From Tepidibacter aestuarii (GTDB lineage: Bacteria > Bacillota > Clostridia > Peptostreptococcales > Peptostreptococcaceae): DNA of 64,000 bases. The notes below the pieces were generated by a model, which did no database searches, had not been told where the DNA came from, and was given only the letters and a program-made list of their open reading frames with translations. Position 1 is the first letter of the stretch. Every line of letters starts with the position of its first letter. The translations under genes were made by a program, and so were the position numbers. Positions 1-64,000 of this stretch are shown one piece after another. The DNA is taken from contig NZ_OW235315.1 in assembly GCF_934924865.1 (NCBI RefSeq), forward strand, positions 3,410,001-3,474,000. Reading direction: 5' to 3'.

Positions 1-719
1 CTTAACTTTTTGTATATTTCAATAAGACCTTCTTCTACTGTCTTAGTGTTGTCTTTTTCAAGTGTCGAGTATAATCTCTCGTCTTCACCTAAAAGTTCTA
101 TTATTTCCGCATCAGTTCCAAAACCTAAAGCTCTTAATAGTACAGTTACAGGTTGTTTTCTAGTTCTATCAACTCTAACAGATACTATGTCATTAGAATC
201 AGTCTCATATTCTAACCATGCTCCTCTGTTAGGTATAACAGTAGATGAAATCAGTCTCTTTCCTGATTTATCTCTCTCTTGGCTAAAATATACACCCGGA
301 GATCTAACAAGCTGACTTACTATTACTCTTTCTGCTCCATTTATTATAAATGTACCTTTTTCAGTCATTAATGGGAAATCTCCCATGAAAACTTCTTGTT
401 CCTTAACTTCTCCCGTTTCTTTGTTTATAAGTCTAACTTTGACTTTTAACGGCGCCGAGTAGGTAACGTCTCTTTCTTTACATTCTTCTACTTCGTATTT
501 AGGTTTTTCATCTAGGGAATAATCTACAAACTCTAAGATAAGATTACCTGTGTAATCTTCTATAGGCGAAATATCTTCAAAAACTTCTTTTAGTCCTTCC
601 TCTAAAAACCAATCATAGGAATCTAGTTGAATTTCTATAAGGTTGGGAAGCTTTGCAACTTCATTAATTTTAGAAAAGCTTATTCTCGTTCTTCTACCTA
701 TTGTGACAGGATGTGGCAT
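1..719 (-). CDS. rpoB: RNA polymerase beta subunit, N-terminal part (cut by window edge)
   Basis: Core subunit of RNA polymerase. Reading the minus strand from the ATG at 719 gives [20 protein letters not shown], followed by a stretch matching the conserved RpoB beginning ([19 protein letters not shown], then the GDFPLMT-type and [20 protein letters not shown] segments). Only about 239 of roughly 1,200 residues are inside the window; the 3' end runs off the left edge. The start is supported by a GAGAGGTG ribosome binding site just upstream. It follows rplL after a gap of about 310 bp that holds a terminator-like hairpin, the usual place for partial termination in the L10-L12-beta operon. Identification is secure from sequence and order. 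Confidence 0.96.
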
Positions 720-991
720 TCCATTTTCACCTCTCATAATAAAAATAAAACTTAAAAACAAATTTTTTTCCATTCCAATGCATTCAATAATGTTATCACA
801 TTTTTGTCAATAGGTCAATATAATTTTATTAAAAATATCAATTATATTGAATATATTTTTTATCTTATGATTAAAGTTTAAAATAAAATCTTTAATACTT
901 TTATCCGTTCCACCATTTCCTATTGTATCCATTTTGAATTTAATTATAAATGTTTTATAAGTCTATTTTTTAAATTTTTTTTAAAACGCAT

Positions 992-1020
992 AAAAAAAGG
1001 TGCCCAATAGGCACCCTTTT
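992..1020 (-). terminator. Terminator/attenuator between rplL and rpoB
   Basis: On the minus strand a GGTGCC/GGCACC stem with a 5-nt loop is followed by seven Ts. It lies 13 nt beyond the rplL stop and upstream of rpoB. In other bacteria a partial terminator at this point lowers polymerase subunit output relative to ribosomal proteins; that role here is inference. The remaining 270 bp up to rpoB is AT-rich with no ORF. Confidence 0.85.
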
Positions 1021-1032
1021 TCCTAAAGTAAA

Positions 1033-1395
1033 TTATTTTACTTCTACTTTAGCTCCCGCAGCTTCTAATTTTTCTTTGATTTGCTCAGCTTCTTCTTTTG
1101 AAGCTCCTTCTTTAACAGCTTTTGGAGCTCCGTCTACTACAGCCTTAGCTTCTTTTAATCCAAGTCCAGTTATTTCTCTAACTGCTTTGATAACTCCTAC
1201 TTTTGAAGATCCTGCTTCAACTAATACTACGTCGAACTCAGTCTTCTCTTCAGCAGCAGCTCCACCAGCAGCTCCAGCCATCATTACTGGCGCAGAAGCA
1301 GATACTCCGAACTTTTCTTCTGCAGCTTTAACTAATTCATTTAATTCTAAAACTTTCATATTTTCTATAGCTTCTAAAATTTGCTCTATAGTCAT
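1033..1395 (-). CDS. rplL: Ribosomal protein bL12 (L7/L12)
   Basis: Stalk protein of the large ribosomal subunit that recruits elongation factor GTPases. The 120-residue product has the standard layout: an N-terminal dimerisation helix region (about 1-35), an Ala/Gly-rich hinge (about 36-50) and the C-terminal factor-binding domain with the [20 protein letters not shown] signature. Length is normal for the family. An AGGTGC-type ribosome binding site precedes the ATG. It is the gene after rplJ, 38 bp away, and is followed by a strong terminator hairpin. Confidence 0.98.
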
Positions 1396-1433
1396 TTTTA
1401 AGCACCTCCGATATTTTATTAAACGTTAATTTA

Positions 1434-1937
1434 TTAAGCTTCTTGTCCTTCTTGCTTCTTGATTAAAGCATCTATTAAGTATGCAAAGTTTGATACTGGA
1501 GCTTTTAAGCTGCCAAGTAATTTCGCAATAAGAACTTCTCTTGAAGGAATCTTAGAGAATTCTTCAATTTGCTCTTTTCCATAGAATTCACCTTCAACTA
1601 TACCCATTTTAAGTTCTAGTTTTGGATGATCTTTCATGAAATCACTTATAACTCTAGCTGGAGCAACAGGATCTTCATATCCAAAAGCTATTGCATTTGG
1701 TCCAACTAATGTTTCATCATTTAAGTCATTGATTCCAACTTGCTTAGCTGCTCTTCTAACAAGAGTATTCTTGTAAACTTTGTATTCTACGTCAGCTTCT
1801 CTGAACTTCTTTCTAAGTTCTGTAACTTCTTCCACTGTTAATCCTCTATAATCAACAATTACAGTTGACGAAGACTTTTCTAATTTTTCAGCTATTTCTG
1901 AAACAACTTGTCCTTTTAATTCTACATTTTTAGACAT
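1434..1937 (-). CDS. rplJ: Ribosomal protein uL10
   Basis: Anchors bL12 dimers to the large subunit stalk base. The 167-residue product begins [20 protein letters not shown] and carries the conserved [20 protein letters not shown] and [12 protein letters not shown] segments; the C-terminal helix that binds bL12 is present. Length matches the family. It starts after an excellent AAGGAGGTGG ribosome binding site. Upstream lies an L10 leader, so translation or transcription of rplJ-rplL is probably repressed when the L10-L12 complex is in excess, as known in other Firmicutes. Confidence 0.98.
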
Positions 1938-1985
1938 TTAGGTCTCCACCTCCTTCGTCTATTATATATTTCACCGTATATTATA

Positions 1986-2103
1986 AAAGCCTTTGTATGT
2001 AGACATACAAAGGCTTTATTCTCTAAATTAATCAATTTATAGAAAACCTCGGTAGGAAAATTAAGCTGTAAAGCACCTACTGTCTACGGTAAAACATTTA
2101 TTT
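1986..2103 (-). ncRNA. Ribosomal protein L10 leader
   Basis: The minus strand between the promoter and rplJ holds the conserved L10-leader core: CCGTAGACAGTAGGTG, then AGCTTAATTTTCCTACCGAGG (pairing GTAGG with CCTAC), then a 15-bp hairpin with a 2-nt loop (1986-2017) ending in a short T-run. This matches the known leader that binds L10(L12)4 and controls rplJL. The hairpin at its end looks like the attenuator. Confidence 0.85.
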
Positions 2104-2117
2104 TTTTCAACTTTTTA

Positions 2118-2146
2118 ATTATAAAACATTTAACTATCTATGTCAA
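2118..2146 (-). promoter_or_regulatory. Consensus sigma-A promoter for the L10 leader/rplJL
   Basis: Minus strand TTGACA (2141-2146), 17-nt spacer, TATAAT (2118-2123). Both hexamers are perfect. It lies immediately beyond the rplA stop, so rplJ-rplL-rpoB can be transcribed separately from rplK-rplA. Confidence 0.92.
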
Positions 2147-2157
2147 GAGTTTTTTTA

Positions 2158-2856
2158 TTACTCTGCAACTCTAGCTGGATTTATTTTAACTCCAGGACCC
2201 ATAGTAGATGCTACTGTAACAGATCTTAAGTATTGTCCTTTAGCAGCAGATGGCTTAGCTTTTATAATAGCTTCCATTAAAGCTGCGAAGTTTTCTACTA
2301 ATTTTTCTTTTCCAAATGAAACTTTTCCAACTGTAACGTGAATTATATTAGTTTTATCTAATCTATATTCAACTTTACCAGCTTTTATTTCATCTATTGC
2401 CTTAGCAACATCAAATGTAACTGTTCCAGATTTAGGGTTTGGCATTAAACCTTTTGGTCCAAGTACTCTACCTAATCTTCCTACAACACCCATCATGTCA
2501 GGAGTTGCAACAACCACATCAAAATCAAACCAGTTTTCACCTTGAATTTTAGATACTAATTCTTCAGCTCCAACAAAATCTGCTCCTGCTGCTTCTGCTT
2601 CTTTAGCTTTTTCACCTTTAGCAAAAACTAAAACTTTTTTAGATTTACCAGTTCCGTGAGGAAGAACTACAGCACCTCTTACTTGTTGGTCTGCATGTCT
2701 TGAATCTACACCTAATTTAATGTGAGCTTCAACAGTCTCATCAAATTTAGCTTTAGCAGCTTCAACTGTTAATCCTAATGCTTCAGATGCATCATATAAT
2801 GTGTTTTTATCAACTAACTTACTAGCTTCTAAATAATTTTTTCCTCTTTTAGCCAT
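2158..2856 (-). CDS. rplA: Ribosomal protein uL1
   Basis: L1 stalk protein of the large subunit; also a translational repressor of its own mRNA in many bacteria. The 232-residue product starts [11 protein letters not shown] and contains the family hallmark [15 protein letters not shown] (about 134-148) and the C-terminal [13 protein letters not shown]. Length is typical. It lies 61 bp after rplK with a strong AAGGAGG ribosome binding site. Confidence 0.98.
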
Positions 2857-2917
2857 TTCAATTTACCTCCTTGTGGTTTATAGCGGTAATTTTACCTCCC
2901 ACTTTTTTAAACAAATA

Positions 2918-3343
2918 TTAGTCTTCTACAACAATACCCATACTTCTAGCAGTTCCAGCTATCATACTCATAGCAGCTTCAACTGTAGCAGCATTTAAAT
3001 CAGGCATTTTCATTTCAGCTATTTCTCTTACTTTATCTTTAGAGATAGTAGCAACCTTTGTCTTGTTAGGTTCTCCAGAAGCTGACTCTAAACCAACAGC
3101 TTTCTTAAGTAATACTGCAGCTGGTGGAGTTTTTGTGATAAACGTAAAAGATCTATCTTGATAAACTGTTATAACAACTGGAATTATTAATCCAGCCTTA
3201 TCTGCAGTTTTAGCATTAAATTCTTTACAGAATCCCATTATGTTAACACCATGTTGTCCTAATGCTGGTCCTACTGGTGGAGCTGGAGTAGCTTTTCCTG
3301 CAGGTATTTGTAATTTTATTTGTCCTATAACTTTTTTAGCCAT
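2918..3343 (-). CDS. rplK: Ribosomal protein uL11
   Basis: Binds the GTPase-associated region of 23S rRNA and is needed for stringent-response activation by RelA-type enzymes. The 141-residue product opens with the conserved [20 protein letters not shown] and [15 protein letters not shown] and has a full C-terminal rRNA-binding domain ending [12 protein letters not shown]. Length is normal. It follows nusG by 35 bp and forms the rplK-rplA pair. Confidence 0.98.
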
Positions 3344-3378
3344 TTAGTACACCTCCTTGATAGGTTTGTTTCTTTAGA

Positions 3379-3921
3379 TTATATTTTTTCTATTTGATCG
3401 AATTCCAGTTCAACTGGAGTTTCTCTACCAAACATTGATATTAATACTTTTACAACTTTTTTCTCTAGATTTATTTCTTCAATATTTCCCATGAATCCTT
3501 CAAACGGTCCATACTTAACCGTTATAGCTTCTCCAACTTCAAAATCTATCTCTAAAGTTGTTTTTTCAACACCCATAGTCTTAACTTCTTCTTCTGATAA
3601 AGGAACGGGTTTAGATCCAGGACCTACAAATCCAGTTACACCTTTAGTATTTCTAACTATATACCAAGATTCATCAGTAATGATCATTTTAACCAAAACA
3701 TATCCAGGGAATATCTTTCTTTGTCTAGATTTAGTCTTACCATTTTTAGTTTCTACTATTTCCTCAGTAGGTACAGCTAGATCTAAGATGAAATCTTCCA
3801 TCCCTCTAGTCTTAACAGCTTTTTCAATAGTAGCTTTTACTTTATTCTCGTGACCTGAGTAGGTATGAACAACATACCATCTGGCTTGTTCTAGTTCTGA
3901 CATATTATCTTTAACTGCCAT
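3379..3921 (-). CDS. nusG: Transcription elongation/antitermination factor NusG
   Basis: Binds RNA polymerase and affects pausing and termination. The 180-residue product has the N-terminal NGN domain (WYVVHTYSGHENKVK from about 15; KIFPGYVLVKM; NTKGVTGFVG) and a C-terminal KOW domain (GEAITVKYGPFEGFMGNIEEIN). The start is uncertain: ATG 3921 is directly preceded by an in-frame TAG, yet the only good ribosome binding site (AAGGAGG, 3947-3953) is about 25 nt upstream. The alternative start at Met7 (3903) has no ribosome binding site. It lies between secE and rplK, as in most Firmicutes. Confidence 0.96.
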   Translation of the reverse strand: MAVKDNMSELEQARWYVVHTYSGHENKVKATIEKAVKTRGMEDFILDLAVPTEEIVETKNGKTKSRQRKIFPGYVLVKMIITDESWYIVRNTKGVTGFVGPGSKPVPLSEEEVKTMGVEKTTLEIDFEVGEAITVKYGPFEGFMGNIEEINLEKKVVKVLISMFGRETPVELEFDQIEKI

Positions 3922-3960
3922 CTACCTAAATATTAGATGACACTGACCTCCTTTGCGGAA

Positions 3961-4185
3961 TTATCTATTTAGCATAAGCTTTAACAAGAATCCTATACCA
4001 GAATCAACCGCCCATACTAATACTGTCATAAAAAGACATGTCATTAGAACTACTCCAGTATATTTAGTTAGCTCTTTTTTGTTTGGCCAATGAACTTTTT
4101 TAAGTTCCCCTTTAGTTTCTTTCAAGAATCTACCTATGCTTTTAGTATTTTCTTTATTCGAATTTATATTAGTTTGGGCCGACAT
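3961..4185 (-). CDS. secE: Preprotein translocase subunit SecE
   Basis: Small membrane subunit of the SecYEG channel. The product is about 74 residues with the conserved cytoplasmic segment RFLKETKGELKKVHWPNKKEL followed by a single membrane helix (about residues 45-70, GVVLMTCLFMTVLVWAVDSGIGFLL). ATG 4185 is taken as the start; a GTG six bases further upstream (4191) is equally compatible with the AAGGATG ribosome binding site. It lies between rpmG and nusG, the standard position. Confidence 0.95.
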   Translation of the reverse strand: MSAQTNINSNKENTKSIGRFLKETKGELKKVHWPNKKELTKYTGVVLMTCLFMTVLVWAVDSGIGFLLKLMLNR

Positions 4186-4209
4186 TCCCACGTCACATCC
4201 TTTTATAAA

Positions 4210-4359
4210 CTATTTTGTTTCTTTGTGAGTAGTATGTGTTTTGCAGAATCTACAATATTTTTTTAATTCTATTCTGTCTGGGTTGTTTTTCTTGTTCTTA
4301 GTTGTATTGTAATTTCTTTGTTTACATTCAGTACATGCTAAAGTTACCTTAACTCTCAT
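4210..4359 (-). CDS. rpmG: Ribosomal protein bL33
   Basis: A 49-residue zinc-type L33 beginning [17 protein letters not shown]. Four cysteines in two pairs (C9-x2-C12 and C36-x2-C39, as CTEC and CRFC) should bind zinc, so this is the zinc-dependent form. An AGGAGGTGTGCCA ribosome binding site precedes the ATG. It sits upstream of secE-nusG as in Clostridia. Confidence 0.96.
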
Positions 4360-4450
4360 TTGGCACACCTCCTAATTTGTCATGTCCATATCTTAAAACA
4401 ATCTATATTTTTACACATAGATTGCTAGTATTATAAGTATCACCTTATAA

Positions 4451-4479
4451 AAGTTATCATATTTTTATACTCATGTCAA
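4451..4479 (-). promoter_or_regulatory. Likely sigma-A promoter for rpmG-secE-nusG-rplK-rplA
   Basis: Minus strand TTGACA (4474-4479), 17-nt spacer ending in TGA, then TAACTT (4451-4456), i.e. a perfect -35 with a weak but TG-extended -10. It lies 90 bp upstream of rpmG and downstream of the tuf terminator. Confidence 0.55.
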
Positions 4480-4524
4480 TTATTTTTGAAAAATATACTA
4501 TTATATTTTTTTCCAATTCATTTA

Positions 4525-4556
4525 GAAAAAAAAGAGAAGGAAGATGCTCCTTCTCT
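4525..4556 (-). terminator. tuf terminator
   Basis: Minus strand AGAGAAGGA stem, 6-nt loop, TCCTTCTCT, then a run of eight Ts, located 10 nt beyond the tuf stop. Confidence 0.92.
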
Positions 4557-4566
4557 ATATTTTTAA

Positions 4567-5760
4567 CTATTCTATTATAGAAGCAACTACTCCTGCTCCT
4601 ACTGTTCTTCCACCCTCACGGATAGCGAATCTTAATCCCTCTTCCATTGCTATTGGAGCGATTAATTCAACTTCCATTGTGATGTTATCTCCAGGCATTA
4701 CCATTTCTACTCCTTCTGGTAACTTTATTGATCCTGTAACATCTGTTGTTCTAAAGTAGAATTGAGGTCTATATCCATCGAAGAATGGAGTATGTCTTCC
4801 TCCCTCTTCTTTCTTTAATACGTATACCTCTGCCATTACTTTTGTATGAGGCTTTATTGATCCTGGCTTAGCTAATACTTGTCCTCTTTGGATTTCATCT
4901 CTTTGAACACCTCTTAATAATGCTCCGATGTTATCTCCAGCTTGTGCTTGATCTAGAAGCTTTCTGAACATTTCTACTCCTGTACAAACGATCTTTCTTG
5001 CTTCTTCTGCAAGTCCTACTATTTCTATTTCATCTTGAACCTTTAAGATTCCTCTTTCAACTCTACCAGTTGCAACTGTTCCTCTTCCTGTGATTGAGAA
5101 TACGTCCTCTACAGGCATTAAGAAAGTCTTATCTATATCTCTTTCTGGCTCAGGGATATATGCATCTATTTCTTCGAATAATTGTACTATTCTATCTCCC
5201 CACTCACTTGATGGATCTTCTAATGCTTTAAGAGCTGATCCTTGTACTATTGGAGTGTCATCTCCTGGGAATTCGTACTCATTTAATAAGTCTCTTACTT
5301 CCATTTCAACAAGTTCTAATAACTCTTCGTCATCTACCATATCACATTTGTTTAAGAATACTACTATGTATGGTACACCAACTTGTCTTGATAATAATAT
5401 ATGCTCTCTTGTTTGAGGCATTGGACCATCTGCTGCAGAACAAACTAATATTGCTCCGTCCATTTGAGCTGCTCCTGTGATCATGTTCTTAACGTAGTCA
5501 GCATGTCCTGGGCAGTCAACGTGTGCGTAGTGTCTGTTTGGAGTCTCATATTCAACGTGTGCTGTTGAAATTGTGATTCCTCTTTCTCTTTCTTCTGGAG
5601 CTTTATCTATGTTTGCAAAGTCTACTGCTTCTCCTAATTCGTATCTTGCATATAATGTTTTTGTTATAGCTGCTGTTAATGTTGTTTTACCGTGGTCAAC
5701 GTGTCCTATTGTTCCGATGTTAACATGTGGCTTATTTCTTTCAAATTTAGCTTTTGCCAT
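4567..5760 (-). CDS. tuf: Elongation factor Tu
   Basis: GTPase that delivers aminoacyl-tRNA to the ribosome. The 397-residue product has all G motifs: GHVDHGKT (G1), the RGITI switch [10 protein letters not shown] (G3), NKCD (G4) and GSALKAL (G5), followed by the two beta-barrel domains. Length is standard. A strong AAAGGAGGAA ribosome binding site precedes the ATG. tRNA-Thr lies 62 bp upstream in the same direction and is probably cotranscribed, as in other Clostridia. It is the only tuf in the window. Confidence 0.99.
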
Positions 5761-5822
5761 TTTTTATTCCTCCTTTAGGTTTATAAAGTAAATTTGTCAT
5801 TTCATACTTAAAACAAAATTTT

Positions 5823-5898
5823 TGGAGCCCACGAGCGGACTTGAACCGCCGACCTCCGCCTTACCAAGGCGACGCTCTACCGACTGAGCCACATGGGC
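5823..5898 (-). tRNA. tRNA-Thr (GGT)
   Basis: 76 nt, CCA encoded. The minus strand begins GCCCATG and folds as a cloverleaf; the anticodon stem CGCCT is closed around TTGGTAA, giving anticodon GGT (threonine). It lies directly upstream of tuf with its own promoter. Confidence 0.97.
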
Positions 5899-5918
5899 AC
5901 TCTAGACTTTCGTTAAAT

Positions 5919-5947
5919 ATTTTACTACTCATAAAAAGCAAAGTCAA
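5919..5947 (-). promoter_or_regulatory. Sigma-A promoter for tRNA-Thr and tuf
   Basis: Minus strand TTGACT (5942-5947), 17-nt spacer, TAAAAT (5919-5924), about 20 nt before the tRNA 5' end. One mismatch per hexamer. No other promoter of this quality lies between the tRNA and tuf. Confidence 0.85.
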
Positions 5948-5953
5948 TACGTT

Positions 5954-6619
5954 TTAATCATTTCTAGATTCTAAATATTTTTCAAGTTTTCTCTTAACTC
6001 TTTGAAGTGCATTGTCTATTGATTTTACGTGTCTTTGTAGTTTATCAGCTATTTCTTGATATGATTTACCACTTAAGTATAATTCTAAAACTTCAAGCTC
6101 TAATCCACTCAATATTTGACTTATTTTAGTTTCTATATTATTAAGCTCTTCTCTACTTATTATTAATTGTTCTGGGTCCGTTATTACACTTGTTGTAATT
6201 ATATCCAAAAGAGTTCTATCTGATTCTTCATCATATATAGGCTTATTTAAAGATATATATGAATTAAGAGGTATATGCTTTTGTCTTGTTGCTGTTTTTA
6301 TAGCTGTTATTATTTGCCTAGTTATACATAGCTCTGCAAAAGCTTTAAATGATGATGTTTTATCTTCATCAAAATCTCTTATAGCTTTATATAAACCTAT
6401 CATTCCCTCTTGTATTATATCTTCTTTATCTGCCCCTATTAAAAAATATGATCTAGCTTTAGATCGTACAAAATTTTTATATTTTTTTATTAAATACTCT
6501 AAAGCTAACGTATCCCCATTACTAGCTTTAATTACAATTTTTCTTTGATCTATCTCTTGTTGATAGTAATCATGTTTTTCTTTTTGATAGTGATCATTTT
6601 TTTCTTTTGCAACCAACAT
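5954..6619 (-). CDS. sigH: RNA polymerase sigma factor SigH (Spo0H family)
   Basis: Transition-state sigma factor that drives early sporulation genes. The 221-residue product has sigma-70 region 2 (LEYLIKKYKNFVRSKARSYFLIGADKEDIIQEGMIGLYKAIRDFD, about 39-84) and region 4 with an HTH (LSGLELEVLELYLSGKSYQEIADKLQRHVKSIDNALQRVKRKL). The N-terminus is a little longer and more charged than in Bacillus. GGAGGGGAG ribosome binding site before ATG. Its position between yacP and tRNA-Thr/tuf matches Clostridia. It has its own strong promoter at 6692-6720. Confidence 0.95.
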   Translation of the reverse strand: MLVAKEKNDHYQKEKHDYYQQEIDQRKIVIKASNGDTLALEYLIKKYKNFVRSKARSYFLIGADKEDIIQEGMIGLYKAIRDFDEDKTSSFKAFAELCITRQIITAIKTATRQKHIPLNSYISLNKPIYDEESDRTLLDIITTSVITDPEQLIISREELNNIETKISQILSGLELEVLELYLSGKSYQEIADKLQRHVKSIDNALQRVKRKLEKYLESRND

Positions 6620-6691
6620 TTATACTCCCCTCCAATAGGAAACCACAGTTTTATCAGGATAAATAATTTTTCGAATATTCTTTCTTCAATT

Positions 6692-6720
6692 ATTATAGAT
6701 AAGATTCTGACCGGAGTCAA
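6692..6720 (-). promoter_or_regulatory. Sigma-A promoter for sigH
   Basis: Minus strand TTGACT (6715-6720), 17-nt spacer, TATAAT (6692-6697), just beyond the yacP stop, leaving a leader of about 65 nt before sigH. Confidence 0.88.
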
Positions 6721-6726
6721 GCTATT

Positions 6727-7236
6727 TCAACGGTTTCTCCTTATTTTCTCAAGTTTCGACAACGTTTCTTCATCGATGAGAGAGTCTAATGTATTTTTTT
6801 TTGTTTTTTTCTGAAGTGTTTTCTTTGATATTTTTGATTTAGCAAAATCAACTTCTAATTTTAATTCCCTTGCTGAAATCCTTGTTGCTCCTTTGCCTAA
6901 TATTATCTGTTGTTCTGCCCAATCATTAGTTGCAACTTTAATAATATCCCGCTTATTCATTTGAGTTATAAGCTTTTCTATATAGCTATCGGCTGTTTGG
7001 TGCTCTTTTGTGTAAACAATTTCTAAGTTTTCATATTCTTTAAATACACTTCTTGAACCTTTTACCAAGTATGCGTCAAATACTATTATAACCTTTATTC
7101 CATTGTAAGATGCATGCTCAACCATAATTTCTGCTAGCTTTTGTCTTGCTATTTCTAGGCTTTCATTAGCTAATTCTTTTAATTCTTTCCAAGCATTGAT
7201 TATATTATATCCATCTAAAATAAGGTATTCTTTCAC
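6727..7236 (-). CDS. yacP: NYN-domain RNase, YacP/Rae1 family
   Basis: The 169-residue product starts (GTG) with MKEYLILDGYNIINAWKEL, the characteristic DGYN acidic motif of the PIN-like NYN fold, followed by VIIVFDAYLVKG and DSYIEKLI ... VATNDWAEQ, which carry further acidic metal ligands. The Bacillus relative Rae1 is a ribosome-associated endoribonuclease; applying that role here is inference. It starts 1 nt after the rlmB stop, so the two are translationally coupled; this rlmB-yacP-sigH order is conserved in Firmicutes. Confidence 0.9.
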   Translation of the reverse strand: MKEYLILDGYNIINAWKELKELANESLEIARQKLAEIMVEHASYNGIKVIIVFDAYLVKGSRSVFKEYENLEIVYTKEHQTADSYIEKLITQMNKRDIIKVATNDWAEQQIILGKGATRISARELKLEVDFAKSKISKKTLQKKTKKNTLDSLIDEETLSKLEKIRRNR

Positions 7237-7237
7237 T

Positions 7238-7978
7238 TTATCCCTCTTTGATTTCTATTCTTTGCTTAAATGCCTCATACAGCATTATAGATGCTGCTAC
7301 AGATGCATTTAATGATGTTACATTTCCTACCATAGGTATTTTCACTGTAAAATCGCAGTTTTCTTTTACAAGTCTTGATATGCCAGATCCCTCACTACCT
7401 ACAACGATACCTAAAGGTCCTGTTAAGTTTTGCTTATAATAATTTTGACCATTCATATCCGCTGCTGCTATCCAAAGACCATGCTCTTTTAATTTTTTTA
7501 TAGAACTAACTAAATTAGTTACTTTGCATAAAGGAACATATTCTACAGCACCAGCAGAAGCTTTTGCAACAATAGGTGTTATAGATGCAGATCTTCTCTT
7601 TGGAACTATAACTCCGTGAGCTCCAACTGCATCAGCAGTTCTCATTATAGACCCTAGGTTGTGTGGATCAGTTATTTCATCTAATATTACGATAAATGGA
7701 TCTTCATTCTTTTGTTTTGCTATATTAAGTATTTCTTCTAATTCATAATATTTATAGTCATTACCCATGGCAACAACCCCTTGATGAGAGTGAGACTCAC
7801 TTATCTCATCTATCTTCTTTCTATCAACATACTGAACTATTATCCCTTTATCCTTAGCCATTCCAATAATTTTCTTTATAGACCCTTCAGTTGTTCCTTT
7901 TGCTATCATTACTTTATCTATATTTCTATCACTTTTTAAAGCTTCTATTACAGGATTTCTTCCTTCTATTTTTACCAC
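7238..7978 (-). CDS. rlmB: 23S rRNA (guanosine-2'-O-)-methyltransferase, TrmH/SpoU family
   Basis: The 246-residue product has an N-terminal L30e-like substrate-binding domain (VKIEGRNPVIEALKS) and the C-terminal SPOUT knot with its three signatures: LDEITDPHNLGSIMRTADAVGAHGV (motif 1), GIVVGSEGSGISRLV (motif 2) and IPMVGNVTSLNASVAASIMLYE (motif 3). Such enzymes 2'-O-methylate a guanosine in rRNA using SAM. The start is GTG after an AAGAGGTG ribosome binding site. It is coupled to yacP downstream and lies 11 bp from thyX. Confidence 0.93.
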   Translation of the reverse strand: MVKIEGRNPVIEALKSDRNIDKVMIAKGTTEGSIKKIIGMAKDKGIIVQYVDRKKIDEISESHSHQGVVAMGNDYKYYELEEILNIAKQKNEDPFIVILDEITDPHNLGSIMRTADAVGAHGVIVPKRRSASITPIVAKASAGAVEYVPLCKVTNLVSSIKKLKEHGLWIAAADMNGQNYYKQNLTGPLGIVVGSEGSGISRLVKENCDFTVKIPMVGNVTSLNASVAASIMLYEAFKQRIEIKEG

Positions 7979-7989
7979 AAAATCACCTC

Positions 7990-8748
7990 TTATAACTGCT
8001 TAAATTTTTCTCTTATCTCACTCATTTTGCCACAGCTCATATTTCCTTCTGGACATGCTCCAGCTATACAATTAGGCCCTATATTTTTAAATATAATAGG
8101 AGCTGCTTTTCTAGCTTCCTTAAGCATCAATGTAGCCATTTCTCTTATTTCCCATTGAGCTCTTTCACAACATCTATGTTTAAAGAAGTTGAATAAACTT
8201 CTAGCATTCATAGTAAACACCATTTTTGTCTCACATGCATTAGGGAATACATATCTTGCATCCTCTATAGATTTCTTTTGAGCTAATAATTTAGCTTCTT
8301 TTTCAGTTTTTCCATCTTCAATAAAATTATTAAAATGTTTATCAAATAATATATCGACAAGTTCATCATATGCCTTCTGATCTTTTTCCATGGACTCTAT
8401 AAATAGTTCTTTAGCCTCAGGTATACTTTCAATTTCTGGCGGTATTATATACTCAAAATTACCAAGCGTTACATACCTTTGACTTTGTTGAGAAAAAGAA
8501 GCTATACGATGTCTTACAATTTGGTGCGAACAACTTCTAGATATTCCTTCAACAGCAAAAGTAAAATTAACATGCTCAATAGGAGATTCATGTCCTATAT
8601 TTATAAGCATATTTAAAAACTTGTCCACCTTTTCATCAGTTAAATCGTTTTCTATTTCATTAACTCCTACAGGCGAATAACAAAGCTTAGCTGCCATAGA
8701 TACTACTTTTTCTGGATTTGGTGTATACTCTATTAATTTTACTTTCAC
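7990..8748 (-). CDS. thyX: FAD-dependent thymidylate synthase ThyX
   Basis: Makes dTMP from dUMP using methylene-tetrahydrofolate, FAD and NADPH. The 252-residue product has the signature RHRxxSxxxxSQR (R79[12 protein letters not shown]91) and a flanking [12 protein letters not shown] segment. Length is typical. GTG start after GGGGG ribosome binding site. It begins a thyX-rlmB-yacP group. A structured region lies upstream. Confidence 0.96.
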
Positions 8749-8889
8749 AAAAAATCCCCCTTTGAATTTTTAATATTATCTTAAATATTATATCATTATA
8801 CGGTTTGACATTGGATATTAAAATTTAATAATTTTAATTCATACAAATATACATATCTATTTTTTCTAAAGTACAATATATAATTAAAC

Positions 8890-9015
8890 CAAAATACAGG
8901 GTATCAAAATAACGCTCATGTATTCTCATTATTTTCATATATAGTCTTGATAACCTATATAAAATCAAAGAAGTAGCTACCTGTATTTTACTTATACGTA
9001 ATCTAGGTAGCTACT
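8890..9015 (-). promoter_or_regulatory. Structured intergenic region with mutually exclusive helices upstream of thyX
   Basis: The 297-bp gap between mrnC and thyX holds no ORF. Helix A pairs 8972-8982 with 9005-9015 (11 bp, AGTAGCTACCT). Helix B pairs 8891-8900 with 8980-8989 (10 bp, AAAATACAGG), enclosing a third helix (8902-8907 with 8947-8952). A and B overlap at 8980-8982 and cannot form fully together. It could be the cysS-mrnC terminator, or a leader switch for thyX; neither is proven. Confidence 0.45.
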
Positions 9016-9045
9016 CAAATTTAATATTCATCTTAGGTTTTTTAT

Positions 9046-9447
9046 TTAAATACTTAATTCGCCTTCTATAATTTCTACAGCCTTACTCATTATATAGTTA
9101 ACTCTATCTTGCTCTTTAATTAAATGTAAATATCCAATCAAAGCCTCAAATCCAGTGGCATATCTATAATCAGTTGTATCTGCATTTTTTGGAACCTTAT
9201 TTGATTTTTGATTTCTACCTCTTTTTACTATATAACTTTCATCATCACTTAACTCTTCTTCTAAAGTAAGTACTGCTTTAGCTTGCGCACTTGCCTTTAC
9301 AAACCTAACCGCATTTTTATGAAGGTCATTTACTTTGCATATATTATTTTTGTTTATCAAGTGTTCTCTTACGAAAGATTCATATACTGTATCGCCCATA
9401 TAAGCAAGTACTACAGGGGACATATTTCTAGCTTGCATTTTCTCCAT
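9046..9447 (-). CDS. mrnC: Mini-ribonuclease III (23S rRNA maturation)
   Basis: RNase III-type catalytic domain without the dsRNA-binding domain; in Bacillus it trims 23S rRNA ends. The 133-residue product has the motif SPVVLAYMGDTVYESFVREHL and the C-terminal acidic ATGFEALIGYLHL helix that supplies metal ligands. It starts 1 nt after the cysS stop and so is probably translationally coupled; cysS-mrnC is a conserved Firmicute pair. Confidence 0.95.
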   Translation of the reverse strand: MEKMQARNMSPVVLAYMGDTVYESFVREHLINKNNICKVNDLHKNAVRFVKASAQAKAVLTLEEELSDDESYIVKRGRNQKSNKVPKNADTTDYRYATGFEALIGYLHLIKEQDRVNYIMSKAVEIIEGELSI

Positions 9448-9448
9448 A

Positions 9449-10843
9449 TTAAACTCTTCTCCATTTTACACCTTGTCTTGTATCTTCTATAGCTATTCCC
9501 ATATCAAGCAGCTTTTGTCTTATATCATCAGCCATTTGATAGTCCTTATTCTTCTTAGCTTGAGTTCTTTGGTCTATAAGATTTTCTATTTCTTCATCTA
9601 TGCTATCGTCATTTGATTTATTAGCTATATTTAAAACATCTGTAAGCTCTTTAAACATATTGTAGCATTCATTAGCAAACTCTAAAGAAGCCTTATCGTC
9701 TACGTTAGTGTTTATAAATCTAGCAAGCTCAAATATTACACTTATAGCATCTGCTGTATTTATATCATCATCCATACTTTCTATAAATCTAGTTCTGAAA
9801 GTATCTAATTCTTTAACAAGAGATCTTTCTTCATCCTTAATACTTCCATCTAACTTGTCTTTTAAAAACTCTAAATTATTCTTAGTATTATACAGTCTTT
9901 CAAGACCAGCTCCTGCTTGCTTTAGCATTTCATCACTAAAGTTAACTGGATTTTTATAGTGTGCACTTAGCAAGAAGAATCTTACTATATCTAAATCATA
10001 TTTTTCAGATATATCTCTAACTGTAAAGAAATTACCCTTAGACTTAGACATTTTCTCATCATTTATATTTATATACCCATTATGTATCCAGTAATTAGCA
10101 AACTTTTTACCAGTTCTAGCTTCAGTTTGAGCTATTTCATTTTCATGATGAGGGAATGTTAAATCTTGACCTCCTGCATGTATATCTATAGTATCTCCTA
10201 AATATCTGCTAGACATTACAGAACACTCTATATGCCAGCCCGGTCTTCCTTCACCCCAAGGACTGATCCATCCAGGCTCTCCTTCTTTTTTACTCTTCCA
10301 AAGAACAAAATCCATTGGGCTTTTCTTATTATCATTAACTTCGATTCTTGCCCCAGCTTCTAAATCTTCTATATTTTGCTTTGATAATTTTCCATAATGA
10401 TCAAACTTTTTAGTATCGAAATATACATCTCCATTTACAGCATATGCATATCCTTTAGCCTCTAAATCTTTAACAAATTCTATTATTTGTTCTATATTAT
10501 CAGTAACTCTAGGATGAATAGAAGCTCTCTTTATTCCAAGTCCATCTGCATCTGTAAAATATTCTTTTATATATTTATCTGCTACCTCAAGTGAACTTAT
10601 TCCTTCTTCATTAGCTTTATTTATTATTTTATCATCAACATCTGTGAAATTTTGTACATAAGTTACATCATATCCTCTATATTCAAGATATCTTCTTAAA
10701 GTGTCAAATATTATAAACGGTCTTGCATTTCCTATGTGAAAGTAGTTGTATACTGTAGGTCCACATACATACATCTTTACTTTTCCTTCTTCTAGAGGAA
10801 TAAATTCTTCTTTTTTTCTAGTTAAAGTATTGTATAATTTCAT
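9449..10843 (-). CDS. cysS: Cysteinyl-tRNA synthetase
   Basis: Class I enzyme that charges tRNA-Cys. The 464-residue product has the HIGH-like motif (YNYFHIGNARPFIIFD), zinc ligands including the CGPTVY and HIECSVMSSRYLG segments and a HHENEIAQTEA block, and the KMSKSKGNF motif. The start is placed at ATG 10843 (MKLYNTLTRKKEEF) because AGAGGTG lies 5-6 nt upstream; the GTG at 10852 overlaps that ribosome binding site. It is followed directly by mrnC. No T-box is seen upstream. Confidence 0.97.
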   Translation of the reverse strand: MKLYNTLTRKKEEFIPLEEGKVKMYVCGPTVYNYFHIGNARPFIIFDTLRRYLEYRGYDVTYVQNFTDVDDKIINKANEEGISSLEVADKYIKEYFTDADGLGIKRASIHPRVTDNIEQIIEFVKDLEAKGYAYAVNGDVYFDTKKFDHYGKLSKQNIEDLEAGARIEVNDNKKSPMDFVLWKSKKEGEPGWISPWGEGRPGWHIECSVMSSRYLGDTIDIHAGGQDLTFPHHENEIAQTEARTGKKFANYWIHNGYININDEKMSKSKGNFFTVRDISEKYDLDIVRFFLLSAHYKNPVNFSDEMLKQAGAGLERLYNTKNNLEFLKDKLDGSIKDEERSLVKELDTFRTRFIESMDDDINTADAISVIFELARFINTNVDDKASLEFANECYNMFKELTDVLNIANKSNDDSIDEEIENLIDQRTQAKKNKDYQMADDIRQKLLDMGIAIEDTRQGVKWRRV

Positions 10844-10926
10844 TTTTATCACCTCTTTACAATTTTTAATCTTCTCAATATTATACCACTTTTATATAGT
10901 TAATGTGATAAATATACCATATTGTA

Positions 10927-10974
10927 AATTAACTTAAAAGCCCTGAATAAATATTCAGGGCTTTTAAGTTAATT
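10927..10974. terminator. Perfect inverted repeat between a small ORF and cysS
   Basis: Arms of about 22 bp around AGCCCTGAATA/TATTCAGGGCT flanked by A- and T-rich ends, so it could stop transcription from either side. It overlaps the end of the small ORF at 10973. Confidence 0.7.
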
Positions 10975-11122
10975 ATTTTAGAAATTCAAATTTTTTCGAT
11001 GTGTATTCTATATATTCTTCTTCATTTATAATGTCTTTATCTCTCATATTATCTAACATATCCACAAAATCTTTACATAAAGATTCTAATTCGCTTTTTA
11101 TAAGCTCAATGTCTCTATTCAT
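10973..11122 (-). CDS. Small hypothetical protein (49 aa)
   Basis: Minus-strand ORF starting MNRDIELIKSELESLCKDFV, ending KKFEFLK, with an AAGGGGG ribosome binding site 10 nt before the ATG. The sequence is helical and acidic; the second half (MRDKDIINEEEYIEYTSKKF) resembles the short SHOCT-type helical motif (dkGiItEeEf..kK..L), but that is only a visual likeness. It ends within a hairpin terminator. Function unknown. Confidence 0.55.
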   Translation of the reverse strand: MNRDIELIKSELESLCKDFVDMLDNMRDKDIINEEEYIEYTSKKFEFLK

Positions 11123-11151
11123 ACTACTAAAACCCCCTTAAAACCAAACAC

Positions 11152-11467
11152 TTATCAACAGGATTAAATAACGATACACACATTACTAACAGTTTATGCA
11201 CATACTTATGCACATGTTGATATTTATAATATTATCTTTCTGGGCACTAAATTCCTTCTTTATTTTCTGAAAACTTTTCTACATTTTTCTTGAATTCTTT
11301 ACAAATTTTCAGATAACAGCTATATATAATACGATATTCATATATATTTTAGGTATTATATTTAAATATATTCATAAATTTTATATATATTCGTGATATT
11401 TGTCTAAAATATTGCGAATATATTAATCAAAATACTTCTCTTACATAAAAAATTAGCTTTATCCACA
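11152..11467 (+). promoter_or_regulatory. Cluster of DnaA-box-like 9-mers in an AT-rich gap
   Basis: The gap 11123-11500 has no gene. It holds TTATGCACA at 11194-11202 and again at 11206-11214, TTATCCACA at 11459-11467, and TTATCAACA (one mismatch) at 11152-11160, all on the plus strand. Three fit TTATNCACA exactly. The stretch between is extremely AT-rich. DnaA binding is an inference. Confidence 0.45.
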
Positions 11468-11500
11468 GATTAAACATTATACTGCCTGTTTCCTATAACA

Positions 11501-11536
11501 AAAAAAATGCTTAAGTAAATACTTAAGCATTTTTTT
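11501..11536. terminator. gltX terminator
   Basis: Perfect 17-bp inverted repeat with a 2-nt loop, ending in seven Ts in either direction, immediately after the gltX stop. Confidence 0.9.
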
Positions 11537-11538
11537 GT

Positions 11539-13020
11539 TTATATTATGTTATTTTTTACGTGATTTATTCTATTAAGTATCTTTTCTTTTCCAAGTAAAG
11601 TTAATACTAAAGGCATTTCCGGTCCGTGCATTTGTCCTGTTAATATTACTCTAGTTCCCATGAATAAATTTTTACCTTTAATTCCATGCTCTTTTTGGAT
11701 TTGCTTGAACATAGCTTTTATAAATTCTTCGCTTATTTCATCAGTATCTGTTACTTTTGCTTCTAGTGCATCTATTAAAGCCGGTATATGCTCTAACTTT
11801 AAAAATTCTCTGCATTCATCATCTTCAAGCTCTAATTCATCCTTAAAGAATATATCAACTTTAGTTGTAATTTCTTTTACGTAAGATAAGCTTTCCTTTA
11901 CTACTCCTACCATTGACTTTATCCAGTCGTATTTTTCATCAGCTTCTTGTTCTGTTATAAATCCAGCTTCTATTAAGAAAGGTATAGCCATGTCAGCTAT
12001 GACTTCATTGTCTGCTCCCTTTATATAGTGTGCATTTACCCAATTCAACTTGTCAGTATCGAATACTCCACCGCTCTTTGAAACTCTTTCTAAGGAGAAT
12101 GCTTCTTCAAGCTCTTGCATATTAAATATTTCATTGTTGTCCTCTGGAGACCATCCAACTAATGATACATAGTTTACAAGACCTTCTGGTAAATATCCTT
12201 TTTTTCTGAAGTCTTCAACTGCAACATCGCCGTGTCTCTTACTTAATTTCTTTCTTTCTGCATTTAATATATTTGGAAGATGAACAAATGTTGGAGCTTC
12301 CCATCCAAATGCTTCATACATATATACATGCTTTGGAGTTGATGGTAACCACTCTTCTCCTCTTATAACATGAGTTATTCCCATTAAGTGGTCATCTACT
12401 ATAACAGCAAAGTGATATGTAGGGAATCCATCTGATTTCATCAATACTTGATCATCTAAGTCATCTGTGTTTATAGATACAAGTCCTCTTACTATATCAT
12501 TAAACTTTATTTCTTTATTAGCTGGAAGCTTAAGTCTTATAACATATTTTTCTCCAGCTGCAATTTTTGCTTCTACTTCTTCTTTTGATAATCCTCTACA
12601 GATACCATCGTATTTAGGAATTTTCCCTTCAGACTTTTGTATTTCTCTAACCTTATCAAGTCTTTCTTTTGAACAAAAGCAGTAATATGCATGTCCATTA
12701 TCTAAAAGCTGCTTTATGTATTCTTTGTATATATGAAGTCTCTTAGATTGAACGTATGGTCCATTTTCTCCTACTTCAGCTATGTTTCCATTTTCATCAA
12801 GAACTACACCTTCTGTATGATTAACTCCAGCCCAGTCCATAGCTTTTAACATTCCCTCTATAGCACCTTCAACTAATCTACTTTGATCTGTATCTTCGAC
12901 TCTTAAAAGGTATGTTCCACCCATTTTTTTTGCAAATAAATAATTATATAAAGCCGTTCTTAAACTACCAATATGAACAAATCCCGTTGGACTTGGTGCA
13001 AATCTAACTTTTACACTCAT
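11539..13020 (-). CDS. gltX: Glutamyl-tRNA synthetase
   Basis: Class I synthetase for glutamate. The 493-residue product starts [28 protein letters not shown], containing the HIGH-type motif (HIGS), and has the KMSKS-type motif [17 protein letters not shown] near residue 260. A CxC-type segment (YYCFCSKE) sits where a zinc site is found in many bacterial GluRS. Length is standard. The next gene upstream is the ProRS paralog, 38 bp away. Confidence 0.97.
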
Positions 13021-13058
13021 TAAAAACCCTCCTAATGTAAATTTTCTATATGATTATA

Positions 13059-14585
13059 TTATATAAGCTGAGTTATGTCTATATTTTCAGATTCTTTAGT
13101 TGATCTATTTCTTATTTCAACTCTATTATTTTCAATATCTTTACCTACTACTATTGTTTTTGGTATACCTATTAATTCACAGTCCTTAAATTTAAATCCT
13201 ATTCTCTCTTTTCTATCATCTAGCAATACATTGTATCCTTTTTTTGTTAGGCTTTCATATATAGACGAACCCGCATTATATTCTTTTTCTTTTTTTATGT
13301 TTCCTATTATAATATGATAATCAAAAGGACTCATATTATCTGGCCATACTATACCCAGTTCATCTTTATTTTCTTCAACAATAGTGGAAAATAATCTATC
13401 TAAGTATAATTTAGTTTCAACCATATACAGATTTTCTTCTTTAGAATTTGAATTTAGATATTTAAACTCTGTTTTTATTGTATCTATATCTATAAAATTT
13501 ATACCACTAAAGCTCTTTATCTCTTTACCACAATTAAAACATTTATCTTCTATATTAGCCAGTTTGAAATTCCCTATAAAGTCTATATCAAAATCTCTTT
13601 TATAATTCACATTTTGAATATGATAGTCTGTTTTATTGGCTCCTATAACTGCATTTTTTATATTAATAACTTCTTCATCACAAAGTACAGCGTCAACTTT
13701 TATTCCTATAGGTCCTGCAAATCCAACTTCAGCACCGGTTGCAGCTTTTACTTCTTCTTCATTTGCCATCTTTACATCTTTTTCTTTAACATTAAAATGC
13801 TTTGCAACTAATAAGTTGTTTATGGTTCTGTCTCCTCTTAATAAAACAGCTACTATACTTCCCTTTATATTAAGAAGTATTGTTTTTATAAGTTTTTTAG
13901 ATGAAATATTTAAAGATGATTCTAATTCATCTATAGTTTTAATATTTGGAGTGTGTATAAAGTCCATTTCTTTAGGTTCTTGTGTGGATAAGTCCTTCTC
14001 TGAATATGATTTTATTTCTTCTTTTAAGTCCCCATATCCACATTCCCCACATAAAAATACTTCTCTTAGTGGATAAGTTGTGTTGTAGAAGTATTTGCCT
14101 TTATGTTTTTCATTATTCAATCTAGTATATTTTACATTTGATTCTTCTATTAATTTATCTATACTACTTATTAAGCTATTAATAGTTGTATCTATTTCAT
14201 TTTCCCCTACTATACTTACAAGCTTTATCATATTTTCTTTTTTTGGATTCAGTAATCCATCTTTAAGTCTAGATTTTGCATTTTTATTAAGCGTTAAATA
14301 AGTCAAATTAATAGGTAGGCTTTTGTATGACTTTAATTCGTTCATATATAAATTTAATATTTCTTCTTTATTCCCATTTGCTTTTATTACTGTATTGTTT
14401 TTAAAATTATCTAATATGTTATTTGTTATTTTATCTAAAAACATATTTCCTAAAGGCGTATAACAGTAACTCCCACTATCTGCATATTTAATAAGTCCTG
14501 ATCTATGTAATAGTTTAGAGCTTTCATTATTAAATTCAATAAAACAGTCTTTATATGTCTTTAAATATATAGAGCTTAATTTCAT
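13059..14585 (-). CDS. Degenerate bacterial-type prolyl-tRNA synthetase paralog with YbaK-type editing domain
   Basis: The 508-residue product aligns by eye with bacterial-type ProRS along its whole length but is shortened at the active site. N-terminal part (1-200) has SGLIKYADSGSYCYTPLG (motif 1 region) and ELKSYKSLPINL, but the motif 2 arginines and the preceding THEE are replaced by an unrelated Lys-rich stretch (about 98-117), and the glycine-rich motif 3 is replaced by MVETKLYLDRL (388-398). The insertion editing domain (about 208-340; HTPNIKTIDEL, NEEEVKAATGAEVGFAGPIG) and the anticodon domain (418-508; LLDDRKERIGFKFKDCELIGIPKTIVVG) look intact. Aminoacylation is therefore unlikely; tRNA-Pro editing or binding is inference. 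It lies between gltX and proS. Confidence 0.85.
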   Translation of the reverse strand: MKLSSIYLKTYKDCFIEFNNESSKLLHRSGLIKYADSGSYCYTPLGNMFLDKITNNILDNFKNNTVIKANGNKEEILNLYMNELKSYKSLPINLTYLTLNKNAKSRLKDGLLNPKKENMIKLVSIVGENEIDTTINSLISSIDKLIEESNVKYTRLNNEKHKGKYFYNTTYPLREVFLCGECGYGDLKEEIKSYSEKDLSTQEPKEMDFIHTPNIKTIDELESSLNISSKKLIKTILLNIKGSIVAVLLRGDRTINNLLVAKHFNVKEKDVKMANEEEVKAATGAEVGFAGPIGIKVDAVLCDEEVINIKNAVIGANKTDYHIQNVNYKRDFDIDFIGNFKLANIEDKCFNCGKEIKSFSGINFIDIDTIKTEFKYLNSNSKEENLYMVETKLYLDRLFSTIVEENKDELGIVWPDNMSPFDYHIIIGNIKKEKEYNAGSSIYESLTKKGYNVLLDDRKERIGFKFKDCELIGIPKTIVVGKDIENNRVEIRNRSTKESENIDITQLI

Positions 14586-14822
14586 AATAATACCCCCTTT
14601 ACTTTATCCTAAATCTAAAAATTCAGTTAGAGTAAAAACCACTTCTGAATTGAGTTTCACTTTATATATAATATTATCAAAATTTCAAAAGATTAATATA
14701 GTATTTCAAAAAATAAAACTCAGCTTTTATATATTTAGTTTTTATAAAAAGGATTTTTGTGGTATATAGTGTAATATATGTAATATAAGTTGATTATATA
14801 GATATAAAAAGGAGGTTTGGAT

Positions 14823-15254
14823 ATGGAGATATTAGATTCAAAGGGAATGTATACTATATTAATTGATAAAAAAAATAGAATAGTATATGAAAAAAATGTG
14901 GGAGTTTGGACAAATGAAGATCTTAATAGATTTTTAGATGACTACAAGAATATAGTCTTTAATGAGCTTGGAAATGATAAACCTTGGGCTAAATTATGCA
15001 ATTTAAGCAATTATGAAGTATCTTCTATCTATAATGACCTAATAGAGTTTTTAAAAACTTCTATAGATAATGGATTTTCTGATTGCGCAATTATTTCTAA
15101 TGATTCTTTAGTTAACTCTCAAATGCATGAAGTATGTAAACAAATAGGTTTAAATCATTCATTTTTTGGTGGGATAGACGCATTTGACGATGCAATTGAT
15201 TGGTTACAATCCAATGGATATAAACTAAAAAATAACGCATTATGCCAAGCATAA
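14823..15254 (+). CDS. Hypothetical protein, STAS/SpoIIAA-like
   Basis: 143-residue cytosolic protein from ATG 14823 (MEILDSKGMYTILIDKKNRI), chosen over the TTG at 14817 because GGAGG (14811-14815) is 7 nt upstream of the ATG. The pattern of an early beta hairpin, YEKNVGVWTNEDLNRFLDDYKN and a C-terminal FDDAIDWLQSNG resembles small STAS/SpoIIAA-like proteins, but no decisive motif is visible. It is a single plus-strand gene between two ProRS genes; its last codons form the left arm of the terminator. Confidence 0.7.
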   Translation: MEILDSKGMYTILIDKKNRIVYEKNVGVWTNEDLNRFLDDYKNIVFNELGNDKPWAKLCNLSNYEVSSIYNDLIEFLKTSIDNGFSDCAIISNDSLVNSQMHEVCKQIGLNHSFFGGIDAFDDAIDWLQSNGYKLKNNALCQA

Positions 15255-15266
15255 TGCGTTATTTTT
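15228..15266. terminator. Bidirectional terminator shared by convergent genes
   Basis: 17-bp perfect arms (AAAAATAACGCATTATG and its complement) around CCAAG. It serves the plus-strand hypothetical gene, whose stop lies inside it, and proS on the minus strand. Confidence 0.9.
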
Positions 15267-16709
15267 TTAGTAAGCTTTTGCAAAGTAAGCCATTTTTTCT
15301 GCTTTTTTACCACAACATACGCAAGTATCTCCTAAATCTTCTTGCTCAAAAGGCATACATCTTATAGTAGCTCCTGTTTCTTCTTTAACTTTAAGTTCAC
15401 ACTCTGTGTCTCCACACCACATAGCTTTTATAAATCCTGGAGTCTCTTCTATTGTTTTCTTGAATTCATCCATGTTTTTAGCTACATAAGTTTTTTCTTC
15501 TCTAAGTTTTAGTGCTTTATTGTATAATCCATCGTGAATTTCATCTAATAGATTTTCTATACTTTCTTTTAAGTTTTCCATTGGTATTTGAGTTTTTTCA
15601 AGAGTATCTCTTCTGAAGACAGTAATTTGGTTTTTCTCTATATCTTTAGGTCCTATTTCTAATCTTACAGGAACACCCTTCATCTCCCACTCATTGAACT
15701 TCCAACCTGGAGAATAGTTAGGTCTATCATCAACTTCAACTCTTATAGATCCTTTAAGATCAGCATATATTGAATCTACAACTTCCATAACATTTCCTTT
15801 ATGTGCTGCTATTGGAACTATAGCAACTTGTGTAGGTGCTACTCTTGGAGGAAGTACTAAACCTCTATTGTCTCCATGAACCATTATAAGTCCACCTATA
15901 AGTCTTGTAGATATTCCCCATGAAGTATGATATGGATTAGCAAGATTTCCATCTCTATCAGAGTATTGTATTTCAAATGCCTTAGTAAAATGCTGGCCTA
16001 AGAAATGGCTTGTTCCTGATTGTAGTGCTTTACCATCATGCATCAAAGCCTCTATTGTATAAGTGCTATCTGCACCTGCAAATTTTTCATTTTCACTCTT
16101 TTGTCCACATACAACAGGCATAGCAAGTAAATCTTCTGCTACTTCTTTGTATATATTAAGCATTTGAAGAGTTTCAGCTTTTGCTTCTTCAGCTGTTTCA
16201 TGTAGTGTATGTCCTTCTTGCCATAAGAACTCTGAAGTTCTTAGGAACGGTCTAGTTGTCTTTTCCCATCTTACAACAGAACACCATTGATTATAAAGGT
16301 ATGGTAGATCTCTGTAAGATTTTAACCATTTAGAGTACATAGAGCATATTATAGTCTCTGATGTAGGTCTAACACAAAGTCTTTCAGCAAGTTCATTATG
16401 TCCTCCATGAGTTACCCATGCAACTTCTGGAGCAAATCCTTCAACGTGCTCTGCTTCTCTTGTTAATAAACTTTCTGGTATAAGTAGTGGGAAGTAACAG
16501 TTTTTATGTCCAGTTTCTTTAAATCTTCTATCTGCAAACGCTTGAATGTTTTCCCATATTCCAAATCCATATGGTTTTATTACCATGAATCCTTTTACAG
16601 GAGAATAATCAACAAGGTCTGTCTTTAATATTACGTCTGTGTACCATTGTGGAAAGTCAACTTCCATCGGAGTTATTTCTTCAACAAATTGCTTATTTTT
16701 CTTACTCAT
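15267..16709 (-). CDS. proS: Prolyl-tRNA synthetase, archaeal/eukaryotic-like type
   Basis: Charges tRNA-Pro. The 480-residue product is of the short class without the internal editing domain: it has the RPTSE motif (114-118), motif 2 ([22 protein letters not shown], from R147), motif 3 region ([21 protein letters not shown]) and a C-terminal zinc-type domain with paired cysteines ([18 protein letters not shown]). It should therefore be the working ProRS, while the neighbouring bacterial-type paralog has lost its catalytic motifs. Expression is controlled by the T-box just upstream. Confidence 0.96.
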
Positions 16710-16756
16710 TTCTATTCCTCCTTCAAATCTGCTTTATGATATAATATAAATCAAAT

Positions 16757-16990
16757 AAAAAAAAGCCTTTCATCTCTATTATTAGAGACGAAAGACTTAT
16801 ATTCCGCGGTACCACTCTAGTTAGCAATAAATTGCTCTCTTAATAGGATATAACGGTCCTTCCGTAAGAACTTTTTAACGTTCTTAAACTCCAGAGCTGG
16901 TTCAATAAATTTCTCTTAAAAGCCTCTCACCAATAGCTTTTTCGCTGTGAAGATAGATTTATCTACTATTCTCCTTCTATGTTTGTAAAT
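16757..16990 (-). ncRNA. T-box leader of proS
   Basis: The minus strand has the invariant T-box AGAGTGGTACCGCGG (complement of 16804-16818) followed by the terminator hairpin with eight Ts (16759-16798). A long stem I precedes it, with AGTA near its 5' base and GAACCA on its 3' side. CCA at 16898-16900 follows GAA and would be a proline specifier; that assignment is tentative. Uncharged tRNA-Pro should permit readthrough into proS. Confidence 0.93.
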
Positions 16991-17011
16991 TATTATAAAT
17001 TTTAATTATTA

Positions 17012-17040
17012 ATTCTATATTATAATTTATTTTTTGTCAA
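17012..17040 (-). promoter_or_regulatory. Promoter of the proS T-box transcript
   Basis: Minus strand TTGACA (17035-17040), 17-nt spacer, TAGAAT (17012-17017). The -35 lies inside the last codons of ispF, so the promoter overlaps the neighbouring gene. Confidence 0.72.
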
Positions 17041-17512
17041 CTAATATTAATGAACATATTGCTTGGGAAGATATACCTTCTTTTGTTCCCGTAAATCCAA
17101 GCCCTTCTTCAGTCGTAGCCTTCACATTTACTGATTCTATATCTATATTTAATGCTTTTGATATTTTTTCTCTCATAGTATCTATATGGGGCGCCATCTT
17201 CGGAGCTTGAGCTATTATTGTACTATCTATATTATTGACCTTATAACCTTTATTATTCACAAGTTCTCCTACATACTCTAATAATTTTATACTATCTGCC
17301 CCTTTGTACTTAGGATCATTATCTGGAAAGTGCTTGCCTATATCTTTAAGAGCCATGGCCCCAAGTATACTATCCATTATCGCATGTATAAGTACATCTG
17401 CATCAGAGTGTCCTAAAAGCCCCTTATCATGAGGAATATTAACACCACCTATAATAAGATCTCTTTCTTCCACTAACTTATGTACATCATATCCTATTCC
17501 TACTCTTATCAT
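17027..17512 (-). CDS. ispF: 2-C-methyl-D-erythritol 2,4-cyclodiphosphate synthase
   Basis: Step of the non-mevalonate isoprenoid pathway. The 161-residue product starts [27 protein letters not shown] with the metal-binding DxH (GYDVH) and the [18 protein letters not shown] motif; C-terminal [17 protein letters not shown] is also conserved. Length is normal. It lies 9 bp after ispD, and the two form a pathway pair. Confidence 0.97.
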
Positions 17513-17521
17513 AATATCCTC

Positions 17522-18208
17522 CTACCCTCTACTTTTAAGTATTTGCTCTCCAAAATTCAAATCTTCTCTTGTAGTCATCTTTATATTTTCATACGACCCC
17601 ATTATCATCTTTACATTATAACCCATATTCTCAACCAACATAGCATCATCCGTTCCATAAAAGTCTTTTTCAGAAGCATTTTCATAAGACTTAATTAAAA
17701 TGCTATAATCAAAACTTTGAGGAGTCTGAACTGCCCATACATACTTTCTATTAGGTGTATTAGTTACTATATTGTTGTCATCTAACACCTTGATAGTATC
17801 CTTAACAGGTACTCCTACTACAACAGCTTTATGCTTTGTTGCTTCTTCAATAGAGTTATTTATAATATCATTACTTACAAAAGGCCTTGCTCCATCGTGT
17901 ATTAAAACTATGTTACAACCTTTACTTACCTCTTTAAGACCATTATAAACAGAATCTTGTCTTTCATTTCCTCCATGCGCTATTTTTATGTTTTTGTCGA
18001 AATTATACTTATTAAGTACATGTTTCACGAAAAACTCTTCTTCATCTTCTCGCACAACGACAACTATTTCATCTATATTATCGTTTTTATCAAAAGCTTC
18101 AATAGTATGAGCCACTACTTCTTTATCTCTTAATTTTATATACTGCTTGTTTATATTAGATTTCATCCTCTTGCCCGTTCCAGCGGCAACTATAACTGCA
18201 CTATTCAT
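17522..18208 (-). CDS. ispD: 2-C-methyl-D-erythritol 4-phosphate cytidylyltransferase
   Basis: Adds CMP to MEP in isoprenoid synthesis. The 228-residue product has the nucleotide-binding start AVIVAAGTGKRMKSNINKQYIKL, then GGNERQDSVYNGL, VLIHDGARPFV and VPVKDTIKVLD, all hallmark IspD segments. It lies directly before ispF. Upstream is a 24-bp perfect inverted repeat that closes the preceding operon. Confidence 0.97.
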   Translation of the reverse strand: MNSAVIVAAGTGKRMKSNINKQYIKLRDKEVVAHTIEAFDKNDNIDEIVVVVREDEEEFFVKHVLNKYNFDKNIKIAHGGNERQDSVYNGLKEVSKGCNIVLIHDGARPFVSNDIINNSIEEATKHKAVVVGVPVKDTIKVLDDNNIVTNTPNRKYVWAVQTPQSFDYSILIKSYENASEKDFYGTDDAMLVENMGYNVKMIMGSYENIKMTTREDLNFGEQILKSRG

Positions 18209-18231
18209 TAAATCACCTCTAAAATAGATTA

Positions 18232-18281
18232 TACTACAAATAGCTTATATATTTAGATAAATATATAAGCTATTTGTAGTA
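18232..18281. terminator. 24-bp perfect inverted repeat
   Basis: Arms of 24 bp (18232-18255 and 18258-18281) with a 2-nt loop, 5 nt beyond the GDYXXLXY gene stop. The T-run after the stem is good on the plus strand and poor on the minus strand, so it may act mainly as a stability or processing hairpin for the minus-strand operon. Confidence 0.6.
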
Positions 18282-18285
18282 TTTT

Positions 18286-18837
18286 TTAGAATACATCAAT
18301 CAACAAACTATATCCGTTATAAACTTTAACTTTAGCCTTTAGTGTTCCTTCTCTAGACTTATCTTCTAAATTAGCTCCTGTATTTTCCTCAACAAAGTAT
18401 TTATCTAAGTTATATGAAACCCTAATACCTATAATATTTTCTTTTTCATTTTCCTTCTTCTCTTCCCAATCAGTAATAGTATGATTATACTTAGCTTTTA
18501 AATATATCTTATTCTTTGGCTTTTTATCAGTTAAGTAATCAACTTTGTGAATCCCGCCTTCTTTTTTTAGAACAACATACAATTTCTTATCTTCAAGCTT
18601 TTCTTGATAATAACTGTCTTTAGCTATTAGCCCATCTGGTATTTGATCTAAGCTTATATCATTTATATCGTAATTTAGATATACATAATCTCCCCTAAAG
18701 AAATCTCTTGGATCATATGGTTTTGTATTAATTATTATTTCATCCCCTTTACAATAAGTCATAAGAGGAGTTATAGTCATGCCTATCAATATGATTATAG
18801 GCAAAATCATCGATATTATATATTTATTATTTTTCAA
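18286..18837 (-). CDS. GDYXXLXY-family membrane-anchored protein
   Basis: About 183 residues: an N-terminal membrane helix (YIISMILPIIILIGMTITPLMTY) then an extracellular beta-rich domain with the family motif FFRGDYVYLNYDI. The TTG at 18837 is preferred because AGAGGGGG is 8 nt upstream; GTG 18846 sits directly on that ribosome binding site. The gene overlaps the end of the DUF2157 gene, a pairing that recurs in other bacteria. The biochemical function is unknown; a joint membrane role with DUF2157 is inference. Confidence 0.8.
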   Translation of the reverse strand: MKNNKYIISMILPIIILIGMTITPLMTYCKGDEIIINTKPYDPRDFFRGDYVYLNYDINDISLDQIPDGLIAKDSYYQEKLEDKKLYVVLKKEGGIHKVDYLTDKKPKNKIYLKAKYNHTITDWEEKKENEKENIIGIRVSYNLDKYFVEENTGANLEDKSREGTLKAKVKVYNGYSLLIDVF

Positions 18838-19909
18838 TGAATTCACCCCCTCTTTTATTTCTCATTCTTTCAAAGTAATGACCAAATAATAAAAGTATTG
18901 CTCCTGATGTTATAAAAAACATCGACTTTGGCATAAAGTCATAGAACGTATCAAAATAATATCTAAGTATAGTTATACATATGAATATAAGAGATATTAA
19001 ATTTCCTTTATTAGTCTCATGGAAAAGATACAGTGCATATAAAATAGCAAATATTATACTAATAGTAGTTCCGTTTCTTATAAAACTAAAACCCTGTTCC
19101 CAAATATAAGGTGCTGTAAGAATCAGACCTGATATACCAAATACTATCAATCCTTGTATATTAAATATATCCTTATTAATATTTGTTGTTATATAATACA
19201 TAAATAATCCTATTATTAAGAATGCAATTGATATATAAAATTCGTCTACACTGTAATTATTTAAAAAGTATAATATAGTGCTTAATGATAGGAAATTATT
19301 AAAAAATGTACCTGATTTACTGTTTCCTAGTTGCTTGTTTATATAATATAAAATAGGTATTATTAGAATTATCGAATAAGATAAATAATCTAAATTATAT
19401 GAATTGGCCAAATATATCAATAAAAATATATGTGAGAATATAAACACAAGCTTATCTTTGAATAATAAACCTACAGGTATTATACCTACACCCCAAAATA
19501 AAAATGCTTTTGAAAAATGTCCTCCATAGTTGAATATCTGACCTATTAAAAATATACCTGCTCCATATGTCAAAACTCCAATGTATAGAAAGCTCTTACT
19601 AGTCTTTGGGTACTTACCTTCCATCTTGTAACTTAATATATTGAATCCTATATAAGACCCTATAATCATAAACACCTTTGTTATCTTATTTATATAATTC
19701 CAGTTACTAGCTATAAAGCTAATTATTCCAAGTCCTATTAACACTGCTCCTATAGTAAGTATTATTCTAACAAAATTTAACCTTATAATATCATAACTAT
19801 CAATTATCTCTACTTTTTGATCTGAACTTATCAAACTTTCTTTTTTCATAAATTCAAGCTCTTCTTCTAAAAAGTTCAGCTTATTTTTACTAATCTTTCT
19901 TTTTTTCAT
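18827..19909 (-). CDS. DUF2157 multi-pass membrane protein
   Basis: 360 residues: a charged N-terminal cytosolic segment (MKKRKISKNKLNFLEEELEFMKKESLISSDQKVEIIDSY) and about ten hydrophobic segments from residue 50 on, ending in a short basic tail. The N-terminal pattern and the long membrane part fit the DUF2157 family. It lies between an XRE regulator (18 bp upstream) and the GDYXXLXY partner, forming a three-gene operon. Its function is not known. Confidence 0.82.
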   Translation of the reverse strand: MKKRKISKNKLNFLEEELEFMKKESLISSDQKVEIIDSYDIIRLNFVRIILTIGAVLIGLGIISFIASNWNYINKITKVFMIIGSYIGFNILSYKMEGKYPKTSKSFLYIGVLTYGAGIFLIGQIFNYGGHFSKAFLFWGVGIIPVGLLFKDKLVFIFSHIFLLIYLANSYNLDYLSYSIILIIPILYYINKQLGNSKSGTFFNNFLSLSTILYFLNNYSVDEFYISIAFLIIGLFMYYITTNINKDIFNIQGLIVFGISGLILTAPYIWEQGFSFIRNGTTISIIFAILYALYLFHETNKGNLISLIFICITILRYYFDTFYDFMPKSMFFITSGAILLLFGHYFERMRNKRGGEFIEK

Positions 19910-19927
19910 ATTAATATACCTCCTATT

Positions 19928-20380
19928 CTACTTATCTATTAAACCATTGAATTTTTCATATATATATTCCTTATCAAACGAACTATATAATCTATAGTTT
20001 TTATCATCTAGTATTCTATAGTGAAATGTAACTATATTTTGCTGTATCCTAAAGGAATCGGATTGTTCTATATCTTTCCACCATATTTTACCTCCACCTG
20101 TTTTGTTTTTAGGAAAATACATCTTACCAAGAGCTACTATCTGTACAAGCTTTACAGGATCTTCTCCAAAGCTCATTCTAAGTATTTCACTTTCATTAAA
20201 AATGCTGCAAACAGCAATACAAGTACTCCAGGATAAAGAATTTCTCTCTTTTTCTATTTGAACTAATGTTTTTTTTGATATTCCTATCACTTCAGCCATC
20301 TTATCCTGAGAAAAATTATACTCTGTTCTTACAAGCTTTAATTTCCTAGAAACTATATCAATTACTTCTTCTTTGTTCAT
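19928..20380 (-). CDS. XRE-family transcriptional regulator
   Basis: 150 residues. The N-terminal HTH spans about 8-62 (LKLVRTEYNFSQDKMAEVIGISKKTLVQIEKERNSLSW), a Cro/CI-type helix-turn-helix. The C-terminal part contains GGGKIWWKDIEQSDSFRIQQNI and RILDDKNYRLYSSFDKEYI and is of unknown fold. It is the first gene of the operon with DUF2157 and GDYXXLXY. A 26-bp perfect palindrome 31 nt upstream is a likely operator, suggesting autorepression. Confidence 0.87.
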   Translation of the reverse strand: MNKEEVIDIVSRKLKLVRTEYNFSQDKMAEVIGISKKTLVQIEKERNSLSWSTCIAVCSIFNESEILRMSFGEDPVKLVQIVALGKMYFPKNKTGGGKIWWKDIEQSDSFRIQQNIVTFHYRILDDKNYRLYSSFDKEYIYEKFNGLIDK

Positions 20381-20410
20381 ATGACCACCTCAATAGAGTT
20401 TCTTTTTTTA

Positions 20411-20436
20411 ATTATAGTGTAATTTTACACTATAAT
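20411..20436. promoter_or_regulatory. 26-bp palindromic operator upstream of the XRE regulator
   Basis: ATTATAGTGTAA-TT-TTACACTATAAT: 12-bp perfect arms with a 2-bp centre, containing TATAAT. It is 31 bp upstream of the regulator start. Its dyad and position suit binding by the XRE dimer. Confidence 0.7.
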
Positions 20437-20458
20437 CGTAAAAAAGTAAACTTTTTTT

Positions 20459-20602
20459 GTATAAAAAATTCGTCTAGTCGCTACGCACTGACTCATATTG
20501 CCAACGATCCCCTACGGGTTCCGTTGCTCAAAAATAGTTGTAAGCGTAGTTCTTTCCTCAATATTATCTCCATATTTAAAACTATATAATTCCCTATACA
20601 AT
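20459..20602 (-). repeat. Dispersed ~140-bp intergenic repeat, copy A
   Basis: Shares with copies B-E the blocks AAAAATTCGTCTAGT, a CCAACGA-type core, TTGCTCAAAAATAGTTGTAAG, GTAGTTCTT and TATATAATTCCCTA (written on the plus strand). It lies beyond the terminator of the PIN/TRAM gene and upstream of the XRE operator. No reading frame is kept between copies. Confidence 0.8.
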
Positions 20603-20635
20603 AAAAAAGACTCTGCCATTGGCAAAGTCTTTTTT
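20603..20635 (-). terminator. Terminator of the PIN/TRAM gene
   Basis: Stem AAAAAGACT-x2-GCC / GGC-x2-AGTCTTTTT with a 3-nt loop, directly beyond the stop at 20634. Confidence 0.85.
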
Positions 20636-21737
20636 ATGATGATTTTTCTGTTGCTGTTTTTGGTTTTCCAAATATCATTCTGCCTGCTGCAGTTTGAAGA
20701 ACAGATGTTACTAAAACGTCTATAGTCTCTCCTATATATTTTCTGCCTCCATCTACTACAATCATAGTTCCATCATCTAGGTAAGCTACTCCTTGACCCG
20801 ATTCTTTTCCTTCTTTTATAACCTGAACTATCATTTCTTCCCCTGGTATAACAACTGGCTTTACAGCATTTGCTAGTTCATTTATATTCAATACTTCAAC
20901 ACCTTGAAATTGGGCTACTTTATTTAAATTAAAATCATTAGTGACAACTTTTCCACCTATCATCTGTGCTAATTTTAAAAGTTTAATATCCACTTCTGGA
21001 ACATCTTCAAAATCTTTGTCTGTTATTTCAACCTCAATATCAAGCTCTTTTTGTATTTTATTTAAAATATCAAGTCCTCTTCTACCTCTTACTCTTTTTA
21101 AGTCATCTGATGAATCTGCTATATGCTGAAGTTCTTTTAATACAAATTCAGGTATAACTATTTTACCTTCTATAAATCCAGTCTTAGATATATCAGCTAT
21201 TCTTCCATCTATTATTACACTAGTATCTAGTATCTTAGGTTTATCTTTTAATTCTTTCTTACTAGTAGACTTTTCTTTAGTATTAGGTATTCTGATAATA
21301 GATGTTATGTTGAATAACTCATCCTTATATCTTACAGATATTTTTATTCCTATATATCCCATAAGAATGTATACAAGTACAGACAGAACAGTTCCAAGTA
21401 TAGGAACAGGTATTTGAAGCAATAGATTACTTACCAAATACGCTATGAATAATCCAATTATAAGACCGATTGAACCTATTAAAATCTCCACTGGTGGTAC
21501 TTTAGATAATTCTTTTTCCACAAAATTGGCTATATTCTTTCCCTCTTCTATAAGCCATGGAGAAATCAAGAAAAATATAAATCCCATTATAAGACCAGAC
21601 ACCATAGACCCTAAAATTATATACATCTCAGATGCCGGTAATAAATTCGGAAAAGCTTCAACTACAGAAAAATAAGTTCCAACTCCAATAGTTATACCTA
21701 TTAAAGACATAATTCCTTTTATAATTTTATTTATCAC
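20634..21737 (-). CDS. PIN/TRAM-domain membrane protein, YacL family
   Basis: 367 residues. Four hydrophobic segments fill about 1-140, then a PIN-type nuclease domain ([21 protein letters not shown] from about 168, [13 protein letters not shown]) with the acidic residues expected for the fold, and a C-terminal TRAM RNA-binding domain ([38 protein letters not shown]). Probably a membrane-anchored ribonuclease of unknown target. GTG start after AGGAGGTG. It follows carD, as in other Firmicutes. Confidence 0.88.
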
Positions 21738-21778
21738 TATTTCACCTCCTATTTAAAGTATCGTCTATATTTTATTTT

Positions 21779-22261
21779 TTAATCTAAATTTATATTACTT
21801 TCTATTAATTCCTTCACATTTTCAGAATTATCATTAAGAACTAATGTTAATTCACTAATTAGCATATCTTTAGCATCATTTAACATTTTCTTTTCTCCTG
21901 TTGACAGTCCCTTTTGCTTATCTTGTATCATTAAATCTCTAACAACAACCGCTATTTCGTATATATCTCCAGTTTTTATTTTGTCCATATTATCTCTAAA
22001 TCTTTTATTCCACTTTTGATCCATATCTCCTTTTTTATCTTTAATTATATCCATTAAATCTTCTACTTTGTCCTTATCTATAATATGTCTTATTCCTAGC
22101 TTATTAATATTGTCAATAGGTATCATTATCTCAACTTCAGATATAACCATATTTAGAATATAATACTTCTTTGTCTCTCCTAATACCTCTTTTTCCTCTA
22201 TAGAATTTATTATACCCGCTCCATAATTAGGGTAAACTATTTTGTCGCCTATATTAAACAT
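21779..22261 (-). CDS. CarD family transcriptional regulator
   Basis: 160 residues from ATG 22261 (MFNIGDKIVYPNYGAGIINSIEEKEV); a longer in-frame extension upstream is rejected because AAGGGAG is 8 nt before this ATG. The N-terminal CarD/TRCF RNA-polymerase interaction domain is followed by a helical domain (KWNKRFRDNMDKIKTGDIYEIAVVVRDLM). CarD proteins bind RNA polymerase and affect promoter opening. It lies with PIN/TRAM, disA and radA, a common clostridial group. Confidence 0.92.
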   Translation of the reverse strand: MFNIGDKIVYPNYGAGIINSIEEKEVLGETKKYYILNMVISEVEIMIPIDNINKLGIRHIIDKDKVEDLMDIIKDKKGDMDQKWNKRFRDNMDKIKTGDIYEIAVVVRDLMIQDKQKGLSTGEKKMLNDAKDMLISELTLVLNDNSENVKELIESNINLD

Positions 22262-22469
22262 AAAATTTCTCCCTTCAAAATAATAATCTATTATAGTATA
22301 TACCAACGGTTTGGAATAGTCAAACCAAAACAATTATTTTATCATATTAAATTATAGTATGTCAATTATATTTTGTAATTAAATGCTCTATTATTACCTA
22401 TTATGAAAAAATTTATACAATTGACCTGCAATCGTTTTCTTATTATAATTATTATGAGGTGATTTTAAA

Positions 22470-22865
22470 ATGAGTGAATTCAATTTTGATAAATTTGAAA
22501 ATTCAGTAAATAATTCATTAATAAGGCATAAGAGTATTTTAGATATAGTAACTAAACTTGAGGAAAGTAACTCTAAAACAAATAGGGCCATAATAAAGTC
22601 TGTTACAAACTGCGGTTGTATTGAAATATCAGGAAAGAAACAAAATCTTCCAAAATATATAGCCTTCAATGAACTTTCTAATTATATGAATAACCATATA
22701 GTAGGTAGTTTATGCGATAATTGCAAAGAAAAAATAGAAGAAGAATTAGGAAATCATCTTTTCTATATGCAGTCTCTATGCAATTGTCTAAACATAAGTC
22801 TAGAAGATGTTTTTAAGAAAGAAAACAATAAACTTCAAACTCTAGGAATATACAATCTACTTTAA
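22470..22865 (+). CDS. MazG-like helical protein
   Basis: 131 residues on the plus strand between carD and disA, AT-rich, with GAGGTG ribosome binding site. Residues 87-125 (KEKIEEELGNHLFYMQSLCNCLNIS...) resemble the EELGDxLWYL motif of MazG-type nucleotide pyrophosphohydrolases, though Asn95 stands where Asp is usual. Six cysteines occur in pairs (48/50, 82/85, 104/106). Homologues of this gene sit next to disA in other Clostridia. Enzyme activity is unproven. Confidence 0.72.
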   Translation: MSEFNFDKFENSVNNSLIRHKSILDIVTKLEESNSKTNRAIIKSVTNCGCIEISGKKQNLPKYIAFNELSNYMNNHIVGSLCDNCKEKIEEELGNHLFYMQSLCNCLNISLEDVFKKENNKLQTLGIYNLL

Positions 22866-22880
22866 AGTAATACGTTTGTA

Positions 22881-22920
22881 TTTAAAATAAAAGGGCATAT
22901 ATATGTCCTTTTATTTTAAA
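22881..22920. terminator. Bidirectional terminator between the MazG-like gene and disA
   Basis: Arms TTTAAAATAAAAGGGCA / TGTCCTTTTATTTTAAA around a 6-nt loop, with one G-T pair. The genes are convergent here. Confidence 0.88.
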
Positions 22921-22927
22921 TAAATTT

Positions 22928-24007
22928 TTAAATATGTCTATCAAGTAATACTTGTTCTTGTATTCTTCTTAACCCATCTCTTATGTATCTAGCCCTTATT
23001 TCTCCAATACCTTCTACATCATCAAGTTCTTCAATAGTTGCTTTTAGTATAGACTGGAAGTTATCGAAATGATAAGTTAAATTCTCAACTACACTATTAG
23101 GCAATCTATATATTTTTCTAAGAATTCTCCATCCCCTTGGATAAACTGTATATTCTATATTATCTATATTACTAGCAGTATAACCCAAAAGCCTTACTAT
23201 ATTATTCAGCTCAAGCAAGTCCTCCGATGAGAAATTTCTAATAGATTTTTTGAATTGTGAATAATCTCTGTCTTTAATTATATTATAATCCTTAAATACC
23301 ATTTCTCCGTCTTCTTTTACATTTCCTATTAACTCTTCTAACTGCATACTAACTAATATTCCTTCATTTCCAAGCTCTATTATATAATGTTCTATCTCTG
23401 TAACTATTCTCATAACCATTTCCGTTCTTTGAACAACTGTTGCAACATCATAAAGAGTTACCAAATCCTCAAATTCTAATGCACTTAGATTAATCATAGC
23501 CTGGTCTAGTACCGATTTATATTTTTCAAGAGTTTGAATAGCTTGATTTGCTTTTGTTAATATTTTTGATGTTTCTTGTATTACATATTTGCTATACCCT
23601 CTATACAAAGTTATTATGTTTCTTCTTTGTGATATAGATATAACCATCTCAGCAGTTTGCCTAGCGACCCTTTCTGCTGTTCTATGTCTTATCCCAGTCT
23701 CTGATGATGGTATCAATGGATTTGGTATTAATTGAGTATTTGCATAAAGTATCTTTTTACCATCACTACTTACTATTATTGCACCATCCATTTTTGCAAG
23801 TTCATACAAATATGCTGGTGAAAAATCAGAATTTATATTAAATCCACCATCAACTATTTTCATTATTTCTTCACTATTTCCTATTACAATCAATGCTCCA
23901 GTTTTTGCCCTTAGAACATTTTCAAGACCTTCTCTAAGAGGTGTTCCTGGTGCTATCATCTTCAAGCAGTTTAATTGTTCTATATCTTTTGTAAAGCTTT
24001 CTTTCAT
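22928..24007 (-). CDS. disA: DNA integrity scanning diadenylate cyclase
   Basis: Makes c-di-AMP and reports DNA damage in sporulating Firmicutes. The 359-residue product has the cyclase active-site motifs DGA (74-76) and RHR (107-109, GIRHRTAERVARQT), a central helical region, and a C-terminal helix-hairpin-helix DNA-binding segment (VEGIGEIRARYIRDGLRRIQEQ). Length is normal. It lies 6 bp after radA, the usual pairing. Confidence 0.97.
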   Translation of the reverse strand: MKESFTKDIEQLNCLKMIAPGTPLREGLENVLRAKTGALIVIGNSEEIMKIVDGGFNINSDFSPAYLYELAKMDGAIIVSSDGKKILYANTQLIPNPLIPSSETGIRHRTAERVARQTAEMVISISQRRNIITLYRGYSKYVIQETSKILTKANQAIQTLEKYKSVLDQAMINLSALEFEDLVTLYDVATVVQRTEMVMRIVTEIEHYIIELGNEGILVSMQLEELIGNVKEDGEMVFKDYNIIKDRDYSQFKKSIRNFSSEDLLELNNIVRLLGYTASNIDNIEYTVYPRGWRILRKIYRLPNSVVENLTYHFDNFQSILKATIEELDDVEGIGEIRARYIRDGLRRIQEQVLLDRHI

Positions 24008-24013
24008 TTATAT

Positions 24014-25381
24014 CTACCCTCCTAGTACATAGTCTAAAGCCTCTCTTATATTTTCTACTCCTATAATCTTAATATCGTCAATATTTTCTAATCCTTTTAC
24101 ATTATTTTTAGGAACTATTACTCTATTAAAACCTAATTTTTTGCATTCTGATATTCTTTTTTCTATAAAACTTACTCCTCTTATCTCTCCTGTTAAACCC
24201 ACTTCACCGATGGCAACAGTTTTTTCATTTGTTTCTATATTTCTAAAGCTAGAGGCTATAGATATTACTATTCCAAGGTCCATAGCTGGCTCATTAAGTT
24301 TTATTCCTCCAACAACATTTATATAAATGTCTTGATTCTGTATTTGCATTCCTGCTCTTTTTTCAAGAACTGCCATAAGAAGAGAAACTCTATTATAATC
24401 CACTCCAGTTGCAGCCCTTTTGGGTATACCAAAGCTAGTTGGACAAACAAGAGCTTGAAGTTCTACTAACATAGGTCTTGTCCCTTCTATAGTTGCCACT
24501 ATAACTGATCCTGATACGCCCTTTGGTTTTTCAGATATAAGTATTTTTGAAGGATTTTCGACTTCTATAAGTCCTTTATCTCTCATCTCAAATACTCCTA
24601 GTTCATTAGTAGAACCAAATCTATTTTTAACTGCTCTAACCATTCTATATGTATTATATCTTTCCCCTTCAAAGTAAAGAACAGTATCAACCATATGCTC
24701 AAGTATTTTAGGTCCAGCAAGTGATCCCTCCTTTGTTACATGTCCAACTATAAAGGTTGATATACCTACTTTTTTAGATATTTTCATAAATCTAGAGGTT
24801 CCTTCTTTTATTTGACTAACACTTCCTGGAGTAGAAGTTATTTGTGGACTAAATACTGTTTGTATAGAGTCAACTATCATCATATCAGGTTTTATATTAT
24901 CTATTTGTTTCTCTATTATGTCTAGATTATTTTCTGCAAATATATATAAATTCTTACTTTCTATATCAAGCCTCTTTGCTCTCATCTTTATCTGGTATAT
25001 GGATTCTTCCCCTGATACATATAGAACTTTTTTCCCACTTTTAGCTACATTTTCTGCAACCTGAATTAAAAGAGTAGACTTTCCTATTCCAGGATCTCCG
25101 CCTGCTAATATTAATGATCCTTTAACTACTCCTCCACCTAATACTCTATCTAGCTCATTTATACAAGTTGAAAACCTTTCTTGTTCCCTTATTTCAAGTT
25201 CATTTATTGATACAGGTTTTTGAACTTCTTTTTCTATTATAAAAAGATCATGTTTACTTTTTTTATCTTCTATTTCTTCCACAAATGTATTCCAATCATC
25301 ACATTCTGGACATTTACCAATCCACTTTAAACTTTCGTATCCACATGATTGACAAACATATTTACTTTTAATTTTAGCCAT
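24014..25381 (-). CDS. radA: DNA repair protein RadA (Sms)
   Basis: RecA-like branch-migration helicase. The 455-residue product has an N-terminal zinc finger (C10-x2-C13 ... C24-x2-C27), Walker A GGDPGIGKST (94-103), the RadA-specific KNRFG motif (near 250) and a C-terminal Lon-protease-like domain (GVDYNRVSLLMAVLEKRAG, then LNEPAMDLGIVISI). Length is standard. In one group with clpC (upstream) and disA (downstream). Confidence 0.97.
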   Translation of the reverse strand: MAKIKSKYVCQSCGYESLKWIGKCPECDDWNTFVEEIEDKKSKHDLFIIEKEVQKPVSINELEIREQERFSTCINELDRVLGGGVVKGSLILAGGDPGIGKSTLLIQVAENVAKSGKKVLYVSGEESIYQIKMRAKRLDIESKNLYIFAENNLDIIEKQIDNIKPDMMIVDSIQTVFSPQITSTPGSVSQIKEGTSRFMKISKKVGISTFIVGHVTKEGSLAGPKILEHMVDTVLYFEGERYNTYRMVRAVKNRFGSTNELGVFEMRDKGLIEVENPSKILISEKPKGVSGSVIVATIEGTRPMLVELQALVCPTSFGIPKRAATGVDYNRVSLLMAVLEKRAGMQIQNQDIYINVVGGIKLNEPAMDLGIVISIASSFRNIETNEKTVAIGEVGLTGEIRGVSFIEKRISECKKLGFNRVIVPKNNVKGLENIDDIKIIGVENIREALDYVLGG

Positions 25382-25470
25382 ATTATCACCTTTACATTTT
25401 AATTAATCAACTCAAGTTAATTGAATTAATACTAATTATAGAATACCAAAAAATATATATTTTGGGAAAC

Positions 25471-25493
25471 AAAAAGAGCTTAATTTTAAGCCC
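25471..25493 (-). terminator. clpC terminator
   Basis: Minus strand GGGCTTAA-AA-TTAAGCTC followed by five Ts, overlapping the last clpC codons. It separates clpC from radA. Confidence 0.7.
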
Positions 25494-27921
25494 TTTTATC
25501 AAATAATAGTTTTCCATTATTTTCTCTAACTATTATATCATCCCCTTTATTTATATTTCCTTTTAAAATTTCCTCTGAAATATTATCCTCAAGGAGCTTT
25601 TGTATAGCTCTCTTAAGAGGTCTTGCCCCATATGCTTTATCAAATCCTTCTTTTGCTATTAGCTTAATTGCACAATCTTCAAGTTCTAAATTTATGTCCA
25701 TACTTTTTAATCGTTCTTGTAAATTTTTAATCATTAACTTCACTATTTCATCTATATGTTCTTGATTTAAAGAATGAAAAACTATTATCTCATCTATTCT
25801 ATTTAAAAATTCTGGTTTGAATTTTAATCTAAGTTCTTTCATAACATTTTCTTTCATTTTTTCATATTCACTTTTTTGAATTTCTTCACTGTCTAAATGC
25901 GTTGTAAATCCCAATGTCTTTTGATTTGATATATTGTGAGCCCCTACATTAGACGTCATTATTATTAAAGTATTTTTAAAATCAATTATTCTACCTTTAG
26001 AATCACTTAATCTTCCATCATCTAATATTTGAAGCAATATATTAAATACATCTGGATGCGCTTTTTCTATTTCATCAAATAGTACTACACTATAAGGATT
26101 TCGTCTGATTTTTTCAGTAAGTTGGCCTCCTTCTTCATGCCCTATATATCCAGGGGGAGATCCTATCATCTTTGATACAGCGTGCTTTTCCATATATTCA
26201 GACATATCTATCCTTATTATACTATCTTCACTAGAGAACATAACGTGAGCTAACGCTTTAGAAAGTTCTGTCTTTCCAACTCCTGTTGGTCCTAAAAATA
26301 TAAATGAACCTATTGGTCTTTTAGGATCTTTAAGACCTACTCTAGCTCTTCTTATAGCTTTTGATATAGCTTTTATAGCTTCTTTTTGACCTATAACCCT
26401 GTTACTTATTATATTTTCAAGATCTAAAAGCTTTTTACTTTCTTCTTGAATAAGCTTATTTACAGGTATTTTAGTCCATGAAGATACTATATCGGCTATA
26501 TCCTCTTCATCAACTACATCAGATGATTTTGAAGAATCTTTCTTCCAGGCTTTTTGAGTCTTTTCTAGTTTTTCTTTTATCTCTTTTTCTTCATCTCTTA
26601 TGCTTGCCGCATTTTCAAAATCTTGATTTCTTATAGCTTCTTCTTTTTCTTTTGCTAAAACTTCTAATCTATCCTGCATATCCTTTATATCTTTAGGAGG
26701 GACATAGTTAGAAAGCCTAACTTTAGAACTTGCTTCATCTATCAAATCAATAGCTTTATCTGGTAAAAATCTATCGTTTACATATCTATGTGATAAATTC
26801 ACAGCAGCACTTATGGCCTCATCAGTTATTTTCACATTATGGTGGGCTTCATATCTATCTCTAAGCCCTTTTATTATATCTATAGAATCTTGAATAGACG
26901 GCTCGTCAACCATGACTGGCTGGAATCTTCTCTCAAGAGCAGAGTCTTTTTCTATATACTTTCTATATTCGTCAAGAGTAGTTGCTCCTATTATCTGTAT
27001 CTCTCCTCTAGCAAGCTCAGGCTTTAAAATATTAGACGCATCCATAGATCCCTCTGAGCTACCAGCTCCAACTATTGTATGCAGCTCATCTATGAATAAT
27101 ATTATATTTTGATTATTTTTTAGTTCAACCATTGCATTTTTTATTCTTTCTTCAAACTCACCTCTATACTTTGCACCTGCTATCATTCCAACTAAATCTA
27201 GTGATACTATTCTCTTATCTTTTAATATTTCTGGTACATCACATGATACTATTTTCCCTGATAGTCCCTCTATTATAGCTGTTTTCCCAACCCCTGGATC
27301 TCCTATAAGTACAGGATTATTCTTAGTTCTTCTGCTTAGTATCTGTATAACTCTTTGTATTTCAATATCTCTTCCTATAACAGGATCTAGCTTTCCATCT
27401 TCATATAATTTATTAAGATCTTTACCGTACTTACTTAGTGTTGGTATGTTCTTATTATCAAATTTTTCATTTTTTTTATGTGCTATGTTTATATCCTTTA
27501 AAGAATTTAGTATTTCTGTACTTAACTCACTCATATTTATGCCTAAATCATATAATATCCTCCACGCTATTCCATCACCTTCTTTTATAATTCCCAAAAG
27601 TATATGTTCTGTTCCAACGTAATTATGTCCTAGTACTTTTGCCTGCATGAATGCGAGTTCGAATATTTTCTTAGTTCTTGGACTAAATCCAATTACTTTA
27701 ACTTTTAAATTGCCTATTTGTATGTATAACGGTATACGCTGTTTTATTAGTTCTTCATTAACCCCAAACTTATTTAAAACTTGTCCGGATATACTCGCAC
27801 TATCTTTTAAAATACCTAAAAGTATATGTTCACTTCCAACTAAATTATGTCCCATATTACTTGCTTCTATTGCTGCTATATCTAGTGATTTTCTAGCTCT
27901 TTGAGTAAATTTGTCAAACAT
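25486..27921 (-). CDS. clpC: ATP-dependent unfoldase ClpC
   Basis: AAA+ partner of ClpP. The 811-residue product has two Clp-N repeats (1-145), AAA1 with Walker A GDPGVGKT (207-214), a UVR coiled segment ([19 protein letters not shown]) and AAA2 with [10 protein letters not shown] and the LGFTT loop characteristic of ClpP-binding partners region. Length is normal. In Bacillus and C. difficile-type genomes clpC follows ctsR-mcsA-mcsB; here the upstream neighbour is repeat B and an EF-G-like gene, and no CtsR-type heptad repeat is seen in the upstream region. Confidence 0.96.
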
Positions 27922-27986
27922 AAAATCCCTCCTAAATTAATACTAATACATATTATTTCCGAAACATGAAATGTTAATTCAGATTG

Positions 27987-28133
27987 ATATAAATAAAAAA
28001 TTTGTCTAATGCCACGAATTTACTCATGCCGCCAATGAGCCCAACAGACTCTATTGCTCAAAATAGTTGATACTGTAGTAATTTCAACAATATTTTCTGT
28101 AGGCTGAAAATTATATAACCTCTTAGTATATAA
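27987..28133 (-). repeat. Dispersed ~140-bp intergenic repeat, copy B
   Basis: The most diverged full-length copy: AAAAATTTGTCTAAT, CCGCCAATGAG, TATTGCTCAAAATAGTTG, then ATTATATAACCTCTTAGTATA. Same orientation as the others; lies beyond the EF-G-like terminator and ends 66 bp before clpC. Confidence 0.75.
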
Positions 28134-28166
28134 AAAAAGAATGACTTAAAAAGTCATCCTTTTTTA
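28132..28166 (-). terminator. Terminator of the EF-G-like gene
   Basis: AAAAAAAGAATGACTT / AAGTCATCCTTTTTT around AAA; ends at the stop codon of the gene at 28168. Confidence 0.85.
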
Positions 28167-28167
28167 T

Positions 28168-30153
28168 CTATTTATTACTTTGTGCTTCTTCTATTATTTT
28201 CTGTGCAAACTGTGCTGGAACTTCATCATATTTATCAAATTCCATTTCAAAATAACCTCTTCCTTGAGTCATAGATCTTAAATCTATAGCATATTTAAAA
28301 GTCTCAGCTTGTGGTGCCTGAGCATATATAATTTGTTTTCCTCTTGAAGAAGGCTCCATTCCAAGTATTTTTCCTCTTCTTTTATTTATATCTCCCATTA
28401 TGTCTCCCATATACTCTTCAGGAACTACTATTTTTAAATTCATTATAGGTTCTAATAATACAGGCTCTGCTTCTTGTATTCCTTTTTTAAATGCGATTGA
28501 AGATGCTATTTTAAATGCCATTTCAGATGAGTCCACATCATGATATGATCCATCATATAATGTTGCTTTTATATTCATAACAGGGAACCCTGCTAATGCA
28601 CCTTCACTAAGACACTCTTTAAGACCTTTTTCTACGGCAGGTATATATTGTTTTGGAACTGATCCTCCGAATATGGCCTGCTCAAATATAAATTCTTCTT
28701 TAGATGGCTCAAATTTTATTTTAACATCTCCATACTGTCCGTGACCTCCACTTTGCTTTTTATGTTTTCCTTGTACATCTGATTTACCTTTTATGGTTTC
28801 TCTATATGCTACTTTCAAATCTGAAAGTTTAACCTCTACGCCAAATTTTTCTTTTAATTTATCTTTTATAGAATTTATATGCAGTTCTCCTTGGCCTCCT
28901 ATTAAAGTTTGCTTGGTTTCATGATTTCTAAACCATTTAAAAGAAAGATCTTCTTCTGATAACCTATGAAGTCCATTACTTATTTTTTCTTCATCTCCCT
29001 TATTTAAGCTATTTATTGCATAATATATTTGTGGTTTTGGAAATTCTATATTTTCGAAAGGCTCTTTATTAGAGCTTGTAGATAGAGTATCACCAGTTTG
29101 AACATTTGAAAGCTTATTTAATACTACAATATCTCCAGCAACAGCTTTTTTAAGTTCAATCTGATCCTTGTTTTTAAATGAATATATATGATATATTTTT
29201 TCTTTATTATCTTTATTTATATTATAAACTTCAGTATCTGGAGTTAATTCACCCTCACATACTTTTAATAGCGATACTTTTCCAATGAATGGATCAACTA
29301 ATGTTTTAAAAACTATTCCTGAGAATTCTTTATTATCACTTCTTAGTCCTATATCTGTAGGAGATGGCATGTAATCCCAAACCATATCCAGCAAAGTATG
29401 TATTCCTATATTTTTATTTGTTGAACCACACAATACAGGAATTATATCTCCTTTTAATACTCCTTCTCTTAATCCCTTATGTATTTCTTCTTGTGTGAAT
29501 TCCCCTTGTTCAAAATATTTATCAAGAAGCTCATCATCAGTTTCAGCAACTGATTCTAGTAGCATTTCTCTAATAGGACTTATATCTTCTTTCATATTTT
29601 CAGGTATATCAACTGTAACGCAATCTTTGCCATTATACTCTCTTGCAAACATATCTACTACATTTATAAATCCTTTAAACTCTTCATTATTTCCCATAGG
29701 CAAATGGAATGGAGCTATTTTCTTTCCATATCTTTCTCTTAGTTGCTCTAACACTTTGTTGTAATCAGCTTTTTGGCTGTCAATTTTATTTATAAATATG
29801 AATTTTGGGGTATTGTTTTCATCTGTTATCTCTAAAGCTTTATCTGTTCCAACTTGAATATCACAAGTTCCATCTACTACTATGATAGATCCTGCTGCCG
29901 CTTTAATAGCTGATATTGATTCTCCATAAAAATCAAAATATCCAGGAGTATCTAAGAAATTATATTTATGGTCATTCCATTCAACAGGGGCTAAACTAAG
30001 TGTAGATGTCATATTTACTTCTTCATTTGGCTTACTTATCCTATTTACTAATTTATTAGTATATAAAACAGCTTCTATTAAATTACTTTTTCCACATCCA
30101 GAATGTCCTAAAACCACAATATTTCTTATTTTATCACTTTCATAAATTTTCAT
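28168..30153 (-). CDS. Elongation factor G-like GTPase
   Basis: 661 residues with GTPase motifs GHSGCGKS (G1), FLDTPGYFDF (G3) and INKID (G4), the EF-G domain II-like part (GIVFKTLVDPFIGKVSLLKV), domain IV (GSVPKQYIPAVEKGLKECL) and domain V (EPVLLEPIMNLKIVVPEEYMGDIMGDINKRRGKILGME). This is the divergent paralog group (EF-G-like, sometimes called FusA2) rather than the canonical factor, since it is shorter and the P-loop has GHSGCGKS instead of AHIDAGKT. Role unknown; TetM-type resistance is not indicated. Confidence 0.9.
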   Translation of the reverse strand: MKIYESDKIRNIVVLGHSGCGKSNLIEAVLYTNKLVNRISKPNEEVNMTSTLSLAPVEWNDHKYNFLDTPGYFDFYGESISAIKAAAGSIIVVDGTCDIQVGTDKALEITDENNTPKFIFINKIDSQKADYNKVLEQLRERYGKKIAPFHLPMGNNEEFKGFINVVDMFAREYNGKDCVTVDIPENMKEDISPIREMLLESVAETDDELLDKYFEQGEFTQEEIHKGLREGVLKGDIIPVLCGSTNKNIGIHTLLDMVWDYMPSPTDIGLRSDNKEFSGIVFKTLVDPFIGKVSLLKVCEGELTPDTEVYNINKDNKEKIYHIYSFKNKDQIELKKAVAGDIVVLNKLSNVQTGDTLSTSSNKEPFENIEFPKPQIYYAINSLNKGDEEKISNGLHRLSEEDLSFKWFRNHETKQTLIGGQGELHINSIKDKLKEKFGVEVKLSDLKVAYRETIKGKSDVQGKHKKQSGGHGQYGDVKIKFEPSKEEFIFEQAIFGGSVPKQYIPAVEKGLKECLSEGALAGFPVMNIKATLYDGSYHDVDSSEMAFKIASSIAFKKGIQEAEPVLLEPIMNLKIVVPEEYMGDIMGDINKRRGKILGMEPSSRGKQIIYAQAPQAETFKYAIDLRSMTQGRGYFEMEFDKYDEVPAQFAQKIIEEAQSNK

Positions 30154-30347
30154 AGAAAAAATCCCCCTTCTTTTTTATAATATTCTATATATTTTGAATT
30201 TTTCCTTTTTTTAGTTTTTACTTATAAATCCAAAATAATACACAATATCATTAACTTATATTATTTAATTAAATTTGGCTTTATTATAAATATTATAATT
30301 TTCTTATATATAAAATATTATGTTTTAAAGTTTTTATTATGTATGAT

Positions 30348-30485
30348 ATATAAAAAATTCGTCTAGTTGCTACTCAACGGCTCATATCGCCAACGAGTTT
30401 CATTGCTTAAAAATAGTTGTAAGTATAGTTCTTCACCCATGTTATTTACAGATTCAAAATTATATAATTTCCTATAGAGTGAAAA
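30348..30485 (-). repeat. Dispersed ~140-bp intergenic repeat, copy C
   Basis: AAAAAATTCGTCTAGTTGCTAC, CGCCAACGAG, CATTGCTTAAAAATAGTTGTAAG, ATAGTTCTTC and TTATATAATTTCCTATA, in the same order as copy A but 6-8 bp shorter in the middle. It lies in the 450-bp gap between the thioredoxin-like gene and the EF-G-like gene; the rest of that gap is AT-rich without ORFs. Confidence 0.8.
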
Positions 30486-30585
30486 TTTAGCTTCATACTA
30501 GAAAACTAACGCTCTTCATTGCCTAATAATTGCTATTTTATTGATTTTCTAAATACATATTTTTTTATATTAATCTATTTTTTCG

Positions 30586-30625
30586 CAAAAAAATAATAGG
30601 TCTTTTTTAAAAGCCTATTATTTTT
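30586..30625 (-). terminator. Terminator of the thioredoxin-like gene
   Basis: AAAAATAATAGG / CCTATTATTTTT with a 13-nt loop; the stop codon lies in the loop. Confidence 0.7.
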
Positions 30626-31113
30626 AAAACGTCATCTATTGTATTTTTTGTGTATTCACCTTTTTTGTATTTTCTTTTAGAAACTAGTATCTCAGCCTCA
30701 TTACCTCTATTTATAATTTCTTTTAATATAGTTGGTAATTCTATGAATACTCCTAGTTCTTCAAAGTCCTCATCCATTATTATAAATGTCGGTATTTTAG
30801 GTTTTCCATTGAAGCTATACTTATTTAAAGCCTCTTCATTTCTTTCTCTTGATACAATTCTTAAGTTAATGTTTACATTTAAATCACAGATAAAGCTTAC
30901 TCCCGGTAAATTTATTTGACAATCAGGGCACCAATCTTCCGCAAATACTAATATATATATTTTTTTTTGGACACTCTTTATCTTATTCATTAACTTTTTA
31001 TCCATATTTATAGAATTCTTAATTTTTTCTATTTTTTCCTTGTATACATCTTCTGAAGATTCCAAAAACTCTTGAAAGCTTATACCTTTAAAAAACAGGT
31101 CTTTTAAACTCAT
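30607..31113 (-). CDS. Thioredoxin-like protein
   Basis: 168 residues. A helical N-terminus (1-45) precedes a thioredoxin fold: ILVFAEDWCPDCQINLPG carries the CxxC redox pair (C-P-D-C), and NGKPKIPTFIIMDEDF has the cis-proline (IPT). There is no signal peptide, so it should be cytosolic. This type (thioredoxin family, WCPDC) is common in Firmicutes; the partner is unknown. Single gene upstream of rRNA operon 1. Confidence 0.87.
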   Translation of the reverse strand: MSLKDLFFKGISFQEFLESSEDVYKEKIEKIKNSINMDKKLMNKIKSVQKKIYILVFAEDWCPDCQINLPGVSFICDLNVNINLRIVSRERNEEALNKYSFNGKPKIPTFIIMDEDFEELGVFIELPTILKEIINRGNEAEILVSKRKYKKGEYTKNTIDDVLKIIGF

Positions 31114-31186
31114 ATTTTTATACCCCCTATATGGATATACTACTTAAGAACTATTATAACACAAAAAATATAATAAAAAAAGATTA

Positions 31187-31302
<116 letters not shown>

Positions 31303-31362
31303 TAATCTTTTAGTTTTAAGTATTAAGATTAATACTTTCAAAATTGATCAGATTTAAATTTT

Positions 31363-34282
<2,920 letters not shown>

Positions 34283-34358
34283 AAATTTATTTAAATCTGT
34301 TCAATTTTCAAAGTACTAATTTTGAGGAATAAACCCTCAAAATTAAACAGTAGGTTAT

Positions 34359-35882
<1,524 letters not shown>

Positions 35883-36021
35883 AAAAGTTTGTCAGTACTC
35901 AGTAAACTGACTTTATGTGTTGTTTCCGAAAATCACTGTTGTGATTTATTTATAACCTACTGTTTAATTTTCAAAGTTCATTTTGTGTTTCGTGTTTGCC
36001 TCGTTGTTGAGGACAAGTAAT

Positions 36022-36050
36022 AATATATCACCTTTAAAACATTTCGTCAA
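36022..36050 (-). promoter_or_regulatory. rRNA operon 1 promoter
   Basis: Minus strand TTGACG (36045-36050), 17-nt spacer, TATATT (36022-36027), about 140 nt before the 16S 5' end. The same promoter is at rrn2 and rrn3. Confidence 0.88.
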
Positions 36051-36290
36051 CACTTTTTTTAAAGTTTTTATTACTTTTTTTTATTCTCTAATATATCCAC
36101 AAATTCACATATGTATCTTCCTACATAAAATTCGTTGTTCATTATTTTTGTAATAAAATATTCTAACCAACAAATTTTATAATTTAAAAATTATTTTTTA
36201 TAGGCTCAATTGAATATTTAGTGTTCATATTGAAAAAAATAATATTAGAATCTATAATTTTCTATTTATTATTAAAAAGGTGGTGTTTTT

Positions 36291-36488
36291 ATGAATGATA
36301 AATTAAGTCATTTAAAAAAACTATATGAAGATGGCTATAGATGTATTTATTATGATTCTACTAATCAAAATACATTTTCTGTATATCTAAAAAATTTCGA
36401 AATGGAAAGAAGTGAGGTAGTAGAATTACAAGATTCTACAGAGTTTGATGAGTTAAGATCATATATAGATGGTTTTAATTTCAGATAG
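36291..36488 (+). CDS. Small hypothetical protein (65 aa)
   Basis: MNDKLSHLKKLYEDGYRCIYYDS... with AAAAAGGTGG ribosome binding site 8 nt upstream, acidic and soluble. No family recognised. It is a lone plus-strand gene between two rRNA operons, followed by a hairpin (36501-36526). Confidence 0.65.
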   Translation: MNDKLSHLKKLYEDGYRCIYYDSTNQNTFSVYLKNFEMERSEVVELQDSTEFDELRSYIDGFNFR

Positions 36489-36500
36489 TTGTAAAATCCA

Positions 36501-36526
36501 TAAAGGAGCCACCAGGCTCCTTTATA
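36501..36526 (+). terminator. Hairpin after the 65-aa gene
   Basis: TAAAGGAGCC-ACCA-GGCTCCTTTA, 10-bp perfect stem; only a short T-run follows. Confidence 0.7.
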
Positions 36527-36653
36527 ATGCACTTTCTTTAGTCAGATTATTTGCTATTTTTTTTATGAGATTCATCAATTCTTTTCTTTGTTTTTCATCT
36601 TTATCTACTCTATTTATATATTGATTAAAATATAATATTTTTTTATTTTTCAT
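36522..36653 (-). CDS. Possible small protein (43 aa)
   Basis: MKNKKILYFNQYINRVDKDE..., lysine-rich and helical; ribosome binding site is weak (GGGATGTGATAAA). Its end overlaps the hairpin of the opposite gene. May be chance. The rest of 36654-36978 is AT-rich with nothing recognisable. Confidence 0.3.
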   Translation of the reverse strand: MKNKKILYFNQYINRVDKDEKQRKELMNLIKKIANNLTKESAL

Positions 36654-36978
36654 TTTATCACATCCCATATTCAATATGTATTCTTACTATTTCTATTTTT
36701 TTATCTTTATTTCCTTCTTTATTTTTAAAATTTTTGCTATAAAAATAAATCGCCTTTATTATAAATTCTACGCAAATATAGGCCATATTATACTTTCATT
36801 AGTAAAAATATTTCTATAAAGCGAAACTTAATTGATATAGAATTTTAAAACTTTCAGATAAAAATGAATCTGATTTAAGATATTGAGGAATTCATCTAAA
36901 AACAAAGGTTATCTTTAGTTTATATAGAATAATATTACTCACAAAATTTTCTTACATTTTACTTTGGGGGTACAGTCT

Positions 36979-37749
36979 ATGATTATAAAATTAAATGATA
37001 GCTACAATAATCTTTTAACGAAATATTTAAAACAAGAAAGTGAAGTCAATCTTTTTATTATAGGGGATCTTGAGAACTACGGATATGATAAAGATTTTCA
37101 AGAGATTTGGGGAGAAATCAATGATAATGGATCTCTAATAGCAGTATTATTAAGATATCACTATAATCTTATATTTTACTCTAGGGATAAATTTGATCTT
37201 AATGGCTTTTATAATATTATGAAAAATATAGATTTTAAAGCTTTATCTGGCGAGAAAACTATAATAGAACAATTTCAAAATCTATTTGAATTTAGTCAAA
37301 GAAATGATATGCATTTTTGCAAATTAGATAATATTTCAGATTTAGAAATTAATAACTTATCTAATCGAATTAAGCAATTAAGCTTAGATAAAGTCCAAAA
37401 TATAATAAAACTTCATCAATCGATTGATGAGTTTGATGACTTTCCATTAGAAATAGTTAAGAGAAATTTTGAAAGTGGTAGAGCCTATTATATAGAAGAA
37501 GACGAAGAAATTGTTTCAATTTCACAAACCACAGCTGAAAATACTAATTCTGCTATGATTATAGGTGTATGTACTCATCCGAAATACAGAAAAAAAGGCT
37601 ATGCTTCAGCTTGCGTATCTCATATATGTATGGAGCTTTTAAAAGAAAATAAAACACTATGTCTTTTTTATGATAACCCTAAAGCTGGGAAAATGTATAA
37701 AAAATTAGGATTTAAAGATATAGGTATATGGACTTGTTACAATCCATAA
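36979..37749 (+). CDS. GNAT family N-acetyltransferase
   Basis: 256 residues from ATG 36979 (MIIKLNDSYNNLLTKYLKQE), chosen because GGGGG lies 8-9 nt upstream; the upstream TTG is part of that site. The C-terminal GNAT domain (about 155-250) has the acetyl-CoA loop HPKYRKKGYAS and the MYKKLGFKDIG helix. The N-terminal 130 residues are of unknown fold, as in two-domain GNAT proteins. The substrate cannot be told. It converges on rrn2 with only 20 bp between its stop and the 5S end. Confidence 0.85.
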   Translation: MIIKLNDSYNNLLTKYLKQESEVNLFIIGDLENYGYDKDFQEIWGEINDNGSLIAVLLRYHYNLIFYSRDKFDLNGFYNIMKNIDFKALSGEKTIIEQFQNLFEFSQRNDMHFCKLDNISDLEINNLSNRIKQLSLDKVQNIIKLHQSIDEFDDFPLEIVKRNFESGRAYYIEEDEEIVSISQTTAENTNSAMIIGVCTHPKYRKKGYASACVSHICMELLKENKTLCLFYDNPKAGKMYKKLGFKDIGIWTCYNP

Positions 37750-37769
37750 CAAAAAATAAAAAAAGATTA

Positions 37770-37885
<116 letters not shown>

Positions 37886-37945
37886 TAATCTTTTAGTTTT
37901 AAGTATTAAGATTAATACTTTCAAAATTGATCAGATTTAAAATTT

Positions 37946-40865
<2,920 letters not shown>

Positions 40866-40941
40866 AAATTTATTTAAATCTGTTCAATTTTCAAAGTACT
40901 AATTTTGAGGAATAAACCCTCAAAATTAAACAGTAGGTTAT

Positions 40942-42465
<1,524 letters not shown>

Positions 42466-42604
42466 AAAAGTTTGTCAGTACTCAGTAAACTGACTTTATG
42501 TGTTGTTTCCGAAAATCACTGTTGTGATTTATTTATAACCTACTGTTTAATTTTCAAAGTTCATTTTGTGTTTCGTGTTTGCCTCGTTGTTGAGGACAAG
42601 TAAT

Positions 42605-42633
42605 AATATATCACCTTTAAAACATTTCGTCAA
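42605..42633 (-). promoter_or_regulatory. rRNA operon 2 promoter
   Basis: TTGACG (42628-42633), 17 nt, TATATT (42605-42610), same as operon 1. Identity with operon 1 ends shortly upstream (near 42655). Confidence 0.88.
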
Positions 42634-42687
42634 CACTTTTTTTAAAGTTTTTATTGTTTTATGAAAACAAGTTATATAATTAGTCTT

Positions 42688-42742
42688 AAATTGAGGGTTC
42701 TAAACTAAATGATTTTTGTATTATAGTTAAGAACCCTTAATT
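42688..42742 (-). terminator. Hairpin after the bL25 gene
   Basis: TTGAGGGTTCT ... AGAACCCTTAA with further pairing AACTA/TAGTT inward; long loop and weak T-run. Confidence 0.55.
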
Positions 42743-42744
42743 AT

Positions 42745-43362
42745 TTATTTCATATTATGTGTCTGTGACATTTCCTTCGTCAAATCTCTATCTATATCAG
42801 TTTCTTCATCAAAAGTTTGATAAGTTTTAGGATAATTGACAGAAGCAACAATTGAATTCATATCGTCTAAAATAGATACTCCTTGAGGTATATTTAAATC
42901 TGCAACTGTAAGAGACCCTCCCTCTTGAAGATAAGATAGATCTCCTCTAACATGTGTAGGTGTATCATAAGCCCCATATTTGACTTCAACATCTAGAAGT
43001 TGCTGCTGTACAACATATCCTTGACTTTCTATTTTAGATTTATTCTCCAATACAATAGGTATATGAGTATGAATAAAATCTTCGTTCGTTACTTTATGTA
43101 AATCAAAGTGTATAAACTCTTTATCATTCATAATGTCTCTTTGAACTTCATGTATATAAACTTTATGAACTTCATTGTTAAACTCTATATCAAATACTTT
43201 GTTTTCTTTATTTTGACTGTAGATTTGTTTAAATTCTTTCTTATCCATAGCAACTCCAATAGAGTCTGTGTTTTTACCATATAAAACCCCAGGTACAAAA
43301 CCTTTTTTTCTTATTGCTTTAGCTTTACAGTTGCTAAACGAATTCCTAGATAATAACTCCAT
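42745..43362 (-). CDS. Ribosomal protein bL25, CTC type
   Basis: 205 residues: N-terminal L25 domain that binds 5S rRNA (IRKKGFVPGVLYGKNTDS, then VYIHEVQRDIMNDKEFIHFDLHKV) and the C-terminal TL5/CTC domain (SIESQGY, ADLNIPQGVSILDDMNSIVASV). CTC proteins are stress-linked in Bacillus. Lone gene directly upstream of rrn2, fitting a 5S-binding protein. Confidence 0.92.
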   Translation of the reverse strand: MELLSRNSFSNCKAKAIRKKGFVPGVLYGKNTDSIGVAMDKKEFKQIYSQNKENKVFDIEFNNEVHKVYIHEVQRDIMNDKEFIHFDLHKVTNEDFIHTHIPIVLENKSKIESQGYVVQQQLLDVEVKYGAYDTPTHVRGDLSYLQEGGSLTVADLNIPQGVSILDDMNSIVASVNYPKTYQTFDEETDIDRDLTKEMSQTHNMK

Positions 43363-43539
43363 AAATAATACCTCCTATATTTATTATACATAAGGTATTA
43401 TTGACACTATATTATTCTTTAATACATTTATTTTTATACATTTGGTTTGTGAAATAAATAAAATATATCTATGAAAATATTAATAATTAACTTTAAATAT
43501 TTTCATAAACATATTTTTATACAAATCAAGTTAAATATA

Positions 43540-43956
43540 TTATCCAACTATAGATAATAACCTCTTTACTATATCACTTAATTTCAATTCTCCTAATTCT
43601 CTATGGCACATAGTAAATACCAATTTAATACAATCTTCTACTTCATCATATTTATAAGCATATGCTTTTAAGATACTTCTTTCAGGCATATACTCCTCTA
43701 GTTCAACAGCTAAAGTGTCTGCTAAGTCCATGTATTCATCAAGCAATTCTTCTTTGTTTTCTTCTTCTAAATCGTATCCATCGTCTTTTAACATTTCATT
43801 TAATACATCTATATTTATACTCATGTTAAATGCAACTATATCTTCCCTTTTAGATCTTAGACTCATATCTTCTAATATATTAAATTCGCTATTGTCTAAT
43901 ATTATTTTTTTTATATCATTACTATCTATTACCTCATCTTTGAATATTACAAACAT
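43540..43956 (-). CDS. Hypothetical acidic protein
   Basis: 138 residues, strongly acidic (YDLEEENKEELLDEYMDLADTLAVELEEYMPE in the middle, described here as separate parts), no signal peptide, no membrane helix. GAGGAGATGATTTC ribosome binding site. No family recognised. It has a hairpin upstream (44012-44055). Confidence 0.75.
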   Translation of the reverse strand: MFVIFKDEVIDSNDIKKIILDNSEFNILEDMSLRSKREDIVAFNMSINIDVLNEMLKDDGYDLEEENKEELLDEYMDLADTLAVELEEYMPERSILKAYAYKYDEVEDCIKLVFTMCHRELGELKLSDIVKRLLSIVG

Positions 43957-44011
43957 GAAATCATCTCCTCATAAGTAAATTATTTCTTCATATGTTGTTT
44001 CAATGAACTTA

Positions 44012-44055
44012 ATAAAAAAGTCTTTATTCTAGAAATTTTCAATGTAGACTTTTTT
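44012..44055. terminator. Long-loop hairpin upstream of the acidic hypothetical gene
   Basis: AAAAAAGTCT (44012-44021 region) pairs with AGACTTTTTT near 44045-44055 across about 22 nt. Confidence 0.4.
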
Positions 44056-44120
44056 GAAATTCGTAACATAAATTATACTTATTCACAATTTAAATATAAA
44101 TATAATTTCCTACTCATTAT

Positions 44121-44153
44121 AAAAAAAGAAAAGCCTAAATACAAGCTTTTCTT
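44121..44153 (-). terminator. Terminator of the bofA-like gene
   Basis: AAGAAAAGC / GCTTTTCTT with a 10-nt loop and seven Ts on the minus strand. Confidence 0.82.
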
Positions 44154-44213
44154 AAATATGTAATAAATATATTTACATCATTGTTATGTAATATGTATAT
44201 TTCAGTTATTAAT

Positions 44214-44495
44214 TTACAACAAATATTGTATTAAAGATATAGCTAAAACTCCAAATACACCTAAATAAGCTGTGCAAAAAGATGTTAGCAAGTTTATACC
44301 TATGTTTAAGTTTATATTAAAAATACTAAAAGCATAATTTAAAATAAATATACATAGACCTCCAACCATTAGTTTAGCACTAATTTTACCTATCAACTTC
44401 AGTGGACCGATCATCAATAAAGCTATGGTATAAATGCTAAGTATTATGATTCCATATAATAATATGAGCTTCACCTGTAATAAAACATCTATCAT
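44214..44495 (-). CDS. BofA-like pro-sigma-K processing inhibitor
   Basis: 93 residues from ATG 44495 (MIDVLLQVKLILLYGIII), with GGGGGG ribosome binding site 6 nt upstream. Two or three membrane helices; the C-terminal part (PLKLIGKISAKLMVGGLCIFILN ... NLLTSFCTAYLGVFGVLAISLI, quoted in pieces) follows the BofA family pattern. BofA restrains SpoIVFB-type proteolysis of pro-sigma-K in Bacillus sporulation. Downstream of a yaaL-like gene, as in other Firmicutes. Confidence 0.83.
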   Translation of the reverse strand: MIDVLLQVKLILLYGIIILSIYTIALLMIGPLKLIGKISAKLMVGGLCIFILNYAFSIFNINLNIGINLLTSFCTAYLGVFGVLAISLIQYLL

Positions 44496-44570
44496 ATTTA
44501 TCCCCCCAAGTTTATCCATTATATATTGATCTTATAATCAAATACTCATCAATAGCATTTAGAAAGTTCT

Positions 44571-44804
44571 TTATACATTACATACCCCTTTATAAATTAT
44601 CCCATTTTCTTTTGCTTTTCTTAAAAAATATGAATACCTAGATTTAGCAGCTTCTAATCTAAATATTGCATAATCTACTAGATCTGGATCTCTTACATTA
44701 TCAAAAAAAGATTCAGCTGATTTTAAATCTATATATGCTTCTCGTAAATCTTTCATAAATTCTTCATTTTCATCTACTTGTTTTTTAAAAAAATTAATAC
44801 TCAT
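44571..44804 (-). CDS. YaaL-like protein (DUF2508)
   Basis: 77 residues, helical: MSINFFKKQVDENEEFMKDL, then LKSAESFFDNVRDPDLVDYAIFRLEAAKSRYSYFLRKAK, the DUF2508 signature. Sits next to bofA, the known recR-yaaL-bofA order; recR is not adjacent here. Function unknown. Confidence 0.85.
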   Translation of the reverse strand: MSINFFKKQVDENEEFMKDLREAYIDLKSAESFFDNVRDPDLVDYAIFRLEAAKSRYSYFLRKAKENGIIYKGVCNV

Positions 44805-44876
44805 AAATGTACCCCTCCCTATTATAAATTTATATTTTAATTTTGGACTTTTATGATAAAATATATACTTTTTTTT

Positions 44877-44906
44877 AAAAAAAAGAACTCTACAGAGTTC
44901 TTTTTT
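44877..44906 (-). terminator. Terminator of the AraC-family gene
   Basis: AAAAAGAACTC-TACA-GAGTTCTTTTT type hairpin with T-run, overlapping the stop codon. Confidence 0.85.
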
Positions 44907-45738
44907 GTTTTATCTTTTGATATTGTTTAGGTGTGTGTCCATATTTATTCTTAAATTGACTTATAAAATATGATATATTCTCGTAACCTAAATCATAAGC
45001 TACTTCAGTTACGTTCTTTTCTTTCAAAAGATCTATTGATTTTTTAAGTTTTATTTCTTTTAAATATAGGTTAGGAGTCACTCCTATTATATTTTTAAAC
45101 TGTATTGAAAAATTCGATTCAGACATATTTAAATAGCTAGCTATATCTTTTATTTTTATATTTTTATCATAGTTCTCACGTATATATTTTGTAGCTATTG
45201 ATATGGGGTGAGTATGTTCTTTTGTTAATATATCTTCTGAACCCTGTATTTTTAGAATATTATATAGCATCTCTTGAATATAAAGATCCATCAAAAAATA
45301 TTTATTTTTTTCTGACGAGAAATTAGTTTTTATAATCTTCCCGAATATTTCATTTATAGTTTTATTTTTTTTACCTAAGAATATATTTTTATATTTAGGA
45401 TTTATATTGCTTTTGATATCGCAATTAACTTTATCTACTACATTCTTTATTATGTCTTGCTCTATCTCTAATACTAAAGCTTTTGTAGGAGTCTTCATTT
45501 CCATTTCTACTTTTGAGTTTGGTGGTAATATTATAAACTCATCTTTTCCATAATAAAAATTATCACTTTCATCTACTCTTAGTTTTTTTTGGCCGTTAAG
45601 TATAGTGCATATTCTATTATTTTCATAAGATTTATAACATCCACTATATGGTTTTTCGAAATCATAATATAAAAATCTCATGTAATCGGTTTCAGTACCA
45701 TCTATTAACTCAATATTTCTATCAAACTTATTAATCAT
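44890..45738 (-). CDS. AraC-family transcriptional regulator
   Basis: 282 residues from ATG 45738 (MINKFDRNIELIDGTETDY), chosen because GGAGG lies 9 nt upstream. The N-terminal half is an AraC-type ligand-sensing beta barrel (GKDEFIILPPNSKVEME); the C-terminal half has two HTHs (IKIKDIASYLNMSESNFSIQFKNIIG and VTEVAYDLGYENISYFISQFKNKYGHTPKQYQ). Divergent from the alcohol dehydrogenase across 280 bp, so likely its regulator. Confidence 0.9.
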   Translation of the reverse strand: MINKFDRNIELIDGTETDYMRFLYYDFEKPYSGCYKSYENNRICTILNGQKKLRVDESDNFYYGKDEFIILPPNSKVEMEMKTPTKALVLEIEQDIIKNVVDKVNCDIKSNINPKYKNIFLGKKNKTINEIFGKIIKTNFSSEKNKYFLMDLYIQEMLYNILKIQGSEDILTKEHTHPISIATKYIRENYDKNIKIKDIASYLNMSESNFSIQFKNIIGVTPNLYLKEIKLKKSIDLLKEKNVTEVAYDLGYENISYFISQFKNKYGHTPKQYQKIKQKRTL

Positions 45739-46017
45739 ATCTAATTTCCTCCAAATGTTCATATATATAATGTTAATTTTTTATCTCTTATTCAATTTAT
45801 ATAGTTCTAATAATCTAAATTTGTTACTTTATTTTTACTTTTATATACACATTATACTATATTCACTATTAATTTTTTAAGAATCTTAAAATTACATTTA
45901 TTTATTTTTAGCTCATTTTATCAAATTTAGAGTTAGTTTTATTTAACTATTTATATTAATATTATAAATATAAATTTTAAGTTATTTTTTTAACATAAAT
46001 TTCAAGGAGGTTTTTTT

Positions 46018-47172
46018 ATGAACAGCACTTATAAATTTAATATGCCCTCTGTTAATTTGATGGGACCTGGATGTTTAAACGAAGTTGGAGATGAAGTTTT
46101 ATCTCTAGGATTAAAAAAAGCTTTAATAGTAACAGATAAAATGCTAGTTAAAATAGGTTTGATACATAAATTAGTAGATGTATTGGATAAAAGTAATATG
46201 GATTATGTTATATTTGATAAAACTCAACCTAATCCTACTGTAAAAAATGTTGAAGATGGTTTAGCTCTTTTAAAAGAAAATAAATGTGACTTTATTATTT
46301 CGTTTGGCGGAGGTTCTCCTCACGATTGTGCTAAAGGTATTGGAATTGTTGCAAGTAACGGTGGATGTATAAAAGATTATGAAGGAGTAAATAAATCTAA
46401 AAAATCTATGCTTCCACTAGTTGCTATTAACACAACTGCAGGAACTGCAAGTGAAATGACTAAGTTTTGTATAATAACAGATGAGGATAGACATATAAAA
46501 ATGGCTATAGTTGATAATCATACAACTCCAACTATATCTGTAAACGACCCACTACTAATGGTAGAAAAACCAGCATCGTTAACAGCAGCTACAGGAATGG
46601 ATGCTCTTACTCATGCAATAGAAGCTTTTGTGTCAACACAAGCTACTCCTGTGACAGATGCTTGTGCATTAATGGCAATAGAATTAATATGCACAAACCT
46701 AAAAGAAGCTGTAGATAATGGCTTTAATGTAGAAGCTAGAGGCAAAATGGCCTATGCTCAATTTTTAGCTGGAATGGCATTTAATAATGCAAGTCTTGGA
46801 TATGTTCATGCTATGGCACACCAGTTAGGTGGTTTGTACGATCTACCTCATGGTGTTTGTAATGCTATATTACTACCTCATGTTCAGGAATATAATTCTA
46901 AAGTAGTTCCTGATAGATTTGTTGACATTGCTAAAGCTATGGGAGAAGATATTCATAATATTTCAAATGAAAAAGCAGCTATTAAAGTTATTGATTCTAT
47001 TAAAAAACTATCTAAAAAAATCGGGATTCCTTCTGGATTAAAAGAACTAGATGCAAAAGAAGAAGATTTAACTATTCTTTCTGAAAATGCTTTAAAAGAT
47101 GCTTGCGGATTTACTAACCCTAAACAAGCTTCTCTAGAAGAAATAATTGAAGTATATAAAAACGCTATGTAA
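46018..47172 (+). CDS. Iron-containing alcohol dehydrogenase
   Basis: 384 residues, group III metal-dependent ADH. NAD-binding signature [13 protein letters not shown] (97-109) and the metal ligands D195, H199, H264 and H278 ([27 protein letters not shown]). Closest in look to 1,3-propanediol/butanol-type enzymes, but the substrate cannot be set from sequence. AAGGAGG ribosome binding site 8 nt before the ATG. An AraC regulator is divergent upstream. Confidence 0.95.
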
Positions 47173-47196
47173 TTAAAAATCATCTACTAGATAGTT

Positions 47197-47248
47197 GAAC
47201 CTTCTCAAATGCACAATAAATAGTGTATCTGAGGGGGTTTAATTTTAT
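47197..47248 (+). terminator. Terminator of the alcohol dehydrogenase
   Basis: Imperfect stem AACCTTCTCA..CAC / GTG..TGAGGGGGTT, followed by TTTAATTTTA. Confidence 0.65.
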
Positions 47249-47329
47249 ATATTAATACAAAATTTCTATTATTGATCTCCTTATAAAATTCTGATTATTA
47301 TTTTCAAAGCTTCACATTCATTTATAGCA

Positions 47330-47397
47330 ACCATAAGTTTTTACATTCACCATTGCTGTTATCTATAGATTCAACGTTATATAATTTTTTAAACAAT
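47330..47397 (-). repeat. Degenerate half-copy of the dispersed repeat, copy E
   Basis: Keeps only the right half: AGTTTTTACATTCACC, TGCTGTTATCTATAGATTCAACGTTATATAATTTT in pieces, resembling copy C (TTATTTACAGATTCAAAATTATATAATTTCC). It ends at the tRNA-array terminator. Confidence 0.5.
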
Positions 47398-47428
47398 AAA
47401 AAAACACCTTTAAAATAAAGGTGTTTTT
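47397..47428 (-). terminator. Terminator of the tRNA array
   Basis: AAAACACCTTTA-AAA-TAAAGGTGTTTT with T-run on the minus strand, 7 nt beyond the last tRNA. Confidence 0.9.
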
Positions 47429-47434
47429 CAAAAT

Positions 47435-47510
47435 TGGTGGGCTCAACAGGGCTCGAACCTGTGACCCCCTGCTTGTAAGGCAGGTGCTCTCCCAGCTGAG
47501 CTATGAGCCC
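47435..47510 (-). tRNA. tRNA-Val (TAC), array end
   Basis: 76 nt; loop CTTACAA. Last tRNA of the array. Same sequence as the Val genes at 49020 and 50900. Confidence 0.97.
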
Positions 47511-47519
47511 AATTAAACG

Positions 47520-47596
47520 TGGTGCGCCCAGAGGGACTCGAACCCCCAACCTTCTGATTCGTAGTCAGACACTCTATCCAGTTGAGCTATAGGCGC
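47520..47596 (-). tRNA. tRNA-Arg (ACG)
   Basis: 77 nt; loop CTACGAA. Present only once, outside the duplicated block. Confidence 0.97.
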
Positions 47597-47619
47597 TTAT
47601 TTGATTTTTACAAAAAAAA

Positions 47620-47693
47620 TGGAGGCGACACCCAGATTCGAACTGGGGATGAAGGAGTTGCAGTCCTCTGCCTTACCACTTGGCTATGTCGCC
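47620..47693 (-). tRNA. tRNA-Cys (GCA), block 1
   Basis: 74 nt; loop CTGCAAC. Last tRNA of duplicated block 1 in the direction of transcription. Confidence 0.97.
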
Positions 47694-47701
47694 ATTTTTT
47701 T

Positions 47702-47777
47702 TGGTGACCCATCCGCGACTCGAACGCGGGACACCCTGATTAAAAGTCAGGTGCTCTACCGACTGAGCTAATGGGTC
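47702..47777 (-). tRNA. tRNA-Lys (TTT), block 1 first position
   Basis: 76 nt; loop CTTTTAA. The block carries two identical Lys genes. Confidence 0.97.
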
Positions 47778-47783
47778 AAAATA

Positions 47784-47861
<78 letters not shown>

Positions 47862-47865
47862 ATAT

Positions 47866-47942
47866 TGGTCGAGGTGGAGGGACTCGAACCCCCGGCCCCA
47901 TGGTCCCAAACCACGTGCGCTACCAAACTGCGCTACACCTCG
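47866..47942 (-). tRNA. tRNA-Pro (TGG), block 1
   Basis: 77 nt; loop TTTGGGA. Confidence 0.97.
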
Positions 47943-47962
47943 ATATAATATATTAAATAAAG

Positions 47963-48039
47963 TGGTGGGCCTTCAGGGACTCGAACCCCAGACCTACCGG
48001 TTATGAGCCGGGCGCTCTAACCAACTGAGCTAAAGGCCC
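47963..48039 (-). tRNA. tRNA-Ile2 (CAT, lysidine type), block 1
   Basis: 77 nt; loop CTCATAA. Of three CAT tRNAs in the block this one has the GGxCCTTTAGCTCAGTTGG start and GGCTCATAACC arm of isoleucine tRNAs that receive lysidine; the Ile call is inferred. Confidence 0.8.
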
Positions 48040-48047
48040 ACTTTATT

Positions 48048-48124
48048 TGGTAGCGGCAACTAGATTCGAACTAGTGACCTTTCGGGTATGAACCGAACGC
48101 TCTAGCCAACTGAGCTATGCCGCC
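48048..48124 (-). tRNA. tRNA-Met (CAT, elongator), block 1
   Basis: 77 nt; starts GGCGGCATAGCTCAG, loop TTCATAC, as in elongator Met tRNAs. Confidence 0.9.
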
Positions 48125-48133
48125 ACATTTTAT

Positions 48134-48209
48134 TGGTGCCCAGAGGCGGAATCGAACCACCGACACGGGGATTTTCAGTCCCCTGCTCTACCGACTGAGC
48201 TATCTGGGC
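48134..48209 (-). tRNA. tRNA-Phe (GAA), block 1
   Basis: 76 nt; loop CTGAAAA. Confidence 0.97.
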
Positions 48210-48212
48210 ATT

Positions 48213-48301
48213 TGGCGGAGGAGGTGGGATTTGAACCCACGGCCCCTTTCGGAGTCACTGGTTTTCAAGACCAGCTCCTTAAGCCACTCGGACACCCCTC
48301 C
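48213..48301 (-). tRNA. tRNA-Ser (TGA), block 1
   Basis: 89 nt with a long variable arm; loop CTTGAAA. Confidence 0.97.
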
Positions 48302-48310
48302 GCATTTCTT

Positions 48311-48386
48311 TGGTGACCCATCCGCGACTCGAACGCGGGACACCCTGATTAAAAGTCAGGTGCTCTACCGACTGAGCTAATGGGTC
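48311..48386 (-). tRNA. tRNA-Lys (TTT), block 1 second position
   Basis: 76 nt; identical to the Lys gene at 47702. Confidence 0.97.
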
Positions 48387-48395
48387 AGATTAAAT

Positions 48396-48471
48396 TGGCT
48401 GGGGATGCTGGACTCGAACCAACGCATGCAGGAATCAAAATCCTGAGCCTTACCGACTTGGCGAATCCCCA
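48396..48471 (-). tRNA. tRNA-Gln (TTG), block 1
   Basis: Loop TTTTGAT; weak U1-A72 end pair as usual for Gln. Confidence 0.96.
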
Positions 48472-48476
48472 GTATA

Positions 48477-48553
48477 TGGCGTGCCTGCAGGGATTCGAAC
48501 CCCGGACACGTGGCTTAGAAGGCCACTGCTCTATCCAACTGAGCTACAGGCAC
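48477..48553 (-). tRNA. tRNA-Arg (TCT), block 1
   Basis: 77 nt; loop CTTCTAA. Confidence 0.97.
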
Positions 48554-48559
48554 ATATTT

Positions 48560-48634
48560 TGGAGCGGAAAACGAGATTCGAACTCGCGACCCTCGCCTTG
48601 GCAAGGCGATGCTCTACCACTGAGCCATTTCCGC
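48560..48634 (-). tRNA. tRNA-Gly (GCC), block 1
   Basis: 75 nt; loop TTGCCAA. Confidence 0.97.
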
Positions 48635-48637
48635 TTA

Positions 48638-48721
48638 TGGTGCGGGTGGAGGGACTTGAACCCCCACGCTAAAAGCGCTAGATCCTAAGTCTAGTGCGTC
48701 TGCCAATTCCGCCACACCCGC
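48638..48721 (-). tRNA. tRNA-Leu (TAG), block 1
   Basis: 84 nt with long variable arm; loop CTTAGGA. Confidence 0.97.
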
Positions 48722-48731
48722 GCATTATTGA

Positions 48732-48817
48732 TGGTGGAGGGGACTGGATTCGAACCAGTGAAAGCGATGCTAACAGATTTACAGTCTGCCCCCTTTGGCC
48801 AACTCGGGAACCCCTCC
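48732..48817 (-). tRNA. tRNA-Tyr (GTA), block 1
   Basis: 86 nt with long variable arm; loop CTGTAAA. Confidence 0.97.
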
Positions 48818-48823
48818 ATGTTT

Positions 48824-48898
48824 TGGAGCTAGTGATAGGAATCGAACCTACAACCTGCTGATTACAAGTCAGCTGCTCTACCGTTGAGCCACACTAGC
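48824..48898 (-). tRNA. tRNA-Thr (TGT), block 1
   Basis: 75 nt; loop CTTGTAA. Confidence 0.97.
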
Positions 48899-48935
48899 AC
48901 TTTTTTATTTTTTTAAATATCCCAATTTAATTATT

Positions 48936-49012
48936 TGGCGACCTGGAAGGGACTCGAACCCTCGACCTCCAGCGTGACAGGCTGGCATTCTAACCAACTG
49001 AACTACCAGGCC
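48936..49012 (-). tRNA. tRNA-Asp (GTC), block 1
   Basis: 77 nt; loop CTGTCAC. Confidence 0.97.
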
Positions 49013-49019
49013 AAATAAT

Positions 49020-49095
49020 TGGTGGGCTCAACAGGGCTCGAACCTGTGACCCCCTGCTTGTAAGGCAGGTGCTCTCCCAGCTGAGCTATGAGCCC
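49020..49095 (-). tRNA. tRNA-Val (TAC), block 1
   Basis: 76 nt; loop CTTACAA. Confidence 0.97.
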
Positions 49096-49104
49096 AATTA
49101 TTAA

Positions 49105-49179
49105 TGGTGACCCCTAGGGGAATCGAACCCCTGTTACCGCCGTGAAAGGGCGGTGTCTTAACCGCTTGACCAAGGGGCC
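49105..49179 (-). tRNA. tRNA-Glu (TTC), block 1
   Basis: 75 nt; loop CTTTCAC. Confidence 0.97.
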
Positions 49180-49183
49180 ATAC

Positions 49184-49259
<76 letters not shown>

Positions 49260-49265
49260 TCATTG

Positions 49266-49354
49266 TGGTGCCGAGGACCGGAATCGAACCGGTACGATCT
49301 GTAAGGACCGCAGGATTTTAAGTCCTGTGCGTCTGCCAGTTCCGCCACCTCGGC
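49266..49354 (-). tRNA. tRNA-Leu (TAA), block 1
   Basis: 89 nt with long variable arm; loop CTTAAAA. Confidence 0.97.
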
Positions 49355-49361
49355 ATTTTTT

Positions 49362-49436
49362 TGGCTCCAAGGGTGGGACTCGAACCCACAGCCTATCGGT
49401 TAACAGCCGAGTGCTCCACCGTTGAGCTACCTTGGA
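49362..49436 (-). tRNA. tRNA-Asn (GTT), block 1
   Basis: 75 nt; loop CTGTTAA. Differs at three positions from the block 2 copy; base 27 is C facing U43, breaking one anticodon-stem pair. Confidence 0.93.
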
Positions 49437-49461
49437 ACGTAATTTCGTAACAACAAAATAT

Positions 49462-49490
49462 ATATTATCATATTTGATTGTTACTGTCAA
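49462..49490 (-). promoter_or_regulatory. Consensus promoter between the two tRNA blocks
   Basis: Minus strand TTGACA (49485-49490), 17-nt spacer, TAATAT (49462-49467), about 26 nt before tRNA-Asn of block 1. Drives block 1 independently of rrn3. Confidence 0.92.
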
Positions 49491-49499
49491 TATGTTTTA

Positions 49500-49573
49500 T
49501 GGAGGCGACACCCAGATTCGAACTGGGGATGAAGGAGTTGCAGTCCTCTGCCTTACCACTTGGCTATGTCGCC
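49500..49573 (-). tRNA. tRNA-Cys (GCA), block 2
   Basis: Same as the block 1 gene at an offset of 1,880 bp. The inter-block promoter follows it immediately. Confidence 0.97.
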
Positions 49574-49581
49574 ATTTTTCT

Positions 49582-49657
49582 TGGTGACCCATCCGCGACT
49601 CGAACGCGGGACACCCTGATTAAAAGTCAGGTGCTCTACCGACTGAGCTAATGGGTC
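49582..49657 (-). tRNA. tRNA-Lys (TTT), block 2 first position
   Basis: Loop CTTTTAA; copy of 47702. Confidence 0.97.
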
Positions 49658-49663
49658 AAAATA

Positions 49664-49741
<78 letters not shown>

Positions 49742-49745
49742 ATAT

Positions 49746-49822
49746 TGGTCGAGGTGGAGGGACTCGAACCCCCGGCCCCATGGTCCCAAACCACGTGCGC
49801 TACCAAACTGCGCTACACCTCG
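49746..49822 (-). tRNA. tRNA-Pro (TGG), block 2
   Basis: Loop TTTGGGA; copy of 47866. Confidence 0.97.
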
Positions 49823-49842
49823 ATATAATATATTAAATAAAG

Positions 49843-49919
49843 TGGTGGGCCTTCAGGGACTCGAACCCCAGACCTACCGGTTATGAGCCGGGCGCTCTAA
49901 CCAACTGAGCTAAAGGCCC
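49843..49919 (-). tRNA. tRNA-Ile2 (CAT, lysidine type), block 2
   Basis: Copy of 47963; same inferred identity. Confidence 0.8.
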
Positions 49920-49927
49920 ACTTTATT

Positions 49928-50004
49928 TGGTAGCGGCAACTAGATTCGAACTAGTGACCTTTCGGGTATGAACCGAACGCTCTAGCCAACTGAGCTATGC
50001 CGCC
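49928..50004 (-). tRNA. tRNA-Met (CAT, elongator), block 2
   Basis: Copy of 48048. Confidence 0.9.
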
Positions 50005-50013
50005 ACATTTTAT

Positions 50014-50089
50014 TGGTGCCCAGAGGCGGAATCGAACCACCGACACGGGGATTTTCAGTCCCCTGCTCTACCGACTGAGCTATCTGGGC
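50014..50089 (-). tRNA. tRNA-Phe (GAA), block 2
   Basis: Loop CTGAAAA; copy of 48134. Confidence 0.97.
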
Positions 50090-50092
50090 ATT

Positions 50093-50181
50093 TGGCGGAG
50101 GAGGTGGGATTTGAACCCACGGCCCCTTTCGGAGTCACTGGTTTTCAAGACCAGCTCCTTAAGCCACTCGGACACCCCTCC
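50093..50181 (-). tRNA. tRNA-Ser (TGA), block 2
   Basis: Long variable arm, loop CTTGAAA; copy of 48213. Confidence 0.97.
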
Positions 50182-50190
50182 GCATTTCTT

Positions 50191-50266
50191 TGGTGACCCA
50201 TCCGCGACTCGAACGCGGGACACCCTGATTAAAAGTCAGGTGCTCTACCGACTGAGCTAATGGGTC
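50191..50266 (-). tRNA. tRNA-Lys (TTT), block 2 second position
   Basis: Copy of 48311. Confidence 0.97.
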
Positions 50267-50275
50267 AGATTAAAT

Positions 50276-50351
50276 TGGCTGGGGATGCTGGACTCGAACC
50301 AACGCATGCAGGAATCAAAATCCTGAGCCTTACCGACTTGGCGAATCCCCA
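50276..50351 (-). tRNA. tRNA-Gln (TTG), block 2
   Basis: Loop TTTTGAT; copy of 48396. Confidence 0.96.
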
Positions 50352-50356
50352 GTATA

Positions 50357-50433
50357 TGGCGTGCCTGCAGGGATTCGAACCCCGGACACGTGGCTTAGAA
50401 GGCCACTGCTCTATCCAACTGAGCTACAGGCAC
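50357..50433 (-). tRNA. tRNA-Arg (TCT), block 2
   Basis: Loop CTTCTAA; copy of 48477. Confidence 0.97.
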
Positions 50434-50439
50434 ATATTT

Positions 50440-50514
50440 TGGAGCGGAAAACGAGATTCGAACTCGCGACCCTCGCCTTGGCAAGGCGATGCTCTACCAC
50501 TGAGCCATTTCCGC
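50440..50514 (-). tRNA. tRNA-Gly (GCC), block 2
   Basis: Loop TTGCCAA; copy of 48560. Confidence 0.97.
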
Positions 50515-50517
50515 TTA

Positions 50518-50601
50518 TGGTGCGGGTGGAGGGACTTGAACCCCCACGCTAAAAGCGCTAGATCCTAAGTCTAGTGCGTCTGCCAATTCCGCCACACCCG
50601 C
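50518..50601 (-). tRNA. tRNA-Leu (TAG), block 2
   Basis: Loop CTTAGGA; copy of 48638. Confidence 0.97.
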
Positions 50602-50611
50602 GCATTATTGA

Positions 50612-50697
50612 TGGTGGAGGGGACTGGATTCGAACCAGTGAAAGCGATGCTAACAGATTTACAGTCTGCCCCCTTTGGCCAACTCGGGAACCCCTCC
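50612..50697 (-). tRNA. tRNA-Tyr (GTA), block 2
   Basis: Loop CTGTAAA; copy of 48732. Confidence 0.97.
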
Positions 50698-50703
50698 ATG
50701 TTT

Positions 50704-50778
50704 TGGAGCTAGTGATAGGAATCGAACCTACAACCTGCTGATTACAAGTCAGCTGCTCTACCGTTGAGCCACACTAGC
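50704..50778 (-). tRNA. tRNA-Thr (TGT), block 2
   Basis: Loop CTTGTAA; copy of 48824. Confidence 0.97.
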
Positions 50779-50815
50779 ACTTTTTTATTTTTTTAAATAT
50801 CCCAATTTAATTATT

Positions 50816-50892
50816 TGGCGACCTGGAAGGGACTCGAACCCTCGACCTCCAGCGTGACAGGCTGGCATTCTAACCAACTGAACTACCAGGCC
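50816..50892 (-). tRNA. tRNA-Asp (GTC), block 2
   Basis: Loop CTGTCAC; copy of 48936. Confidence 0.97.
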
Positions 50893-50899
50893 AAATAAT

Positions 50900-50975
50900 T
50901 GGTGGGCTCAACAGGGCTCGAACCTGTGACCCCCTGCTTGTAAGGCAGGTGCTCTCCCAGCTGAGCTATGAGCCC
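50900..50975 (-). tRNA. tRNA-Val (TAC), block 2
   Basis: Loop CTTACAA; copy of 49020. Confidence 0.97.
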
Positions 50976-50984
50976 AATTATTAA

Positions 50985-51059
50985 TGGTGACCCCTAGGGG
51001 AATCGAACCCCTGTTACCGCCGTGAAAGGGCGGTGTCTTAACCGCTTGACCAAGGGGCC
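50985..51059 (-). tRNA. tRNA-Glu (TTC), block 2
   Basis: Loop CTTTCAC; copy of 49105. Confidence 0.97.
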
Positions 51060-51063
51060 ATAC

Positions 51064-51139
<76 letters not shown>

Positions 51140-51145
51140 TTATTG

Positions 51146-51234
51146 TGGTGCCGAGGACCGGAATCGAACCGGTACGATCTGTAAGGACCGCAGGATTTTA
51201 AGTCCTGTGCGTCTGCCAGTTCCGCCACCTCGGC
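51146..51234 (-). tRNA. tRNA-Leu (TAA), block 2
   Basis: Loop CTTAAAA; copy of 49266. Confidence 0.97.
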
Positions 51235-51242
51235 ATTTTTTT

Positions 51243-51317
51243 TGGCTCCAAGGGTGGGGCTCGAACCCACAGCCTATCGGTTAACAGCCGATTGCTCCAC
51301 CATTGAGCTACCTTGGA
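51243..51317 (-). tRNA. tRNA-Asn (GTT), block 2
   Basis: Loop CTGTTAA with a fully paired anticodon stem (ATCGG/CCGAT). First array tRNA after the rrn3 5S gene, 5 nt away. Confidence 0.97.
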
Positions 51318-51322
51318 ACATA

Positions 51323-51438
<116 letters not shown>

Positions 51439-51441
51439 TAT

Positions 51442-51515
51442 TGGAGCGGGTGAAGGGAGTCGAACCCTCGCAGCCGGCTTGGAAGGCCGGAACTCTACCA
51501 CTGAGCTACACCCGC
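51442..51515 (-). tRNA. tRNA-Gly (TCC) between 23S and 5S
   Basis: 74 nt; loop CTTCCAA. It lies between the 23S end and the 5S start, 3 nt before the 5S gene. Confidence 0.96.
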
Positions 51516-51565
51516 ATATTAAGTATTAAGATTAATACTTTCAAAATTGACCAGATTTAAAATTT

Positions 51566-54485
<2,920 letters not shown>

Positions 54486-54543
54486 AAATTTATTTAAATC
54501 TGTTCAATTTTCAAAGTACTAATATAGTATATAAAATACTAAA

Positions 54544-54619
54544 TGGTGGAGACGAGGAGAGTCGAACTCCTGACCCCTTGCTTGCAAGGCAAGTGCTCTC
54601 CCAACTGAGCTACGCCCCC
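54544..54619 (-). tRNA. tRNA-Ala (TGC) in the 16S-23S spacer
   Basis: 76 nt; loop CTTGCAA. Only operon 3 has a spacer tRNA. Confidence 0.97.
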
Positions 54620-54644
54620 ATATTGTATTTTTTTGACGAAATAT

Positions 54645-54673
54645 ATAATAACAAATTTATTAAAATTCGTCAA
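54645..54673 (-). promoter_or_regulatory. Promoter inside the 16S-23S spacer of operon 3
   Basis: Minus strand TTGACG (54668-54673), 17-nt spacer, TATTAT (54645-54650), 26 nt before tRNA-Ala. The -35 and spacing match the main rrn promoters. Confidence 0.82.
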
Positions 54674-54712
54674 GAGTTTTTTATAAACTCTCAAAATTAA
54701 ACAGTAGGTTAT

Positions 54713-56236
<1,524 letters not shown>

Positions 56237-56385
56237 AAAAGTTTGTCAGTACTCAGTAAACTGACTTTATGTGTTGTTTCCGAAAATCACTGATGTGATT
56301 TATTTATAACCTACTGTTTAATTTTCAAAGTTCATATGTTGTATTCATGTGTTTTTCGTTAGCCTCGTTGTCGAGGACAAGTAAT

Positions 56386-56414
56386 AATATATCACCTTTG
56401 AAACATTTCGTCAA
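56386..56414 (-). promoter_or_regulatory. rRNA operon 3 promoter
   Basis: TTGACG (56409-56414), 17 nt, TATATT (56386-56391). The leader differs slightly from operons 1 and 2. Confidence 0.88.
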
Positions 56415-56661
56415 CACTTTTTTATATTTTTTTATTTTTTACTTATTAATTACTATATTTAAATCATTTTTTAGTACATTATATACATTAATATAATCTA
56501 AACATAAGCCCTATTTAATTGTGTCTATTGAAAATATATTAAGTAATTTTATTTATATTTCTAAATAAAATAAATCCAATTGATATTCTTCTCATTAAGA
56601 TAATTTAATATACTAACGCAACCTAAAATAATTTAATGTGTATTGTGGCTTTTTAAATGTA

Positions 56662-56690
56662 TTGAATTTTCAGAAGATTTATGCTATACT
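56662..56690 (+). promoter_or_regulatory. Promoter of the first nhaC-type gene
   Basis: TTGAAT (56662-56667), 17 nt, TATACT (56685-56690) on the plus strand. It leaves a leader of about 170 nt with no recognised riboswitch. The stretch 56415-56661 is AT-rich without features. Confidence 0.7.
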
Positions 56691-56866
56691 TTCCATACAT
56701 TTATAATTTTATCAACTAAACGGCAATATTATATTCAAAATATTACAGGGGTGAATATATATTGTTATGTTCTTGTGTTAACCCGACCTAAATTCAGTTA
56801 GATAACATACTTATAACTGGATATTAAAAACTTAGTTTTTATTATTTTAAAAGGGGGAAAATTATA

Positions 56867-58270
56867 ATGGCAAAACAAAAACGTAAGGCAAACTTACTAG
56901 AAGCTCTCATTCCTATTTTATGTTTAATCTTATTTATAGGAGTTGCAGTTTTTAAGTATGAGGCATCACCTCATATTCCTTTAATTTGCGGAGCTGTCGT
57001 AGCTGCTCTTATGGCTACTACTAGGCTTGGTTTTAAATGGAATGAGCTTGAGGAAGGCGTTATGAAAACCATCAATATGGCAATGCAGGCTATTTTGATT
57101 CTTATGATAGTAGGTACAATTATAGGTACTTGGATATTAAGTGGTGTAGTTCCTACTATGATATATTACGGCCTTAAGATATTATCGCCTGGTATATTCT
57201 TAGTTGCAACTTGTGTAATATGTGCAATAGTTGCTCTTGCTACAGGATCTTCTTGGACTACAGCTGGTACTGTTGGTATAGCACTTTTAGGTGTTGGTCA
57301 AGGACTTGGTATTCCTCCCCATATAGTTGCCGGTGCAATCATATCTGGTGCTTACTTTGGAGATAAAATGTCCCCATTATCAGATACTACAAATCTAGCA
57401 CCAGCCATGGCAGGTGCTAATCTATTCGACCATGTACGTCACATGCTATTCACAACTGGACCATCTTTAGTAATCGCTCTTATCCTTTACGGTTTCATAG
57501 GTGCTAAATATGCAGGTAAAAATATTGACCCTACTATAATAAACCAAATGCTTAGTGCTCTTTCATCTAGTTTTAACATAAATCCATTACTCTTCCTTCC
57601 ACCTATAATAGTAATCACAATAGTTATTTTAAAAGTTCCAGCAATTCCAGGTCTTATAACAGGTTCTTTACTTGGAGGAATATTTGCTTCTATATTCCAA
57701 AAATCATCACTTGGAGAAATAATTACTGCTGCTAATTACGGGTTCGTATCAGAAACAGGAATCGAAGCTGTAGATTCATTATTAACTCGTGGTGGTCTTC
57801 AATCTATGATGTGGACAGTTTCTTTAATATTATGTGCTTTGGCACTTGGAGGAATACTTGAAAAAACAGGTATGCTTGAGGTTATAGCAGAAGGCATATT
57901 AAAGTTAGCAAGAGGTACTGGCGGACTTGTCGTTGCTACTATATTCTCTTGTATATTCGTAAACTTAGTTACAGGAGAGCAATACTTATCTATAGTTATT
58001 CCAGGAAGAATGTATAAAGATGCTTATACTAAAAAAGGTCTTCACCCTAAAAACTTATCAAGAGCACTTGAAGATTCAGGAACACTTACATCTCCTCTTA
58101 TTCCGTGGAATACATGTGGAGCATACATGTTTGCAACATTAGGTGTTCATCCATTTGCTTATTTACCTTATGCATTTTTAAATCTAATAAATCCTCTAGT
58201 ATCTATGTTCTATGGATTTACAGGAATTACAATGCACAAGCTTCCTGAAGAAGAATATATTACAGAATAA
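56867..58270 (+). CDS. Na+/H+ antiporter, NhaC family
   Basis: 467 residues, about 11-12 membrane helices, typical NhaC length. Conserved segments include ATGSSWTTAGTVGIALLGVG (125-144), GAYFGDKMSPLSDTTNLAPA (161-180) and EDSGTLTSPLIPWNTCGAYM near the C-terminus. Family members exchange Na+ for H+, or malate/lactate or amino acids; the exact substrate is unknown. It starts with GGGGG ribosome binding site and ends at a strong GGGCCC hairpin. Confidence 0.93.
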   Translation: MAKQKRKANLLEALIPILCLILFIGVAVFKYEASPHIPLICGAVVAALMATTRLGFKWNELEEGVMKTINMAMQAILILMIVGTIIGTWILSGVVPTMIYYGLKILSPGIFLVATCVICAIVALATGSSWTTAGTVGIALLGVGQGLGIPPHIVAGAIISGAYFGDKMSPLSDTTNLAPAMAGANLFDHVRHMLFTTGPSLVIALILYGFIGAKYAGKNIDPTIINQMLSALSSSFNINPLLFLPPIIVITIVILKVPAIPGLITGSLLGGIFASIFQKSSLGEIITAANYGFVSETGIEAVDSLLTRGGLQSMMWTVSLILCALALGGILEKTGMLEVIAEGILKLARGTGGLVVATIFSCIFVNLVTGEQYLSIVIPGRMYKDAYTKKGLHPKNLSRALEDSGTLTSPLIPWNTCGAYMFATLGVHPFAYLPYAFLNLINPLVSMFYGFTGITMHKLPEEEYITE

Positions 58271-58275
58271 ATTAC

Positions 58276-58300
58276 GGGCCCATAGGGCCCTTTCTTTTTA
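58276..58300 (+). terminator. Terminator of the first nhaC-type gene
   Basis: GGGCCC-ATA-GGGCCC followed by TTTCTTTTT. Confidence 0.9.
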
Positions 58301-58462
58301 TTTATAAATAAACTATATCATTTTCAATTTGTTTATAACATAAAGTAAAATATGAGTTATTATAATCCTCAAAATTGTAGAAATTATTGCCACTAGAATG
58401 TTTATGATATAGCATGATTTGAATTTCTTATTTTTATAATCTTATTTGAGAGGTCGTTTAAC

Positions 58463-59785
58463 ATGAAAAATATATTAGTACCACTTATATTAATATCACT
58501 ATCAGTAATAATGAAAAAGCCAGTATATATAGGAATATCAATTTCTGCCTTATTTATATATATAAATGGCATACTAAATAAATATAACTACAAAGATTTA
58601 AATAAAAGTATAATATCGAGTGTATTATCTGCAAAACGCATAATACTAATTCTTTCATTAGTAGGTATGCTTACATCATCATGGATGGTATGTGGAACTA
58701 TACCATATATGATTCATTTAGGGCTTACTATATTAAAAAAATATAACTTTATACTTATCTCTTTTCTAATAATGTCTGCTATATCATATATACTGGGAAC
58801 TGCAGTAGGCAGTATATCAACTATAGGGGTTGTAATTATAACAATAGGAAAAGCCATAGGCTTAAATACCTCTATTCTCGCAGGAGCAATAGTATCAGGT
58901 GCCTTCTTAGGAGATAGATCTTCTCCTATATCCGGCGCTTTAAATTTGAATATAGAGATGACACATTCTAATCCATACAAACTTATAAATAAAATGAATA
59001 CAACATTACTTCCAGCTTTTATAACCAGCTGTATTCTGTATTTTATTTTAGGTAAGTACAATAGCGCAAATAATTACAGTAATTTAGACAATATATTAGT
59101 GAATTTATCTAAGAGTTTTAATATAAACATACTTTGCTTAATACCTGTAATAATACTTTTTATATTAATAATAATAAAAATAGATATAACTAAGTCCATA
59201 CTAGCATCATTATGTTCTAGCTTTTTAATCGGATTTTTGATTCAACGCACTAGTATGCATAGCTTAATAAAAATCTCATTAATTGGATTTAATGAGAATA
59301 ATTCCACATCTAATATAATAAATGGGGGGGGATTCATATCAATGGTTCCCGTCGTATTCACAATAATAAGTGCAACTACGTTTACAGGTCTATTAGATGC
59401 AACAGATAGCTTAAGTATTTTGATAAACAAATTAATCTCGTCGATAAAAACCAAATATGACTTACTAAAAAAATGCTCTTTACTTAGTATAGTTTTAAAT
59501 ACATTAACATGTAATCAAACCGTTGGGATAATTGTCCCGTGTAAATTTATGAAAAATGCATTTATTGACTATAATTTAGAAAACGAAGATTTATCTCAAT
59601 GTTTAAGTGATAGCGGCACAATAACAGTTCCTTTGATTCCCTGGAATATAAATTCTATTATAGCTTCTACACTTTTGGGAGTACCTTCTATTAATTTTAT
59701 TCCATACTCATTTTTGTGTTATCTGATACCTATTGTATTTATATTAAAATCCAGAAAAAATAATAACATAGACGTATTAGCTTAA
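58463..59785 (+). CDS. Divergent NhaC-family transporter
   Basis: 440 residues, 11-12 membrane helices, very AT-rich and Ile-rich. It keeps GTAVGSISTIGVVIITIG, GAFLGDRSSPISGALNL and SDSGTITVPLIPWNINS in the order of NhaC proteins, but the SDTTN motif of its neighbour is SGALN here (157-161). GAGAGGTCG ribosome binding site. Probably a diverged paralog with altered transport; also possible is a decaying copy, although the frame is intact. Confidence 0.8.
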   Translation: MKNILVPLILISLSVIMKKPVYIGISISALFIYINGILNKYNYKDLNKSIISSVLSAKRIILILSLVGMLTSSWMVCGTIPYMIHLGLTILKKYNFILISFLIMSAISYILGTAVGSISTIGVVIITIGKAIGLNTSILAGAIVSGAFLGDRSSPISGALNLNIEMTHSNPYKLINKMNTTLLPAFITSCILYFILGKYNSANNYSNLDNILVNLSKSFNINILCLIPVIILFILIIIKIDITKSILASLCSSFLIGFLIQRTSMHSLIKISLIGFNENNSTSNIINGGGFISMVPVVFTIISATTFTGLLDATDSLSILINKLISSIKTKYDLLKKCSLLSIVLNTLTCNQTVGIIVPCKFMKNAFIDYNLENEDLSQCLSDSGTITVPLIPWNINSIIASTLLGVPSINFIPYSFLCYLIPIVFILKSRKNNNIDVLA

Positions 59786-59834
59786 ATGTTTTTTAAATTA
59801 TTATAGTATAATGTAATAAAGGAGGTTTTTTAGT

Positions 59835-60512
59835 ATGTTAGTAAAATATTTAGGTCACTCTGCTTTTTTGATTCAAACTTCAGAGTACAACATTTTAATA
59901 GACCCATTTATAAAGGATAATCCCAATTGCCCAATCAACCTAAAGGAATTGCCTCATATACACTACATATTAGTAACCCATGGACATAATGACCATATGG
60001 GAGATACTATTTTGATATCTAAAAAATACAATAGTACTGTAATATGTAACTTTGAAATATCTTTATATTTATCTAAATACAATATAAAATGTATGTCTAT
60101 GCATATAGGAGGATGTATTAATCCCACCTTTGGAAAGGTCAAGATGATACCTGCTTTACATGGTTCTAGTATTTATGAAGGGACTCACTTAATATATGCT
60201 GGCAATCCATGTGGCTTCTTATTAGAAATCGAAAATACCAAATTATATCATGCAGGAGATACAGGTCTTTCTATAGAAATGACTCTTTTAGAATATGAAT
60301 ATATCGATTTTGCTATGCTTCCTATAGGTGGAGTATTCACAATGGATATTGACGATTGTATAAGGTCAATAGACTTTATAAAACCCAAAAATGTTATCCC
60401 TATGCACTTCAATACATTCGATGCTATAAATGCCGATCCTAATTTATTAAAAGATAAAGTTAAATCTTGTAATATAACCATTTTAGATCCTGGAGAAGAT
60501 ATAAAAATATAA
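59835..60512 (+). CDS. Metal-dependent hydrolase, UPF0173 (metallo-beta-lactamase fold)
   Basis: 225 residues starting MLVKYLGHSAFLIQTSEYNI. The HGHNDHMGD segment is the HxHxDH zinc motif; later DAGDTG-like HAGDTGLS and PMHFNTFD supply the remaining ligands. Length is standard. AAAGGAGG ribosome binding site 9 nt before the ATG. Substrate unknown. It ends at a bidirectional terminator. Confidence 0.9.
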   Translation: MLVKYLGHSAFLIQTSEYNILIDPFIKDNPNCPINLKELPHIHYILVTHGHNDHMGDTILISKKYNSTVICNFEISLYLSKYNIKCMSMHIGGCINPTFGKVKMIPALHGSSIYEGTHLIYAGNPCGFLLEIENTKLYHAGDTGLSIEMTLLEYEYIDFAMLPIGGVFTMDIDDCIRSIDFIKPKNVIPMHFNTFDAINADPNLLKDKVKSCNITILDPGEDIKI

Positions 60513-60541
60513 AAAAAGAGTTCGAATGAACTCTTTTTTTA
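60511..60541. terminator. Bidirectional terminator between convergent genes
   Basis: AAAAAAAGAGTTC-GAAT-GAACTCTTTTTTT. Confidence 0.92.
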
Positions 60542-60543
60542 TA

Positions 60544-61509
60544 TTATTCTTGAGCTTGATCGTCTTGAGCTTGATCGTCTTGAGCTTGATCGTCTTGAGC
60601 TTGATCGTCTTGAGCTTGATCGTCTTGAGCTTGATCGTCTTGAGCTTGATCGTCTTGAGCTTGATCATCTTGAGCTTGATCATCTTGAGCTTGATCGTCT
60701 TGAGCTTGATCATCTTGAGCTTGATCTTCAGTTGATTCTTCTAATTCAATAGTCTCCGTTTCTTTATCATAATCAACATCTAATCCTAAGTTTTCAGCAA
60801 TAAATCTTAGTGGAACTATAGTTCTATTACACATTATTTCAGCTGGAACATCTATTTCTTTTTCTTCTCCATTAACATAAGCCTTTCCATCTTCTAAGCT
60901 TAATATAATTTCAGAATCATCTTTAGTTATTATAACCTTCTTCTCCTCAGCATTCCACTTAACATCAGCTCCAAGTCCTTCAGATATAGCTCTTACTGGA
61001 ACTAAAGTTCTTCCATACTTTATAACAGGAGGTGTATCAAATTTCATATTTAAATCTTCACTTATAATACTTTCAACTGGCAGTACATATGTATTCTCAT
61101 TATTTTCTTTTATTTCGTTAGATGATTTTTCTATTTTTTCTAATTCTTCTTGTGTATATTTTTCTTTAGCCATTTTCTTCATCTGTCTTTTTAAATCTTT
61201 AATATCTTTAGTTAACTTATCTATACTATTTTGTAATTCTTCTATTTTCTTTAATAGCTCATTAGATAACTTATCGTTTTTGTCTTCCTTTGCTTTTATA
61301 ATTTCTTTTTCTATTTTTTCTTTATCAAACTTCATTTTTTCTATATTAGTTTTTTCATGCTTTATGTTTCTCATTTGCTCGTATTTTTGGTTATTTTTAT
61401 AGTTTTGATGTCCTTTCTCTTGTGCATTTGCACTCATAGCAGCTGGTCCTGTAAATACAATCGCAGAAACAAGCAATGCAGGTATAATTTTCTTTTGTAA
61501 TAGTTTCAT
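60544..61509 (-). CDS. Secreted stalk-domain (copper amine oxidase N-terminal-like) protein with C-terminal pentapeptide repeats
   Basis: 321 residues from ATG 61509 (AAGGAGAG upstream). Signal peptide MKLLQKKIIPALLVSAIVFT, with a likely cut after ANA; then a Lys/Glu-rich coiled-coil (about 30-130), then the stalk domain (VIKYGRTLVPVRAISEGLGADVKWN ... RTIVPLRFIAENLGLDVDY), and a C-terminal tail of (D/E)DQAQ x12 encoded by a 15-bp tandem repeat. Predicted extracellular. Such domains occur in surface proteins of Clostridia; ligand unknown. Confidence 0.87.
   Translation of the reverse strand: MKLLQKKIIPALLVSAIVFTGPAAMSANAQEKGHQNYKNNQKYEQMRNIKHEKTNIEKMKFDKEKIEKEIIKAKEDKNDKLSNELLKKIEELQNSIDKLTKDIKDLKRQMKKMAKEKYTQEELEKIEKSSNEIKENNENTYVLPVESIISEDLNMKFDTPPVIKYGRTLVPVRAISEGLGADVKWNAEEKKVIITKDDSEIILSLEDGKAYVNGEEKEIDVPAEIMCNRTIVPLRFIAENLGLDVDYDKETETIELEESTEDQAQDDQAQDDQAQDDQAQDDQAQDDQAQDDQAQDDQAQDDQAQDDQAQDDQAQDDQAQE
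60550..60729 (-). repeat. 15-bp tandem repeat, 12 units
   Basis: Unit TTGAGCTTGATCGTC (or ...CATC) repeated 12 times, encoding DDQAQ. The C/T difference at one position is silent (GAC/GAT). Not CRISPR: no spacers. Confidence 0.95.
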
Positions 61510-61576
61510 ATAAAACTCTCCTTCACAATTTATTTTCGTAATATAATTACGCGAATAAACTTTTATTTTGGTACCA

Positions 61577-61721
61577 AACAAAAAATTCATCTAGTTGCTC
61601 CTCGCTGACTCATGTTGTCAACAAGCCTCGCGACTCTGTTGCTTAAAATATTTGCAAATATAGTTCTTCCATCAATGTTATCTGCAGAACGGAAATTTTA
61701 TAATCCCTTAGTATATAAAAA
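61577..61721 (-). repeat. Dispersed ~140-bp intergenic repeat, copy D
   Basis: AAAAAATTCATCTAGTTGCT, GTCAACAAG, CTGTTGCTTAAAATA, ATATAGTTCTTCC, TGTTATCTGCAGA and TATAATCCCTTAGTATA. Lies beyond the rsgI terminator, 67 bp before the stalk-protein start. Confidence 0.8.
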
Positions 61722-61754
61722 AGTAGTTGAATAATTTATTCAACTACTTTTTTA
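61717..61754 (-). terminator. rsgI terminator
   Basis: AAAAAAGTAGTTGAATAA / TTATTCAACTACTTTTTT, 18-bp perfect arms, 2-nt loop. Confidence 0.92.
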
Positions 61755-61755
61755 T

Positions 61756-62880
61756 TTAATCATCATCTTTAGTGCTATGAAGGTTTTTATATTTTTCTAA
61801 CATATCTTCAAACTTATCATGGTCTTTATCTTTATTTTTTTTATGCTTTTTATTTTTACTGTGTTTTATTTTGTCTTTGAATTTACTATCGTCATCATCG
61901 TCATCATCGTCTTCATCTTCATCTTCGTCTTTATATTTATCTTTTTTATATGTATTTCTACCTTGATTATCTTTTAAATCTTTAGAATAATCTACTTCTT
62001 CTGTCTGATTTTCAAAACTAGAAGTTTCATCTATTTTATCTTCATTTTCTGTAGTAATATCATCATTTTCAGCTTCAGTAGCAATATTATCAATTTCATC
62101 TTTAATAGAATTATCTTGTTTGTCAGCTTCAATAACATCATCATATATTTTTCCACTTCCATCAAAAATTTGATAAACCTTCATATTTTTAACTTCATAC
62201 ATACTTATATCTGTATTTTGTTTTTCTATTTCTTTAAACGCTTCATATTTACCAATCGACATATCATTTTTGTGAGCATTTTTCATATTTTTTTTGTTGG
62301 ATTTTAAATACACAATGTTTACATAATTATCACTTTCATCATTGTTTAATTTTATTTGAAGGTCCTTTTCTACACTTAATTTATTTTCTATACTAGGATC
62401 CAATATCGCCTCTGATATTAAGATAGAATTTTTTTGTACAGATATATATTTTTTTTCCTTAGCATTATTTATAGTTATATATAATGCATCTTCAATTTTT
62501 TTGCCAACAACATCTTCATCTATTATCTCATTAGCTTCTTCATTTATACTGTTTACTTTTATTACTATTCCATTTTTATTTAATTCAAATTCTATACTAG
62601 GATTTATATCTAAGCTCACAACAGCTGCTGCAGCAATATTCTTATTGTTTTTTATATTAAATACATTTATTGATATAAATAAAACGAATACTACAGCTGC
62701 CAAAGCAGATATCCTTTTATAATTTATTTTATTTTCCTTATAAATATCATCTTTTACAAAAATAATTTGATTTCCTATATTCATTCCATCTTTTTTTACA
62801 ACCTTTATATACTGCATATCATTGCTTAATACAATAGCGAAATCATCTTCAATTTTCATAATACAACCTTTATATATCAT
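61756..62880 (-). CDS. rsgI: Anti-sigma factor RsgI
   Basis: 374 residues. An N-terminal cytosolic RsgI_N domain (about 1-50; GCIMKIEDDFAIVLSNDMQYIKVVK), one membrane helix (57-72, ISALAAVVFVLFISINVF), then an extracellular domain starting AAAAVVSLDINPSIEFELN. The NPS segment is the conserved autoproteolysis site of RsgI proteins (between Asn and Pro). The C-terminal 130 residues are low-complexity, acidic then Lys-rich, with no carbohydrate-binding domain. It overlaps sigI by 4 nt (ATGA), so the pair is coupled. Confidence 0.9.
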   Translation of the reverse strand: MIYKGCIMKIEDDFAIVLSNDMQYIKVVKKDGMNIGNQIIFVKDDIYKENKINYKRISALAAVVFVLFISINVFNIKNNKNIAAAAVVSLDINPSIEFELNKNGIVIKVNSINEEANEIIDEDVVGKKIEDALYITINNAKEKKYISVQKNSILISEAILDPSIENKLSVEKDLQIKLNNDESDNYVNIVYLKSNKKNMKNAHKNDMSIGKYEAFKEIEKQNTDISMYEVKNMKVYQIFDGSGKIYDDVIEADKQDNSIKDEIDNIATEAENDDITTENEDKIDETSSFENQTEEVDYSKDLKDNQGRNTYKKDKYKDEDEDEDDDDDDDDSKFKDKIKHSKNKKHKKNKDKDHDKFEDMLEKYKNLHSTKDDD

Positions 62881-63605
62881 ATTTTAACACCTTCTTTATC
62901 AAGTGTAATATAACTTTTTAACAAATCAGAATCACCCTCTAATATTAGTACTGCTGCAATAATAAATTTTCTACTTCTCTTTAATATCTTTTGTGTTACA
63001 TTCAATTCATTTATTATTTTAGAATTTGGTATTCGCTTTTTTGTCATTAATTCCGTTTTTATAGAATCATTTTCGAATATATATCTTGCTATACTAATAG
63101 CATTTATTCTTGTATCCTTATGTTTAGGCGCCTCATTTAACAAGTCATTAAACGTTATATCAAAACCATTCAATTTTTTTTCAAAAGTTTTGATTTCTTC
63201 TTTTAATATTACCTTATCTACAAAGTCTTCTGTGTTTAGATTATTATATATATTTTCTTGTTCTTCTTTTGGAAATTGATTTATAGATATTACCTTGGAT
63301 TCTTTTTTTGTTTTTCTTAGATAATCTTTTGTTCTACTAGATATAACTATTTTAGCAAAAGATATAAAATTTCCAGATTTAGAGTCATACTTATTTATAG
63401 CTTCATTAAAAGCTTCTAACCCTACGCTATATTCTTCACTATTTTCAGACTCTATATATTTATTAGTTACAGTAGATACTGTTTTCATAATAAATGGAAT
63501 ATATTCTTCTATTATTTTTTCTCTTTCCTGCTTATCCCCCATTTTTATTCTATCTAATCTCTTGACCAAGGAATTTTTTTTGAAAATTTTCAGTAAGTCA
63601 GCCAA
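62877..63605 (-). CDS. sigI: RNA polymerase sigma factor SigI
   Basis: 242 residues: sigma-70 region 2 (GDKQEREKIIEEYIPFIMKTVSTVTNKYI, EEYSVGLEAFNEAINKYDSKSGNFISFA) and the SigI-type C-terminal HTH (MTKKRIPNSKIINELNVTQKILKRSRKFIIAAVLILEGD). TTG start, 11 nt after AGGAGGTG; no in-frame ATG lies nearby upstream. In Bacillus and C. thermocellum SigI controls heat or cell-wall/polysaccharide genes, held by RsgI. Confidence 0.9.
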   Translation of the reverse strand: MADLLKIFKKNSLVKRLDRIKMGDKQEREKIIEEYIPFIMKTVSTVTNKYIESENSEEYSVGLEAFNEAINKYDSKSGNFISFAKIVISSRTKDYLRKTKKESKVISINQFPKEEQENIYNNLNTEDFVDKVILKEEIKTFEKKLNGFDITFNDLLNEAPKHKDTRINAISIARYIFENDSIKTELMTKKRIPNSKIINELNVTQKILKRSRKFIIAAVLILEGDSDLLKSYITLDKEGVKI

Positions 63606-63767
63606 CCTGTTCTACACCTCCTATACAGTAATACGATTTTATCTAGTTTTTTAAGTACATATATAGATAATATATCAATTTAGAGAAGAATAGCTATAGA
63701 TTTAAGTTTATGGTATCAATTACTAATGTATATATTTCATTATGTTCCAAATTATTAAAATTTCAAT

Positions 63768-63801
63768 AAAAAAACTGCGATAAATTTATCGCAGTTTTTT
63801 T
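63768..63801. terminator. Terminator of the glutaredoxin-like gene
   Basis: AAAAACTGCGATAAA / TTTATCGCAGTTTTTT, no loop bases beyond the turn, next to the stop at 63803. Confidence 0.88.
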
Positions 63802-63802
63802 A

Positions 63803-64000
63803 TTAAGATTTTATCATTTTTTCCACTTTATCTTTATCAAATCCTAATACTTCTTCACCTTCTATCAATATAACCGGAACTGACATATATCCCATTTTCA
63901 TCAATCTCTTTCTAGAATCAGCATCTTCAGATATATTATATTCTATATATTCTAGATTATTTTTTTTAAAATAATCTTTTGCTGAACTACAATATCCACA
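63803..64000 (-). CDS. Glutaredoxin-like protein, 3' part (cut by window edge)
   Basis: The 65 residues inside the window begin with the redox motif CGYC and continue SSAKDYFKKNNLEYIEYNIS; the cis-proline segment SVPVILIEGEEVLGFD is present. A NrdH/YruB-type glutaredoxin. Only the first few residues before the CxxC are missing. Confidence 0.85.
   Translation of the reverse strand, partial: CGYCSSAKDYFKKNNLEYIEYNISEDADSRKRLMKMGYMSVPVILIEGEEVLGFDKDKVEKMIKS

Follow-up and report, generated by a model that had tools for sequence, protein, structure and literature searches.

The window analysed here, a stretch of 64,000 nucleotides of Tepidibacter aestuarii DNA, holds four full copies of an intergenic repeat on the + strand, at 20459..20607 (copy A), 27992..28136 (copy B), 30349..30485 (copy C) and 61577..61721 (copy D). 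Three independent HMMs (25, 37 and 27 rows), for which no copy from within the window was used, scored copy A at 133.2 bits (E 3e-40), copy D at 100.4 bits (E 3.9e-30), copy C at 93.5 bits (E 5e-28) and copy B at 73.6 bits (E 6.7e-22), against a top control score over the three profiles of 12.0 bits (20 first-order Markov windows). The dispersed family of ~140-bp repeats proposed in the preliminary description of this DNA is thus recovered by independent profiles (E 7e-22 to 3e-40), and for these four copies the idea that the likeness is no better than that of shuffled AT-rich DNA is refuted. A chance likeness among AT-rich intergenic stretches has next to no probability with independent-model E values down to 3e-40 and controls at or below 12.0 bits; it draws on the half-copy, whose score is near the controls, and on nothing among the full copies. 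That half-copy, previously placed at 47330, is probably a right-half remnant at 47357..47402 (+ strand): the independent right-half HMM gave 15.9 bits (E 9e-4) and the full-length HMM 8.3 bits (E 0.08), scores that lie near the best control. The genome-wide right-half model R3 includes this half-copy, and its independent support comes from the outside-copy profiles only. Terminator hairpins, read from the sequence, adjoin copy A (20609..20635; GACTCTGCCATTGGCAAAGTC plus a T-run), copy B (28139..28165), copy D (61722..61753) and the remnant (47404..47428), while copy C has no directly adjoining terminator at its right end. Indels differ from copy to copy, consistent with the earlier view that no protein is shared.

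The family is larger than first described, with at least 123 matches in the T. aestuarii genome (profile search, 150 candidates scored) and at least 98, at least 77 and at least 98 in three congeneric Tepidibacter genomes. An exact 48-base pattern had no match in the genome contig collection, but a looser core pattern reached other genera, and the same build is present in Romboutsia, Paraclostridium, Asaccharospora, Faecalimicrobium and others. Among the matches listed the family was found only in Peptostreptococcaceae-type genomes, and Bacillus was absent among the 80 records listed of at least 114 core-pattern stretches. Phage and plasmid sequences gave no BLAST match to the repeat, nor to a clpC-region query, and the core pattern was not found in viral contigs. 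At gathering score, Rfam matched only rRNA and tRNA in positions 20000-64000 of the window, in agreement with the initial failure to recognise a named family and with the parts of the literature that our searches reached. Elements are modular and ~140 bp long, sometimes ~200 bp; the 200-203 bp form (9/123 matches) carries a duplicated internal hairpin module. A simple text rule separates type 1 left halves, such as that of copy A, which read TTCGTC ahead of the hairpin, from type 2 copies (27/97), which have TTCGCTT-like starts and no CGTC tag.

The left half consists of two conserved hairpins with compensatory changes, which in copy A lie on the + strand at 20476..20489 (hairpin 1, AGTCGC TAC GCACT, with one bulged C) and 20502..20526 (hairpin 2, CAACG..CGTTG). 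In hairpin 1, 310 of 324 cells were paired compared with at most 242 in shuffles (108/146 copies parsed, GC..GC round the loop). In hairpin 2, 651 of 804 cells were paired compared with at most 614 in column shuffles (134/147 copies parsed), a count that took the best-pairing register per copy and so favours the observed over the shuffled set; in a control with arms exchanged among copies and parsed by the same best-of rule, no more than 4.58 pairs per copy were reached, against 4.86 observed. Because of these compensatory changes the structure is almost certainly under selection, and the covarying base pairs that were to be looked for in the suggested structured RNA are present in both left-half hairpins, as a folded element that may act as RNA or as single-stranded DNA. 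Folded singly, copy A clearly beats shuffles (E- z -2.7 with RNA parameters, -2.2 with DNA parameters), and copies B, C and D do not exceed them at 5%. On the E+ strand the hairpin-1 loops read T-N-C or T-N-N-C in 104 of the 108 parsed copies, which on the lower (E-) strand gives GNA or GNNA loops closed by C-G, a class that we take to be very stable single-stranded DNA mini-hairpins.

Comparison with congeners indicates that the repeat is almost certainly a mobile element, since congeners hold sites without it. For 28 copies both flanks could be matched in a congener; 10 of these sites lacked the element there (7 clean, 3 less clear), the empty sites that the preliminary description had proposed to seek, while 11 were occupied and 7 fell into neither class. 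In the reverse direction, one copy of congener G001 has a clean counterpart without element in the window genome. The sites of copies B and D are without element in G003, and that of copy A in both G003 and G002, the latter retaining copy A's terminator hairpin. At the site of copy C, G003 and G001 carry other subtypes, and G002 lacks the element together with ~100 nt more. The left boundary is AAAATTCG, with A at 98-100% at four positions (92 copies), and at the right boundary T precedes the A-run in 85% of 68 copies, a set aligned on the A-run by construction. Insertion sites are single A-tracts of TAAAA type: filled sites carry TAAAA on both sides, and element-free sites carry the A-tract once. 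The likeness of left and right flanks is weakly above chance (P 0.0027; 94/97 copies, including c3311287, a tandem copy with trivially alike flanks). TAAAA at the flanks fits a target-site duplication or an IS200-like target flank alike, as A-tracts belong to both element ends. Terminal inverted repeats were found neither in the consensus of 29 copies nor by eye in other genera. The MITE-like element proposed previously is therefore upheld as to mobility but not as to terminal inverted repeats, and 30 Y1 loci have no element ends above chance. The weak inverted likeness once noted between the ends is doubtful, as no terminal column is paired in the consensus fold of the 29 copies and the conserved boundary does not reach out to the left TATA; copy A, the single exception, pairs its own ends when folded as RNA.

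Placement follows gene ends. A strong terminator hairpin starts at the right end of the element in 52 of the 97 copies with flanks that were counted (the remaining 26 of the 123 were left out), compared with 50 of 263 TAAAAA sites elsewhere in intergenic DNA (P 5e-10). Next to ORF ends the figures are 42/58 copies against 23/50 other A-tracts (P 0.006), so the preference for terminators over matched A-tracts is moderate, given how often gene-end A-tracts adjoin a terminator themselves. An earlier control (68 of 1179 TAAAAA sites, 5.8%) had taken in coding DNA as well and made the contrast look too strong, and terminators as a sharp target were rejected. With ORFs called mechanically, a stop codon lies at the left A-tract in 21 of the 27 cases in which the left-hand ORF runs toward the element, and where the right ORF is oriented E+ it starts 3-23 nt from the element in 9 of 20. 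Many insertions thus adjoin a terminator or immediately follow a stop codon, which leaves genes intact. With the origin placed at dnaA, the lagging-strand template carries E- in 85 of 103 copies, but co-directional ORFs make up 237 of 289 (82%), and element orientation tracks the ORFs (57/58 with two E- neighbours; 3/9 with two E+ neighbours). Where the context is direction-neutral, E- is on that template in 17 of 27 copies (P 0.25), and the strand bias was dropped as proof of lagging-strand insertion.

In the right half, the 9-mer best common to other genera is TTATCCACA, the host DnaA box; a TATAATTTCC stretch is also common to other genera, and the rest of the half is mostly changed there. 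The box lies within one mismatch in just 38/97 T. aestuarii copies, because of which a function in each copy is not favoured. Since the 9-mer is best common across genera yet decays in individual resident copies, it might be a working part of the active copy, with DnaA, or replication started or stalled by DnaA, helping to open or mobilise that copy as single-stranded DNA. We regard this reading of the motif as improbable; if true, a small transposon would exploit the replication initiator, and the cross-genus box offers a specific, testable link to replication. The protein-binding array suggested in the preliminary description was not supported, this one shared 9-mer notwithstanding.

Taken together, our data suggest that the repeats are probably a family of non-autonomous mobile DNA elements, folded, non-coding and ~140 bp long. 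Each would be moved in trans, as we think very probable, by an enzyme recognising the hairpins. The likeliest route, which we put forward tentatively, would pass through single-stranded DNA processed by an enzyme of the HUH/Y1 type or a similar one; it is favoured by the resemblance of the E- hairpin-1 loops to mini-hairpins noted above. No left-half/right-half pair was seen by eye round a gene that could be an autonomous parent (at least 128 left and at least 121 right matches, 150 candidates scored for each). The window genome has one weak partial Y1_Tnp match and the draft genome G001 none despite at least 98 copies, and Y1 genes are not tied to element copy number. At the 30 Y1 loci nothing matched the left-half model, and the single right-half match (8.6 bits, E 0.29) was no better than chance. 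Y1/IS200 was rejected as the mover because the ends at these loci do not match those of the element, a comparison of limited sensitivity elsewhere since both half models were built on Tepidibacter copies and could fail on ends from other genera.

An ordinary DDE transposase acting on a MITE whose ends are short and degenerate and whose insertion duplicates a target of 5-6 bp, TAAAA, would account for the doubled TAAAA of filled sites and the slight flank likeness. In several Romboutsia and Paraclostridium copies, moreover, the right half is seen by eye to lie between the arms of an internal inverted repeat (TTTTTTACGCT../..AGCGTAAAAAA). We nevertheless consider this unlikely, as the consensus shows no such repeat at the outer ends and a parent IS was not found in a search that covered Y1 loci. 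Group IIC introns insert into T-tracts behind terminators, and element RNA copied in the same style into such tracts would explain the fixed orientation directly behind many terminator stems, the lack of outer inverted repeats and the A-tract at the end. With no Rfam intron match in positions 20000-64000 of the window and just a moderate terminator preference against matched A-tracts, such a retroelement-like route has a low probability. Equally small is the likelihood of a cis-acting RNA that is retained for regulation at each gene as part of a 3' UTR, as a leader or as a structure tied to the terminator: the compensated hairpins, the terminators at right ends and the nearby E+ starts would suit it, but positions are not conserved in congeners, and the E- strand behind a terminator should mostly escape transcription. 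Non-autonomous mobile elements moved in trans remain our preferred reading, and by settling at gene ends the family illustrates how a repeat may exceed 100 copies with little damage.

Several known systems resemble the family in part. Non-autonomous IS200/IS605 derivatives (ISDra2, PMC2806898, as far as described there) likewise carry hairpins close to one end, lack outer inverted repeats and use a short fixed target, but unlike them the present family has no matching transposase ends in the 30 Y1 loci and no tie between Y1 genes and copy number. In the account of CGTC/GTAG-tagged REPs and RAYTs that we drew on (PMC3733652), the repeats are palindromes downstream of genes, as here, and the CGTC tag recalls the TTCGTC of type 1 left halves. 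These REPs are 20-40 bp long, the CGTC group is also without a known transposase, and the portion consulted names five phyla and does not mention Firmicutes or Clostridium. Against a one-stem REP (an 8-9 bp stem plus CGTC tag), the present elements have two hairpins and a ~75-bp right half, and the TTCGCTT-like starts of 27/97 copies depart from the CGTC REP definition. By description, the element works most like bcr1 or BOX, and any membership in either would be by description only. Both belong to the high-copy intergenic repeats that, in the sections consulted, are without a proven mover (PMC6542083, PMC3446304, PMC2267715, PMC3049150). BOX of Streptococcus pneumoniae, as portrayed in part of PMC3049150, shares with the present family the lack of a proven mover, a placement that mirrors coding direction and, by description, what may be a comparable modular build, in which the second hairpin module of 200-203 bp copies would correspond to extra boxB units; it differs in having terminal inverted repeats likened to ISSpn2, of which none were found here. 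The positions of bcr1 vary between strains. Compared by description, bcr1 differs from the present family, which lies at many terminators, carries the cross-genus DnaA-box 9-mer and, among the matches listed, occurs only in Peptostreptococcaceae-type genomes. In the passages available to us, bcr1 of the Bacillus cereus group (PMC6542083, PMC3446304, PMC2267715) is intergenic, of similar size and copy number and reported to fold, and it is tied to a TTTAT motif, the complement of the TAAAA, often ATAAA (not fixed), at the ends of the present elements. Since insertions are many, close relatives offer element-free sites, the target can be defined and host species are in culture, the present family is one in which the mover can be sought experimentally.

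The four full copies of the element in the window, A (20459-20607), B (27992-28136), C (30349-30485) and D (61577-61721), are real: profiles built from copies outside the window scored them at 73.6-133.2 bits (E 7e-22 to 3e-40), while the best score of the three profiles in 20 first-order Markov control windows was 12.0 bits, which excludes chance AT-rich likeness for the full copies. The half-copy described near 47330 survives as a probable right-half remnant at 47357-47402, matched by the right-half profile (15.9 bits, E 9e-4), but the full profile gave 8.3 bits (E 0.08). This remnant and all four full copies lie on the + strand. A weak right-half match at 58341-58296 (-, E 0.02) is a possible further remnant. 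Other repeats in the window include a 15-bp minisatellite of about 12 units (60548-60727), inside an ORF (60544-61590, -) adjoining copy D, three rRNA operons within 31.2-56.4 kb, two of which lie 6583 bp apart as parts of a repeat, and a tandemly duplicated tRNA array (1880 bp, about 47.6-51.1 kb).

With copy A as BLAST query, at least 43 places were found in its own genome (40 of 158 candidates scored), and a covariance model (A1) built from 29 copies gave at least 123 matches there (E <= 0.01; 150 candidates scored) and at least 98, 77 and at least 98 in three congeners, bearing out a dispersed family. Matches occurred in 13 of the 31 genomes searched, its own among them; outside the genus Tepidibacter they were fewer and weaker, except in one genome of another family, with nine matches (best E 2.3e-15). 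A loose core pattern was present in at least 114 stretches of named genomes, the 80 listed coming from Tepidibacter, Romboutsia, Paraclostridium, Asaccharospora and Faecalimicrobium as well as [Eubacterium] tenue, Clostridium sp. CCUG 7971 and an uncultured Clostridium. The element was not found in viral contigs (exact pattern search), phages or plasmids.

On the strand corresponding to the + strand of the window (E+; its complement is E-), the element runs from AAAATTCG through hairpin 1, CTCATGTCGCC, hairpin 2 and GTTGCTCAAAA into a right half of ~75 bp with TTATCCACA and TATAATTTCC, followed by TAAAA; AAAATTCG and TAAAA bound the conserved region. The left half is of two types, TCTAGTCGCTACGCACTGA and CTTCATGCTAACGCATGG, the second in 27 of 97 own copies by a simple text rule, and nine among the 123 matches listed measure 200-203 bp and carry a second hairpin module. 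The covarying base pairs expected of a structured element were recovered in both hairpins. Hairpin 2 was parsed in 134 of 147 copies, where 651 of 804 cells were paired over six variable pairs against at most 614 in column shuffles; at pair 4, 83 copies carry G-C and 29 carry A-T, at pair 7 the counts are 49 for C-G, 37 for T-A and 26 for T-G, and swapping arms between copies under the same parse gave at most 4.58 mean pairs (100 swaps) against 4.86 in the real copies. Hairpin 1 (108 of 146 copies parsed) keeps its three outer pairs in 310 of 324 cells, against at most 242 in shuffles, and in 104 of the 108 its loop reads T-N-C or T-N-N-C on E+, corresponding on E- to GNA or GNNA closed by C-G; DNA hairpin loops of this kind are very stable. 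Folded singly, only copy A was clearly better than its own shuffles, with RNA and DNA parameters alike. In one own-genome copy (G000:C1:812740, locus L020) the adjoining terminator is formed by another left end, of type 2 and inverted (TTCGCTTCATGCC..GGCATGAAGCGAA). In an uncultured Clostridium (L303:3280) and in Paraclostridium ghonii (L279:464), left halves with no recognisable right half immediately precede a small gene's start, a position that is possibly kept.

The empty sites expected of a mobile element do exist. Among 28 own copies with both flanks matched in a fetched congener stretch, mostly from congener G003, reading of the junctions showed seven sites cleanly without the element (named by contig position, c10062, c32042, c3122568, c3398345, c3430455, c3437987 and c3471572) and three element-free sites where the junction is less clear (c3317771, c409452 and c3299150); 11 held a copy that was intact, degenerate or of another subtype, and the remaining seven gave neither presence nor absence. 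The site of copy A (c3430455) is empty in G003 and in a second congener, G002, and those of B and D are empty in G003; the copy C site holds other subtypes in G003 and the third congener, G001, and in G002 a further ~100 nt are missing along with the element. In the reverse direction, four copies of relatives could be placed in the own genome, one of them unclearly: a G001 copy corresponds to a clean element-free site near window 19.93 kb, a G002 copy falls near 22.86 kb, where the element is absent and the right side carries additional bases, and another corresponds to a site holding a degenerate copy. Element-free sites have one A-tract (such as ATAAAAAA), and filled sites have one at each end.

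A strong terminator hairpin starts at the right end of 52 of 97 copies, against 0.8% of shuffled flanks, and, in other genera, at 20 of the 33 copies whose right end was recognised. The weight of terminators as the target is lowered by intergenic and gene-end controls: of 263 other intergenic TAAAAA sites, 50 also mark the start of such a hairpin, and for positions no more than 150 nt from an ORF 3' end the figures are 42 of 58 elements and 23 of 50 control TAAAAA sites (P 0.006). An intergenic A-tract close to a gene end is thus often part of a terminator with or without the element, whose own added preference is moderate. In 21 of the 27 cases in which the left ORF points at the element, that ORF has its stop codon at the left A-tract. 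TAAAA-type tracts, common at terminators and TAA stops, are therefore the sites used by the element. A lagging-strand insertion signal was also considered. With the origin placed at dnaA and the terminus assumed opposite, 85 of the 103 copies scoring above 70 bits have E- on the lagging-strand template. Element orientation, however, tracks the flanking ORFs, 237 of 289 ORFs (82%) are co-directional with replication, and for copies with convergent or divergent neighbours the figure is 17 of 27 (P 0.25). The bias is thus explained by gene direction, and the signal was dropped.

Of the full set of 67 9-mers in the right-half consensus of the own genome, TTATCCACA, the DnaA box, is the best shared with other genera, occurring within one mismatch in 30 of 42 copies (71%; 15 exact) that were collected by the left hairpin alone; the next best is the TATAATTTCCT stretch (55-64%), and shuffled TTATCCACA 9-mers averaged 3% (maximum 43%). 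The own genome keeps it within one mismatch in 38 of 97 copies, no more than neighbouring stretches, and its dnaA locus (4290 bases) holds six exact occurrences. This pattern would point to selection on moving copies rather than resident ones.

Comparison by eye of left-half and right-half match lists showed no gene-bracketing pair among the matches listed; a search for Y1 transposases in the draft genome G001, which has at least 98 copies, found none, and 30 fetched Y1 loci gave zero left-half matches and one right-half match at chance level. A lone 118-aa ORF at L209:1297-1653 (-), with a weak Y1_Tnp match and no repeat ends beside it, looks like a REP-associated tyrosine transposase. By eye, IS200-like elements of relatives (L216, L217, L233, L218 and L234) seem to start directly behind terminator T-tracts, as the repeat does when read on E-; their ends differ from those of the repeat. 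No earlier report of the family was found in searches of the open-licence PMC literature. The nearest known family is bcr1 in behaviour (PMC6542083; PMC3446304; PMC2267715) and BOX in modular build (PMC3049150).
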